A stretch of DNA of 64,000 nt from Nothopassalora personata (Eukaryota > Ascomycota > Dothideomycetes > Mycosphaerellales > Mycosphaerellaceae): the NCBI GenBank assembly GCA_033816765.1, contig CM066290.1, positions 1,612,001-1,676,000 of the forward strand, read 5' to 3'. The notes under the pieces are model-generated. The model was not told the origin of the DNA, did not search any database, and worked only from the letters and a program-made list of their open reading frames with translations. The position numbers and the translations under genes were made by a program. Positions 1 to 64,000 of this stretch are shown one piece after another; the first letter of the stretch is position 1, and each line of letters begins with the position of its first letter.

Positions 1-39
1 TTTGAGCCGGCCTCCGATGCTTTTTTAACTGGTTTCCAG

Positions 40-672
40 CAGAAAACATGCTCTACCACTGCCTGGAGTGCGCCAACTCTGGCCGCGATTGCGTGGGCCC
101 TGCCGTAAGACGCCTGAGTCCGACGTTTTTCAGCCGGACTCCGCTCACAAACATCCGCAGGCCGCCACTCAAGTCCGCAGCTGCGACGAGTGCCGCCGCC
201 TTCAGAAGCGCTGCCGCCCGCTGTGAGTCGCTCTCCGACCTCTTTCGACCGGACTCCGCTAACCCCCCACAGCCCAGCACTCTGCCACAAGGCGTACGCG
301 GCCTGGACCCGTGCCGGCAACGCTTCCAAGGCGTAAGTCTCCGGCCTGCGATCGTTTTCCGTCGGCTAACGCCTGAAAAGCACCAAACTCGACAATCTCA
401 AGAAGGTCATCAAGGCTTGGCGCCCGCTCTCCAAGCTCGAGTCCGATGGTCTGCTGTCCGGGTAATTTCCACCGGTCTCCGATTGAAAACCATCGCTAAC
501 CGTCTCTCAGTCCTGCGGCTGCTGAGGTCACTGGCTCCATGGAGGGAGCCATCAACGCGCAAGCTGGCTCGTAAGTGTTGCACTCCGATTGAAAGACGTC
601 GCTGACCGATCATTTTCCAGCGGCCCCGTCCCTCCTGCCCTCCGCCTTGGCACCCGCCGCGACATGTCTTGA
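40..672 (+). CDS. Antisense zinc-cluster gene of element T1, six exons in window
   Basis: Six exons at 40-104 (ATG at 48), 161-222, 273-332, 381-461, 511-570 and 621-672 are joined by five GT-AG introns of 56, 50, 48, 49 and 50 bases. Each intron has a CTAAC/CTGAC/CTCAC-like branch site. From the ATG the spliced frame is exactly 124 codons, ending TGA. Residues 5-15 read CLECANSGRDC and the second exon gives CDECRRLQKRC. These are two CX2CX6C half-sites like a Zn2Cys6 cluster, so DNA binding is plausible but inferred. Bases 1-39 look like the end of another intron (TTTCCAG), so the gene may begin outside the window. It lies just past the pol stop of T1 on the opposite strand, and such placement recurs in the other chromoviruses here. 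Confidence 0.72.
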
Positions 673-895
673 GTGGTCTCCGGTGGTTTTCGCGCGGGCC
701 GCGGTCGGGCCATAACAATGCTTTTGCCATCCCCGTATGGGGTGGGCCGGCCTCCGCTTCTTTTTGGTCGGGCCCCGCTGCCTTTTGGCGGCATGAATGA
801 ATGAAATTCTTTAAAACTTTTTCCTTTTCTCACGTGCTCTCAATCTGACTCCTGCTCCCAAACGCCTGTGCTCATGTCAACTGACCCGCAATCCG
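673..895. other. Spacer between antisense gene and pol of T1
   Basis: Non-coding stretch between the convergent ends of the antisense gene and pol. I see no LTR here, so the 3' LTR of T1 must lie left of the window or be lost. Confidence 0.5.
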
Positions 896-3800
896 TCACT
901 TACCTGTCGCCCTGCCCTTCTTCTTGACTTCCCATGCTTGCCTTGGTCCATCGTGCGTCATCGGGTTGCCGTGCTTTTTCTCAAAGTCGTCTGCTGCAGC
1001 TGTGTCCGCTAGATACTCCAATGGTTCCCACGTAGGCTTGTGGTATCCAGTCCATTTCACTAGGACTTCGCGTGCTTTGCCCCTCCCTTTCGCCTTGGTT
1101 CTGGCGCAGAGAATCTCCTCTACATGCCATTCCTCATGAGATTCAATGAGGATGGGGTCCGGCTGTTTGTCGTCGATCTCCTGTCCAGGCAACGGGTCTT
1201 GGCTTGCAGGTCGCAACAAGTCTGGGTGAAAGACCGGGTGGATTCCATCGGGGATCCCTGACAATCGGATGGACAGCGGTGAGATGACCTCCGCCACCGT
1301 GTACTTTGCGTGCTTATGGTCGATACTCTTCTTCGGCCGGGTCGTAGTGTAGTTCCTTAGATCCAGCCACACCTTGTCACCGACCCGATAAATCGGCGCT
1401 GGCTTCCGATCTTTGTTGGCGCTCTCCTCTTGCTCCTGGGCGGAGTCCGCCATGCTCGCTTGGCACAGGTCCGTGATCTGCTGCATCCTTTCCACAAAGA
1501 GCGTTGCCCGTTTGGCGGCATCCAGCGACGAAGTCGTTGAGTCCGGCTGCAACTGGACGGGGAATGGCGCTTCGTAACCGTGGACGGCAAAGAAGGGGCT
1601 CATGCCTAGGCCCGCTTGGTACCGTCCGTTCAGCGCCAGCTGAGCGGTGGAGAGCCACTTTTTCCAATCGGACTGCTCGTGGTTGACATAATTCCGAAGG
1701 TACGCCTGCACTTCTTGGTTCAACCTCTCGGGCCCTCCGTCCGTTTGTGGGTGGTAGGCGGAGCTAAGTCTCTGCTTCACGCCGGTTAAACGACAGAATG
1801 TCTTCCAGAATGTGCTTGTCCAGTTCGTGCCTCTATCGCTCGTGATGGCCTTAGGAATCCCGTAGTATCTCACCCAGCAGTCCAGGAATCTCTCGGCGCA
1901 GTCCTCCGCTTTCATGGTGGACATCGCTTCCAAGACGACGGTCTTGCTCAGTCTGTCCTTGATTACCCACAAGCAAGTGTTTCCCTGCGACTCCGGCATG
2001 TCCGTCATGAAATCCATAGAGATCTCCTGGAAGAAACGATCGGGTACCGGTAAAGGCTGAAGGAGTCCATGCTTTTGCTCCCTCCATACCTTATTTCTCC
2101 CACAGTGATCGCAGTTCCTCAAGAACTGTCTCACGTGCCTTGACTGTAGAGGCCAGTAAAAGTTACGTCTCAAGATAGACGCTGTGGAGTCCCTGCCTGG
2201 ATGGCCGTAGACCGGTGAATCATGAACGGACTGGATGAGCTTCGTCCGCAGGACATCGTTTTGCAATATCTCCGCGCCCGCCTCCTTGTAGTCGGCTTCC
2301 GTCGTTGCTGGGGCTCCCGGCACCCAGATTCTTCCGCGGTGCCGCAGGTGTCCGTTGTCGTCGATGCTGCAGTCACCGGCTTGTACCTTGAGCTTCACTT
2401 CGCTCGGGAGTGAACGCGCCCCGGTTCTTACTGCGTGGAGTACTGCCTGAAACGTGCTGTCTTCATCGGCGGTCTTCCTCCAGATCTCGTTCAATTCTGG
2501 ATCTGTGAAGGGGCCCGATGATGCGCCCGGTGAGTCCGACGTTTTCTCGGTGGAGTCGACTCCGAATTGGGTGGCCATAATCTGGACCGATGAAACCATC
2601 GTAGCGGATGAAGGTGCATCTGCTACCACCTCGCCTTCCCCCCCAGGAGCCGGCCAATTGCGTATGGCATCCGGCCGCAAGAACCTGCGAAAACGCGACA
2701 ATTTGTCGTCCTGGCCGAGCGTATCCTGCTCCCTCCGTGACAATGCATCCGGCACAATTGCCTCGGCGCCCGGCCTGTATACCAGGGTAAACTGAAACAA
2801 CGCGATGTCCTCCACCCACCTGACCTGCCTCTCAGACAACTGCCTCTTTGTCATAAAGTACTCAAGGTTCTTGTGGTCCGTCCAAATTGTAAAGGGACCA
2901 CACGTTTTCAGCTCGGGGGCCCACTCTTTGAGGCAGGAGACTACTGCGAGCATCTCTTTGTCATGGATGTCGTAGTTAATCTCAGCCTTATTCAGTTTCT
3001 TTGAGTAGAACCCTACCGGCTTCACTACCCCGTCCTTTTCTTGCAGGAGAGCGCCACCCAGGGCAAATCCACTGCAGTCCGTCTCCAAAAAGGTGGGAAG
3101 CTCCGGGTTCCAATGGGCCAGCACAGGAGCTTCACAGTACTTCCTCTTCAGGGCCTGAAAGGCGTCCTCCTGACGTTTCCCCCAGGAGAACGGCGTTTTC
3201 TTTCCCGTCAGCGACGTCAAGGGTTCGGCCAACTTCGAGTAGTTGGGGATGAACATTCTGTAGTAATTCGCGAACCCGAGGAAACGACGCACTTCTTTCT
3301 GAGTGACGGGCGTCTTCCAGTCCCGTACGGCATCCACCTTTTCCGGGTCTGGTCCCACCCCCTTTCCGTCGGCGTGGACGATGAACCCTAGGTACTTGAT
3401 CTTCTTCTGTGCGAACTCGCATTTACCTGGATCTAAGAACAGGCCTCCGTCCCAAAGCTTATGGAGAACGATGCGAACCTTCTTGAAGTGGTCCTCCTTC
3501 GACCCATCCGAGTAGATCACTACGTCATCAGCGTATGCAGAGGCGAAGTCGTCCAGGTGTTCCCGCAGCAAACTGTTAATATACCGTTGGAAAGTTGCCG
3601 GCGCCCCGGACAAACCAAACGGACACACCAACCACTCCCACAGGCCAAATCTCGTTCTAAACGCGGTCTTGTACTCCTCGCCTCTTGCCATCCGGAGATG
3701 GTGGAACGCGGCAACTACGTCCACCTTCGTCATCCATCTGGCTCCCGTTAGATTTCGGATGGTCTCCGGGATCAAAGGCAGCGGGTAGCGATCTTGCTTC

Positions 3801-4618
3801 GTAATCGCGTTCAGCGCCCTATAATCGCAGCAAAAGCGTAGTCCTCCTCCGGGCTTCTTCACAAACAGGACGGGGGCCGCCGCTTCTGAGGTGGAGGGAC
3901 GGATGTATCCCTTGCGATGCAGCTCGGTTAGCGACTTGCGTAGCACCAACAGCTCGTCTTTCGACATGCTATACAACGGTCCCCAGGGCAGTGGCTCCTG
4001 CGAACCGTCTGGTTTCGTCCGGATCTCGATCCTGTGGTCAAGTTCCCCACGATGGGGCGCGAGCTTGTCGGCTTCCCGCGTGGAAAAGAGTGGGATCATG
4101 TCCCAAAGTTCCGGAGGCAGCTTCATTTTGAGCTCCTCCCTCGTGGGCGGTTCCTTCTTGCTCAGGGCTTTCTTGATGTCCTCCACGGTTGCCGCGGCGA
4201 TCGTAGCAAAACGTTCGCCCGCCTCGCGTTCTTTATGGTTGCGTCCTTCGGGCACCCATTTCTTTGCCAAACCGTGGTAGTACCGGTGCTTTTCTGGCGC
4301 AGTTCGGATTTGATTGTGCGCTTTCCAAGGGTTCCCCAGAATCATCGGGAAGTCCAAGTCGGGCACGACGTATGCGTACACGACCTCGTGGATGCCGGCG
4401 ATTTCCATGTGGAAAGCAACTACTCCTTCAATCGAGTTTCGCATCGCTTTGGTGAACCCTGTAGCCTTGCGGCTCTCGTTGCTGACATACGTGAGACCGA
4501 GTCCTTTCGCTAGGTCTCCGTTAATTACAGCATAACACATGCATCCTTCATCGATAAGGGCAAACGTGCCGTAACTTTCGTTCAGGAGTACGTCGGTATA
4601 TACAAGGTTCCCGTTCAT
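896..4618 (-). CDS. pol: Pol polyprotein of chromovirus T1 (protease, RT, RNase H, integrase, chromodomain)
   Basis: Intact reading frame of 1240 codons counted from the first ATG. The frame is open further upstream across the gag stop, so the real entry is by -1 frameshifting. Residues about 21-26 are LIDEGC with ILGNPW near 93, a retropepsin-like protease with Glu where Thr or Ser is usual. Reverse transcriptase follows with YADD at 362-365. RNase H carries ETD at 512-514 and DKE at 553-555. Integrase shows an HHCC finger, then D, D and E in MDFMTDMP, SDRGTNW and GPERLNQEV. A chromodomain closes the protein (WHVEEIL to TWEPLEYL). These parts make, cut and insert cDNA of the element. Not RIP-damaged. 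The mobile copy as a whole is probably dead because gag is broken. Confidence 0.95.
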   Translation of the reverse strand: MNGNLVYTDVLLNESYGTFALIDEGCMCYAVINGDLAKGLGLTYVSNESRKATGFTKAMRNSIEGVVAFHMEIAGIHEVVYAYVVPDLDFPMILGNPWKAHNQIRTAPEKHRYYHGLAKKWVPEGRNHKEREAGERFATIAAATVEDIKKALSKKEPPTREELKMKLPPELWDMIPLFSTREADKLAPHRGELDHRIEIRTKPDGSQEPLPWGPLYSMSKDELLVLRKSLTELHRKGYIRPSTSEAAAPVLFVKKPGGGLRFCCDYRALNAITKQDRYPLPLIPETIRNLTGARWMTKVDVVAAFHHLRMARGEEYKTAFRTRFGLWEWLVCPFGLSGAPATFQRYINSLLREHLDDFASAYADDVVIYSDGSKEDHFKKVRIVLHKLWDGGLFLDPGKCEFAQKKIKYLGFIVHADGKGVGPDPEKVDAVRDWKTPVTQKEVRRFLGFANYYRMFIPNYSKLAEPLTSLTGKKTPFSWGKRQEDAFQALKRKYCEAPVLAHWNPELPTFLETDCSGFALGGALLQEKDGVVKPVGFYSKKLNKAEINYDIHDKEMLAVVSCLKEWAPELKTCGPFTIWTDHKNLEYFMTKRQLSERQVRWVEDIALFQFTLVYRPGAEAIVPDALSRREQDTLGQDDKLSRFRRFLRPDAIRNWPAPGGEGEVVADAPSSATMVSSVQIMATQFGVDSTEKTSDSPGASSGPFTDPELNEIWRKTADEDSTFQAVLHAVRTGARSLPSEVKLKVQAGDCSIDDNGHLRHRGRIWVPGAPATTEADYKEAGAEILQNDVLRTKLIQSVHDSPVYGHPGRDSTASILRRNFYWPLQSRHVRQFLRNCDHCGRNKVWREQKHGLLQPLPVPDRFFQEISMDFMTDMPESQGNTCLWVIKDRLSKTVVLEAMSTMKAEDCAERFLDCWVRYYGIPKAITSDRGTNWTSTFWKTFCRLTGVKQRLSSAYHPQTDGGPERLNQEVQAYLRNYVNHEQSDWKKWLSTAQLALNGRYQAGLGMSPFFAVHGYEAPFPVQLQPDSTTSSLDAAKRATLFVERMQQITDLCQASMADSAQEQEESANKDRKPAPIYRVGDKVWLDLRNYTTTRPKKSIDHKHAKYTVAEVISPLSIRLSGIPDGIHPVFHPDLLRPASQDPLPGQEIDDKQPDPILIESHEEWHVEEILCARTKAKGRGKAREVLVKWTGYHKPTWEPLEYLADTAAADDFEKKHGNPMTHDGPRQAWEVKKKGRATGK

Positions 4619-4662
4619 AGAACTCTTGGCAGCGTTCCACCCCTTTACCAGTGCTTCTTTGT

Positions 4663-4702
4663 CTCCTGGTGCTGGCTTTCGCCCAGGAGCTAGTCTTTTC
4701 CC
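4663..4702 (-). other. -1 ribosomal frameshift signal of T1
   Basis: On the minus strand the heptamer G GGA AAA (4702-4696) sits in the gag frame two codons before the gag TAG. Six bases later comes a perfect 7-bp stem, CTCCTGG pairing with CCAGGAG across a 13-base loop. A -1 slip reads AGA CTA GCT and continues into the open pol frame. Heptamer, spacing and stem fit the known rules for programmed frameshifting. Confidence 0.75.
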
Positions 4703-5712
4703 ACATCTTCGGGATCCGACTCAAACCCGTCGTCTTCCAGGATCGGCGCAACTGAGGCTGCGTTGATCTTGGTGGGGTTGACTGCTGCGGCGTACGGACA
4801 TTCCTTCACTCGATGCCCGCTCGCTCCGCAACGGAAACAGAGCTGTTCTTGGCGCCTTCGATCTCTCTCAGCGGTGTCGACCCATTTCGCTCTCTGCTTC
4901 CCCTTGTCCTCCTTCCGGTCTCCACGACTTCTAGAGCGGCCTCCGTTCGTTCGGGTTGGTGCCATGATGGTGTCACCATCATGGTCCACCCGGGTAACGG
5001 TAGGTCCCGCAAAAGAACGAGTGGTAACCGTGGTGGTCGCACTGGAGTCCTTGTTGTTGTCCTTCCACTTCTTGTGGGCTATTCTAAACTGGTCTGTGTC
5101 CTCGAGGTTGGTCATGATCCGCTTAACCTCCTCTGCGAACTCGTAGTAATCCTCCTTTTTCGGCATGGCTGCCGTATACATTCTGGCGGGATTCGAGAAG
5201 GTGTTGCGGAGGTAGCCGATCTTCGCGTCACTGCTCCAGTCCTCTCCGCCGGCGGTCAACAGGAGTCCGTCGAATTTCATCTGGTGATCGTGCCACGGTT
5301 GTCCGTTCACGTGTCTAATCTTGGTGAGTTGTTCTAGAGCCTTGGCGCGTTCGTTGCTATCGCCAAAGACCTTCTCGAGTTGCGCAAAGAAAGCAACGGG
5401 GTCCTTCCCAAGTTCACCGTCTCCCTTGTCCCAGAAGTGCCGCATCCTCGTGCGCTCCCTCGTTAGAAAACGCGACATTCAGTTCGATCCATTCGAATCA
5501 ACCAGGCACCCGCCATTAAAGAGACGGAATACGTGATGGCGTCGTCGGGTAGCGAGAACCCCGGGGTTGGTGCCTCGAATGAAAATTTTCAGCTTATGCT
5601 CGAGCAATTGTACCTGCATCTCTTCCTGTCGCTGGTACAATTGCTCGAGCATAAGCTGAAAATTTTCATTCGAGGCACCAACCCCGGGGTTCTCGCTACC
5701 CGACGACGCCAT
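4690..5712 (-). pseudogene. gag: Gag of T1, broken by an inverted duplication and a TGA
   Basis: The C-terminal 262 codons (5478-4690) are a capsid-type Gag with a CX2CX4HX4C knuckle (CFRCGASGHRVKEC) that binds element RNA. The N-terminus starts at ATG 5712 (MASSGSENPGVG...) and runs in the same frame, but after about 35 codons it enters an inverted copy of its own beginning. It then meets an in-frame TGA at 5481-5479. The other arm has TTA at the equivalent place, so one base separates open from closed. The residues translated from the inverted arm are antisense and unlike Gag, so true N-terminal sequence was lost or interrupted. An internal start at 5478 could still give a truncated Gag. 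Confidence 0.8.
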
Positions 5713-5774
5713 CACGTATTCCGTCTCTTTAATGGCGGGTGCCTGGTTGATTCGAATGGATCGAACTTAATGTC
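5474..5774. repeat. Near-perfect inverted repeat, 140-bp arms, 21-bp spacer
   Basis: Bases 5474-5613 are the reverse complement of 5635-5774, with one mismatch seen (5480 against 5768). The right arm holds the natural order LTR end, leader, gag start. The left arm is the inverted copy inside gag. The arms end at the LTR/leader border. Confidence 0.95.
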
Positions 5775-5929
5775 ACGGGTGAACGACGTGTACACTGAGG
5801 TTCTGTGTGGTATGCAATAAGTTCGATACAGAAGAAGGAGAAAACCGAGCGAAGCCCGGAACAAAGAAAACGGAGTCAGGTCCGCACGGGCTCAGCCCGT
5901 GCTAAGATGCAAGGGCTCGCCCCTTACAG
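5771..5929 (-). repeat. 5' LTR of T1
   Basis: Read on the minus strand this 159-bp unit starts TGTAAGGGGC and ends CGTGACA, directly ahead of the gag leader, so it fits a 5' LTR. It includes a 19-base hairpin-forming palindrome, GCACGGGCT/AGCCCGTGC. Beyond it (5930 on) the sequence is T2, so T1 was inserted into T2. The matching duplication of GATGC would be left of the window. Confidence 0.65.
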
Positions 5930-5958
5930 ATGCGTCGTGATTTCCTATAGATACGTCG
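5930..5958 (-). mobile_element. T2 fragment (left piece, RIP-damaged)
   Basis: It matches the reverse complement of the start of pol in T6/T4 and joins without a gap to 38557 once T3 and one CGTCG duplication are removed. Confidence 0.7.
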
Positions 5959-6154
5959 TGTAAGGGGTAGCCTAGTAGCTAACCCTTATATATAGCCTTA
6001 TATGTAACATACGGTCGCGACCGGCTACTAAGCCGCACGTAACACGCATGCGTACACCTTGCGACGCGCGATATGTCTTAAATAAAAGGTAAGAATTAGT
6101 TCATCTACGACTAGTAGGTCGTAGGCGTACTATATATTACGATATCCCTTAACA
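5959..6154 (+). repeat. 5' LTR of T3
   Basis: 196 bp, TG...CA ends. It shares its sequence with 38361-38556 and with the undamaged reverse copy at 49997-50193. Confidence 0.9.
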
Positions 6155-6379
6155 GTTCTAATTCTTCTCTTCGTTACAATCTATATACGCTATAGAGTCC
6201 GAACGCGACGATAGTAGCGCTACGCCTACGGCTCCCCTAAGCCCTAGGGCCTAGTAATAAGCGAGGCGTGTAGCCTTAGTCGTAAGGAGGGATGCCCTTC
6301 GGGTAGAGGTTAAGGAGAAGGGGATATAGAGGGAGATTGAACAGTTAGAGATCTTACGGGACGTAAGCGTGCCGCTAGC

Positions 6380-7340
6380 GGACCCTTAGGGCGAATCCGG
6401 CGGAGAACTATCCCCTACTCCCCCTCCCCCTCCTCTATCTATAGTAACTAACGATAATAGCGTAGCTCGAGGCGCGGTCGCATCGTATACGACACGTTTA
6501 CGTCTTAAAGAACCTACGCCTTTTAGAGGGGACTCGATTAAGAAAGTACGGGTATTCCTAAGAGAGCTCTCTCTTATCTTTACCCTCTTAGACGGCACGT
6601 ATACGACGAACGAGTTAAAGGTCCTATATAGGGTTATATACCTAAGCGGAGAGGTAAGTAAGCGATAGTACGCTAACTATAGCGTCCTTAACCTTAAGGG
6701 GTATATATACTAGGACTTTAAGGAGTTCTATCGAGACGTATACGGTAACCCTATAAACCGCGTGCTTAACGTAATATTAGAGTATAAGGCGGTGAAATAG
6801 AAGGATAACTAGATAGTACGTTAGTTTACGACTAAGCTAGATATTATAGAGGATTAGTTAGGGGACTATACGGAGGCGCAACGCGTGCGACATATGCTCG
6901 CTAAGCTTACGCCTAGCCTACGGTCCGTAATCGTTAAGTTTTATAACATCCTAATAACTAGAGAGGAACTAGTAATCCTAGCTTCGCGTATTTAAAGCAC
7001 GGAGCGTAGTAGCGGAGGGCACGACCGCGGGTAGTATAGTCGCCGTAGGCGAGAGACTAAGGGCGACTAAGGGCGAAGCGATCGTAGCTCGAAGTAGTAG
7101 AAGCATAGTTAGGCGTCGCGCGACCCGGGTACGAGTTACTAGCGGGACGCCGGCGGATCGTCTATAACCTTCGATAGGACTAAAGCGGAGTGCTATAGAT
7201 GCTATAAGAAGGGTTATATTAAGACGGATTGCCCGAATAGGTACCTATAGAAGGACCGTAACGCGTAAGCGGTTCGTAGGGTAGACGCTACGAAGGCTCT
7301 AACTAAGAAGGGTAGCGACTAGGGAAAAGGTAGAGGACTA
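6380..7340 (+). pseudogene. gag of T3, RIP-damaged
   Basis: Translation through stops gives a Gag-like region that ends in a degraded knuckle near 7190 (CYRCYKKGYIKTDCP, expected CX2CX4HX4C with Cys and His turned to Tyr). Ends are approximate. No functional product is possible. Confidence 0.65.
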
Positions 7341-10297
7341 GAAGTAGGTCGCTCCTAAGTCCGAGTTTTCCTAAAGTCGACCCTTTAAGGCGAGTGGATG
7401 TGTGTCTAGCGCGTTACTTACGAGGCGTAGTCGAGACTCGTAAGGGCTTTCGCGAGGCTACGTTTCTCCTAGATAACTATACGGATCTTAGCCTAGTATC
7501 GTATAAGTATATACTCCGACATTAAATGTAACCTATTAATAGGGTAAGGCTACCGAAGTTAGAGTCGTATACGCATAACCTAGGGTATTGCTACGGCGCC
7601 TTTACGGTTCGGCTACGACTCGCTAATAACGCGGGAGTAGAGCGCGTAAGTAACGCTATCTACTACGCGGTACCTATAGGTAGGCTATTAGTAATTTTAG
7701 GTAGACCCTAGAGGTACCGTAATCGGATCGTAAAGAGCGATTATAAGGACTAGTAGTACTACGGTGTAGAGACGCCTACGATTTAGTAGCGTAACGCACG
7801 CGAGTTCCTTAAGGATCTCGAGAGCTTAAAGCATGTTTATGCGATAAGTATTCGGGCTATTACTATAGTAGTACCCGAAGGAGAGGGCCCCTCGTAGCCT
7901 AAAGAATTTATAGACTTCCGAGATATATACGCACCTAATAAGTAGGCGAAGCGTAAGATGCCCGACGGGGTTAAGTATACGATTAATCTCGTTAAAGGAA
8001 AGAAACCCCCTTTTAAGCCGCTATACTACTAGTCCTTAACTAAGCTAGAGGCCTTAAAGGAGTACCTTACGTAAGTAATAGAGAAGGGGTGGATTAGGCG
8101 ATCCGTAAGCGAGGCGGGTGCGCCTATCCTGTTCGTACTAAAGAAAAATGGCACTCTTAGGCTCTATATAGACTATAGAGGCTTAAATAAGATTATAGTA
8201 AAGAACCGATACCCCCTACCCCTAATTAGCGAGACGCTAGATAGGCTGTTAGGTTCTAGGTTCTTTACTACAATCGATTTAAAGGACGCCTACTATCGTA
8301 TCCCTATTAAGCGAGGCGATAAGTAGAAGACTACGTTTCGCACGCGATACGGATACTACGAGTACCTAGTAATACCGTTCGGGTTAACTAACGCACTAAC
8401 AACCTTTTAAGGGTATATTAATAAGGCGCTAACCGGCTTAGTTAATAACATTTACGTAGTCTACCTAGATAATATCCTTATCTATAGCGAGACGCGTAAG
8501 GTATACGTACGAGCCGTACGTAAGGTACTTACGAGGCTACGGAAGTTTACTCTATTCGTAAACCCTAAGAAGTGTTACTTCTTCTAGGAGAGTGTAGAGT
8601 TCCTTAGGTTTGTCGTAAGCGCCGTAGGCGTGTCGATAGATAGGAGTAGGGTAGCCGCTATCGAGGAATAGCCTACACCTATAACCTTTTATAAGGTCTA
8701 GTCCTTCCTTAGGTTTTGTAACTTCTACCGGCGTTTTGTAGAAGGATACTTAAGGGTCTATAAGCCCCTAACGGACCTACTAAAGGGATCTAAGGACGGT
8801 AAGAAGTAGGGCCCTCTTACGTAGACCTTAAGCGAAGAGTAGGCGTTTCGATAGCTTAAGGCCGGATTCTTAGGTGTACTAATACTTAGGCACTTCGATC
8901 CTACGCTACGTACGCGAGTCGAAACCGACGCGTTAGGTTTCGCGATCGTAGGTATTATATCCTAATTGTTTAGTACTAAGTGGCATCCTATCGCGTTCTA
9001 TTTACGTAAGGTAATACTAGCCGAGTATAACTACGAGACGCACGATTAGGAGCTACTTATAGTAGTTAAGGCTTTTAAGCATTAGAGGCTATACTTAGAG
9101 GGCGCTACGTATACGGTGCGAGTACTAGTCAACTACGCTAACCTATAGGGCTTTATAATAGTAAAGTAGCTAAATAGGCGGTAAGCTCGATAGGCTACGT
9201 TCCTATAGTCTTTTAATTTTATAGTAGAGCATTGGCCGGGTAAGACTAACCTAGCCGACGCGCCTTCGAGACGTAGTAACTACGTAGCTATAACGTAATA
9301 AACTTCGAACTTACTACCTACCTTATAAAGTAAGCTATCTTTCTAGAAGGAGTCTCTAGAAGGGATAAGCGAGCCCACGGTAAAGCGCGCGCTTACTACC
9401 TATAAGGCGATGTAGGGCGACATAGGCGCGGCAATAGTAGTACGGAGAGGTAACCTTCCCTATTAAGATAAGCCGTCGTTACTAGTAGTAGTATACGCTA
9501 TAGTAATATAGGGTTAAGCTTATAGCTCGACGGGTAAGTTAATCCTACTCTTAATAAAGATCGCGTAGTAGTAAGACGACTAGTGTATTACATACTTAGC
9601 GTAGGCGCTAAGCGCGAGGGACGCTAAGGGATAGTATATAAAGGATGACCTTATGTACTACGGAGACGCGATCGTAGTACCTAGGGATTACGTAATTAGG
9701 TCGCATCTAATTCGCATACACTACGACGACGTCCTCGCGGGTCACTTTAGAAGGACTAAGACTAAAGAGCTATTACGACGTAATTATTAGTAGGACTTAC
9801 TTAGTACGGACGTGAAGTAATACGTCTAAGCCTATAGAACCTACTAGGGTTCGAAGACTAAACGCTATCGACCCTATAGTAGGCTATAACCGCTTCCTAG
9901 ACCGGAGCGGCCGTAGTAGGAAATTACTATAGATTTCATTATAGACCTACCTCTAAGTACGCGAGCCGGTTACGTATATAATGCGATCCTAGTAATAGTC
10001 GACCGCTACTTAAAAATGAGCTTATACATCCCGACGACGAAGACTTACATAGCCGTAGAGCTTACGAGGCTCCTACGAGACGAAGTCGTGCGACACTATA
10101 GTGTCCCGTTAGGTATAGTAAGCGACCGAGGTCCGGTCTTTACTAGTCAATTTTGGAGTGACTTCTACTTCGAGGCGCGTATAAAGCGTAAGCTATCTAC
10201 GGCCTTTTACCCTTAGACTAACGGCTAAACTAAGAGGGTAAACTAAACCCTCGAACAATACCTTCGTTATTACTATAGTAACAATTAAACTAAGTAG
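7340..10297 (+). pseudogene. pol of T3, 5' part, RIP-damaged
   Basis: Recognisable in order: reverse transcriptase with VYLDNILIYS at about 8459 (YLDD with the second Asp made Asn by RIP), RNase H VETDALGFAI at about 8929, and an integrase core with IDFIIDLPL near 9930, then SDRGPVFTSQFW and KLSTAFYP up to 10215. The frame is interrupted by many TAG and TAA codons. The coding sequence is cut at 10297 by insertion of T4 and resumes at 36311. Confidence 0.85.
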
Positions 10298-10694
10298 TAT
10301 TAACGACTAATTAGTTGTGTTAACCTTAGGTTTAGTTGTGTCGACCTTAGGTTTAGAGGGGGGGGGGGTCCCTTAGGTCTAACTTACCCTAGTTTCATTT
10401 AGGTTTAATTAGACATTTAGGTAAGCTAGCGGGACTAGTATAGCTATTAAGATATATACTGCGCAGTTAAGCATTGTAAGCGTAGCATTAAGGTAACAAT
10501 TTAATTTATACCTCTCGAGTAGAGGGTATAGGGGTTTAGGTCCGCTAATCCTCTTGTTTTATCTAGCTACTACGCTACTCGTCACGTGACCTGATTTCAC
10601 GGTCCCGGGACCGGCAAATACCTCTGCTTACATAAGCGCCGCTCCATACCACTACAACTCGGACAGGCCTACATAGGGTAGTTAGTAGACATTA
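10298..10694 (+). repeat. 5' LTR of T4
   Basis: About 397 bp, TATTAACG...GACATTA. It contains a G-run at 10356, the CACGTG box near 10583 and the palindrome core at 10599-10614. Confidence 0.85.
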
Positions 10695-10739
10695 TTTTAG
10701 TAGTTAATAAGGGGGGGGTATTAAGTGTACACCCGGTGG

Positions 10740-10974
10740 CGTATCAGTATCTAGTTTATAAGGTTAAAATTACGGTTTAAGGTCTAAGGTTCACGGTTAA
10801 GGTCATTACTTAAGGTTAAGGTTTAAGGTTAAGGTTTAAGGTTAAGGTTTACGGTTAAGGTCGACTAAGGTCGAAAACACTTAAGGTCTAAGGTATTTAG
10901 CAACAATTACGGTTACAAGGTCCTATTAAGTAACAACTAGTATTAGCATATTCTAAAGCAAGCACCACGTAACA
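10740..10974 (+). repeat. Leader of T4 with AAGGTT/AAGGTC short tandem repeats
   Basis: The untranslated leader between LTR and gag carries a run of 6-7-base units that read TCAAGGT in undamaged T6. In T4 the run is longer (10790-10870). It only superficially resembles a telomeric repeat. Confidence 0.7.
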
Positions 10975-12334
10975 ATGGATACGGCTACATTACTAGAAAA
11001 ACTTAGTACCTTTACCGACATAGGCAGGGGCTACGAACAGCCTATAAACCCTACGAAAATGGAAGGGGTCTATAGGGATTCTATCCCTTATAAGGGGATA
11101 GAGGAATCGGAGGAAGGGGAAACACCTAAATCTAGTAAAGAAGGGAGAAGCGGGACTAGCGCCGCTAAATTGGGTATAGGTGTAGAAACGAACAGTACAA
11201 TTAGAATAGATGCTATAACTGCCCTCTTTAGACGATTAGTAGTAGTAATAGAAAACGCTAGCCCTCGCTTTCTACCTCTAGGAGGTGCTAAGAATCCGTT
11301 CTTTAATAGCACTAATGCTGCTAAGTTCTAGGAGCGGTTTAGCGACCTAATAGACTAGTATCCGCCTCGGCATCTATTAAGAAGGATGATTTCTAGGGTA
11401 GGTTTAAGCGCAATTACGAAACTACTATCCGGCGCGTAGTTATAAGACTGCCTAGGTGGTTTACTAATAAGGCACGTTTTAGGAGGGCGTTCTTATTAGA
11501 GTTCTTAAGGTTTAACGCCTACTCGATGTTAGGGAGTCGGGAATATCTTAAGGAGATTGTTAGGGCGCAGTAAGGTAAGAGGCCTAAAGAATAAGATGTA
11601 AAGGAATTCATCCGCCTATTTATATCCTTAAGTAACCTAATTGAACCTAAGGATTTAGATAATAGCTCCCGGAGTTGCCTTCTCCTTTAGGGATTGCTAG
11701 AGGCGGTCGCGAAAGCGGTCTATAAGGCTTACGGGCTTCACCCGAAGTAGCCTAAGAAGTTTAGGGACTTTTAGAGGATCCTCGATAAAGCTACTAGTAT
11801 CGTAGATAGTAAGGAGGGATAGAAAGCTATACATATAGATTTCCCTCTTACTTTGCCTTAGCTACACCGCTTAGTCGTGAAGTAAATACCGCGCCTTAAG
11901 CCTAAAATTAACACGCTTAAGAAGGCTACCTCTAGGACTGTTGTTAATAATGACCTAATTTAGAAGGTAGCTAAGATAAGTATACGTATATACTAGCGCG
12001 GTCGCGTCGCGGACGCGGGTACCTTCTACCCGAGCGAGAATTAACGCTCTATGTAACCGGAGAGGCACGACCTAGACGCTAAACTGTAGGTTTACGTAAT
12101 GTAGCGTCCCCTATCGTAGAATCGCGAACAGTCTAAAGCGATAGATGGCTATTACTACAACTGTAGCAGTTCGAAGCACTAGGCTAGCACTTATAGGGCG
12201 ATAAGGTCCTTAATATCCCGGGGCTACGTATACCTCGCCCCGAACAACTAGTAGTATCTAGGGAAAGAAGGCGATCCACGTCCTACTAAGTTTAACTTTC
12301 GGAGGGACTATAGTAAACCGAAACTGCTCTACAT
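10975..12334 (+). pseudogene. gag of T4, 5' part, RIP-damaged
   Basis: The first 118 codons are still open and match the T6 Gag start (MDTA...LSTF). Downstream, stops accumulate and a G is missing at about 11370 (CTCGGCAT where T6 has CTCGGGCAT), giving a frameshift also seen in T2. T5 interrupts the gene at 12334; it resumes at 14791. Confidence 0.85.
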
Positions 12335-12682
12335 TGTTACGGAACAGTGTTATCGGTGCAAATGGTTGGACAACGGAGCAGGAAACCAGACGAAGCTGCA
12401 GACATGGATGCCTGGGGAGTCACGTGACAGAGCGATCAGGACTGATCGGTCCTGATCACTCTTGATCAGTTGATCAGACTCGCTCAGGGCAGAGCAGGAC
12501 AGATCACGCCAAGACATGGCACTATATAGACGACGCTTCTTTACGAGTAGATAGGAGCCTCGTGCTCAACTCATTTTAAGTATACACCATATACTGTTTG
12601 GAACCACTACCTTCATAACTGATTGAGACATCCCTGCAAAGATCCAAGCCCGAGTTGTGATAACGTACAGCGGTTCCTAACA
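12335..12682 (+). repeat. Left LTR of T5 (forward)
   Basis: 348 bp, TGTTACGG...CCTAACA, the exact reverse complement of 14438-14785 as far as I can compare. Contains CACGTG at about 12421 and the inverted repeat GATCAGGAC/GTCCTGATC at 12434-12457, followed by more TGATCA motifs, likely regulatory. A TATA-like ACTATATAGA lies near 12521. Confidence 0.88.
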
Positions 12683-12764
12683 ACTTAATCCCCCCCTTCA
12701 GCATTGTTGTCCCCAACAATCCATTTTATAAAGACTTGTGAGTCCTTTCCTTCTCTTGCTAACG

Positions 12765-13480
12765 ATGCCGTCCTCGACTGACCGTCGCAAGCGCGTTCTG
12801 GACGAAATTTCCCGGTCTGGTCTTCCCGCCGAATCCCCCTGCGACTACTGTAATAGTCGCGGCCTTTGTTGCATCATGCTTCCAGACGAATCTCGTTCCG
12901 CCCGCTGTTCCAACTGCATTTCCCAGGGTCGCAAGTGTGTGAATGCGTCGTGGTCTTCGCTTGACCGCACCAGGGAGCAGGTCTCGAGAGACCTTGAGAA
13001 CTCCCTCGACGCTCTGGACAAGAAACAAGAGGAGTTGAGCGCTCTTCTTTCCAAGGTCTCGCGTCTCCGTCGCACTCTGAAGCTTGCCGAAGAGCGCGCT
13101 TCGAAGAAGGCGACGTGCCTCCAGGAAGAGTTGTTTCTGGAGGATCAGCAGACCTGGCGCTCGGAGCAATCCGCCATTCTCCGGTCCGATCCCGATCTTC
13201 CCCTCGAGCCCTTGTCGACCAAGTCCCTGCAGTGGTTGGATACTTTCGATTGGGACTCCCTTCCCGCTGGTTTCCTAGAAACCCCCAGTGGTGTCCTCCC
13301 ATCGTGGGTATTCTTGTTCGTTGTGGCCGTGTCGTAGTGTTGACTTCTTTTCCCTAGGTCATCAAATCAAGAAGCCGCTGTTTGATGCCTTGCTGTCCTC
13401 AGGTTGTTTCTGCTAGGCAGATTTCGAGAAGAAGTTCTCGCATTCCTGGTATGTATTCTCTTCGCGAATCATTGCGTTGA
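12765..13480 (+). CDS. Antisense zinc-cluster/coiled-coil gene of T5
   Basis: First ATG at 12765. Residues about 22-60 hold CX2CX6C twice (CDYCNSRGLCC and CSNCISQGRKC), the same paired spacing as in T1, then a long charged helix (residues about 64-130) predicted to form a coiled coil. An intron with consensus ends and a TTGAC branch can be drawn at 13308-13357 (50 bases, phase 0). Splicing continues the frame to TGA at 13478-13480, while without splicing it ends TAG at 13335-13337. It runs opposite to the T5 gag and just inside the left LTR, which here points in the same direction and could drive it. A DNA-binding or Gag-interacting role is inference only. Confidence 0.65.
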
Positions 13481-14411
13481 ACTCGCGGCTAACCATGTTC
13501 TTTTTCTTGCAGTTCCTTGCAAAATGGCCTTGCTCGCCACATACGTAGCAGGTGGAACCTTTGCTCTTCAGCCCCCTTCCTGTCCTACGTTCCGTTACGT
13601 CCAATTCCATTGGGTCTCCGTAACCATTAGGGTCCTGACTTCTGGCCTTGAAGCCCCCTCTTCCGCCCGCGGCGGGTCTCTGGTATCCAGGCTGTACGTG
13701 TCGGTCGTACCTCAACTCCTGGAGCCTTTCGTCGATCTCCTTTGCTGCCTTGATCATCGCCCCTAGCGTAACGACGCTGGCGTTTCGGGATAGTTCGGCT
13801 TTGACGTTGTCTTTCAGCCCGAGGTAGAACTGCGATCGCAAAGCTGCGTCGTTCCATTCCAGGTCGGCGGCATATCCTTGGAATTCTGAGGCGTACAGCG
13901 CTACAGAAGTAGTCTGTCGAAGTTGTCGGATATGTCGGTCGGCGTATACCTCCTCATTTGGTATCCCGTATAGATCATCGAGTTTCGTCTCAAACTCGTC
14001 GTAGTCGTGGAAAATTTTTCGAGTTTCCGTTTTCGGTGTTTCTCCCTCGCCCTGGTTGTGTAGCCAGTCCTTGAGGTATGGTCGGAATCCTCTAGCTGCT
14101 TTTCCTCGTAGGAAGGATGCGGCGTACAAGACTTTAGAAGCCTCGCCTTGAAACTGGTGTGCGTTGAAGTGAAGGTACAACTGAACCTGCAGTTGAAAAG
14201 CCTCCAGTTTGTCCTTGGTCCCGTCGAACGTCTCCGGCGTAGACACCTTAGGTGCACGGTGGTGGTCCAATGGGTTCAGCATACCCATAGGAGTGTTGTT
14301 GTTCTTGCTGCTTCCTGTAATCGACATTTCGCTCATTCGTTCCGTGATGCCAGTTGACTGTGGCTGTTGTCGTGACGGACTCCGGGTAGCGTCTCTCCCA
14401 GACATATGCAA
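13413..14411 (-). CDS. gag: Gag of T5
   Basis: Open frame of 332 codons read leftwards from the right LTR. A capsid-like region (KVSTPETFDGTKDKLEAFQLQVQ and following) is typical of fungal gypsy Gag, then a basic stretch and the knuckle CYVCGEQGHFARNC near the C-terminus. It would form the particle and bind RNA. It stops at TAG 13413-13415 and no protease or pol follows, so the element could move only with proteins supplied by a relative. Not RIP-damaged. Confidence 0.85.
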   Translation of the reverse strand: MHMSGRDATRSPSRQQPQSTGITERMSEMSITGSSKNNNTPMGMLNPLDHHRAPKVSTPETFDGTKDKLEAFQLQVQLYLHFNAHQFQGEASKVLYAASFLRGKAARGFRPYLKDWLHNQGEGETPKTETRKIFHDYDEFETKLDDLYGIPNEEVYADRHIRQLRQTTSVALYASEFQGYAADLEWNDAALRSQFYLGLKDNVKAELSRNASVVTLGAMIKAAKEIDERLQELRYDRHVQPGYQRPAAGGRGGFKARSQDPNGYGDPMELDVTERRTGRGLKSKGSTCYVCGEQGHFARNCKKKNMVSREFNAMIREENTYQECENFFSKSA

Positions 14412-14437
14412 AGGGCCCTGGTGGTGGTGCTCAAAGT

Positions 14438-14785
14438 TGTTAGGAACCGCTGTACGTTATCACAACTCGGGCTTGGATCTTTGCAGGGATGTCTCAATCA
14501 GTTATGAAGGTAGTGGTTCCAAACAGTATATGGTGTATACTTAAAATGAGTTGAGCACGAGGCTCCTATCTACTCGTAAAGAAGCGTCGTCTATATAGTG
14601 CCATGTCTTGGCGTGATCTGTCCTGCTCTGCCCTGAGCGAGTCTGATCAACTGATCAAGAGTGATCAGGACCGATCAGTCCTGATCGCTCTGTCACGTGA
14701 CTCCCCAGGCATCCATGTCTGCAGCTTCGTCTGGTTTCCTGCTCCGTTGTCCAACCATTTGCACCGATAACACTGTTCCGTAACA
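14438..14785 (-). repeat. Right LTR of T5 (reverse)
   Basis: 348 bp, inverted copy of the left LTR. It is the natural 5' LTR for the minus-strand gag. Confidence 0.88.
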
Positions 14786-14790
14786 TACAT

Positions 14791-16342
14791 GCTCCCTCTA
14801 CTCGAAGAACATTATAGACCGATCGAGTTTAATAACTAGTATAAGATTCCCGTACTACGTAAGTAATAGATAGGTAGGGACTATACTAGGGTAACTAAGG
14901 TCACGCCTCCTAATTATTCTAAGCCCCCTCCTAACTTTAAGCATTTAATAGAGTATAGCCCTTAGGACGTACGGTCTAGCTAAATAGAGAAGGCTACTAG
15001 TACATATTAGGTCTTATTCGGAGAAAGTGAAGTAGAGCAGGCGGTCGACTTAGGCGAGCTTAACGAGGTATCTGCCTATCCTATGTAGTCTAACAAAGTA
15101 AAAGGGAAGGTACCCGTAGGCATTCTAAAGAATCCGTACCCGAGGACCCGGTCCTTAGCCTAGGATCTACGAGCCCGAGCTAAGGCTACTAAGAAAGTTC
15201 GCCTACAATTGGAACAGGAGATCCGGTAAGCTAAGATTAACTAGTAGGAGGTTGAAATAATTAACGAAGTTAGTGCTTAAATAAGCGAAACTTAATCATT
15301 AGCTAAATCCGGGGTAACCCTAGGAAGGGGAAAAGATGCCTAAGTAAACAGATTAGGGAACGATGCTAATAAAGGACTACCTAAGGATATGCCTATTAGT
15401 CCCGTGAACGCCCCCTTCGTATAAAGGAAGCGTATGTAGAATGCTAAGACTATAAGGATTAATAACTACGTCCGACAATATAGTTTAGCTAGTAATAGCC
15501 CGGTTATAAAGGAAGAGGGTATTATCTACTAGATTGATTAGATCCTCTAGATAACGTTTCCTAATATAAACGCCTAAGATTAGTTTCAATATAGTCGCTA
15601 GTTCGAGGCTACCCTCTTCGGTCGCGTTACTAACACCCCCGCTCTTTAGGAGAAGCTCGCTACAGTGCGACGCCTTATAGGAAAGAACCCTAAGGTTTGC
15701 ACTAGATAAGTGGTTACCTATAAAGATAAACCTAAGTATAATAAGGAGGTCTTCCGTAAAGATAGTTAGGCCTAGTATGTCGGAGTGTATTTAACTATGC
15801 TCTACTCTAAAGGAGCGGTCCCTACTACTAAGCTCTATAAGGACGTTAAGAAAATCGGGCTCTCTAGTGTCCTTAACAACTTTACTATAGTCCCTAGTCC
15901 TTAGGTAGTAGCGGAGTTCGGGATAAACAAGAACTAGATTAGGTGCCTAATTAACGAGGGTTCCGAGGTAAATATTATCGGCTAGAGGAACGCTTATAGA
16001 TTTAGGTTACCGGTAATATCGAGTACTTAGCTTACCTTTCGAGGTGCTAGAGGGCGGGCCTAGTTTAAAGGTGTTATAGGCAATTTAGATGTTTAGGTAT
16101 TTAGGGTTTACTACTAAATAGACATGTTCATCTCCTCGGATCTAAACTTACTAACAATCCTAGGACGCCCGTAGGCCCGTAAGGTGCGACTTACTGCCCG
16201 TAACTACGATAATAGTTTATAGGAGGGGACTATTACTAGCCGCAAAGGTAAAAGTGTTATGTTTACTACCCTAGTTCGCTCGGATAGGTACAAGACCCTT
16301 TAAGAACTATTAAAAGCGTCGGGAAATGGAAGGGTAGGTTAA
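14791..16342 (+). pseudogene. gag of T4, 3' part, RIP-damaged
   Basis: It continues the T6-like Gag after T5 and one TACAT copy. The protease region near 15950 still reads LINEGSEVNIIG (Asp to Asn) and the gag-pol junction keeps GGGAAAT and most of the hairpin near 16325-16370. Confidence 0.8.
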
Positions 16343-19300
16343 GTTACGGCGCTTAACCCACCGACTTGCTAAAGCCGGATTTAATAAAATTGGTAAGGTT
16401 CTCGCACTATCTCGGAAAAACTTCGGACTTTAATTTGCCGGTCCCGGGACCGGTAAATAGCTATAGTAAGGAAAATAGATACGACTACGGTACGACGTAG
16501 CTATAGGAAGGCACGACGCATCTATAGGAACCCGGCAAGGCTCTAACGCCTAGCAACCATTTAGCTCACTTATTGGGATTGCTTAAAAGTGCTAGAACAA
16601 AGGAACGAGTTGCAGAAATTGGAATAGGCGCGTTTAAGGGAAATTCTATTACTAACGTTTATTTAGTTTAAGGGGATTAGCCCTCCGAGATCCTAAGGCA
16701 ATCTACATTAAATGCTTAGGCACGGAAGCAATAGGTAGGCTAATATATAGCTAACATTAGGATGCCGTAGGTCTTTACGATGTATAAACGTAAGGCGGAC
16801 AAGAAGAAGCTAGTAGACGCGAGCGTTCACAAACGCCTAGAATCACGAGTTAAGGGAGATATAGAATAGAAGCGTAGGGTACTGTACCTAGAATCTAAGA
16901 TGCCTAAAGGATAAGGACCGTTTGATAGGAAGTACTTAACTAAGAAATTCTCAAGTATTAAGCGAGGTAGCCGGATTACGCTAGAACGACTTACCTTAAT
17001 TAAGGTTAGCATTAAGCTATTGCTAATAGAGCGGGCCTTATTCGATGAGATGCTCTATAACCGGGAGGCAGTCCTTACTTAGGATTTCAGTTATATAAGG
17101 CAAATTAGGCACGACGTTATACTACCTTAGAAGATTAATACGGTCCCTTATAGGCTATAGTAGGCACGCCCTATCCGGTTGTACCTAAGTCTTAGGGCGA
17201 TCGTTAAGCGCATAATTAGAGCCCGGATTAAGAATAACATCCTAGAATACTTATAAGGGGCATACTCCAATAGCTAGTTCCTAGTCGTAAAGAAGGTTAA
17301 TACCTCTAGAAGCGATGTGCTATATCGGTTAATTAACTTAGCTATACTCCTAAATAAGGTTACTATGCGCGATGCTAACATTCCACCGGACACGGATAGC
17401 TTCTTAGAGGATTTTGCCGGGTACCGAGTCGCTTTACTTATAGACCTGTTTTTAGGTTATAATTAGATTACTTTAGATAAGTCCTACCGGGACTTAATAG
17501 CCTTCATAGCCCCTCTTAGCCTAGTACGCAACACGACTCTACCTTAAGGAGCTACTAATTCAGTTGCCTAGTTCGTGCGTACGGTAATAAAGATTCTACT
17601 TAATTATATCTCGCATCGAGCGAAGCCGTTTCTCGATAACATTGGTATTAAGGGACTAACCGAGGACTATAGGAATGCCGAAGTAGAGCCTAGGTTAAGG
17701 AAATGGGTCGTTAAGTACATCGTTTCCCTAGATCTAGTTCTTACTAACCTAGAGAGAGCTAGTGCGGTAGTTGCTAGAGATAAATCCTAATAGTTATACG
17801 AAAAGCTTAAGATTGTTAGGTACGTTACTAGCCCGGATAGTCGCTATCCTAACCTAAAGGTTATAGCTAAGATCCTAGATTAGCCTACGCCTACCTATAT
17901 TAAGGAGGTCCGTACCTATGTAGGGCTGTGTATGTACTTCCGGATATAGATCCCCTAGTTCGTTATCGTCGCTCGACTAATGTACAAGCTACTAAAGAAG
18001 GACGCCGAGTTTACCTAAATAGAAAATGAGCAGTTCTTAAAAGAAGAGGTTACTAGATACCTTATGTAGGCTCTAGCCTTAGTTACCCTCTACTACTTAC
18101 CTAGTGCTAGGTCTATCTTTGTCTTAGTTAATACTAGCGGCACTAGATAGGGATGTATCGTTTCTTAAGAATTAATAGACAGTACTCGACGGCGTTACCC
18201 GGTGCGGTATAAGAGTAGAATCTAGAACGCGTTAGAATCTAGATATAATGCTAGTAAGCGGGAATGCCTTAGGGTCCTTAAGGGGCTTAAGAAGATCTAG
18301 AGATATATTACTAGCGTTAATTTTATCCTTGAGGTTAATGCTAAGACACTTATATAGTAGCTTAACCGGCCGGCTTCGGACCTACCGAACTCGGCAATAG
18401 CCCGGTAGGTCGCATAGATTAGGCTATTTACATTCGAAGTGAAGTACGTTACGGGAGCTAGGTATACTAGCCTAGATGCCCTGTCTCGTAGGCCCTCTAC
18501 ACCTTAGGAACCTAGGGAAGCTAACGAAGACGAAGTCGACTAGATAATTAATAATAAGCTATTTGGGTACCCGGAGCCGGTCGACACCTATCTAGTTAAA
18601 ATCTAGAAAACACGACATCTCGGGGACTAATATTCTAAGGGCTCTTAACAACTTGCTTAGGTAATAGAAACTAGGACCCGGCCCGATAGTGTTACCCGTA
18701 CTAAGTACCGGCGGCTAGTAAAGAAGAGCGTTAACTTCTTTATCCGGGACCAATTGCTATTCTTCTAGAAGCGCCGAGGAGCACCGTTATAACTTATAAT
18801 TAACGATAATAAAGCTTAGAAGGAAATCGTTATAGAGTGCTATAAGAGACACGGTTACCGTAGCGCTAAGGTCGTGTACAACCTTATTTCCGATCGGTAT
18901 TACTAGGACGGGTGCTTCGCCGATGTCTCTACGTAGGTTCGAAGTTATACTCCTTATAGGTTTCGCGAAGGCAACTAGCGCGCTAGTAAGCTTCACTTAT
19001 CGAGCCCTTAGGTCATTAGTAAGAAGTGGTACTCGGACCCCGTCTAGGTGCATAAAAATAGATACCTCCTAGTTACGCGCGAAGCACTTAGTAACTAGAT
19101 CGAGGCTAGAGTAACGAGGGCACCTTCTAGCTCTAAGACGGTTACTAAGTTTCTATACGAAGATATCTTCTATAGGCACGGCTACTATGCTAAAATTGTA
19201 CTTAATAACGCTACGGTTTATACGGGTAAGGTTAAGCGGTTACTAGTAGGGCTTAGTGTTCGAAGGATTCGAATATTACCGTACTATCCGTAGTCTAATG

Positions 19301-20131
19301 CTCCGGTCGAGGCTAGACACCGTCCGATTCTTATAGCGTTAGTAAAGCTTATAAGGAACACATACCACGGATAGGAATAATAGGTGCCCGCTATATTATA
19401 GGCTAATAGGACTACGACCTGTCGTACTACTAGAATAACGCTAGCTTAGGTCCTATATAGCTATCGCACGATTCTACCAATTAAGGTTAAGTACCCAACG
19501 TAGGCGAATTACTAATAGGGATCGGTAAGAACGACTAAGGACCTACTTGCTATGCGTACGCGTTAACTCTAGGCTCGAGACCTTAGTTTAGAAGAGCTAT
19601 ATGCTCGAAGGAAGCGACTAAGAGAACTTAGTAAGGACTACTTTAATTCTTACCGGAATGTTAACTCTATTAGTTTCTAGAAGGGCGACCTTATTATAAG
19701 ATTCGATAAGCTATATAAGGATGACTTCTTACGTAAGATCGGTTACCGATAGTAAGGTCTATATTGGGTGTCTAGTGTCTCTAGGGAGTTTAGTACCTAT
19801 ACTCTTAAGGAACTTAATAGTACGCTAATAAAGGGTGTTTAGGCACGAGAAAACCTTAAGCTAGTTCTAGAGCTTCGCCCGGATAACATAGGAGTACTAG
19901 GCCTAGATGATAGGATCGATCTCGTAATAGGGGAGGGAGAAGTCGCTAATAGCGTCGCTAATAGCGAAGACAGTAGTAATTCGAACGAGATCGAGCCTAT
20001 CGTCGACGAAGACATGCTACCTATAGGAGTTAACGAAAGGGGATCGTATCCTAAACCGGAATCTAAGAAGCTATAGGTTAGGCCTTATAACCTTTCTATA
20101 GCCGAAATTTCATAGTTTAGTAGGATTGAGG
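16330..20131 (+). pseudogene. pol of T4, RIP-damaged
   Basis: Colinear with the pol of T6, including the palindrome core at 16438-16453, reverse transcriptase around 17100-17700 (FLDNIGIKG), RNase H around 18120 and integrase around 18830-19400. Dozens of TAG/TAA codons are explained by TG or CA to TA change. Confidence 0.88.
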
Positions 20132-20755
20132 CTAAGAACCAATTAGTTAGCAATAGCGTACGGAGTTTACTTCCCTTAGGCATGTGTTATATATGCCCTT
20201 CAGTTTATTAAGCCGATTCGGTTATCTAGACTTCACTTTATAGGGTGTTCTTACCTTAGTTAGACCTTAGTTAGTAGAGTTACATTTACCGGTCCCGGGA
20301 CCGGTAAATTGGATTACGTAATAGCGTAGCATGCCTCTACCGAATGCTTACCTAGGTGGTCACTAGCACTGGTTTTCGGTTATATGTAGGGTTATCGGAC
20401 CTTTAGTATAACCTTAATAGCACTACTCTTACTACTTATAAGACCGGTCTCGGCGCTACTGCCTTATAACGGTTATAGGGACATACGCTAAGAGGTATAC
20501 TTAAGCGTAGCTCTCTACCTACTACTTCCTCTCCTTTTCTTTAAATACTAACACTATTACTAGAGCTACTAATACATCCATCTACTACTACTACATATAT
20601 TAGACGGTTCTTTAGCCTCTCTCTCTTTACGACCTTAACCTTCTTTAAAGCCCCTACCCTAACACTAAGCTTTTAAAGCTTACTAACACTCTAGAGTGGC
20701 ACTACGAGATAGCTAGCTCTTACGATCTTACTACTAGCGAATCCTAGTTATTATA
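20132..20755 (+). promoter_or_regulatory. RIP-damaged ORF3 promoter region of T4
   Basis: Corresponds to 28047-28646 in T6. The palindrome core is intact at 20289-20304 because it contains no CA or TG. The CACGTG box beside it has become TACGTA. Confidence 0.7.
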
Positions 20756-20766
20756 GCTTTAGCTAG

Positions 20767-21144
20767 TATTGACGACTAATGGGTTGTGTTGACCTTGGGT
20801 TTGGGTTTGGGAAGGGGTCCTTGGGTCCAACTTGCCCCTTTTTCATTTAGGTTTGATTGGACCCAAGGGCAAGCCAGCAGGACCTGGTATGGCTATTGAG
20901 ATATATATTGCGCAGTTGAGCATTGTAAGCGTAGCATCAAGGCAACAATTCAATTCATACCTCTCGAGTAGAGGGTATAGGGGTTTAGGGTCCGCCAATC
21001 CTCTTGTTTTATCTGGCTACTGCGCTGCTCGTCACGTGACCTGATTTCCCGGTCCCAGGACCGGCAAATACCCCTGCTTACGCAAGCACCGCTCCATACC
21101 ACCACAACTCGGACAGGCCTACATAGGGTGGTTGGTAGACATTA
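20767..21144 (+). repeat. 5' LTR of T6
   Basis: 378 bp, TATTGACG...GACATTA, so not the usual TG...CA. It contains CACGTG at 21033-21038 and, eight bases past the shared GTCACGTGA block, a one-base variant of the palindrome (CCGGTCCCAGGACCGG, 21049-21064). Confidence 0.92.
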
Positions 21145-21366
21145 TTTTGGTGGTCAATGAGGGGGGTTATCAAGTGTACACCCGGTGGCGTATCAGCATC
21201 CAGTTTGTAAGGTCAAAATCACGGTTCAAGGTCCAAGGTTCACGGTCAAGGTCGACTAAGGTCGAAAAACATTCAAGGTCCAAGGTATTCAGCAACAATC
21301 ACGGTCACAAGGTCCTGTCAAGCAACAACTAGTATCAGCACATTCTGAAGCAAGCACCACGCAACA
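21145..21366 (+). other. Leader of T6
   Basis: Untranslated region from LTR to the gag ATG, with scattered CAAGGTC units between 21205 and 21315. I do not recognise a standard tRNA primer site after the LTR (TTTTGGTGGTCAATGAGG). Confidence 0.6.
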
Positions 21367-24279
21367 ATGGATACGGCTGCATCACCAGAAAAACTTAGCA
21401 CCTTTGCCGACATAGGCAGAGGCTACGAACAGCCTGTGAACCCCACGAAAATGGAAGGGGTCTACAGGGATTCTGTCCCTCATGAGGGGATGGAGGAATC
21501 GGAGGAAGGGGAAACACCTGAATCTAGTAAAGAAGGGAGAAGCGGAACCAGCGCCGCTGAATTGGGTATGGGTGTAGGAATGAACAGCACAATTGGAATG
21601 GATGCTATAACTGCCCTCTTTGGACGATTGGCAGTAGCAATGGAAAACGCTGGCCCTCGCTTTCCACCTCCAGGAGGTGCTGAGAATCCGTTCTTTGATG
21701 GCACCAATGCTACTGAGTTCTGGGAGCGGTTTGGCGACCTAATGGACCAGTATCCGCCTCGGGCATCCATTAAGAAGGATGATTTCTGGGGCAGGTTTGA
21801 GCGCAATTGCGAAATTACTATCCGGCGTGTGGTCATGAGGCTGCCTGGGTGGCTCACCAGCAAGGCACGTTTCAGGAGGGCGTTCTTGTCAGAATTCTCA
21901 AGGTTTGACGCCCACTCGATGTTGGGGAGTCGGGAATATCTTGAGGAGATTGTTAGGGCGCAGCAAGGCAAGAGGCCTGAAGAACAAGATGTGAAGGAAT
22001 TCATCCGCCTATTTGTATCCTCAAGTGACCTAATTGAACCTGAGGATTTGGATAACAGCTCCCGGAGTCGCCTTCTCCTTCAGGGATTGCCAGAGGCAGT
22101 CGCGAAAGCGGTCTACAAGGCTTGCGGGCTTCACCCAAAGCAACCTGAGAAGTTCAGGGACTTTCAGAGGATTCTCGATGAAGCTGCTAGCATCGCAGAT
22201 GGTGAGGAGGGATGGAAAGCTGTGCATACAGATTTCCCTCTTGCTTTGCCTCAGCTGCACCGCTCAGTCGTGAAGCAAATGCCGCGCCTCAAGCCTGAGA
22301 TTGACACGCTTAAGAAGGCCACCTCCAGGACTGTTGTTGATGATGACCTAATCCAGAAGGTAGCTGAAATGAGCATACGTGCATACCAGCGCGGTCGCGT
22401 CGCGGACGCGGGTGCCTTCTACCCGAGCGAGAATCAACGCTCTATGCAACCAGAGAGGCACGACCCAGACACTGAACTGCAGGTTTACGCAATGCAGCGT
22501 CCCCCATCGCAAAATCGCGAACAGTCCAAAGCGATGGATGGTTGTTGCTACAACTGTGGCAGTTCGAAGCACCAGGCCAGCAATTGTGGGGCGATGAGGT
22601 CCTTAATATCCCGGGGCTACGTATACCTCGCCCCGAACAACTGGTGGTATCTAGGGAAAGAAGGCGATCCACGTCCCGCCAAGTTCAACTTTCGGAGGGA
22701 CTACAGCAAACCGAAACTGCTCTGCATGCTCCCTCTGCTCGAAGAACATTATGGACCGATCGAGTTTGACAACCAGTATGAGATTCCCGCACTGCGTAAG
22801 CAATGGATGGGTAGGGACTACGCTGGGGTGACTAAGGTCACGCCTCCTGATCATTCTAAGCCCCCTCCTAACTTCAGGCATTTAATGGAGTATGGCCCTC
22901 AGGACGCGCGGTCTGGCCAAAAGGAGAAGGCTGCTGGGACATATTGGGTCTCATTCGGAGAAAGTGAAGCGGAGCAGGCAACCGACTTGGGCGAGCTTGA
23001 CGAGGTATCTGCCTATCCTGTGCAGTCTGACAAAGTGAAAGGGAAGGCACCCGTAGGTATTCTGAAGAATCCGTACCCGAGGACCCGGTCCTCAGCCCAG
23101 GATCTGCGAGCCCGAGCTGAGGCTGCTGAGAAAGTTCGCCTGCAATTGGAACAGGAGATCCGGCAAGCTGAGATTGACCAGCAGGAGGTTGAAATGATTG
23201 ACGAAGTCAGTGCTCAAATGAGCGAAACTCAGTCATCAGCTGAATCCGGGGTAACCCTAGGAAGGGGAAGTGATGCCCAAGTGAACAGACCAGGGAACGA
23301 TGCTAACAAAGGACTGCCTAAGGATATGCCTGTTGGTCCCGTGAACGCCCCCTTCGCACAAAGGAAGCGTATGCAGAATGCCAAGACTATGAGGATTGAC
23401 AACTACGTCCGACAGTATGGTTCAGCTGGTGATGGCCCGGTTACAAAGGAAGAGGGTATCATCTACTGGATTGATCAGATCCTCCAGACAACGTTTCCCA
23501 ATGTGAACGCCCAAGATTGGTTTCGATATGGTCGCTGGTTCGAGGCTGCCCTCTTCGGTCGCGTTGCTAACACCCCCGCTCTTCAGGAGAAGCTCGCTAC
23601 AGTGCGACGTCTTGCAGGAAAGGACCCTGAGGTTCGCACTGGACAAGTGGTCACCTGTGAAGATGAACCTGAGTATAATGAGGAGGTCTTCCGCGAAGAT
23701 GGTCAGGCCCAGTATGTCGGAGTGTATTCAACCATGCTTTGCTCCAAGGGTGCGGTCCCTGCTGCTGAGCTATATGAGGATGTTGAGAAGATCGGGCTCT
23801 CTAGTGTCCTTGACAACTTTGCTATGGTCCCTAGTCCTTGGGTAGTAGCGGAATTTGGGACGAACAAGAACCAGATCAGGTGCCTAATTGATGAGGGTTC
23901 CGAGGTGAATATCATCGGCCAGAGGAACGCTCATAGGTTTGGGTTACCAGTAATGTCGAGTGCTCAGCTTGCCTTTCGAGGTGCTGGAGGGCGGGCCCAG
24001 TTCAAAGGTGTTGTGGGCAATTTGGATGTTTGGGTATTTGGGGTTCACTGCCAAGTGGACATGTTCATCTCCTCGGATCCAAACTCGCCAACAATCCTAG
24101 GACGTCCGTGGGCCCGCAAGGTGCGGCTCACTGCCCGTAACTGCGATGATGGTTCATGGGAGGGGACTATTGCCAGCCGCAAAGGTGAAAGTGTCATGTT
24201 TACTGCCCTAGTTGGCTCGGACAGGTGCAAAACCCTTCAGGAACTATTGAAAGCGTCGGGAAATGGAATGGTGGGTTGA
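21367..24279 (+). CDS. gag: Gag-protease polyprotein of T6
   Basis: 970 residues. Start ATG is preceded by CACGCAACA and matches the starts of the T2 and T4 copies. Residues about 95-300 form the capsid-like region (FWERFGDLMDQY, LQGLPEAVAKAVYKACG). The knuckle CYNCGSSKHQASNC lies near residue 394. A charged coiled-coil segment is near 580-620. An aspartic-protease core is near residues 835-920, with IRCLIDEGSEVNII and TILGRPW. The active site reads D-E-G-S instead of D-T/S-G-A/S. The protein would build the particle and process it. Protease is in the gag frame, unlike T1 where it lies after the frameshift. Ends at TGA inside a hairpin. Confidence 0.92.
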   Translation: MDTAASPEKLSTFADIGRGYEQPVNPTKMEGVYRDSVPHEGMEESEEGETPESSKEGRSGTSAAELGMGVGMNSTIGMDAITALFGRLAVAMENAGPRFPPPGGAENPFFDGTNATEFWERFGDLMDQYPPRASIKKDDFWGRFERNCEITIRRVVMRLPGWLTSKARFRRAFLSEFSRFDAHSMLGSREYLEEIVRAQQGKRPEEQDVKEFIRLFVSSSDLIEPEDLDNSSRSRLLLQGLPEAVAKAVYKACGLHPKQPEKFRDFQRILDEAASIADGEEGWKAVHTDFPLALPQLHRSVVKQMPRLKPEIDTLKKATSRTVVDDDLIQKVAEMSIRAYQRGRVADAGAFYPSENQRSMQPERHDPDTELQVYAMQRPPSQNREQSKAMDGCCYNCGSSKHQASNCGAMRSLISRGYVYLAPNNWWYLGKEGDPRPAKFNFRRDYSKPKLLCMLPLLEEHYGPIEFDNQYEIPALRKQWMGRDYAGVTKVTPPDHSKPPPNFRHLMEYGPQDARSGQKEKAAGTYWVSFGESEAEQATDLGELDEVSAYPVQSDKVKGKAPVGILKNPYPRTRSSAQDLRARAEAAEKVRLQLEQEIRQAEIDQQEVEMIDEVSAQMSETQSSAESGVTLGRGSDAQVNRPGNDANKGLPKDMPVGPVNAPFAQRKRMQNAKTMRIDNYVRQYGSAGDGPVTKEEGIIYWIDQILQTTFPNVNAQDWFRYGRWFEAALFGRVANTPALQEKLATVRRLAGKDPEVRTGQVVTCEDEPEYNEEVFREDGQAQYVGVYSTMLCSKGAVPAAELYEDVEKIGLSSVLDNFAMVPSPWVVAEFGTNKNQIRCLIDEGSEVNIIGQRNAHRFGLPVMSSAQLAFRGAGGRAQFKGVVGNLDVWVFGVHCQVDMFISSDPNSPTILGRPWARKVRLTARNCDDGSWEGTIASRKGESVMFTALVGSDRCKTLQELLKASGNGMVG

Positions 24280-24299
24280 GTTACGGCGCTCAACCCACC
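24258..24299 (+). other. -1 ribosomal frameshift signal of T6
   Basis: The heptamer G GGA AAT (24258-24264) is in the gag frame four codons before the stop. After five bases comes a perfect 11-bp stem, GGTGGGTTGAG (24270-24280) with CTCAACCCACC (24289-24299), across an 8-base loop that follows the gag TGA. A -1 slip gives TGG AAT GGT GGG TTG and enters pol. Confidence 0.85.
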
Positions 24300-27200
24300 G
24301 ATTTGCTAAAGCCGGGTTTGACAAAATCAGTGAGGTTCTCGCACTATCTCGGAGAAACCTCGGACTTTGATTTGCCGGTCCCGGGACCGGTAAATAGCTA
24401 TAGTGAGGAAAACGGATACGACCACGACACGACGCATCTGCAGGAACCCGGCAAGGCTCTAACGCCTAGCAACCATTCAGCTCACTTATTGGGATTGCTT
24501 AGGACTGCTGGAGCAAAGGAACGAGTTGCAGAAATTGGAACAGGCGCGTTTGAGGGAAATTCTATTGCTAACGTTTATTCAGTTCAAGGGGACTGGCCCT
24601 CCGAGATCCTGAGACAATCTGCATTGAATGCTCAGGCACGGAAGCAACAAGCAGGCCTACATATAGCTAACATTAGGATGCCGCAGGTCTTCACGATGTA
24701 CAAGCGTAAGGCGGACAAGAAAAAGCCAGTGGACGCGAGCGTTCACGAACGCCCAGAATCACGAGTTGAGGGAGATATGGAATGGAAGCGCAGGGCACTG
24801 TACCTGGAATCCAAGATGCCTGAAGGACAAGGTCCGTTTGATGGGAAGTACTTGACTAAGAAATTCTCAAGTATTGAGCGAGGTAGCCGGATCACTCCAG
24901 AACGACTTACCTCAATCAAGGTTGGCATCAAGCTATTGCCAATGGAAAGGGCCTTATTCGATGAGATGCTCTACAACCGGGAGGCAGTCCTCGCTTGGGA
25001 TTTCAGTCACATGAGGCAAATCAGGCACGACGTCGTGCCACCTCAGAAGATCAACACGGTCCCTCATAGGCCATGGCAGGCACGCCCTATCCGGTTGCAC
25101 CCAAGTCTTAGGGCAATTGTTGAGCGCATGATTAGAGCCCGGATCAAGAATAACATCCTAGAATACTCACAAGGGGCATATTCCAATAGCTGGTTCCTGG
25201 TCGCAAAGAAGGTTGATGCCTCTGGAAGCGATGTGCCATATCGGTTGATCAACTCAGCTGTGCTCCTGAATGAGGTTACTATGCGCGATGCTAACATTCC
25301 ACCGGACACGGATAGCTTCTCAGAGGATTTTGCCGGGTGCCGAGTCGCTTCACTTGTGGACCTGTTCTCAGGTTATGATCAGATCACTTTGGATGAGTCC
25401 TGCCGGGACTTAACAGCCTTCATGACCCCTCTTGGCCTAGTACGCAACACGACTCTGCCTCAAGGAGCTACCAATTCAGTTGCTCAGTTCGTGCGTGCGG
25501 TAACAAAGATTCTGCTTGATCATATCTCGCATCGAGCGAAGCCGTTTCTCGATGACATCGGTATTAAGGGACCAACTGAGGACTATGGGAATGCCGAACT
25601 AGAGCCTGGGTTGAGAAAATGGGTCGTTGAGCACATCGTTTCCCTGGATCTGGTTCTTGCTGACCTGGAAAGAGCTGGTGCGGTAGTTGCTGGAGGCAAA
25701 TCCCAATGGTTATACGAAAAGCTCAAGATTGTTGGGTACGTTACTGGCCCGGATGGTCGCTATCCTGACCCAAAGGTTGTGGCCAAGATCCTGGATTGGC
25801 CTACGCCTACCTGTATCAAGGAGGTCCGCACCTATGTGGGGCTGTGTGTGTACTTCCGGATATGGATTCCCTGGTTCGTTATCATCGCTCGACCAATGTA
25901 CAAACTGCTGAAGAAGGACGCCGAGTTCACCTGGACAGAAAATGAGCAGTTCTCAAAAGAAGAGGTTGCTAGGTACCTTGTGCAGTCTCCAGCCTTAGTT
26001 ACCCTCTGCTACTCACCTGGTGCTGGGTCCATCTTTGTCTCAGTTGATGCTAGCGGCACTGGATGGGGATGTATCGTTTCTCAAGAATCAATGGACAGTA
26101 CCCGACGGCGTCACCCGGTGCGGTATGAGAGTGGAATCTGGAGCGCGTCAGAATCCAGATATGATGCTGGGAAGCGGGAATGCCTTGGGGTCCTTAAGGG
26201 GCTTAAGAAGATCCAGAGATATATCACTGGCGTTGATTTTGTCCTTGAGGTTGATGCCAAGACACTTGTATGGCAGCTTAACCGGCCGGCTTCGGACCTG
26301 CCAAACTCGGCAATGGCCCGGTGGGTCGCATGGATCAGGTTGTTCACGTTCGAGGTAAAGCACGTTGCGGGGACTAGACACACTGGCCCAGATGCCCTGT
26401 CTCGAAGGCCCTCTACACCTCAAGAACCCAGGGAAGCTGACGAAGACGAAGTCGACCAGATGATTGATGATAAGCTGTTCAGGTACCCGGAGCCGGTCGA
26501 CACCTATCCAGTTGAAATCCAGAAAACACGACATCTCGGGGACCAATATTCTGAGGGCTCTCAGCAGCTTGCTCAGGTTATAGAAACCAGGACCCGGCCC
26601 GATGGTGTTACCCGTGCTGAGTACCGGCGGCTGGTGAAGAAGAGCGTCAACTTCTTTGTCCGAGACCAATTGCTGTTCTTCCAGAAGCGCCGAGGAGCAC
26701 CGTTGCAACTTGTGATTGACGATGATGAGGCTCAGAAGGAGATCGTCATAGAATGCCATGAAAGACACGGTCATCGCAGCGCTGAGGTCGTGTACAACCT
26801 TATTTCCGATCGGTATTACTGGGACGGGTGCTTCGCCGATGTCTCTGCGTGGGTTCGAAGTTGTGCTCCTTGTAGGTTTCGCGAAGGCAACCAGCGCGCT
26901 GGTGAGCTTCACTCATCGAGCCCTCAGGTCATTGGTGAGAAGTGGTACTCGGACCCCGTCCAGGTGCACAAAAATGGATACCTCCTAGTTGCGCGCGAAG
27001 CACTCAGCAACTGGATCGAGGCTAGAGTAACAAGGGCACCTCCCAGCTCGAAGACAGTTGCCAAGTTTCTATACGAAGATGTCTTCTGTAGGCACGGCTG
27101 TTGTGCTGAAATTGTGCTTGATAACGCTACGGTTCATGCGGCTGAGGTTGAGCGGTTGCTCGTAGGACTTGGTGTTCGAAGGATCCGAATATCACCGTAC

Positions 27201-28046
27201 CATCCGCAGTCTAATGCTCCGGTCGAGGTTGGGCACCGTCCGATTCTTGCAGCGTTAGCAAAGCTTACAAGGAACACATACCGCGGATGGGAGCAATGGG
27301 TACCCGCTGTGTTATGGGCGGATAGGACCACGACCTGTCGTACTACTGGAATGACGCCGGCTCAGGTCCTGTATGGCCATCGCACGATTCTGCCAATTGA
27401 GGTTGAGTACCCGACGTGGGCGAATTATCAATGGGGATCGGTGAGAACGACTGAGGACCTGCTTGCCATACGTGCGCGTCAACTCCAGGCTCGAGACCTT
27501 AGTTTGGAAGAGCTGCATGCTCGAAGGAAGCGACTAAGAGAACTTAGCAAGGACTACTTCGATTCTCACCGAAATGTTGACTTTGTTGGTTTCCAGAAGG
27601 GCGACCTTGTCATGAGGTTCGACAAGCCATATAAGGATGACTTCTCACGCAAGATCGGTTACCGATGGCAAGGTCCATATCGGGTGTCCAGTGTCTCCAG
27701 GAAATTTGGTACCTATATTCTTGAGGAACTTGATGGCACGCCAATGAAGGGAGTTCAGGCACGAGAAAACCTTAAGCTAGTTCCAGAGCTTCGCCCGGAT
27801 AACATAGGAGTACCAGGCCTGGACGATGGGATCGATCTCGTAATGGGGGAGGGAGAAGTCGCTGATAGCGAAGACAGCAGTGATTCGAACGAGATCGAGC
27901 CCATCGCCGACGAAGACGTGCTACCTGTAGGAGTTGACGAAAGGGGATCGTATCCTGAACCGGAATCCAAGAAGCTATGGATCAGGCCTCATGACCTTTC
28001 TGCAGCCGAAATTTCACAGTTCAGCAGGATCGAGGCTGAGAACTAA
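24265..28046 (+). CDS. pol: Pol of T6 (RT, RNase H, integrase), made by frameshift
   Basis: The frame is open from 24225 but has no ATG near its start, consistent with entry at the slippery site. Numbering from 24225, reverse transcriptase carries LPQGATNSVAQF and FLDDIGIKG (about 425-445). RNase H has VSVDASGTGWG near 606, then E and D residues. Integrase has an HHCC finger (HERHGH ... CAPC, about 845-885) and D, D, E in SDPVQV, VLDNATVH and NAPVEVGH. A GPY-like module (RWQGPYRVSSVS) is near 1147. There is no chromodomain, unlike T1, T3, T9 and T11. The catalytic residues look complete, so the enzyme could be active. Confidence 0.93.
24375..24390 (+). promoter_or_regulatory. Palindrome copy 2 of T6, at the start of pol
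   Basis: CCGGTCCCGGGACCGG, in frame within pol (codes for PVPGPV) about 95 bases past the gag stop. CGG-N8-CCG inside it is the half-site arrangement of Zn2Cys6 regulators. That function is inferred. Confidence 0.6.
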
Positions 28047-28646
28047 TCAGTTGGCAATGGCGTACGGAGTTCACTTCCCTCAGGCATGTGTTGCGCATGC
28101 CCTTCAGTTTGTTAAGCCGATTCGGTTATCTGGACTTCACTTCATGGGGTGTTCTTGCCTTGGTTGGACCTCAGTTAGTAGAGTCACATTTACCGGTCCC
28201 GGGACCGGTAAATCGGATCACGTGACAGCGTGGCATGCCCCTGCCGAATGCTCACCTAGGTGGTCACCAGCACTGGTTTTCGGTCACATGCAGGGCCATC
28301 GGACCTTCAGTGTGATCTCAATGGCACTGCTCTTGCCACTTATGAGACCGGTCTCGGCGCTGCTGCCTTGCAACGGTCACAGGGACATACGCTGAGAGGC
28401 ATACTTAAGCGCAGCTCTCTGCCTGCTACTTCCTCTCTTTTTCTTCAAACACTAGCACCATCACCAGAACCACCAACACATCCATCTACCACCACACATC
28501 AGACGGTTCTCTGGCCTCTCTCTCTTCACGACCTTGACCTTCAAAGCCCACCCCGATACCAAGCTTTCGAAGCTTACCAACACTCCAGAGTGGCACCACG
28601 AGATAGCCAGCTCTTACGATCTCACTGATAGTGAATCCTAGTTATC
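28047..28646 (+). promoter_or_regulatory. Promoter-like region of ORF3 in T6
   Basis: 600 bases without a gene. It holds a perfect 26-base palindrome at 28188-28213 with the core CCGGTCCCGGGACCGG, then CACGTG at 28219-28224. Farther on is a CT-rich, A/C-rich stretch (28425-28500) that looks like a fungal transcription start and 5' leader. Read in reverse, box, spacing and palindrome match those of the LTR. Confidence 0.65.
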
Positions 28647-31550
28647 ATGGCTTCAGCTGGTCCATCGTCACGCCCGGCTGGCTCGAGCACAGCGCTCACT
28701 AGCACTGTTACTGGGCTCACCCGCCCACCTCAGACCTTGTTCGAGTCCCTTCGCTTGCCGGACAACGTCAAGCATGTCCTTGCCAACACGAACACGCCGA
28801 AGTCCGCCGCTAATGTCATGTTCCGAGAGCTCAGTCCTCAGAAGCGGGTTGAGGTGTTGAAGGACTTCTGCAAGGGCTTCGAGAAGGTGTTCGAAGACTG
28901 CTCCGTCTGGGTTGACCTGTTTTTCGAGGAAGTTGAGAGCGGTATGGGCAAGACCTACCAGGATGAATTCCTTGGTAACAGGAAGCTCGATGTCTTGTTT
29001 CCCATCGTCGGCAAGATTCGCAAGACCGGTTCAGAGATTCGTAACCGAGAGAGGACTCTTCGCGCCACGCTTACCCGCCACTGGCCACAGCAGATGGACA
29101 ACAAGATTCTTGATCGACGCGTCATCTCCGAGCTTTGCAGCACTGACAGTGGGCGCCGCCAGTTCACGGCCTTCATCAACAAGTACCCAGACTACAGCAA
29201 GGCTGTTGGCAGAATTCAGAGGGCATTGATATGGCGTATGAGGATCGGCCGCAAGGGCATAGATCGCAAGCGAATTCTGGAGCCTGGTGATCTTACCCGG
29301 TGCGACAGGGAGGCTGAAGCACGCAGCATTGATCCGCAGTCGGCTGAGAGCAGGGAGATCATCAGAAGACACCGCCTAGCCGTCTATGAGGATGGCCTTC
29401 CATACTTCATGGAGGGTACTATCACTGAGAAGTCCGCGTCCCCAGGGGACAGCACAGGTCAACCTGGACCATCTGGCCAGCAACAGACTCAGCCACCACC
29501 GGGTGGCAAAGGCAAAGGACGTGCAAAGACTACCACGCCAACTCCACCAGCCTCTACCCAGCCTGCAGTCCCATCGAGAGGCGGTCGCAAGTCGAGTCGA
29601 CTTGAGCAGCTCCGCATGAGCGAGAGCATAGGTGAGGGCATGACTGCGCCTGCTCGATCCTCGCCTAACCGAACGCTGGACGGCGCACCCATACGCGAAG
29701 GCAGTCCGCTGGGTACACCGGTTGGCACCCCACGATCCACTCCGGCCCTGACTGAGAATGGCAATCCGATACTCACCATGTCACCTTCGGCTGTGATCAG
29801 GGATGTATCAGTCTTCAAGGATCAGATCCTGCAGGAAGACGAGGCCCTCCGGATCAAGCGCGCCAACTGCACCTGCAATGAGCGGTACTGTGGCATCAAG
29901 TTCAGAAACTCGATTGATGTGGATGGCATTGACTGGCTACCTGAGCACCGGATGGCGGGCCTTGAGATGCTCGAATATGCGGTCTCGCAGGTTCTTGAGA
30001 GGGATGGCAAGGTTAGCGCTGTGATGTGCGATCAGCATGTCCGAGATTTCTGCCACAAGGCCCTCCACTTCGTCACGAATCCCGGTATCACCACCAATAC
30101 CCTGTGTGAGCGCGCGCTCAAGGTCCAAGACTGGCTCTTTGAAGGCAAGAGTTTTTCAGCTATCAAGGTGGAGAATGGGTCGTGGTTTCGCCCTGACAAG
30201 CGTGGTCAGAAGACTGTCAACCCGCTTGGCTGCCTCCGTGTTCGAGGCAAAGCCGGCACCACGAGTGGCATCGTCACGCATGCCAACTACAATCAGATCC
30301 TCGACAAATTTGGCATTGATGAAGCTGACCAAGCCGATCTCGATAGCACCGGTACCTACATCAATGGCAACATGCTGTACTGGTACAATGACGCTGAACT
30401 AGCGCCGCGGGTTAAAACAGTCAGAGAGATGATGAGTCGAGAATTCGACGTGTACCGATGGCACCTGCGAGAATTGAACAAGGTCAGCAACGGCGGCGTC
30501 TGCCAGAACATGTGGTATTCTCTGAGCCAACAGATCATACGACAAGACCCCGGGCTGTGGCTCTTGCAAGTGGCGCTGCACCCTCAACACTGCACTCGGT
30601 TCATCTCCTTCCCCAGGCCTACGATTTTCAGCTTTGACAGGGCTCATCAGGGGGGTGATGCGAACACCATGGTGCAGCATGCTGGGGTCGACTTGAACCT
30701 CGAAATTGAAAACTACTGGACTAGCAACCGGCTCAACATGCTGTACTCTCTTGACTCAGAGGGCACCAGTGGGCCGGAGTTTTTACACGGTTTTCATAAG
30801 CAAGGGAATGCTGCAGAGTTCATCCAGTGGTGCCAGAACAACGACTGCATAGAAGACGGCTGATTTAAGCGTTTCTTCTCGGTTGGGGTTCAGAATTACC
30901 TAAGCAAGAACAGCATCAGCTGGTTCAGAGAGGACCTGAGCGCTGGGCAAATGCGGGTGACCACTGCAGGCGTTCCAATGAGGCAGGCCGCACACAAGAA
31001 GACGCTGCGTCAGATTGACCCTTGCTTTATCGCGATCCGCGACGATGACTATCTTGAACTCCAGAGAAGCTGGAGCATGCACCAGGTGATGGACCTCCAT
31101 CGTGACTTCAAGACGCCAAGTGAGAGCGCTGCAGGGTTTGAGTATCGACGCCCAGTACCTGGCCATCCTTTCCCTGCGGCCGTACACCTCAGTGGCATCA
31201 GCCCCCTGTCCGATGCCCTAGCGGGTTTGAAGTCCTGGAACGACAACGAAGTCATCCTTGATGCTAGAAGGTGGCTTGATGCTGCGGTCCGCCCAGACTC
31301 GGAGCTCTTCCACAAGAAGATGCATGAATGGCGCGTCCGAGCTGTGAAGTTGATGGACAAGCAGCTCAGCTTGGTCACTGCTCTCGAGCAGATGTGCTTC
31401 ACAAGCGAAGGGCGTGATGAGAACGTCTTCCGCAACTACCATGGGAACTTCACCAACCAGCCACTTGGGGACGCGTCTAGTGAGATTGGTGTTGGCCACG
31501 ACAACGAGTGGGTCTGGACAAAGGAGTTGTGTGAGAATGAGTGGAACTGA
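28647..31550 (+). CDS. ORF3 of T6: large protein of unknown function, one internal TGA
   Basis: One frame of 968 codons closed only by TGA at 30861-30863. As it stands it gives 738 residues, and the open remainder runs to 31550. The older copy T4 has CGA (34617-34619) at this codon, so the stop is secondary. Start ATG sits in TTATCATGGCT. Residues about 20-255 form a helical, charged domain. About 265-345 is low-complexity Pro/Gln/Thr with basic runs (KGKGRAK, RGGRKSSR) that could localise it to the nucleus. From about 407 a domain starts with CTCNERYC and continues with many Trp, His and Cys (for example FSFDRAHQGGD, WTSNRLNMLY). I see no signal peptide or membrane span, so it is not envelope-like. 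I recognise no family. Its maintenance in T4 and T6 suggests a role for the element or a captured host gene. Confidence 0.8.
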
Positions 31551-32023
31551 GTGGTTGGTGCGGGTTTATGGGCTCCTGGTTTCTGGTTGATTTCCGGCTA
31601 CAGCTGTAGCCTATGGGTTTCTGGTTCTGATTCTGGTTCTGGTTCTGGTTGATGCTTCGGGTACGGGTGCTTCTGGTCCTTAGATCTTACTTGTTTCTTA
31701 TGGTCACTTATCTTCCCTTGACTCACTTTCTGGCCACGCGATGGACTCGTCTTTGGATTTATCAGGTTGCTGGTACTGACACTCACTTGTCTCATGAATG
31801 GCGCTTACATTGTTCGACCATCTGGCCTGTTCGATTGATGCTGACATAGCTGCCCAACCCCTCGCCAGTCTCGTGGCATACGTCAACGCAGTGCGACGGG
31901 CGCGAGTCGCGGATTATTGACGTCACCATCACGGATTGCCTGACATCTTGTATGTCAAGCTGAATGGTAGGCCCGGGCTTACTGCTTTGGAACCTGAGGA
32001 CAGGTTCGTAATGGGGGAGGATA
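31551..32023 (+). other. 3' untranslated region and polypurine tract of T6
   Basis: Contains a short TTCTGG microsatellite at about 31617-31653, longer in T4, and ends with a purine tract (AATGGGGGAGGATA) directly before the 3' LTR, the expected primer for plus-strand synthesis. Confidence 0.75.
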
Positions 32024-32401
32024 TATTGACGACTAATGGGTTGTGTTGACCTTGGGTTTGGGTTTGGGAAGGGGTCCTTGGGTCCAACTTGCCCCTTTTT
32101 CATTTAGGTTTGATTGGACCCAAGGGCAAGCCAGCAGGACCTGGTATGGCTATTGAGATATATATTGCGCAGTTGAGCATTGTAAGCGTAGCATCAAGGC
32201 AACAATTCAATTCATACCTCTCGAGTAGAGGGTATAGGGGTTTAGGGTCCGCCAATCCTCTTGTTTTATCTGGCTACTGCGCTGCTCGTCACGTGACCTG
32301 ATTTCCCGGTCCCAGGACCGGCAAATACCCCTGCTTACGCAAGCACCGCTCCATACCACCACAACTCGGACAGGCCTACATAGGGTGGTTGGTAGACATT
32401 A
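32024..32401 (+). repeat. 3' LTR of T6
   Basis: 378 bp, no difference found from the 5' LTR. Palindrome variant at 32306-32321. Confidence 0.93.
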
Positions 32402-32405
32402 CTAG

Positions 32406-35310
32406 TCTATCGTTACGCCCGGCTAGCTCGAGCATAGCGCTTACTAGTACTGTTACTAGGCTCACCCGCCTACCTTAGACCTTATTCGAGTCCCTTCGCC
32501 TACCGGACAACGTTAAGCATGTCCTTACTAACACGAATACGCCGAAGTCCGCCGCTAATGTTATGTTCCGAGAGCTTAGTCCTTAGAAGCGGGTTAAGGT
32601 GTTAAAGGACTTCTATAAGGGCTTCGAGAAGGTATTCGAAGACTGCTCCGTCTAGGTTAACCTATTTTTTAAGGAAGTTAAGGGCGGTATAGGTAAGAGC
32701 TACTAGGATAAATTCCTTAGTAATAAAAGAAGCTCGATGTCTTGTTTCCTATCGTCGGTAAGATTCGTAAGACCGGTTTAGAGATTCGTAACCGAGAGAA
32801 GACTCTTCGAGCTACGCTTACCCGCTACTAGCTATAGTAGATAGACAATAAGATTCTTAATCGACGCGTTATCTCCGAGCTTTACAGTACTAACAGCGGG
32901 CGCCGCTAGTTTACGGCCTTCATTAATAAGTACCTAGACTATAGTAGGGCTATTAGTAGGATTGAGAGGGTATTAATCTAGCGTATAAGGATCGGCCGTA
33001 AGGGCATAGATCGTAAGCGAATTCTAGAGCCTAGTAATCTTACTCGGTGCGATAGGGAGGCTAAAGCACGTAGCATTAATCCGTAGTCCGCTAAGAGTAG
33101 GGAGATTATTAGAAGATACCGCCTAGCCGTCTATAAGGATAGCCTTCTATACTTTATAGAGGGTACTATTACTAAGAAGTCCGCGTCCCTAGAGGATAGT
33201 ATAGATCAACCTAGACTATCTAGCTAGTGACAGCCTTAGCTACGTTAGCTACTACCGGGTAGTAAAGGTAAAGGACGTGTAAAGAGTACTACGCTAACTC
33301 TACTAGCCTCTACCTAGCCTATAGTCCTATCGAGAGGCGGTCGTAAGTCGAGTTGACTTAAGTAGCTCCGTATAGGCGAGAGCATAGGTAAGGGCATAAC
33401 TGCGCCTACTTAATCCTCGCCTAACCGAACGCTAGACGGCGTACCTATACGCGAAGGCAGTCCGCTAGGTACACCGGTTAGCACCCTACGATCTACTCCG
33501 GCCCTAACTAAGAATAGTAATCCGATACTTACTATGTTACCTTCGGCTATAATTAGGGATGTATTAGTCTTTAAGGATTAGATCCTATAAGAAGACGAGG
33601 CCCTCCGGATTAAGCGCGCTAACTGCACCTATAATAAGCGGTACTGTAGCATTAAGTTTAGAAACTCGATTAATGTAGATAGCATTAACTAGCTACCTAA
33701 GTACCGGATAGCGGGCCTTAAGATGCTCGAATATACTATCTCGGACGTTCTTAAGAGGGATAGTAAGGTTAGCGCTATAATGTACGATTAGTATATTCGA
33801 GATTTCTACTATAAGGCCCTCTACTTCGTTACGAATCCCGGTATTACCGCTAATACCCTATGTAAGCGCGCGCTTAAGGTCTAAGACTAGCTCTTTAAAG
33901 GTAAGAGTTTTTTAGCTATTAAGGTAAAGAATGGGTCGTGGTTTCGCCCTAATAAGCGTAGTTAGAAGACTATTAACCCACTTAGCTACCTCCGTGTTCG
34001 AGGTAAAGTCGGCACTACGAGTAGCATCGTTACGTATACTAACTATAACTAGATCCTCGACAAATTCGGCATTAATGAAGCTAACTAAGCCGATCTTAAT
34101 AGTACCGGTACCTATATTAATAGTAACATGCTATACTAGTATAATAACGCTAAACTAGTACCGCGGGTTAAATTAGTTAGAGAAATAATAAGTCGAGAAT
34201 TCGACGTGTACCGATAGCACCTACGAGAATTAAATAAGGTTAGTAACGGCGGCGTCTACTAGAACATGTAGTATTCTCTAAGCTAATAGATTATACGATA
34301 AGACCCCGGGCTATAGCTCTTATAAGTAGCGCTACACCCTTAACACTATACTCGGTTTATCTCCTTCTCTAGGCCTACGATTTTTAGCTTTAATAGGGCT
34401 TATTAGGGGGGTGACGCGAACACTATAGTGTAGTATACTAGGGTCAACTTAAACCTCGAAATTGAAAACTATTAGACTAGTAACCGGCTTAACATGCTAT
34501 ACTCTCTTAACTTAGAGGGTACTAGTGGGCCGGAGTTTTTACACGGTTTTTATAAGAAAGGGAATGCTAGAGAGTTTATCTAGTAGTGCTAGATTAACGA
34601 CTGTATAGAAGACGGCCGATTTAAGCGTTTCTTCTCGGTTAGGGTCTAGAATTACCTAAGCAAGAATAGCATTAGCTAGTTTAGAGAGGACCTAAGCGCT
34701 AGGCAAATGCGGGTAACTACTATAGGCGTTCTAATAAGGTAGGCCGTACATAAGAAGACGCTACGTTAGATTAACCCTTACTTTATCGAGATCCGCGACG
34801 ATAACTATCTTAAACTCTAGCGAAGCTAGAGCATACACTAGGTAATGGACCTCTATCGTGACTTTAAGACGCTAAGTAAGAGCGCTATAGGGTTTAAGTA
34901 TCGACGCCTAGTACCCGGCCACCCTTTTCCTACGGCCGTATACCTTAGTGGCATTAGCCCTCTGTCCGATGCCCTAGCGGGTTTAAAGTCTTAGAACGAC
35001 AACGAAGTCATCCTTAATGCTAGAAGGTGGCTTAATGCTACGGTCCGCCTAGACTCGGAGCTCTTCTATAAGAAGATACATAATTAGCGCGTCCGAGCTA
35101 TAAAATTGATAGATAAGTAGCTTAGCTTAGTTACTACTCTCGAGTAGATATACTTTATAAGCGAAGGGCGTAATAAGAGCTTCTTCCGTAACTACTATAG
35201 GAACTTTACTAGCTAGCTACTTAGGGACGCGTCTAGTAAGACTAGTGTTAGCTACGACAACGAGTGGGTCTAGATAAAGGAGTTGTGTAAGACTAAGTAG
35301 AACTAAGTAG
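32406..35310 (+). pseudogene. ORF3 of T4, RIP-damaged (main part; start at 20756)
   Basis: Colinear with ORF3 of T6 after the insertion of T6 at codon 6. The original ATG at 20756 is now ATA. Most Trp and Gln codons are TAG, but CGA is kept at 34617-34619 where T6 has TGA. It confirms that the family's ORF3 was one continuous gene of about 967 codons. Confidence 0.88.
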
Positions 35311-35911
35311 TTAGTGCGGGTCTATAGGCTCCTAGTTTCTAGTTAATTTCCGGCTACAGCTGTAGCCTATAGGATTCTAGTTCTGATTCTAGTTCTAATT
35401 CTAGTTCTAATTCTAGTTCTAATGCTTCGGGTACAGGTGCTTCTAGTCCTTAGATCTTACTTGTTTCTTATAGTTACTTATCCTCCCTTAACTTACCTTC
35501 TAGCTACGCGGTAGACTCGTCTTTAGATTTATTAGGTTACTAGTACTAACGCTTACTTGTCTTATAAGTGGCGTTTACGTTATTCGACTATCTAGCCCGC
35601 TCGATTAATACTAACATAGCTATCTATTCCCTCGCTAGTTTCGTAGCATACGTTAGTGTAGTACAACGGATGCGAGTCGCGGTTATTAACGTTATTATTA
35701 CGGTCTCTATTAGAAGGATCCTTTCAATCTTCATAAACTGTCGCTAGTAGGCCCTAGGACTGCCTAACATCTTATATGTTAAGCTAAATAGTAGGGTGAG
35801 CTACTATACTACTATAAGACTACCTTAGCTTATAGCGACTAACTAAGCTACCTATAATGCCCGGGCTTACTACTTTAGAACCTAAGGACAGGTTCGTAAT
35901 AGGGGAGGATA
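35311..35911 (+). other. 3' untranslated region of T4
   Basis: About 600 bases without a gene, RIP-damaged equivalent of 31551-32023 but about 130 bases longer, with a longer TTCTAG-type microsatellite (35385-35430) and a purine tract before 35912. Confidence 0.6.
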
Positions 35912-36306
35912 TATTAACGACTAATTAGTTGTGTTAACCTTAGGTTTAGTTATATCGACCTTAGGTTTAGAGGGGGGGGGTCCCTTAGGTCTAACTTGCC
36001 CTAATTTCATTTAGGTTTAATTAGACATTTAGGTGAGCTAGCGGGACTAGTATAGCTATTAAGATATATACTACGTAGTTAAGCATTGTAAGCGTAGCAT
36101 TAAGGTAACAATTCAATTTATACCTCTCGAGTAGAGGGCATAGGGGTTTAGGTCCGCCAATCCTCTTGTTTTATCTAGCTACTACGCTACTCGTCACGTG
36201 ACCTAATTTCACGGTCCCGGGACCGGTAAATACCTCTACTTACATAAGCGCCGCTCTACACTACCACAACTCGGATAGGCCTACATCGGGTGATTAGTAG
36301 ACATTA
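35912..36306 (+). repeat. 3' LTR of T4
   Basis: 395 bp, RIP-damaged. Palindrome core 36211-36226 and CACGTG at about 36195 are intact. Confidence 0.85.
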
Positions 36307-36310
36307 GTAG

Positions 36311-37020
36311 GCTAAGTAGCTTACAGTTAAAAAATTCGTAGCTAATAATAGTATCTACCTAACGCTACGGATAAGTCCGTTCGAGATAGCGTACGGTTAG
36401 CGACCTAAGATTACCCCTATACTAACTAGATCTCGAGACGAGACCTAGGGGGGGAAGTACTAGTAGCAGTAATAGCTACGAGTCGTATACGAAAACTACG
36501 CGCTATACTCGAGGAGCGATAGAAGGCTATAGTAGAAAGCTAGGCTCGCTACTATAATAAGACCTACTAAGCTAAGACCTACCGCGTAGGTAACTTAGTC
36601 CTATTATTAACGAAGAACCTTAAGTTAGCAGTACTAAAGAAGAAGATAGGTCCGAAGTTCATCGGCCTATACCGTATTACGGACGCTATCGGTTTGTAGG
36701 CGTACCGCCTAGCGCTACTAGCCGACTTAAGGCTCTATAACGTCTTCTATATCTCTCTCCTCAAGCCGTATATCGGTAGCGATAAGGATGGACCCGTACC
36801 CACTCTAGCTAATAAGGACGGAGAGTATAAGGTAGAGGCAGTACTAGATAGGCGTAAGCGTAAGGGTAAGCTACAGTATCTAGTCTAGTAGAAGGGCTAG
36901 CTAGAGGAGTATAATAGCTAGGAACCGGCGGAGGGCCTCGCGAATGCGGATCGTATAGTAGCCGACTATAAGGCGTTAAGGAGAAGTAAATAAGACCGGT
37001 ATAGGAGTACTAGAGTATAA
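36311..37020 (+). pseudogene. pol of T3, 3' part with chromodomain, RIP-damaged
   Basis: Resumes the integrase C-terminal region (VKKFVANNSIYLT) and ends in a chromodomain around 36830-36930 (VEAVLDRRKRKGKLQYLV, then KG and EEYNS), the module that targets chromoviruses to marked chromatin. Confidence 0.8.
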
Positions 37021-38360
37021 ATAAAACTTTTCTTAACTATAAATAAAATAAAAGCTAAAGAGTAGCGCGCCTACTAGGGGCTACGTAGAGTAGTAGTAGG
37101 CGAGGAGCCCGCGAGTAGCGTGTGAGGCAAGCGCCTCAGTTGTCGTCGTCGCGTAGTAACTTAGGTAGGAATGCCTAGTCGGCGGCGGTAGTATTAATGT
37201 TCTACGCCTATAGGAACTAGGACTACGGTTAGTAGGGTACACGTATACAAGGAACATACGACTTACGGCGCGGCCGAGTTCGAACAGCCTATTAAGGGCG
37301 CGGTTCTACTCCTACTAGAGCGCGAGGGCGGCGGCAGTAGTAGCGGCGGCGGGGGCACGTATACGGGTCTCCCCGGTACGCTTATACTTATAGGCATTAA
37401 ACTACCTAATAGCCTATAGAAAGGGTTAGCCGAAGCATAGGAGACGTACTAGAGCCCCCCCCCCGCGAGTAGTAGTCGACTCGTAGGAGCGAAGTAGCGA
37501 CTTATCTCCGTAATGTCGTTACCTAGCTAAGTATATAGGCGGATCTACTCTACTAGCTCCTACTACTAGAGATCTATAGGCGCCTAGCCTATTATAGCCG
37601 TAAGGAAGTCGCGCTAGGAGCGCGCGGCGCGTAGGCGGCTTACTAGTAAGGCGATAGCGTAGCTAGTATTAGGCTCGCACTTGTGTCTATTACGCCTATA
37701 GCGGCTACACTTCTTTAAGAGCTCGCCGGTAGTAACACTATTATAGTTATTAGCTTCGTCTAGTAAGTAGTTAGTATACGAATCGTAGGCGGCGTACGTA
37801 GAGACTTACTCTTAACGAAGTATAGGAGGTACCGTATATATATATTAATCCTCTACGAGAGCTTAGTAGCGGGCGAGGGCGTTAGTAGCTACGAGGGGGA
37901 TGCTAGTCGCTTACGACCACTAGGCGTTCTAGGTACGTCGCGTACTAGAGCCGCCTAGCGGCGCTCGTCTTCTAAGGTGCTAGTAGTACTATCGCTACTA
38001 ATACTACGGGAGGAGGCGGAGCGGCTAGAGGACGGAGGCGAGGAGGGCCTATTAGACATAATAATAATAATGCTAGCGAGGCGCTTACGGTAAGGGTGCG
38101 GTACGGGTACGTAGTAGTAGTATAACGGAGGTAGTACGCTAGGGAACGTACTAGGAGAATAGGGCTAGGTTAGGCTAGAGTTTTATACCCCTAACTAGCT
38201 ACATCGGTATAGTAACTAAGCCTCACTTACCTATACCTATATAACGATACGTACGTAACCCGTATATAGGCCGTATAGTAACTATAGTTCTAGAAGTACG
38301 TAGGAACCTCTACGTAGCAACTAGCGAGCTAAGGACAGCTCGTACGGGAGGGGAGGCAAT
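37021..38360 (-). pseudogene. Antisense zinc-cluster ORF region of T3, RIP-damaged
   Basis: On the minus strand around 37770-37640 an open stretch reads DEANNYNSVTTGELLKKCSRYRRNRHKC. The end is a CX2CX6C half-site with its second Cys changed to Tyr by RIP. It lies between pol and the 3' LTR on the opposite strand, as in T1. The limits of the gene and any introns cannot be set, and the rest of this 1.3-kb stretch shows nothing else I recognise. Confidence 0.5.
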
Positions 38361-38556
38361 TGTAAGGGGTAGCCTAGTAGCTAACCCTTACATGTAGCCT
38401 TATATATAATATACGGTCGCGACCGGCTACTAAGCCGCACGTAATACGTTTACGTACACCTTACGACGCGCGATGCGTCTTAAACAAAAGGTAAGAATTA
38501 GTTCATCTACGACTAGTAGGTCGTAGGCGTACTATACATTACGACATCCCTTAACA
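38361..38556 (+). repeat. 3' LTR of T3
   Basis: 196 bp, TGTAAGGGG...TTAACA, followed by the CGTCG duplication. Confidence 0.9.
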
Positions 38557-41500
38557 CGTCGTATCGTAGTCGTATCCGTTTTCCTTACTATAGCTATTTA
38601 CCGGTCCCGGGACCGGTAAATTAAAGTCCGAGGTTTCTCCGAGATAGTGCGAGAACCTTACCGATTTAGTTAAATCCGGCTTTAGTAAGTCGGGAGGTTA
38701 AGCGCCGTAACTTAACCTACCCTTCCATTTCCCGATGCTTTTAACAGTTCTTAAAGGGTCTTATACCTGTCCGAGCTAACTAGGGTAGTAAACATAACAC
38801 TTTTACCTTTACGGCTAGTAATAGTCCCCTCCTATAAACTATTATCGTAGTTACGGGCAGTAAGCCGCACCTTACGGGCCTACGGACGTCCTAGGATTAT
38901 TAGTAAGTTTAGATCCGAGGAGATAAACATGTCTACTTAGTAGTAAACCCTAAATACCTAAACATCTAAATTGCCTATGACACCTTTAAACTAGGCCCGC
39001 CCTCTAGCACCTCGAAAGGTAAGCTAAGTACTCGACATTACTAGTAACCTAAACCTATAAGCGTTCCTCTAGCCGATAATATTTACCTCGGAACCCTTAT
39101 TAATTAGGTACCTAATCTAGTTCTTGTTTATCCCGAACTCCGCTACTACCTAAGGACTAGGGACTATAGTAAAGTTATTAAGGATACTAGAGAGCCCGAT
39201 TTTCTTAACGTCCTTATATAGCTTAGTAGTAGGGACCGTACCCTGAGAGTAAAGCATAGTTAAATACACTCCGATATACTAGGCCTAACTATCTTCGCGG
39301 AAGACCTCCTTATTATACTTAGGTTTATCTTTATAGGTAACTACTTATCTAGTACAAACCTTAGGGTTCTTTCCTATAAGACGTCGTACTATAGCGAGCT
39401 TCTCCTAAAGAGCGGGGGTGTTAGTAACGCGACCGAAGAGGGTAGCCTCGAACTAGCGACTATATCGAAACTAATCTTAGGCGTTTATATTAGGAAACGT
39501 TATCTAGAGGATCTAATTAATCTAGTAGATAATACCCTCTTCCTTTATAACCGGACTATTACTAGCTAAACTATATTATCGGACGTAGTTATTAATCCTT
39601 ATAGTCTTAGTATTCTATATACGCTTCCTTTATACGAAGGGGGCGTTTACGGGACTAATAGGCATATCCTTAGGCAGTCCTTTATTAGCATCGTTCCCTA
39701 GTCTATTCACTTAGGCATTATTTCCCCTTCCTAGGGTTACCCCGGATTCGGCTAATAATTAAGTTTCGCTTATTTAAGCACTAACTTCGTTAATTATTTT
39801 AACCTCCTACTAGTTAATCTTAGCTTACCGGATCTTCTGTTCTAATTATAGGCAAACTTTCTTAGTAGCCTTAGCTCGGGCTCGTAGATCCTAGGCTAAG
39901 GACCGGGTCCTCGGGTACGGATTCTTTAGAATGCCTACGGGTGCCTTCCCTTTCACTTTATTAGACTATATAGGATAGGTAGATACCTCGTTAAGCTCGC
40001 CTAAGTCGATCGCCTACTCCGCTTTACCTTCTCCGAATAAGATCTAATACGTCCTAGTAGCCTTCTCCGTTTAGCTAGACCGTGCGTCCTAAGGGCTATA
40101 CTCTATTAAATGCTTAAAGTTAGGAGGGGGCTTAGAATAATTAGGAGGCGTGACCTTAGTTACCCTAGTATAGTCCCTACCTATCTATTACTTACGTAGT
40201 ACGGGAATCTTATACTAGTTATTAAACTCGATCGGTCTATAATGTTCTTCGAGTAGAGGGAGTATATAGAGTAGTTTCGGTTTACTATAGTCCCTCCGAA
40301 AGTTAAACTTAGTAGGACGTGGATCGCCTTCTTTCCCTAGATACTACTAGTTGTTCGGGGCGAGGTATACGTAGCCCCGGGATATTAAGGACCTTATCGC
40401 CCTATAATTACTAGCCTAGTGCTTCGAACTGCTATAGTTGTAGTAACAACTATCTATCGCTTTAGACTGTTCGCGATTCTACGATAGGGGACGCTATATT
40501 ACGTAAACCTATAGTTTAGTGTCTAGGTCGTGCCTCTCCGGTTATATAGAGCGTTAGTTCTCGCTTAGGTAGAAGGTACCCGCGTCCGTAACGCGACCGC
40601 GCTAGTATATACGTATACTTATTTTAGCTACCTTCTAGATTAGGTTATTATTAATAACAGTCCTAGAGGTAGCCTTCTCAAGCGTATTAATTTTAGGCTT
40701 AAGGCGCGGTATTTACTTCACGACTAAGCGGTGTAGCTAAGGCAAAGTAAGAGGGAAATCTATATGTATAGCTTTCTATCCCTCCTTACTATCTACGATA
40801 CTAGTAGCTTTATCGAGGATCCTCTAAAAGTCCCTAAACTTCTTAGGCTACTTCGGGTGAAGCCCGTAAGCCTTATAGACCGCTTTCGCGACCGCCTCTA
40901 GCAATCCCTAAAGGAGAAGGCAACTCCGGGAGCTATTATCTAAATCCTTAGGTTCAATTAGGTTACTTAAGGATATAAATAGGCGGATGAATTCCTTTAC
41001 ATCTTATTCTTTAGGCCTCTTACCTTACTGCGCCCTAACAATCTCCTTAAGATATTCCCGACTCCCTAACATCGAGTAGGCGTTAAACCTTAAGAACTCT
41101 AATAAGAACGCCCTCCTAAAACGTGCCTTATTAGTAAACCACCTAGGCAGTCTTATAACTACGCGCCGGATAGTAGTTTCGTAATTGCGCTTAAACCTAC
41201 CCTAGAAATCATCCTTCTTAATAGATGCCGAGGCGGATACTAGTCTATTAGGTCGCTAAACCGCTCCTAGAACTTAGCAGCATTAGTGCTATTAAAGAAC
41301 GGATTCTTAGCACCTCCTAGAGGTAGAAAGCGAGGGCTAGCGTTTTCTATTACTACTACTAATCGTCTAAAGAGGGCAGTTATAGCATCTATTCTAATTG
41401 TACTGTTCGTTTCTACACCTATACCCAATTTAGCGGCGCTAGTCCCGCTTCTCCCTTCTTTACTAGATTTAGGTGTTTCCCCTTCCTCCGATTCCTCTAT

Positions 41501-41811
41501 CCCCTTATAAGGGATAGAATCCCTATAGACCCCTTCCATTTTCGTAGGGTTTATAGGCTGTTCGTAGCCCCTGCCTATGTCGGTAAAGGTACTAAGTTTT
41601 TCTAGTAATGTAGCCGTATCCATTATTACGTAGTACTTACTTTAGAATGTACTAATACTAGTTGTTACTCAATAGGACCTTGTAACCGTAATTGTTGCTA
41701 AATACCTTAGACCTTAAGTCTTTTCGACCTTAGTCGACCTTAACCGTAAACCTTAACCTTAAACCTTAACCTTAAGTAATAACCTTAACCGTAAACCTTA
41801 GACCTTAAACC
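38557..41811 (-). mobile_element. T2, middle piece: RIP-damaged gag and leader of the ORF3 family
   Basis: Reverse complement of the T6 region from early pol to leader. The palindrome core is at 38601-38616, the gag stop/hairpin equivalent near 38690-38730, and the gag ATG at 41623. The first 118 codons translate identically to those of T4, and the same missing G is present near 41229. Interrupted on the left by T3 and on the right by T7. Confidence 0.88.
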
Positions 41812-42244
41812 TGTTATTGTCTCGTTCTAGGGCTAGTCTTAAAGGAGAGATAAGTTAAGTCACGTAGCGGTATTCTTTAGAGAGGCTAAAGTAAGCTAAG
41901 CGAAGATAAATAATAGGAATAAGAGTTGTATTCTAATTAGTAAGATAGTAACATAAGTTAAACGCATTAGAACTATAAGGGTTTCTTAGCGTTCCTAAAT
42001 ATAAAGGAGGCTCGTATGCTATCCGGTGTTAGGCGTCCGTCTATCTATTCGACCGGTCGCCTAGTCGTGTAGTCGTATACGTCTATACGCTACTTCTACG
42101 GTCGTGTTCGACTATATACTAAGCGCGTAGTCGTGTACGTAACCCGAACGTAGGGTCCCTTCCTCTTCCTAGCGATTAGTTCTTATCTTCTAATTCTTCC
42201 TCCCTATACTACGTCCTATACCGTCCTTTATCCGAACCGTAACA
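41812..42244 (-). repeat. 3' LTR of T7
   Basis: 433 bp. Its reverse complement shares a block near TTTAGGAACGCTAAGAA with the LTRs of T9/T11, so these elements are related. Confidence 0.85.
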
Positions 42245-42329
42245 CTATCCCCCTTCCTACTAAAACTCGTCCTCGAGTTTTCTTTCTTCTCCTATAAGTT
42301 TCTATCTTTTATTACAAGCGGCGAGTAGC

Positions 42330-42900
42330 TAATACGTTAGGAGCGCCGTAAACGTTAAGCACTAGGCATCGAAGCCGAGGGCCGCAAGATGCTATCCCTA
42401 TGTTCTAGTTGCCGAAAGGCTAGAGTGCTTAAAGGAAAGAAGAGTCCTCGTTACGTAGTAGATGTACGTTTTAGGTGTTGTTCGGAGTGCGTTCGTAAGG
42501 GTATTAGGTGTAACGTAACTATTACGTAGACTAAGTAGGAGCGGCTTCGTAACTAGCGTCGAAAGCTAAAGCGAGAGCTTAATAAGGCTAAAGAGAAGGT
42601 AATAGAGGCGATGTTAAAGGTGCATCGTCTTAGGAAACAGCTACGCGTTACTAAGGATAGGGAGGAAAAGGCGATAGCGAAGGATTTTAAGGATCTTCGT
42701 AGTTTACCGGGCGTAGGTATCGATACCTTTTCCGCGCCTTCGTCCTATCTTCTCGTTCCTAAAGGTAGCCCCGAAGAGCTAGAGGGGGTTTTCTAGATGT
42801 CGATTCCTTCCTAGGAGGACCTTTCGATAATTCCGGATAATGCCCTCTAGTTATATCCGATTCTTAAGGAAGCCGTAGCAGCTTCTTCGAGCGCTAGCCC
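42330..42900 (+). pseudogene. Antisense zinc-cluster/coiled-coil ORF of T7, RIP-damaged
   Basis: Translation shows LCSSCRKARVL, then CCSECVRKGIRCN (one exact CX2CX6C), then a charged heptad-rich helix (ERLRNxRRKLKRELNKAKE, then a segment open from 42611 with LRKQLRVTKDREEKAIAK). It ends near 42900. It is opposite to T7 gag-pol and next to the 3' LTR. The helix closely matches that in T11, so the gene is an inherited part of the element. Confidence 0.7.
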
Positions 42901-42973
42901 CTCTAGTAGATAGGTGTTAGTTTCTTATAGGAGATATGTTTATATAAGTTCTCCGTTTCCCTTATTAAACCTA

Positions 42974-43047
42974 GTTATATAGCTTAGTAGTAGAGCGTAA
43001 GCTATCTATACTCTTAAGGTCGTAGGTTCGATTCCTACTCTAGCTAC
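42974..43047 (+). tRNA. Degenerate tRNA-like sequence in T7
   Basis: About 74 bases with a D-arm-like AGCTTAGTAGTAGAGC, and GTAGG-TTCGATT-CCTAC as a perfect T arm. The segment between them is 25 bases, about two longer than usual, and the acceptor stem is weak, so an anticodon cannot be assigned. Probably non-functional after RIP. Confidence 0.4.
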
Positions 43048-43079
43048 TTTCTAGTAGATTAGTCTCTAACGCGGGGGTT

Positions 43080-46000
43080 AGTCTACTAGACCGTTTTTTG
43101 TACTCCTAGAGCCTTTACTAACAGTTTCGTAGGTTTTGTTTTAGTTCCTAGGTATTTTCTAATTCGTCGTATCCTTTCTACTTAATAAGGTATCGCTAAC
43201 CTTTCTTATCTAGGATTTTTTCGACTTTAAATTGGTTTTCTGCTTCCGGCTCGAAATAGAAGCTCTCCCAGTAGGGTGTTTCGGCGTCTACGGGTTCTAA
43301 CTTAGAGATATAGAAGACTAGGTAGATTTTAGCGTCTAGTAGTAGTCGTAGTCGATAGTTGACTAGTCCTACGACTTTATCGATTAAAAATGGTCCGACC
43401 TTAACGTGATCTAGTTTCTTAGTCTATCTTCTTGTTCTTAAGTTTTTTATAAGGAGATAGACCTTATCCCCCTCTTTTAGTAGAGGTGCCATTTTTCTTA
43501 TGTCCTGCCGTTGTTAAGACAGTTTATGTTATATATCTTCGATCGCCTTACGTGTTTCTTTATACACTTCCTTAAGAGTATCCGTCGTCACGATTGCTCT
43601 CTCGGCCTATAGATAGGATCTAGGTGTTCCGAATAGGTTAGGATCTTTACTAAAGTTCGTATAGAATGGCGTCGTTAAAGTTGTCTCCGATTTATAGTTG
43701 TTTAGTGCAATCTACGCTATTAGCAGTAATAAAACATAGTTGTCTTATGCGTAGTTAATATAGTATCGTAGATATTGTTCTAGCGTTTAGTTTATCCTTT
43801 CGGTTTATCCGTCTATCTCCGGATAATATGCTATTAACAGCTTATGTTTAATTCCGATCGTTTCTATAAGCGTCTTCTAGTAGTTCGATGTAAATAACTT
43901 GTCTCTATCCGTTATGAACGCTTAAGGGAATCCGTGGTATCGGATAAGTCTATCTAGTACGAGGTATCCGAGCTGCTCTACATTATATGTTTCCGATGTA
44001 GGAATAAAGCGTACGTATTTTATAAGTCTATTAACTATAACTAGTATTATGTCGTATAGTTGTTTCGTAACTTAGTCTCTTAACGGTAGGAGTTTCGTAA
44101 TAAAGTCTATTATAACTTCGTCCTATAGTTTTACTAGTAGTGTCCTAAACTGTAGGTAACCGTATTTCGCATGTCTCGTAGCCTTATTTCGTTAATAGTG
44201 CACGTATTACTTAATGTAGCGTAGCACCTTTTACCTTATCTATAGGAATAAGAAGCTACGCTATATTAGGTCTATTGTTTTCGAGGTTCTAGGGTGCCTA
44301 TGTGTTAGTCCGTCGTAATATTGTCGTATATATTCTTCTTCTCGATCCTTAGGTACTTAATATTTCCGTTATAATATAGGGAATTGTTCGTCCTTATCGC
44401 CTAGTATCCGTACGATATTATTAAATTCTCTCGTGTTTATACTAAGACTTCCGTCGGGGTTTGTCTTTAATATTTTGTGCTGCACTAGTTCTTTTCCTTC
44501 TATATAGTCGCTTCTTCGGCTTAGCGCGTTGGCGCGGCTATTCTCTCGTCCTAGAGTATATTTAATTTCGAACTTATACTATCCTAGTAGCTCCGACTAG
44601 CGGGCTTACCTTCGGGTAAGTTCCTTCGTCGTCGTGAAGTACGTAAGATTCTTATAGTTAGAAAGAATCGTTAACTTCGGTAGGCCCTCGATATATACTC
44701 TCTAATGTTATATAGTAGCAATAATAGCTAGAAGCTCTTTATTATAGATATCGTAGTTCTATTCCGCTATAGTCATTTTCCGGGAGTAATAGGCTACTAG
44801 GTGTCTCTACCTATCGTGTTGTCACCGTACCGGCGCCCATCATTCACTTGGACCCGCGCGCACGTGCGTGGATCCCGCGCGCGCCGCTGACTAAGCCGGC
44901 CCGAGGGCTTGGCGCGTGTATATCTACCTCGCGCCCTCCGCGCCTCTCTTAGATAGACCGTCTATTCGACTTGTACCTTATCCGACCACGTGCTTGCACC
45001 TGCTTGTGACACGTGTGTCTATATTAGACACGCGCCTATTACTATATTAGACGCATCGGTCTCGATGTAGACTTCCTTACTACTATCGAATAGTCGAAGC
45101 GTAGGGGCTAAAGCGCATTATTCTTTAAGTTTCTTAAATGCTTTAATCTGTTCTTTCCCCTATTTCTAAGTAACGTCTTTCCTCGTAAGTATCGTTATTA
45201 GTGCCGCTATCTTTACGTAGTCCTTAATAAATTTCTAGTTATAGTTCGCTAGTCTAAGGAATGATTGTACGTCCTTAACTATCTTTAGTTCTAGCTATTC
45301 TCTAATTAACTATGTCTTCGTAGGGTCGATCGTTATCCCTATAGTACTAATAATAAAACCTAAGAATTTAACTTCTTTCTTATAGAATTCGCATTTCTCG
45401 GGTGCCGTCTTAAATCCTAATTGCGTGAGTCGTTCGAAGACGTCCTAGACTTGTCTTATGTGTTCCTATAGGGATCCTTTCGTGTAGACTAGTATGTCGT
45501 CTATGTACGCGATAACGTATACGTCGAGTAGGTCTCTAAGTGTCTCGTTAACAAGGTCCTAGCAGGATACGGGTGCGTTAGTTAATCCTATTAGCATAAC
45601 TAAGAATTCGTAGAGTCCGTATCTTATTCTAAAAGCGGTTTTCTATTCTTCTCCTTCTACTATCCGTATAGCGTAGAAGGCATCTCGTAGGTTAATCTTC
45701 GTATACTAGTCTAATCCGGTTAATCTGTCTTATGCTTCTTCGATGTTAGGTAGCGGGTATCGGTTCTTAATCGTAATCTCGTTTAACTTCCTATAGTCTT
45801 GTACGAGTCGTAACTTCCCGTTTGCTTTTAGAACGAATATGTATAGAGTTCCTATACTCGAGGTAGATCTTCTTATCTATCCTTTAGCTAGCTTCTCCTT
45901 TAGCTATTCTCGTAGGGTCTATAGCTCTTTCTTAGACATTTAATATAGGGGTCCCTATAGAGGCTCTTTCCCTAGCTAAATGTTTATCTTATAATCCTAT

Positions 46001-47300
46001 AGTTAATACTTAGGTAAGGCATCCTTACCTCTTTCCTCTTTAAAGAGTCGCGACTACTTACGATACTCCTTAGGAATACTTAACTCTAAGATGTTAGTAT
46101 TCTTCGATAGTACGTTACTCCTATTACTACTAGTAACTTCGTAACCCGGCGGCCCTACGCTAGTGTCTATCCCGGTCGAAGGTGGTTCTTAATTCCTTCT
46201 ATTCGGCGTAAGCTATATTTTGTTTAGCTGTTTCCTTACCTTATCTACTAGTGAACGCTACTACTACGTAGGCTGAATGTCGATAATGCAATCGCATTCC
46301 CTAAATGTAAGTACTCCTCTTCTCTAGTCGATTACTAGATTGTACTTTCTTAACTAAGGCATACCTAATACTATGTTATAACTAGCTATATTAGTAACAT
46401 CTAAGGTAATATTCTCGTAGTGCTATTAGATAGCTAGTAGCAATAGTGTCGTCTCCTATTCTACGCTAGGTAACGATAATCCGTTTACCGCGATTAACTC
46501 GTAACCCTATTCTTCTTTAGGGTAGCTAACCCGTTTCTTCTTATAAAAGACTCGGAGATAAAATTCCCCGCTACTCCTAAGTCGATTATAACACTAGTCT
46601 TGTGTCCGTTAACGATTGCTTATGTCTAGAAAACTGTGTTTAATGTCGATGCGTAAGCCTAAGTATTATATAACTCCCTCCGGTCGCTTATTCCTAGGGA
46701 GCTAATCCTTTTCCCGAATAGTATGTAGTTCGCTATACTTCGTGCCTAGAGGCTTCGGCTAGAACCTGTAGCCCGTTACCCTATGTCTATACTTATAATT
46801 TATTGCGTTCCTAGATCTTCTACGATTCTAAGTAGAGAGCCCGTACATACTATACTACTGTTCGTAGTTCGTTTAAGACGAAAGTTCCTACCGGTGTTAG
46901 GTATCCGGTGTCCGTTATTCGGCTTTCTATAGGTAGTCGTTCGATAACCGCTTTAGCTAAGTTCTTAGTATTGTTTATAGTTAGGTAGCCCTATACTATG
47001 CCCCTTATTATGTCGAGTGTCTTATCGAATTCGTTAGGGTTTAGGTATCGTTTCCCTAAGAACTTTAGTAGGAATTCCTCGTGTCTTCGTTAGAGATAGA
47101 TAATTAACTCGTAGAGTTTCTTTAGCGTATCTACCGTAAATGTGTATACTTCGTTTTCGTCGTCGGTGTCGCTCTCTGCTTCTTCGGATAAGTCCTCGCT
47201 TAACTCCTCTAGTACGTAATCTTCTTCGATAGTATCTAGTTCGTTTATTCATTGTTCTAGTGCTAGTGACTAGCGTCCGTCCTATTCTAGATCCTAGTTT
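43080..47300 (-). pseudogene. pol of T7, RIP-damaged
   Basis: Minus-strand reading shows protease VIIDxGVAGN near 46590, reverse transcriptase YIDD at 45507-45496 with AYIDDILVY context, and RNase H around 45080, where a solo LTR-like unit (44820-45011) interrupts. Integrase follows around 43500-44300. Saturated with TAG/TAA. Confidence 0.85.
44820..45011. mobile_element. 192-bp solo LTR-like insertion
   Basis: TGTCACCG...TTGTGACA with a CGTGT duplication at 44815-44819 and 45012-45016. Comparison with T11 (55790) shows a clean insertion into RNase H. GC-rich and mostly not RIP-damaged, so younger than its host. No relative elsewhere in the window. Confidence 0.8.
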
Positions 47301-48715
47301 TCTTTATTGTCGTTATCGAAGTAAGATTCGTCTATGTCTACTTCTTAGAGCTTGTTTTGTCCGTGCTAAGCTCCTAGGGTTCCTACTAGTTGTCGTAGCT
47401 AGTACCCTACGCCTAACTTAGCGTCGTAGTAGGTTTAACACGAGTCCTAGTAACAGAATCGCTAATAAAGGCTTCCGTAACCGTGTCGAGATTCTTTCTT
47501 AACTTCGTAGTTAACTCCTCGTGCTATTATGCTAAACAGTCTAATAGTCTTTAGCTATTAGTTATTCGGTAGTAGTGTATGTTATCGAATATAGTATCCT
47601 CCTCGTCCTTATAAGGGGTCTAGGAGAGGCGTCGTAACCCGGTTACTATCCTTCTCCTCTACTCTCTAGGTATAGTTAAATTGTCGGGGTCTAATACTAC
47701 TCCTAGATTTGCCTACCTTTAGTTGTATTATAATAAACTGCTCGCGGCGCACTATATTTTTACCGCGGCAATCCCGTGCTATGTAACCTTCCTTACTATA
47801 GGTATAGTATATAAGTTTTCCTTTTCCTTTAAAGGGCTTTCCGTAGCCCCTACTCTTATTAATCCTCCGTCCTCGTTAGGTAACGTCTAGTTCCATTAGC
47901 TGTGGTCTATAGTAGGGTTAGCTTTATCGTGAGAATTCTCCCTTCGTAACGTATCCTCCTAAGGGTCTACGATCCGGAGCGTATCCTACTATACCTCCTA
48001 CTTTAGAGTCGTATTTCTTTTCCTAGTGTCGTTCCTAGAGCTAGTTATCGATGTTAATCGACGCCTTTATTAGCTCTTCGAGGTTAGTAATCTATCCCCC
48101 GTGTCTTATTAACTCGTCCTTAAGGGAGTCCTTAAGTCTACGTCGGAACATAGTTATTAACGCCGTCTAGTCCTATCTAGTAATTTGTCCGTATTCCTCG
48201 AATTTGGCGGCATACTCTAAAGTAGACGTCTTCTATTTTAGGTGTTAAATGATTCGTATAGCCTATTAGACTTCGTTCGAGGTTCTAAAGATTAATTTTA
48301 TCTTTTCTTTAAAGAGAGTATAGCTCCTAAACATTCCGGTAGGGTCTTATCGTCCTATACCTTTAAGGTATTCCTTAAGGTAAGGTTTAATCTAGTTCTA
48401 CGCACTTCCGTAAAGGTACGTAATAGCGAAGATAGTTCTTTTATTAGCATCGACTAGGTTAAACATAAGATACATATCTATCTAATTAATCTAGTCGTCG
48501 AACTTAGCTCTATCTCTATAGAAGAGGTCTAGCTTAGTAGCCTTAACGTCGTTCTTCCTTAGAGTAGGCTCGTTATCGTTATTAGACTTATCGTCCTTCG
48601 TAGTAGTCTATTGTAGTAGCGCACGGCGGATGCTTCCTACTTCGCTAGGGGCGGGTGTTCCCCTACTAGCTACTTAAGTAGCGCTTATCCTAAGGGCGTT
48701 TAAAGTATTATTGTC
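47301..48715 (-). pseudogene. gag and leader of T7, RIP-damaged
   Basis: The minus strand carries a knuckle reading YTYSKEGYIARDC near 47825-47765 (from CX2CX4HX4C) after a Gag-like stretch. Limits are approximate. Confidence 0.65.
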
Positions 48716-49138
48716 TCGTTCTAGGGCTAGTCTTAAAGGAGAGATAAGTCAAGTCACGTGGCGGTATTCTTTAGAGAGGCTAAAGTAAGCTAAGCGAAGA
48801 TAAATAATAGGAATAAGAGTTATATTCCAATTAGTAAGATAGTAACATGAGTTAAACGCATTAGAACTATAAGGGTTTCTTAGCGTTCCTAAATATAAAG
48901 GAGGCTCGTATGCTATCCGGTGTTAGGCGTCCGTCTATCTATTCGACCGGTCGCCTAGTTGTGTAGTCGTGTACGTCTATACGCTACTTCTACGGTCGTG
49001 TTCGACTATGCACTAAGCGCGGAGTCGTGTACGTAACCCGAACGTAGGGTCCCTTCCTCTTCCTAGCGATTAGTTCTTATCTTCTAATTCTTCCACCCTA
49101 TGCTACGTCCTACACCGTCCTTTATCCGAACCGTAACA
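48716..49138 (-). repeat. 5' LTR of T7
   Basis: 423 bp, first bases TATTATTG (RIP from TGTTATTG). Slightly less mutated than the left copy (keeps CACGTG near 48756). Confidence 0.85.
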
Positions 49139-49594
49139 AAACCGTAATTTTAACCTTATAAACTAGATGCTAATACGCTACCGGGTGTACACTTAACACC
49201 CCCCCTTATTAACTACTAAAATAATGTCTACTAACTACCCTATGTAGGCCTATCCGAGTTGTAGTAGTATGGAGCGGTGCTTACGTAAGCAGGGTATTTA
49301 CCGGTCCCGGGACCGGGAAATCAGGTCACGTAACGAGTAGCGTAGTAGCTAGATAAAACAAGAGGATTAGCGGACCCTAAACCCCTATGCCCTCTACTCG
49401 AGAGGTATGAATTGAATTGTTGCCTTAATGCTACGCTTATAATCCTTAGCTACGCAGTATATATATCTTAATAGCTATACTAGGTCCTACTAGCTTACCT
49501 AAATGTCCAATTAAACCTAAATGAAATTAGGGCAAGTTAGACCTAAGGGACCCCCTCTAAACCTAAGATTAATACAACCCATTAGTCGTTAATA
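49139..49594 (-). mobile_element. T2, right piece: leader and 5' LTR (LTR 49222-49594)
   Basis: Reverse complement of the T4/T6 LTR and leader start, palindrome core at 49301-49316. It is followed by CTAT (49595-49598), the likely 4-base duplication at its insertion into T9. The other copy is outside the window. Confidence 0.85.
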
Positions 49595-52000
49595 CTATGT
49601 CGACGATATCCTTATCTATATAAAAGGGACACTCTAGTAGCATATACGACAAGTCTAGGACGTACTCGAGCGACTATCTAAAATAGGTTTCCGGACGGTA
49701 CCGAAGAAATGCGAGTTCTATAAGAAAGAAGTTAAATTCTTAGGATTTATTATTAGCACGACTAGAATCTAGATCGACTTAGCTAAGACATAGTCCATTA
49801 GAGAATAGCTAGAGCTAACATGTGTTAAGGACGTACAATTATTCCTTAGCCTCGCTAACTATAACCGGAAATTTATTAAGGACTATTCGAAGACGTCGAT
49901 ACCTATAACGATACTTACGAAAAAGGATGCTAAATAGACATAGGGCAGCGTACAGCAACTAGCATTCGAACGACTAAAGGAATAATGCGCCTTAGTTGTT
50001 AAGGGGATGTCGCAATGTATAGCACGCCCACGACCTGCCAGTCGTAGATGAACTAATTCTTGCCTTTTGTTCAAGACGCATCGCGCGTCGCAAGGTGTAC
50101 TCATGCGTGTCACGTGCGGCTTGGCAGCCGGTCGCGACCGCATGTCACATGCAAGGCCACATGTAGGGGTTAGCCACTGGGCTGCCCCTTACATTAGTAC
50201 TAACGCTTCGATTATTTAACGGTACGAAGGAAGTCTAAATCGAAACGGACGCATCGGATATAGCTATCGGAGTATGCCTTACGTAGGAGTATAATAGGAA
50301 ACGGTACCTAGTAGCCTACTACTTAAGGAAACTATTACCCGCGGAACAAAACTACGACATCTATAATAAGGAGCTTCTCGCTATTGTCGCTATAATATAG
50401 TACTAGAGAATATATGCGGAAGGAGTATCTAGGCTAATAATTCTTTCTAATTATAAGAATCTTACTTACTTCACTACGACTAAACTGCTAATAAGAAGAC
50501 AGTGCCGCTAGTCGGAACTGCTCGGTTAGTACAAGTTTGAAATCCGCTATACACCTAGTAAAGACAATAGTAGGGCCGACGTACTAAGCCGAAGAAGCGA
50601 CTATATAGAAGGAAAAGAACTAGTACGACAATAAATACTAAAGGCGAATCCTAATAGAAGCCTTAGTACTAACATAAAGGAGTTTAATAACATAGTACGT
50701 GTTCTTTAAGATATAGAAGAACAATTCCTAATAGCATAGGGGAAATACTAGGTACCGAAGGACCGAGAAGAAGAATGTATACGACAATATTACGACGAAC
50801 TAACCTACGGGCACCCCGGAACATCTAAGATAGTAGAACTTATTTAGAGGAGCTTCGCATTCCCGTAGTTACGATAGAAAGTACTACGATACATTAAATG
50901 ATACGAATACTATTAGAAAAACAAAGCCGTAAGACACGCGAAATACGGCGAGATACAATTCCGGACACTACTAACTAGCCTATAGGATAAGGTTACGATA
51001 GACTTTATTACTAAGTTACTAACATCTTAGGATTAAACCATAGGACAATAACATAACATAATATTAGTTATAGTAGACCGACTTATAAAATACGTATACT
51101 TCATTCCTACATCTAAAACGTATAATGTAGAGCAACTCGGACACCTCGTACTCGATCGACTCGTACGATACTATAGATTCCTAAAGGTCTTTATTATAGA
51201 CAGAGACAAGTTATTTACATCTAACTACTAGAAAATCTTAGTTTCTACGATCGGAATCAAACATAAGCTATCTACTACCTACTATCCGTAAACTAATAGG
51301 TAAATAGAAAGAATAAATTAAACCCTAGAATAATATCTACGACACTATATTAACTATGTATAGGACAATTAGGTTACACTCCTACCTATAGTATAGTTAG
51401 TACTAAATAACTACAAGTCCAAAACAACGGGCGAAACATCTTTCTTCGTAAACTACGGTAAGCATCCAAACCTATTTAGCGAAGAAGGATTACATCTATA
51501 AGCTAAAAGGGTAATCGTAACTATAGAGGCGATGAAAACCATCTACGAAAACTTAATACGAAGGGTTAAGAGTAACTAAAATAAAACTACGACACTATAT
51601 AATAAGAAACGACAAATAGCACCTTAGCTTAAGAAGGGGGATAAGGTCTATCTCCTTACGAAGAACCTTAAAATAAGAAGAAAGACTAAGAAACTAGATT
51701 AGGTAAAAGTCGGACTATTTCTCGTTAAAGAAACAAGAGGACCCGTTAACTACCGACTACGGCTACTAAAGGATGCAAAGATCTACCTAGTGTTCTATAT
51801 ATTACTATTAGAACCTACCGACGCCAAAACACCTTATTAGGAAACATTCCATTTTAAACCGGAATTAGAAAACGAATTCGAGGTCGAAAAGATACTAAAT
51901 AGGAAGGGTTAGTGATACCTTATTAAGTAGAAAGGTTACGATGATTTAGAAAATACCTAGGAACTAAAGGCGAACCTTACGAATTGCCGCTAGCTACTAG
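49595..52000 (+). pseudogene. pol of T9, 3' half, RIP-damaged
   Basis: Begins at YVDD of reverse transcriptase (49596-49607), then RNase H IETDASDIAIGVCL near 50230, integrase 50800-51500, and a chromodomain near 51880-51960 (EFEVEKILNRKG, then YLIK and GYDDLENT). The upstream half was separated by insertion of T2 and lies left of the window. A solo LTR interrupts at 49997-50193. Confidence 0.85.
49997..50193 (-). repeat. Undamaged solo LTR of the T3 family
   Basis: 197 bp, reverse complement of the T3 LTR without RIP changes, flanked by TTAGT at 49992-49996 and 50194-50198. It shows what the T3 LTRs looked like before mutation. Confidence 0.92.
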
Positions 52001-52189
52001 AAGATTTCTACTACCGCTAAGTAGCGGAAGCGCGCCGTTAATAGGTTCCGCTACTACACTATTAAGAAAACCCTAGAACCTATTATCGGCGAAACTATCT
52101 ATAGCGCTCCGAGTTAGAGGACTTAGAGCAAGACCGGGATTAGGTATAGGTTCTAGTAGCAAGCCCTACGCTACTAGCTCCTGATCCGC

Positions 52190-52600
52190 CGCTTCCTCCT
52201 CCTCGATCTCTCGCTCCTCGAGAGTACGACCCTCCTCTACCTTACGGTTAACAGTATTAAGTTGCTTCTAAAGACGTATCTCCTTCGTATACGCCTCTAT
52301 TATTTTCGCTAAGGCCTCCGAAAGAGCCTCCTTCGCACGATCGAGATCGGCTAATAACTTCTTTCGCTAATCCCCGAGCTTTTTCCACTCTACCTTAGTT
52401 ACCTTCGTATTGCACCGCGCTACGTTACTAAGATAGTAATAAGAACACTTTCCGGACGAGATATGCATACGGTACACTAGGTTGTTCTTCGTATACCGAG
52501 AACAAGGCTTTATAACTTCTTCTCCGAGGCGATAGACGCGGTTTACACGGTTCTTTCGTTTTTAAGTAGATAACGCGTCTAAGGGTAAGATAAGAGTAGG
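52190..52600 (-). pseudogene. Antisense zinc-cluster/coiled-coil ORF of T9, RIP-damaged
   Basis: The minus strand reads PCSRYTKNNLVY, then GKCSYYYLSNVARCN, consistent with two Cys half-sites with some Cys turned to Tyr. A long charged helix follows (EWKKLGD, KKLLADLDRAKEALSEALAK and on). It lies between pol and the LTR at 52692, opposite to pol. Confidence 0.65.
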
Positions 52601-52691
52601 AAGAAGGGAAGACATCCTTACCTACGGACGAAGTAGGAGACATTAAGGTTATAACTAGTCTCGGGACGAGACTAGGCCGGAAGGGGGATAG

Positions 52692-53097
52692 TATTACGGT
52701 CTAAGCGCGATAGGCCTAAGGCTCCCCCGCACTAGCACGTAACGACATTAGGATCCGTATCTCGTAACATAGATCCCCTATATAGAGGATCTGTCGCTCC
52801 CTCGATAGATACTATAGACCCTCCGGATCTGTAGGATCTATAGGTAGACACTATAGATCTAGATAATATATCCCTTTATATTTAGGAACGTAGCGAAATG
52901 CCCTATAGCTTTCGAAGCGTTTAACTTACTATTTAATCTTACTGTTTAGAATACAACCTTACCTAACCGCTGCCTCGCTACTGCTTTATACTGCTCTCCC
53001 TCCTACTCCTACTCGACGAGAACAAATCTCGATCGAACGAAGGTTACCTAACTTATTAGTCGACTTAGTAAGATTATAGGTTTAACTAAACCTAATA
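52692..53097 (+). repeat. LTR shared by T9 (3') and T11 (5')
   Basis: 406 bp, TATTACGG...CCTAATA (RIP from TG...CA). A purine tract (GAAGGGGGATAG) precedes it, as before a 3' LTR, yet gag of T11 follows directly, so it serves both bodies. Confidence 0.75.
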
Positions 53098-53099
53098 GT

Positions 53100-54170
53100 T
53101 AGATCTCGAGGAGATACTAACTATACTCGGAGAGTAGGGGAGAGAGCTAGTAATAGAAGTACGACACCTCTCCTAGACCCCTTAGAAGGATAAGGAGGGT
53201 ACTATAGGTAGTAAATAGTAGACATTCTATTTAATACAAAGAACTAACTATAATAGTTCAATATAATAGTACGAAGAGTCGACTACGAGATTGAATCCAA
53301 ATCTCGAAATAGTTATAGAAGCCTTTATTAGCGATTCTATTACTAAAACTCGTATTAAGTTTACTACGCCGCGAAATTAGGCATAGGGTATTAGCCTTAG
53401 TAACTAAGAGGAACCCTAGGAGTAATATATAGGTAAAGCGCTACGCTCCGAGAAGTAGACATCGACGAATCCTACTTTAACAATAATAGAAGCAATAGAG
53501 AAAACTAAGACCTAGGATAGAACGGATCGTAGTTACCGGAACTATAGGAAGAAAGTTAAGAAACTATCGGGCTAGATACTATCGAGGAAGATTAGGATCC
53601 GGAAGAATTAAGTAAAGAAGATTCCTCTAAAGGAGAAGAGAGCGATACTAACGATAATAATAAATAACTAACCTTTACGATTAATACACCTAAGAAATTA
53701 TATAATATAATCGTACACCTATAAAGAAGGCACGAAGAATTCCTACCTAAGATAGGCGGACGAAGAATACTATACCCTATTAAGTTTAATAAGATACTCG
53801 ATAACCTACGAGGTATAGCCTAGGGATACCTACTTATAGAAACAACCGAGAATTTAGTAACCGCTATTATAGAACGACTACCGATAGGGAGCCGAATAAT
53901 AGGAACCGGATACCTTATACTGTTAGGAACATTATATCGAATAAATCACGTAACATAGTATAACACGTACGCGTACTCTACTTAGAAACGTAGAAGATCT
54001 AGGAACGTTACCAAATATAGGTACGGATATAGAAAGGCCCGCGCTAGGTTTAAGCGGAGGCCTCGAGATACGAAGTACGACGTTCTACGTACGAATAGGG
54101 AAAAGGATTAACTCCCTAGAAATAAGCGACCGAAGGAAGTTATACGACATAGAAAAGGCTTAAGTATTAC
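53100..54170 (+). pseudogene. gag region of T11, RIP-damaged
   Basis: Between LTR and protease. Translation is Gag-like in composition (for example KKLYNIIVHLQRRHEEFLP). A knuckle is not clear to me. Limits approximate. Confidence 0.5.
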
Positions 54171-57100
54171 TAACGATAATAGTGTTTCGAACTAAGATTA
54201 TTATTAACGGGTATAAGATAGATACTATAATAGATTCCGGAGTAAGCGGGAACTTTACCTCCGAATTATTTATTATAAGATATAGGATCGCTACCTATAA
54301 GAGAAAGAGGGTTATAAATTAATCGCGGTAGACGGATTATCCTTACCCGGTATAGAGCGCGAGACGATACCGCTACTACTTACTATCTAACGGTACTACG
54401 AGGAAATCATCTTAGATATTACTAACATAGCTAGTTATAACATCGTATTAGGTATACCTTAGTTAAGAAAGTACAATCTAGTTATCGACTAGAGAAGAGG
54501 AGTACTTACATTTAGGGAATGCGATTGCGTTATCGACATTTAGCCTACGTAGTAGTAGCGTTTACTAGTAGATAAGGTAAGAAAATAGCTAAATAAGATA
54601 TAGCTTACGCCGACTAGAAGGATAGAAGAACTACCTTCGACCGGGATAGACACTAGTATAGGGCCGCCGGGTTACGAAGTTACTAGTAGTAATAGAAGTA
54701 ACGTACTATCGAAGGATACTAATATCTTAGAGTTAAGTATTCCTAAGGAGTATCGTAAGTAGTTGCGACTCTTTAAAGAGGAAAGAGGTAAGGATGCCTT
54801 ACCTAAGTACTAACTATAGGATTATAAGATAAATATTTAGCTAGGGAAAGAGCCTCTATAGGGACTCCTATATTAAATGTCTAAGAAAGAGCTATAGACC
54901 CTACGAGAATAGCTAAAGGAGAAGCTAGCTAAAGGATAGATAAGAAGATCTACCTTAAGTATAGGAACTCTATACATATTCGTTCTAAAAGTAAACGGGA
55001 AGTTACGACTCGTATAAGACTATAGGAAGTTAAACGAGATTACTATTAAGAACCAATACCCGCTACCTAATATCGAAGAAGCATAAGATAGATTAACTAG
55101 ATTAGACTAGTACACGAAGATTAATCTACGAGATGCCTTTTACGCTATACGGATAGCGGAAGGAGAAGAATAGAAAACTACTTTTAGAATAAGATACGGA
55201 CTCTACGAATTCTTAGTTATACTAATAGAATTAACTAACGCACCCGTATCCTATTAGGACCTTGTTAACGAGACACTTAGAGACCTACTCGATACATACG
55301 TTATCGCTTACATAGACGATATATTAGTCTATACGAAAGGATCCCTTTAGAATTACATAAAATAAGTCTAGGACGTATTCGAACGACTTACGCGTTTAGG
55401 ATTTAAGACAGCACCTAAGAAATGCGACTTCTATAAGAAAGAAGTTAAATTCTTAGGTTTTATTATTAGTACTATAGGGATAACGATCGACCCTACGAAG
55501 ACATAGTTAATTAGAGAATAGCTAGAAATAAAAACAGTTAAGGACGTATAATTATTCCTTAGACTAGCGAACTACAACCGGAAATTTATTAAGGACTACG
55601 TAAAGACAGCGGCACTAATAACGATACTTACGAGAAAAGACGTTACCTAGGAATAGGGAAAGAACAGATTAAAGCGTTTAAGAAACTTAAGGAACAATAC
55701 GCTTTAGCCCCTACGCTTCGACTATTCGATAGTAGTAAGGAAGTCTATATCGAGACCGATACGTCTAATATAGCAATAGGCGCGTGTCTAACATAGATAC
55801 ACGATAGGTAGAGACACCTAGTAGCCTATTACTCCCGGAAAATAACTATAGCGGAATAGAACTACGATATCTATAATAAAGAGCTTCTAGCTATTGTTAC
55901 TACTATATAACATTAGAGAGTATATGTCGAGGGCCTACTAAAGTTAACGATTCTTTCTAACTATAAGAATCTTACGTACTTTACGACGACGAAAGAACTT
56001 ACCTAAAGGTAAGCCCGCTAGTCGGAGCTACTAGGATAGTATAAGTTCGAAATTAAATATACTCTAGGACGAGAGAATAGCCGCGCCGACGCGCTAAGCT
56101 AAAGAAGCGACTATATAGAAGGAAAAGAACTAGTATAACATAAAGTACTAAAGACGGACCCCGACGGAAGTCTTAGTACTAACACTAGAGAATTCAATAA
56201 TATCGTACGGATATTAGGCGATAAGGACGAACAATTCCCTATATCGTAAGGAAAATACTAAGTACTAAAGGATTAAGAAGAAGAATACATATAACAATAT
56301 TACGACGTACTAATTTATAGACACCCTAGAACTTTAAAGACAATAGACCTAATATAATATAGCTTCTTATTTCTATAAATAAGACTTAAGGTGTTATGAT
56401 ATATTAGATAATATATACACTACTAACGAAACAAGGCTACGAGACATGTAAAATACGGTTACCTACAGTTTAGGACACTACCGACAAAACTATAGGACGA
56501 AGTTATAATAGACTTTATTACGAAACTCCTACCGTTAAGAGACTAAGTTACGAAACAACTATACGACATAATACTAGTTATAGTTAATAGACTTATAAAA
56601 TACGTACACTTCATTCCTACATCGGAAACATATAATGTAGAGTAGCTCGGATACCTCGTACTAGATAGACTTATCCGATACTACGGATTCCCTTAAGCGT
56701 TTATAACGGATAGAGATAAGCTATTTATATCGAACTACTAGAAGACGCTTATAGGAACGATCGGAATTAAACACAAGCTATTAACGGCATATTATCCGGA
56801 GATAGACGGATAAACCGAAAGGATAAACTAAACGCTAGAACAATATCTACGACACTATATTAACTACGTATAGGACAACTAGGTTTTATTACTACTAATA
56901 GCGTAGATTGCACTAAACAACTATAAATTAGAGATAACTTTAACGACACTATTTTATACAAACTTTAGAAAAGATCCTAACCTATTCGAAATACCTAGAT
57001 CCTACCTATAAGCCGAAAGAGCGATCGTAACGACGGACACTCTTAAGGAAGTATATAAAGAAACACGTAAGGCGATCGAAGATATATAACATAGACTATC

Positions 57101-57520
57101 TTAATAACGGTAAGACACGAGAAAAATAGCACCTCTACTAAAAGAGGGGGATAAGGTCTATCTCCTTATAAAAAACTTAAGAATAAGAAGATAGACTAAG
57201 AAACTAGATTACGTTAAGATCGGACTATTTTTTATCGATAAAGTTATAGAACTAGTTAACTACCGTCTACGGCTACTACCTAACGTAAAAATCTACCTAG
57301 TCTTCTATATCTCTAAGTTAGAACCCGTAGACGCTAAATTACCCTACTAGGAAAGCTTCTATTTCGAGCTAGAAGTAGAAAACGAATTCGAAGTCGAAAA
57401 AATCCTAGATAAAAAAGGTTAGCGATACCTTATTACGGAGAAAGGATACGACGAATTAGAGAATACCTAGGAACTAAAACAACACCTACGAAACTATTAG
57501 TAAAAGATCCGATAATACTA
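54171..57520 (+). pseudogene. pol of T11, RIP-damaged
   Basis: Protease KIDTIIDSGVSGNFT near 54210 (an ordinary D-S-G site), reverse transcriptase YIDD at 55309-55320, RNase H IETDTSNIAIGACL near 55747, integrase 56280-56900, chromodomain near 57380-57470 (EFEVEKILDKKG, then RYLI and GYDELENT). Confidence 0.87.
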
Positions 57521-57570
57521 AAAATAGGTCCGCCGATACAACCTACGATAATAGATCTCTCGGCCGACGA

Positions 57571-57645
57571 GCAACTAGTATAGGAATTAAACCTACGACC
57601 TTAAGAGTATAGATAGCTTACGCTCTACTACTAAGCTACCTAGCC
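57571..57645 (-). tRNA. Degenerate tRNA-like sequence in T11
   Basis: About 75 bases, minus strand, nearly the same as 42974-43047 in T7 (D arm AGCTTAGTAGTAGAGC, T arm GTAGG...CCTAT). Also antisense to pol and between pol and the antisense ORF. Anticodon not assignable. Confidence 0.4.
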
Positions 57646-57759
57646 GATTAATAGAAATAGGGATATAACTTATAAATAAATACCCTAATAAGTTTCTACC
57701 CCTAGGGACTCGCCCTAGGGCTTCGCCCTAGAAAGCGCCGCCTAGTCGTTTACGGGCAT

Positions 57760-58160
57760 CTCTAGGATATTAGAGAAAGAAACTAGCGAAGGCAATACCT
57801 CTACCCCCGACGCCTACTTAAGAGACGCTAGCTCCTCGCGCGCCTCTTCCTCCTCGAGCTCCTCTAACTCCTTAGCGATAGCGTCGTTAGTGCGACGCTT
57901 AGCTAAGCGTAGCTATTTCCGAAGACGGATCTTACGTATCTTTAGCCACACCTCCTCCTCTTTAATCCTCTTAAGCTCTAGCTTAAGCTTATTGCGCGAA
58001 TCGCGAAGACGTTCCTACTCCGGATAAGAAAGATACACGTCGTAATCCTTATAGGCCTTTCCGAATATAGGCCGAATACTTCCTAGACCGAGAACCTACG
58101 ATACACTTTACTACCGCGCCCGAGGATCGAGACTTCTAATAATTTGTATATAGAGCTATT
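57760..58160 (-). pseudogene. Antisense zinc-cluster/coiled-coil ORF of T11, RIP-damaged
   Basis: The minus strand gives KYSAYIRKGL (matching CSECVRKGI of T7). After a one-base shift it gives ERLRDSRNKLKLELKRIKEE and LRLAKRRTNDAIAKELEELEEEE, a coiled coil aligned with that of T7. Located between pol and the 3' LTR. Confidence 0.65.
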
Positions 58161-58298
58161 TTAATACTAGAGATTTTAGTATCTAGAGTAAGTCGTTAAC
58201 GGCGTTTATAGGAGGAAGAAGACATAGTTAACTATTACTACAAGAAATAATAACGGCTTATAAAGCTTCGGGACGAAGCTAGGCTAAAAAGGGGATAG

Positions 58299-58702
58299 TG
58301 TTATGGAATAATTCCTATAGACCCTAGAATTATAATAACGAAATAAGCACGTAACTTATCCTACCTAAGCGCTTAGACTTAGGGCGATTAGACTGCTTAT
58401 GCTTAGACTAATTAGACTACGTATGCTTAGAATAATTAGACTAATTACCGAGATCTACGAATCTCCTTTGTATTTAGGAACGCTAAGAATCCCTTATAGT
58501 TTCGATACGTTTAACTTACTATTTAATATTACTATTTAGAATACACTATAACCTAACCTCTACCTTACTACTACTTAGTCTCTACGAGATAAGATAGCTA
58601 CTACTTTATTACTCTCCCTTAACTTTCCCTCGGCCCGAGAAAAAACTAGATTAAGCTTGTCTTCTTAACTTGTAATATTATTAGGTTATACTAAACCTAA
58701 CA
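58299..58702 (+). repeat. 3' LTR of T11
   Basis: 404 bp, TGTTATGG...CCTAACA, preceded by AAAAAGGGGATAG. Diverged from 52692-53097 mainly in its first half. Confidence 0.8.
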
Positions 58703-59340
58703 CTTGTTATTAACTAGGGAAGATCTAATAAATTGCTCTATAGTAGTTTTATAGTTATATACCTAAGCTTAAAAGTCTTTATAGTACTTAAATATATTAG
58801 GTCTTATAGTATCTAATTTAATATAACTAATTGCTTTTAGAGTGTTATATAGATCGATTATAATAATAGGCTTATATATTGCCTTAATTAAATTATATAA
58901 TTCCTTAGCTAACTTGTCTATATCTCTAAAGTTTAGCCTTAGGGTAGAGTCTAATCTAGCTATAATAATACTAAAAGATTATATGTCCTCTTTCTTCTAT
59001 CGCTTATAGGTAGCTTTATATCCTATACTACGAGTAATGTCCTAAGGAGATTTATTCTAGGTAGTAGTCTTATTCTAGGTATTCTTAGTTGTATCTTAGG
59101 GTTGTTTATAAGCTGCCCTATTTAGAGCATACTTTAGATTAACCTAGTCTAGGTTATAGATAATATATCTAACTAGATCCTTCTCTAGTAGTGCGCTAAT
59201 TAGTATAGATTTCTATACCTAGAACTGTACGCCTTTTCTAAGTACCTAGTTATCCTTAGTAGACCTTACTAGGTTGCTAGAGGTATTGTTTCTAAACTCT
59301 ATATCTAGTCTAGCTCTTTTAGATGCTATACTACGGTAAT
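58703..59340 (-). pseudogene. T12: copia-type gag fragment, RIP-damaged
   Basis: The minus strand translated through stops reads TKDNxVLRKGVQF, then SILISALLEKDLV, and further LDSTLRLNFRDIDKLAKELYNLIKA, the pattern of Ty1/copia Gag (UBN2-like). It is cut off on the left by the T11 LTR. Confidence 0.55.
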
Positions 59341-59656
59341 AATGCTTAGTACCGATGTCCTATAGTAGTTCTTAAATCGATTAGATAGTTATCCGTAAAA
59401 TAGATATAGGGTCGGGTCTACTAGTAAGGTAAGCTAATCCTTAATAGAGCTTCGATAATAATTTAGGTTTTAGAATAAATAGGTAGAGGAGCACTCGGGC
59501 TTATAACCTATTATATATAGGTATTTAACGAGTATAAGCTTCTAGATTAAAACGATAGGGTAGATTAGTAACCCTTATAAATTGCTATAGGGTGTAAGAC
59601 TATCTAGCTATAGAAACAGTGTAATATAGTATATATATGCCAAGTCCTAACTAACA
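59341..59656 (-). repeat. Probable 5' LTR of T12
   Basis: Read on the minus strand it begins TGTTAGTTAGG (59656) and ends near 59355 before CGGTACTAAGC, a possible RIP-altered primer site of copia type. The inner limit is approximate. This is the right edge of the transposon cluster. Confidence 0.5.
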
Positions 59657-59894
59657 TAGCTATTGGTTACCTGATTCACAACAGATATCGTCCCGGAGCC
59701 AGTGCCGCTGCCGCTGGACGTGCTAGCCACAAGGAGTAGTGGTGACCGCAATTGCCTGCCCTGCTAAACTTTCGGTGGTGAATCGTGAGATCATCAACTT
59801 TGTGTGGGAGCTCAAGCTGTATCCGTTGGTGACATGCAATTCATGTAGTGTACAGTACCGTCAGACACTCCCATTGCATCAACTAACAGCAACA
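59657..59894 (+). promoter_or_regulatory. Upstream region of the CBP3 gene
   Basis: Unique, undamaged sequence of about 240 bases between the last transposon and the ATG, ending CAACAATGG, a good fungal start context. Confidence 0.5.
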
Positions 59895-60890
59895 ATGGCC
59901 AGCAACAGCGTATGCTCGACGTGTCTACGGGCAATACGCCAGCAAGCGCGCATCCAATGCCATAGCAGAAATGTCCATGCAGCGCGGTCACTAACAACCT
60001 CCCATGGCCTCCGTGCCCAAGAACTGCCCAAGTCAGCGCATCAGCCTCCTCCGCCCGCCGAATCGCCCTTCAGCCAGACGACACCACCCGGGCCGCAAGA
60101 CAACAATGTTGCTCCCCCTTCTTTCAAAGACCTTGCCGCCTCCTTACGCAAGACGTCTCGATCCACTACAGAGCCATATGTCGCCTACGGTGGTACCGAG
60201 GACCTGTTCCGGGAGTGCAGCAGACAATGCTCGTATACGATCCCCTCGGCGCTCGCAGAAAAGATGGAAGATCGCGTGCCGCCGATGAACGCAGCGGGTG
60301 ATCATCTGGGCGAAGGCTCGGGGTGGTGGCTGGAGAGCAAGTCGAAGGGAGGTCTGGGCCTGGAAGCCACGTTCAATAGCTGGGCACAAGTGCTGTATCT
60401 GCACATGTGGATGATCACGGTCAGGTTACGATGCTTCCCCAAAGAATACGTCAGGAGCTGGGAGCAGAACCTGCTCGACCACTTCTTCTACGCCGCAGAA
60501 GATCGCATGGCGACATGGCATGGCATGTCTGCGAGAGGTGTTAGGAACAAGAATCTGAAGGATCTGTGGCTGCAGTGGAGAGGCTGCCAATTGAGCTATG
60601 ATGAGGCTCTTGCCAAGGAGAGCGACACAGTTATGGCCGCCGCAATCTGGCGTAACGTGTTCAAGGCGAATGAGGGTGTCGACGTCGCTGATCTGGCTAC
60701 CGTCACAGCGTATACCATGCGGGAACTCCAGCGACTAGGCAACCTCACCGACGCCGAGATCTCCGGAGGGCAGATCAAATTCGGCGAGCCGAGAAGCATT
60801 ACAGAGATACTCTCGAAGAAGAGCCCAGCATTCAGACAGCGACTCACCGCCGTTGAATTGAAGGCACCAGAGCTTAGCGGTCAGCCATAG
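59895..60890 (+). CDS. CBP3: Ubiquinol-cytochrome c reductase assembly chaperone, CBP3 family
   Basis: 331 residues without introns. I use ATG 59895 because it is the first ATG in the frame and begins an Arg/Ser/Ala-rich, acid-poor leader (MASNSVCSTCLRAIRQQARI) fitting mitochondrial import. A Pro-rich linker follows. The conserved chaperone domain runs from about residue 115 to 290 and includes FNSWAQVLYLHMWMITVRLRCFP, LLDHFFYAAEDRM and KDLWLQWRGCQLSYDEALAK. In yeast, Cbp3 with Cbp6 binds mitochondrial ribosomes and newly made cytochrome b for complex III assembly, and the human relative is UQCC1. Length is normal for the family. It is the first host gene beside the transposon nest and shows no RIP damage. 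Confidence 0.9.
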   Translation: MASNSVCSTCLRAIRQQARIQCHSRNVHAARSLTTSHGLRAQELPKSAHQPPPPAESPFSQTTPPGPQDNNVAPPSFKDLAASLRKTSRSTTEPYVAYGGTEDLFRECSRQCSYTIPSALAEKMEDRVPPMNAAGDHLGEGSGWWLESKSKGGLGLEATFNSWAQVLYLHMWMITVRLRCFPKEYVRSWEQNLLDHFFYAAEDRMATWHGMSARGVRNKNLKDLWLQWRGCQLSYDEALAKESDTVMAAAIWRNVFKANEGVDVADLATVTAYTMRELQRLGNLTDAEISGGQIKFGEPRSITEILSKKSPAFRQRLTAVELKAPELSGQP

Positions 60891-62484
60891 AGCGGCCGCG
60901 ATGTGATTGACGAGCGACCACAAATCAGGTTCATGATGCGGGGCGCCGCAATCATACATTACATTGTATGTATAGTGCCTGTACACTACCAGCAGATAAA
61001 TACTACCCGGGCTGTAGCGCTCTGTCACGAAACTTCAGTTGCGGCGAGCTCCTCATCAATGTGCAAGCTCAGCACTTCATGCGAATCTCCCTCATGACCT
61101 TAATGCAAAGGCGAGCACCACCACCAGGGCGCATCCCCTCTTTTGGTCTTCGAATGGGGCTGCGACAGACATTTGACTGTGTGCACTACCACGTATACTG
61201 TCCGACGTGGCGAGTGCCAGGTTCGCAGATCTTGGTTCTCCTGCGCTTATGTTGTGCTACCATCTCAAGACGCGCACGTTCGAGCTACCCATCAAGGACT
61301 CCTCGCACTCTCACACATGCCTCACTACACAACCCGGCGCTCAGTCTCTTCCATCACTCTAATTCGAACAGGCCGCCATCTCTCCTTCAGGCGTGGATCC
61401 ATTATCATCAACCTCACACGGTTTCTCCTATTGCTTATCATCAGCCATGGTCCCTCTGGCTCAGTCTACTAGCAGATGATTCCCACAGGTAAACAATTTG
61501 ATCTGTCAGTTCCAGGTTCCTGATCTCCTCAGCTTGTGGTCTACGCCGAAACATACGCCGGCATCGCTAGGGTCGTTGGCTACGGCATTGCAATTCTGAA
61601 CAGAATTGTTCTTCGCGGCTTCGAGAAGCGAGAGGCGAAACTGTACCCGTGTGCCTGAGGCCTCGTGCCTGCGAACATGATCGAGGGGAGTAGGAGCCAC
61701 CACAGGATCGTGAGAGTTATATCGTAGCCTGCGGTCAGAAAGACAGGGAAGTCTGTCAAGACGCTACTGATTAGCTTGACCGAACAGACAAAGGATCGAT
61801 TGCATTCTGACATGTGAGAGACTGGTCCAGGTGCATGACTTCCAATCTCGTGCTCGCAACTTGAGCTACGCCGGTCATAGATGCCACGATTCCTATAGTA
61901 GAGCGTGCAACCCCGATCCTAGGTCCCAGATCTGAAAGCGCCACAAATACTGCATTGTACAAACATAGCATCCGTACCGGATTCATGGCCGCCTAAGTAC
62001 ATTCCAGGCGCCACCGACGTCGAAAGATTGTTCTGAATGGTCCTGAATATGCGTTTTCTGGCTGAGTCTGCGGAGTTGCCTCCTCGAGAGCCCGTCGTGC
62101 GCTGGCAAATCGATCCTGTGCCGTCCGGAAAGTCCCAGTTGTCTCGGGTAATATGTCCTATGACACACAGTGGCTGATTGCTCACAATATCCGCGCAGGT
62201 TGCATGGCAACGTCCGTCTGCTGAACCAGCCACGGGCCCCACCATGTCAACGGATCTAGCAACATAAACAGGAACATTTCCTCTACAGTCATCAGTTCTT
62301 CCCTGTGTACAGCTGACAGACGGCCGTAACACTGAAGCGTACAATCGATGGGCTTGTCCGACCAGTCTCACGCTGTCGAGAGGTTCGTAAGAGTTGATCA
62401 CGCCATTGCGTGTCTCCACCTGCCTTTCCTCTGTGTCGTTCTCAAGCTGTCCATTGTCATCGGAAAACCATCGTAAAGCCAGTC
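60891..62484. other. Intergenic region, no supported gene
   Basis: About 1.6 kb of unique sequence between two plus-strand genes. It holds the CBP3 3' end and the dioxygenase promoter. Short frames on both strands occur but none shows a known domain. Confidence 0.5.
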
Positions 62485-63924
62485 ATGGCAGGCGACATAT
62501 TTAACATAGCAGTTCTTGACCTGTCATGGGCAAAGGACCCTAGCAAAAAGCCGGAACTGCTCAGGCAACTCCGTGCGGCATTATTCACTGTCGGCTTCCT
62601 CTATATCATCAATCATGGCGTGGAACAGACCACTATCGATCAGCTCGCGGATACGCTCCCAGATCTTTTCGCACTACCGAGCGACCAGAAGGCCTGCCTG
62701 AGTAAGATGAACAGCCCGCACTTTCTAGGATATAGTGGCTTTGCCGAGGAGACTACTCTCGGGAAGCAAGATCTCAGAGAGCAATTTGATTTCGCCACTG
62801 AGCTTCCAGTGGTTTACAAGGAGCGTCAAGATCCTCTCTCGAATGAACATCATCCCAACTCGGATTTAGCGAGTCGCAGAGACTTTAGCAAACTGTATTG
62901 GCGGCTTCGAGGGCCGAATCAATGGCCGCCGGAAAAGGCCCTACCAGGATTTCGCGACGCTCTAACAAAGTACCACGATGCATTACAAGAACTGTCTTTC
63001 CGCTTTGTGAACTGGATCGAAGAGGCTTTCGGCATTCCTATTGGTACATTCGACCACTTCTTTGGTATGCAAGATCAGCGTAGTGCCGTGATTGACGGCG
63101 GTTCAAGACGGTCTTTCCTGCCGCCTCAACACCGCCTCAAACTCTGCCGGTACCCGCCCTCAGATCCCAACAACGATCATGGACAAGGTGTTGGTGCACA
63201 CAAGGACTCTTCCGGCTGGCTTACGTTTCTATACCAAGTGGGCAACGAGCCGGGCCTCGAAGTACTATCGTCGTCTGGAGAGTGGCTTTCAGTCTTACCC
63301 ATAGAAAGGAGCTTCGTCGTGAATCTCGGAAACGCCTTTGAAGCCGCTACTGAGGTATCTTGCCCCGCCTAGAACCCCATTCGGAGGAGACATTCCGAGA
63401 CGGAGAGAGTAGTTCTAATCGTTCAACAGGGTACCGTGAAGGCGACTATTCATAGGGTAATAGCGCCTAGGCCTAGCAGTAATGTGCGATATTCCATTCC
63501 ATTCTTCCAAGGACTTCCCCTGGACATGAGCGTGAGCGAGGTGCGAGCATACATACCGGAGACAGTTCGGCGTATGGGAAGCGAAGAAGCAAGAATCAAT
63601 GATGGAACGTCGAGCTTCCTCGACACAAGATGGGACAGTTTAGGCGAGAGCCAGCTGCGGAAGTGGATTCGTAGTCACAAAGATGTCGCTTTGAAGCACT
63701 ATGGGCAGGACACTGTCGACTGGTACGTGGCTGCTGACCTCTTTGGGCATTACATTATCAACGTTCACAGACACACCACTCTTGCTGTCCCAAGTCAGAC
63801 CACGCCGTCTTCTTCGTCTTGTTTGTCCTCGACTTCATTAGCAGCTACACGAGTGCACACCACTGAGAAACGCGAAGATCTCCACGATCCCGACATTTCT
63901 CCATCCATAGTAGTAGTCCTTTAG
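62485..63924 (+). CDS. 2-oxoglutarate/Fe(II)-dependent dioxygenase, isopenicillin N synthase-like, two exons
   Basis: Exons 62485-63354 and 63430-63924, intron 63355-63429 (GTATCT...CAACAG, 75 bases, phase 0), giving 454 residues. Start is the first in-frame ATG (MAGDIFNIAVLDLSW). Residues 7-110 are the N-terminal DIOX_N region (AALFTVGFLYIINHGV). The catalytic domain has iron ligands H239 and D241 in GAHKDSSGW and H298 in KATIHRV, and 2-oxoglutarate-binding R310/S312 in RYSIPFF. All key residues are present. Splicing is needed to join H298 to the rest. The family hydroxylates or cyclises small molecules. The substrate is unknown and no biosynthetic cluster is visible. The Ser/Thr-rich C-terminus after residue about 400 is atypical and may hide another intron. 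Confidence 0.9.
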
Positions 63925-64000
63925 ATTGAGAGTCGTAAGAATTTCGTTAGCTGTCGCATACTGACAGACGTGACACGCAGTAATGGCCAACGTGGTTAAC
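63925..64000. other. Downstream of dioxygenase gene, nothing recognised
   Basis: Last 76 bases of the window, probably 3' untranslated sequence. Confidence 0.4.

What the first reader, a model, noticed from the sequence alone, without database searches (positions are those of the whole stretch)
1..58160. Every chromovirus in the window carries an antisense zinc-cluster gene between pol and the 3' LTR
Six elements (T1 40-672, T3 about 37640-37770, T5 12765-13480, T7 42330-42900, T9 52190-52600, T11 57760-58160) have, on the strand opposite gag-pol, a small ORF with CX2CX6C half-sites, in T5, T7, T9 and T11 followed by a coiled coil. Strand, place and architecture are shared while sequences differ, so the gene is an old, maintained part of these elements. 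A DNA-binding or self-regulating role is inference. I know of no described fungal gypsy gene of this kind.
Basis: partly seen in the sequence, partly recalled or inferred. Interest (0 to 1): 0.9.

Follow-up and report, generated by a model that had tools for sequence, protein, structure and literature searches.

The report
Retrotransposon antisense regulators swapped with U3
Jumping elements in this fungus carry a backwards-facing gene for a small zinc-cluster protein that looks like a DNA-binding regulator, and this gene is exchanged between otherwise near-identical elements together with the promoter repeats it probably reads, which would make each element its own switchable control module.

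Summary
The observation largely holds. The five chromoviruses identified in the window (T1, T3, T7, T9, T11) have an antisense cysteine-cluster gene between pol and the 3' LTR (T3: one decayed half-site). T5 has one too but is gag-only, not a chromovirus. T1's gene is spliced (six exons). Of 10 chromovirus types examined genome-wide, 9 carry it (type C: one half-site); K does not. Six cysteines are invariant in 10 of 10 aligned proteins at 19-35% identity; cluster, long coiled coil and mostly acidic tail resemble a small Zn2Cys6 regulator. An antisense gene (brtn) is already reported in Botrytis Boty, so the bare idea is not new. New here: elements with gag at least 97% identical carry very different antisense genes (34-41% aa) together with unalignable U3 segments, while the rest of the LTR stays 99.5-100% identical; two gag-only families show the same pattern. 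Seven of nine U3s hold a type-specific 7-mer in 4-16 copies. Best reading: the protein is a self-encoded regulator, probably an activator, of its own U3, and gene plus U3 move as one cassette. Binding and expression are untested.

The parts
48..672 (+). T1 antisense gene, spliced: exons 48-104, 161-222, 273-332, 381-461, 511-570, 621-672; 123 aa with CX2CX6C-X11-CX2CX6C
   Evidence: exons 3 and 4 recur in 4 of 4 diverged relatives tested, exon 1 in 1 of 4
896..4618 (-). T1 pol with chromodomain (1240 aa, intact; 15 further full-length matches without stops in the genome)
4690..5478 (-). T1 gag-like ORF with CCHC knuckle
5771..5928 (-). T1 5' LTR (3' LTR lies left of the window)
   Evidence: converted to window coordinates
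37332..38485 (-). T3: decayed type-C 3' region with an antisense half-site at about 37640-37770
12335..14785 (.). T5: gag-only element, 5-bp TSD TACAT, no pol; left LTR inverted in this copy
12765..13337 (+). T5 antisense zinc-cluster and coiled-coil protein, 190 aa, intact
13413..14411 (-). T5 gag
14434..14785 (-). T5 LTR; its first ~170 bases in gag orientation are the type-specific U3 part with CTGATC repeats
42317..42871 (+). T7 antisense gene, decayed type F
43211..46089 (-). T7 pol remains
52082..52570 (-). T9 antisense gene, decayed, type G/B-like
49596..51897 (+). T9 pol remains
57691..58225 (-). T11 antisense gene, decayed type X (two frames)
54727..57407 (+). T11 pol remains

Best explanation
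Each element carries, antisense to gag(-pol) and next to the 3' LTR, a gene for a small, probably dimeric Zn2Cys6-like regulator: basic N-terminus, two cysteine half-clusters, long coiled coil, mostly acidic/aromatic tail. The protein most likely binds the repeated short motif in its own U3, drives gag-pol from the 5' LTR, and drives or tunes its own gene from the 3' LTR, whose U3 lies directly upstream of it. Because reverse transcription copies the 3' U3 into both LTRs (established knowledge), the regulator gene and its target stay linked and can be replaced as one cassette, leaving gag-pol, the core promoter and R-U5 unchanged. Shown: gene family, cysteines, cassette exchange, motif arrays. 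Predicted by model: fold. Inferred: DNA binding, match of protein to motif, activation rather than repression, expression.
Confidence: 0.6

Rival explanations
1. The protein is a repressor or copy-number controller of its own U3, comparable to HBZ against HTLV Tax or to a phage repressor, rather than an activator.
For: Antisense placement at the 3' LTR as in HTLV (antisense promoter mentioned in PMC7264820; HBZ function recalled). Cassette exchange resembles phage immunity regions (recalled).
Against: Acidic, aromatic tails such as WLDTFDWDSL (T5) and DEFWEVPELL (B) look like activation domains (inference); the tail is net acidic in 9 of 10 but only slightly in A.
Confidence: 0.2
2. The protein acts after transcription, for example as a nucleic-acid chaperone or nuclear-import or integration-targeting partner; U3 arrays are sites for host factors and sit beside the gene by map order.
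For: One antisense-ORF protein of plant elements is reported nuclear and their function is unknown (PMC7264820 passages). Variable U3s with fixed coding parts are known in Tnt1 (PMC1838419 passages).
Against: Both flanks of the polypurine tract change together while gag, start of pol and R-U5 do not; gag-only elements keep the gene and show the same exchange.
Confidence: 0.15
3. The antisense RNA, not the protein, regulates the element (dsRNA, siRNA).
For: Discussed for plant elements in PMC7264820.
Against: Protein-level conservation of six cysteines across DNA that no longer aligns.
Confidence: 0.05
4. Chance open frames in GC-rich antisense DNA.
For: T1's unspliced 185-codon frame is of this kind and found no homologue.
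Against:: homologues across elements and organisms.
Confidence: 0.01

Closest known systems
brtn, antisense gene of Botrytis cinerea Boty-like elements (Zhao et al. 2011)
   Same: Fungal chromodomain element; extra gene antisense to gag-pol between pol and 3' LTR (title and descriptions in PMC8365987, PMC7264820, PMC4227169 passages)
   Different: Zinc cluster, coiled coil, U3 cassette exchange and gag-only carriers are not mentioned in the passages seen; the brtn paper itself was not readable, so sequence relation is untested
Plant antisense additional ORFs (Grande gene23, RIRE2, Retand, PvRetro13)
   Same: Position and strand; present in most copies; function unknown; one nuclear (PMC7264820 passages)
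   Different: Plant hosts; no zinc cluster or cassette exchange in the passages seen
Foamy virus Tas transactivator
   Same: Self-encoded DNA-binding protein that binds the LTR and an internal promoter between env and the 3' LTR (PMC4929722 passages)
   Different: Vertebrate retrovirus, sense strand and unrelated protein (recalled); no cassette exchange known to me
HTLV-1 HBZ
   Same: Antisense gene driven from the 3' LTR (antisense promoter; rest recalled)
   Different: bZIP protein, retrovirus, represses the sense transactivator (recalled)
Tnt1 / Retrolyc1 / Retrosol U3 subfamilies
   Same: More constant coding region with highly divergent U3 types, called modular evolution (PMC1838419 passages)
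   Different: Plant elements; no linked regulator gene mentioned in the passages seen
Gal4-type Zn2Cys6 transcription factors
   Same: Six-cysteine spacing, coiled coil, acidic tail; most fold matches
   Different: Below the Pfam threshold; small; encoded antisense in a retroelement

Membership tests
Zn2Cys6 fungal binuclear cluster (PF00172) | Six cysteines in CX2CX6CX5-16CX2CX6-8C spacing (spacing recalled) | tested here: met
   10 of 10 have all six; 8 of 10 in this spacing, F and X have a longer first loop (CX2CX13C, CX2CX11C)
Zn2Cys6 fungal binuclear cluster (PF00172) | Pfam gathering score | tested here: not met
   4 of 10 weak, best 13.4 bits against 21
Zn2Cys6 fungal binuclear cluster (PF00172) | Zn2Cys6 fold | tested here: inconclusive
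Zn2Cys6 fungal binuclear cluster (PF00172) | Binds DNA | not testable with these tools
   no assay
brtn-like antisense gene of fungal chromoviruses | Antisense, between pol and 3' LTR of a chromodomain element | tested here: met
   nine types (C with one half-site); T5 and L025 gag-only elements differ in having no pol
brtn-like antisense gene of fungal chromoviruses | Sequence similarity to BRTN | not testable with these tools
   sequence and paper not held
Chromovirus (element class) | Chromodomain at pol C-terminus | tested here: met
   T1: Chromo 25.6 bits against 25.1; other intact types; T3, T7, T9, T11 by homology to them
Chromovirus (element class), for T5 | pol with chromodomain | tested here: not met
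   gag only

The most novel reading that the evidence does not exclude
Fungal LTR retrotransposons have interchangeable regulator-plus-U3 cassettes: each antisense Zn2Cys6-like protein recognises the motif array of its own U3, so one gag-pol chassis exists in several mutually independent regulatory types, as lambdoid phages exist in immunity groups; gag-only elements carry and swap such cassettes too.
Probability: 0.5. Interest if true: 0.9.

Novelty: new variant of a known kind. Interest (0 to 1): 0.8.

Why it matters
Antisense ORFs next to the 3' LTR have been reported in plants and in Botrytis with no known function. Here the gene has a recognisable regulator architecture, is swapped together with the promoter part beside it, and most U3s offer a ready list of candidate binding sites, so the function becomes directly testable with a few proteins and probes. 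If right, it would explain why U3s diversify on constant gag-pol backbones in these elements and show retroelements using modular self-regulation.

Tried and rejected
T1's unspliced 185-aa frame as the gene: no homologue, replaced by the spliced model. T5 as an inverted-repeat element in its own right: L024 has direct LTRs and the paired LTR hits of other copies fit direct LTRs, so the window copy is an oddity. Copies B (L027/L041) and G (L034/L043) as clean representatives: both lack a TSD and have unlike 5' and 3' U3s, so they are probably chimeras, and their 5' halves may belong to another type; the genome-wide table was used beside them. That table used 24 of 40 G rows, 6 of 40 B rows, 25 of 40 F rows (identity 96% or more) and 8 of 41 X-U3 rows. 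dN/dS across types: not computed, DNA not alignable; within nine T1 copies the antisense exons show no visible purifying selection, while pol does (pN 0.0042, pS 0.0143); gag in the same script was usable for one copy only. T1 CCGGNCTCCG repeats (5 in 1.4 kb) as a binding array: the 7-mer test was not significant. T1 exons in relatives: tested in L019-L022, 4 of the 6 relatives fetched; exons 2, 5 and 6 not detected; exon 1 found in 1 of 4, exon 3 in 4 of 4 (0 of 500 shuffles each), exon 4 in 4 of 4 (0-6 of 500). A parallel tblastn of the exons printed nothing and one script timed out. Viral-contig scan: 7 pattern matches, no relative. PDB sequence searches gave no zinc-cluster entry; the rows are mostly coiled coils and helical proteins. 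Literature searches gave brtn citations and no other antisense zinc-cluster gene of fungal retroelements in the listings; the library holds open-licence papers only, so this does not show absence from print. Folds not listed by the structure search are not excluded.

Full report
Setting. The window is C4:1612001-1676000 of a 54.5 Mb unnamed fungal genome. It is a nest of LTR elements. T1 is intact (pol 896-4618 minus, chromodomain; 16 full-length matches in the genome without stops, the window's included). T3, T7, T9 and T11 are decayed chromoviruses. T5 is a 2451-base element nested in another element.

Checking the antisense genes. T1: the antisense strand between pol and the 3' LTR reads as a six-exon gene with five GT-AG introns of 48-56 bases; the joined exons keep one frame and give 123 aa with CX2CX6C-X11-CX2CX6C. 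In nine copies the aligned exons add up to a multiple of three, but intron 2's acceptor is changed in L010, L015 and L017 (L016 was not matched by my pattern), so those copies would probably shift frame behind the cluster. Among relatives L019-L022 (4 of the 6 fetched), exon 3 recurs in 4 of 4 and exon 4 in 4 of 4, in order and in different frames, exon 1 in 1 of 4; exons 2, 5 and 6 were not found. This supports splicing of the middle of the gene. T5: one intact ORF, 190 aa. T7, T9, T11 and T3 match intact types F, G/B, X and C elsewhere in the genome.

How general. The chromodomain family search scored 150 of 1231 candidates. I fetched 14 representative 3' regions: 12 show an antisense half-site, K (one copy) shows none, and H reads like a host helicase. 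Merging duplicates and adding X (L052, found through a U3 search) and T1: types A, B, C, F, G, I, J, X, T1 have it and K lacks it, 9 of 10; type C shows a single half-site and no full gene model. K's LTR starts inside its pol frame, leaving no room. Lower-scoring families were not surveyed.

Cassette exchange. Comparing B, F and G: 5' regions with gag and the start of pol 97.2-97.8% identical over about 3 kb; the last ~200 bases of the LTR 99.5-100%; the chromodomain end 83-93%; the antisense gene and the first 164-235 bases of the LTR not alignable apart from short islands, among them the polypurine tract and LTR start. As the B and G copies first fetched lack a TSD and have unlike U3s, I mapped cassettes genome-wide: of the 40 scored gag copies (of 900 candidates), all at least 97% identical to the F gag, 17 carry F, 17 G, 5 B and 1 none of those listed; four F copies have gag at 98%, the same rounded identity as eleven G copies. 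In the three cassette searches all 40 scored matches each (best of 560, 322 and 206 candidates) run through antisense gene and U3 nearly end to end; since the best matches are scored, this does not exclude unlinked copies. Antisense relatedness does not follow backbone relatedness: B-J 54.6% against B-F 34.2%, while B gag is 97% identical to F gag and J's 5' region 70-79% to F's; pol starts give the same picture (B-F 99.2%, B-J 82.8%), with the caution that the B copy's 5' half may be of type G. Copies F, A and I have TSDs and their U3s match at both ends over the part compared (A: 295 bases). The gag-only pair is the cleanest case: T5-type (L024, TSD ATCGC) and L025 (TSD TCCCT) share 1291 bases of R-U5 plus gag at 99.5% and the second R-U5 at 99.4%, but U3 and antisense gene do not align and the proteins are 31% identical.

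U3 arrays. The type-specific U3s carry their own repeated 7-mer, counted on both strands: L025 CGAGCAG 16, B CTGATCA 7, J CAGATCA 7, G GAGAGCA 6 and GAGATCA 4, X AGTCTGA 6 and CTGATCA 5, F CACGACC 4, I CGCGACG 4 (borderline against shuffles); A 3 and T5 3 are weak. Controls: 0 of 310 gag-pol windows, 0 of 82 host windows and 0 of 5 R-U5 reach 4; 8 of 94 overlapping antisense-CDS windows do; the LTRs of K, E2 and T1 reach 3, 3 and 2. L025's array is a tandem repeat whose length differs between its two LTRs, so it may partly reflect slippage. B, J and G (39-55% identical) have motifs ending in GATCA; but T5 (31%) and X (38%) share CTGATCA with B, and A and L025 (42%) have unlike motifs, so the link between protein and motif is suggestive only.

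Mechanism. The ~200 bases kept in the types begin near CTCCTTTGTATTTAGGA, a plausible core promoter (inference), so what is swapped would be the upstream activating part plus the gene beside it. In the 3' LTR this part lies between the antisense gene and the LTR promoter, a divergent arrangement. Net acidic tails in 9 of 10 proteins, slight in A, favour activation. I put binding of the own U3 at about 0.6 and activation, given binding, at about 0.7.

What is known. Antisense additional ORFs 3' of pol are known in plants and, as brtn, in Botrytis Boty (passages only). U3 modularity is known in Tnt1 (passages). A self-encoded LTR-binding activator is known in foamy viruses (passages). The combination found here, a Zn2Cys6-like antisense regulator exchanged with its U3, was not met in the listings of my searches.

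Noticed in passing
window 12335-14785: This T5 copy has its two 352-base LTRs in inverted orientation (100% complementary) with an intact 5-bp TSD, whereas L024 and, by paired hits, other copies have direct LTRs.
   Followed up: partly
window 20767-32323: Intact non-chromodomain Ty3-like element with identical 300-base terminal repeats, long gag and pol, and two extra sense ORFs 3' of pol (738 and 199 aa) without a Pfam match; remains of a second copy follow at about 32402-36268.
   Followed up: partly
G000 C5:3464340-3471200 and C4:492464-499282 (L027/L041/L048, L034/L043): Element copies whose 5' and 3' LTRs have U3s of different types and no TSD: apparent products of recombination between elements of different cassette types.
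   Followed up: partly
G000 C11:1762350-1766900: Two T5-type elements apparently in tandem sharing a middle LTR (LTR-body-LTR-body-LTR), from the hit coordinates.
   Followed up: no
G000 C1:5714009-5741859: T1 copies and G-type cassettes recur three times at the same 10,775-base spacing, suggesting a tandem triplication of a segment with both elements.
   Followed up: no
window 105-620: Introns of the T1 antisense gene resemble one another (shared CCGGNCTCCG and CTCCGAT), reminiscent of introner-like repeats (recalled).
   Followed up: partly
window 5959-6154 and 38361-38556: These 93% identical stretches may be the two LTRs of T3, split by about 26 kb of nested insertions.
   Followed up: partly
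window 59739-63924: Host genes begin here: a ubiquinol-cytochrome c chaperone and a 2OG-Fe(II) oxygenase; GC rises again to about 0.52.
   Followed up: no
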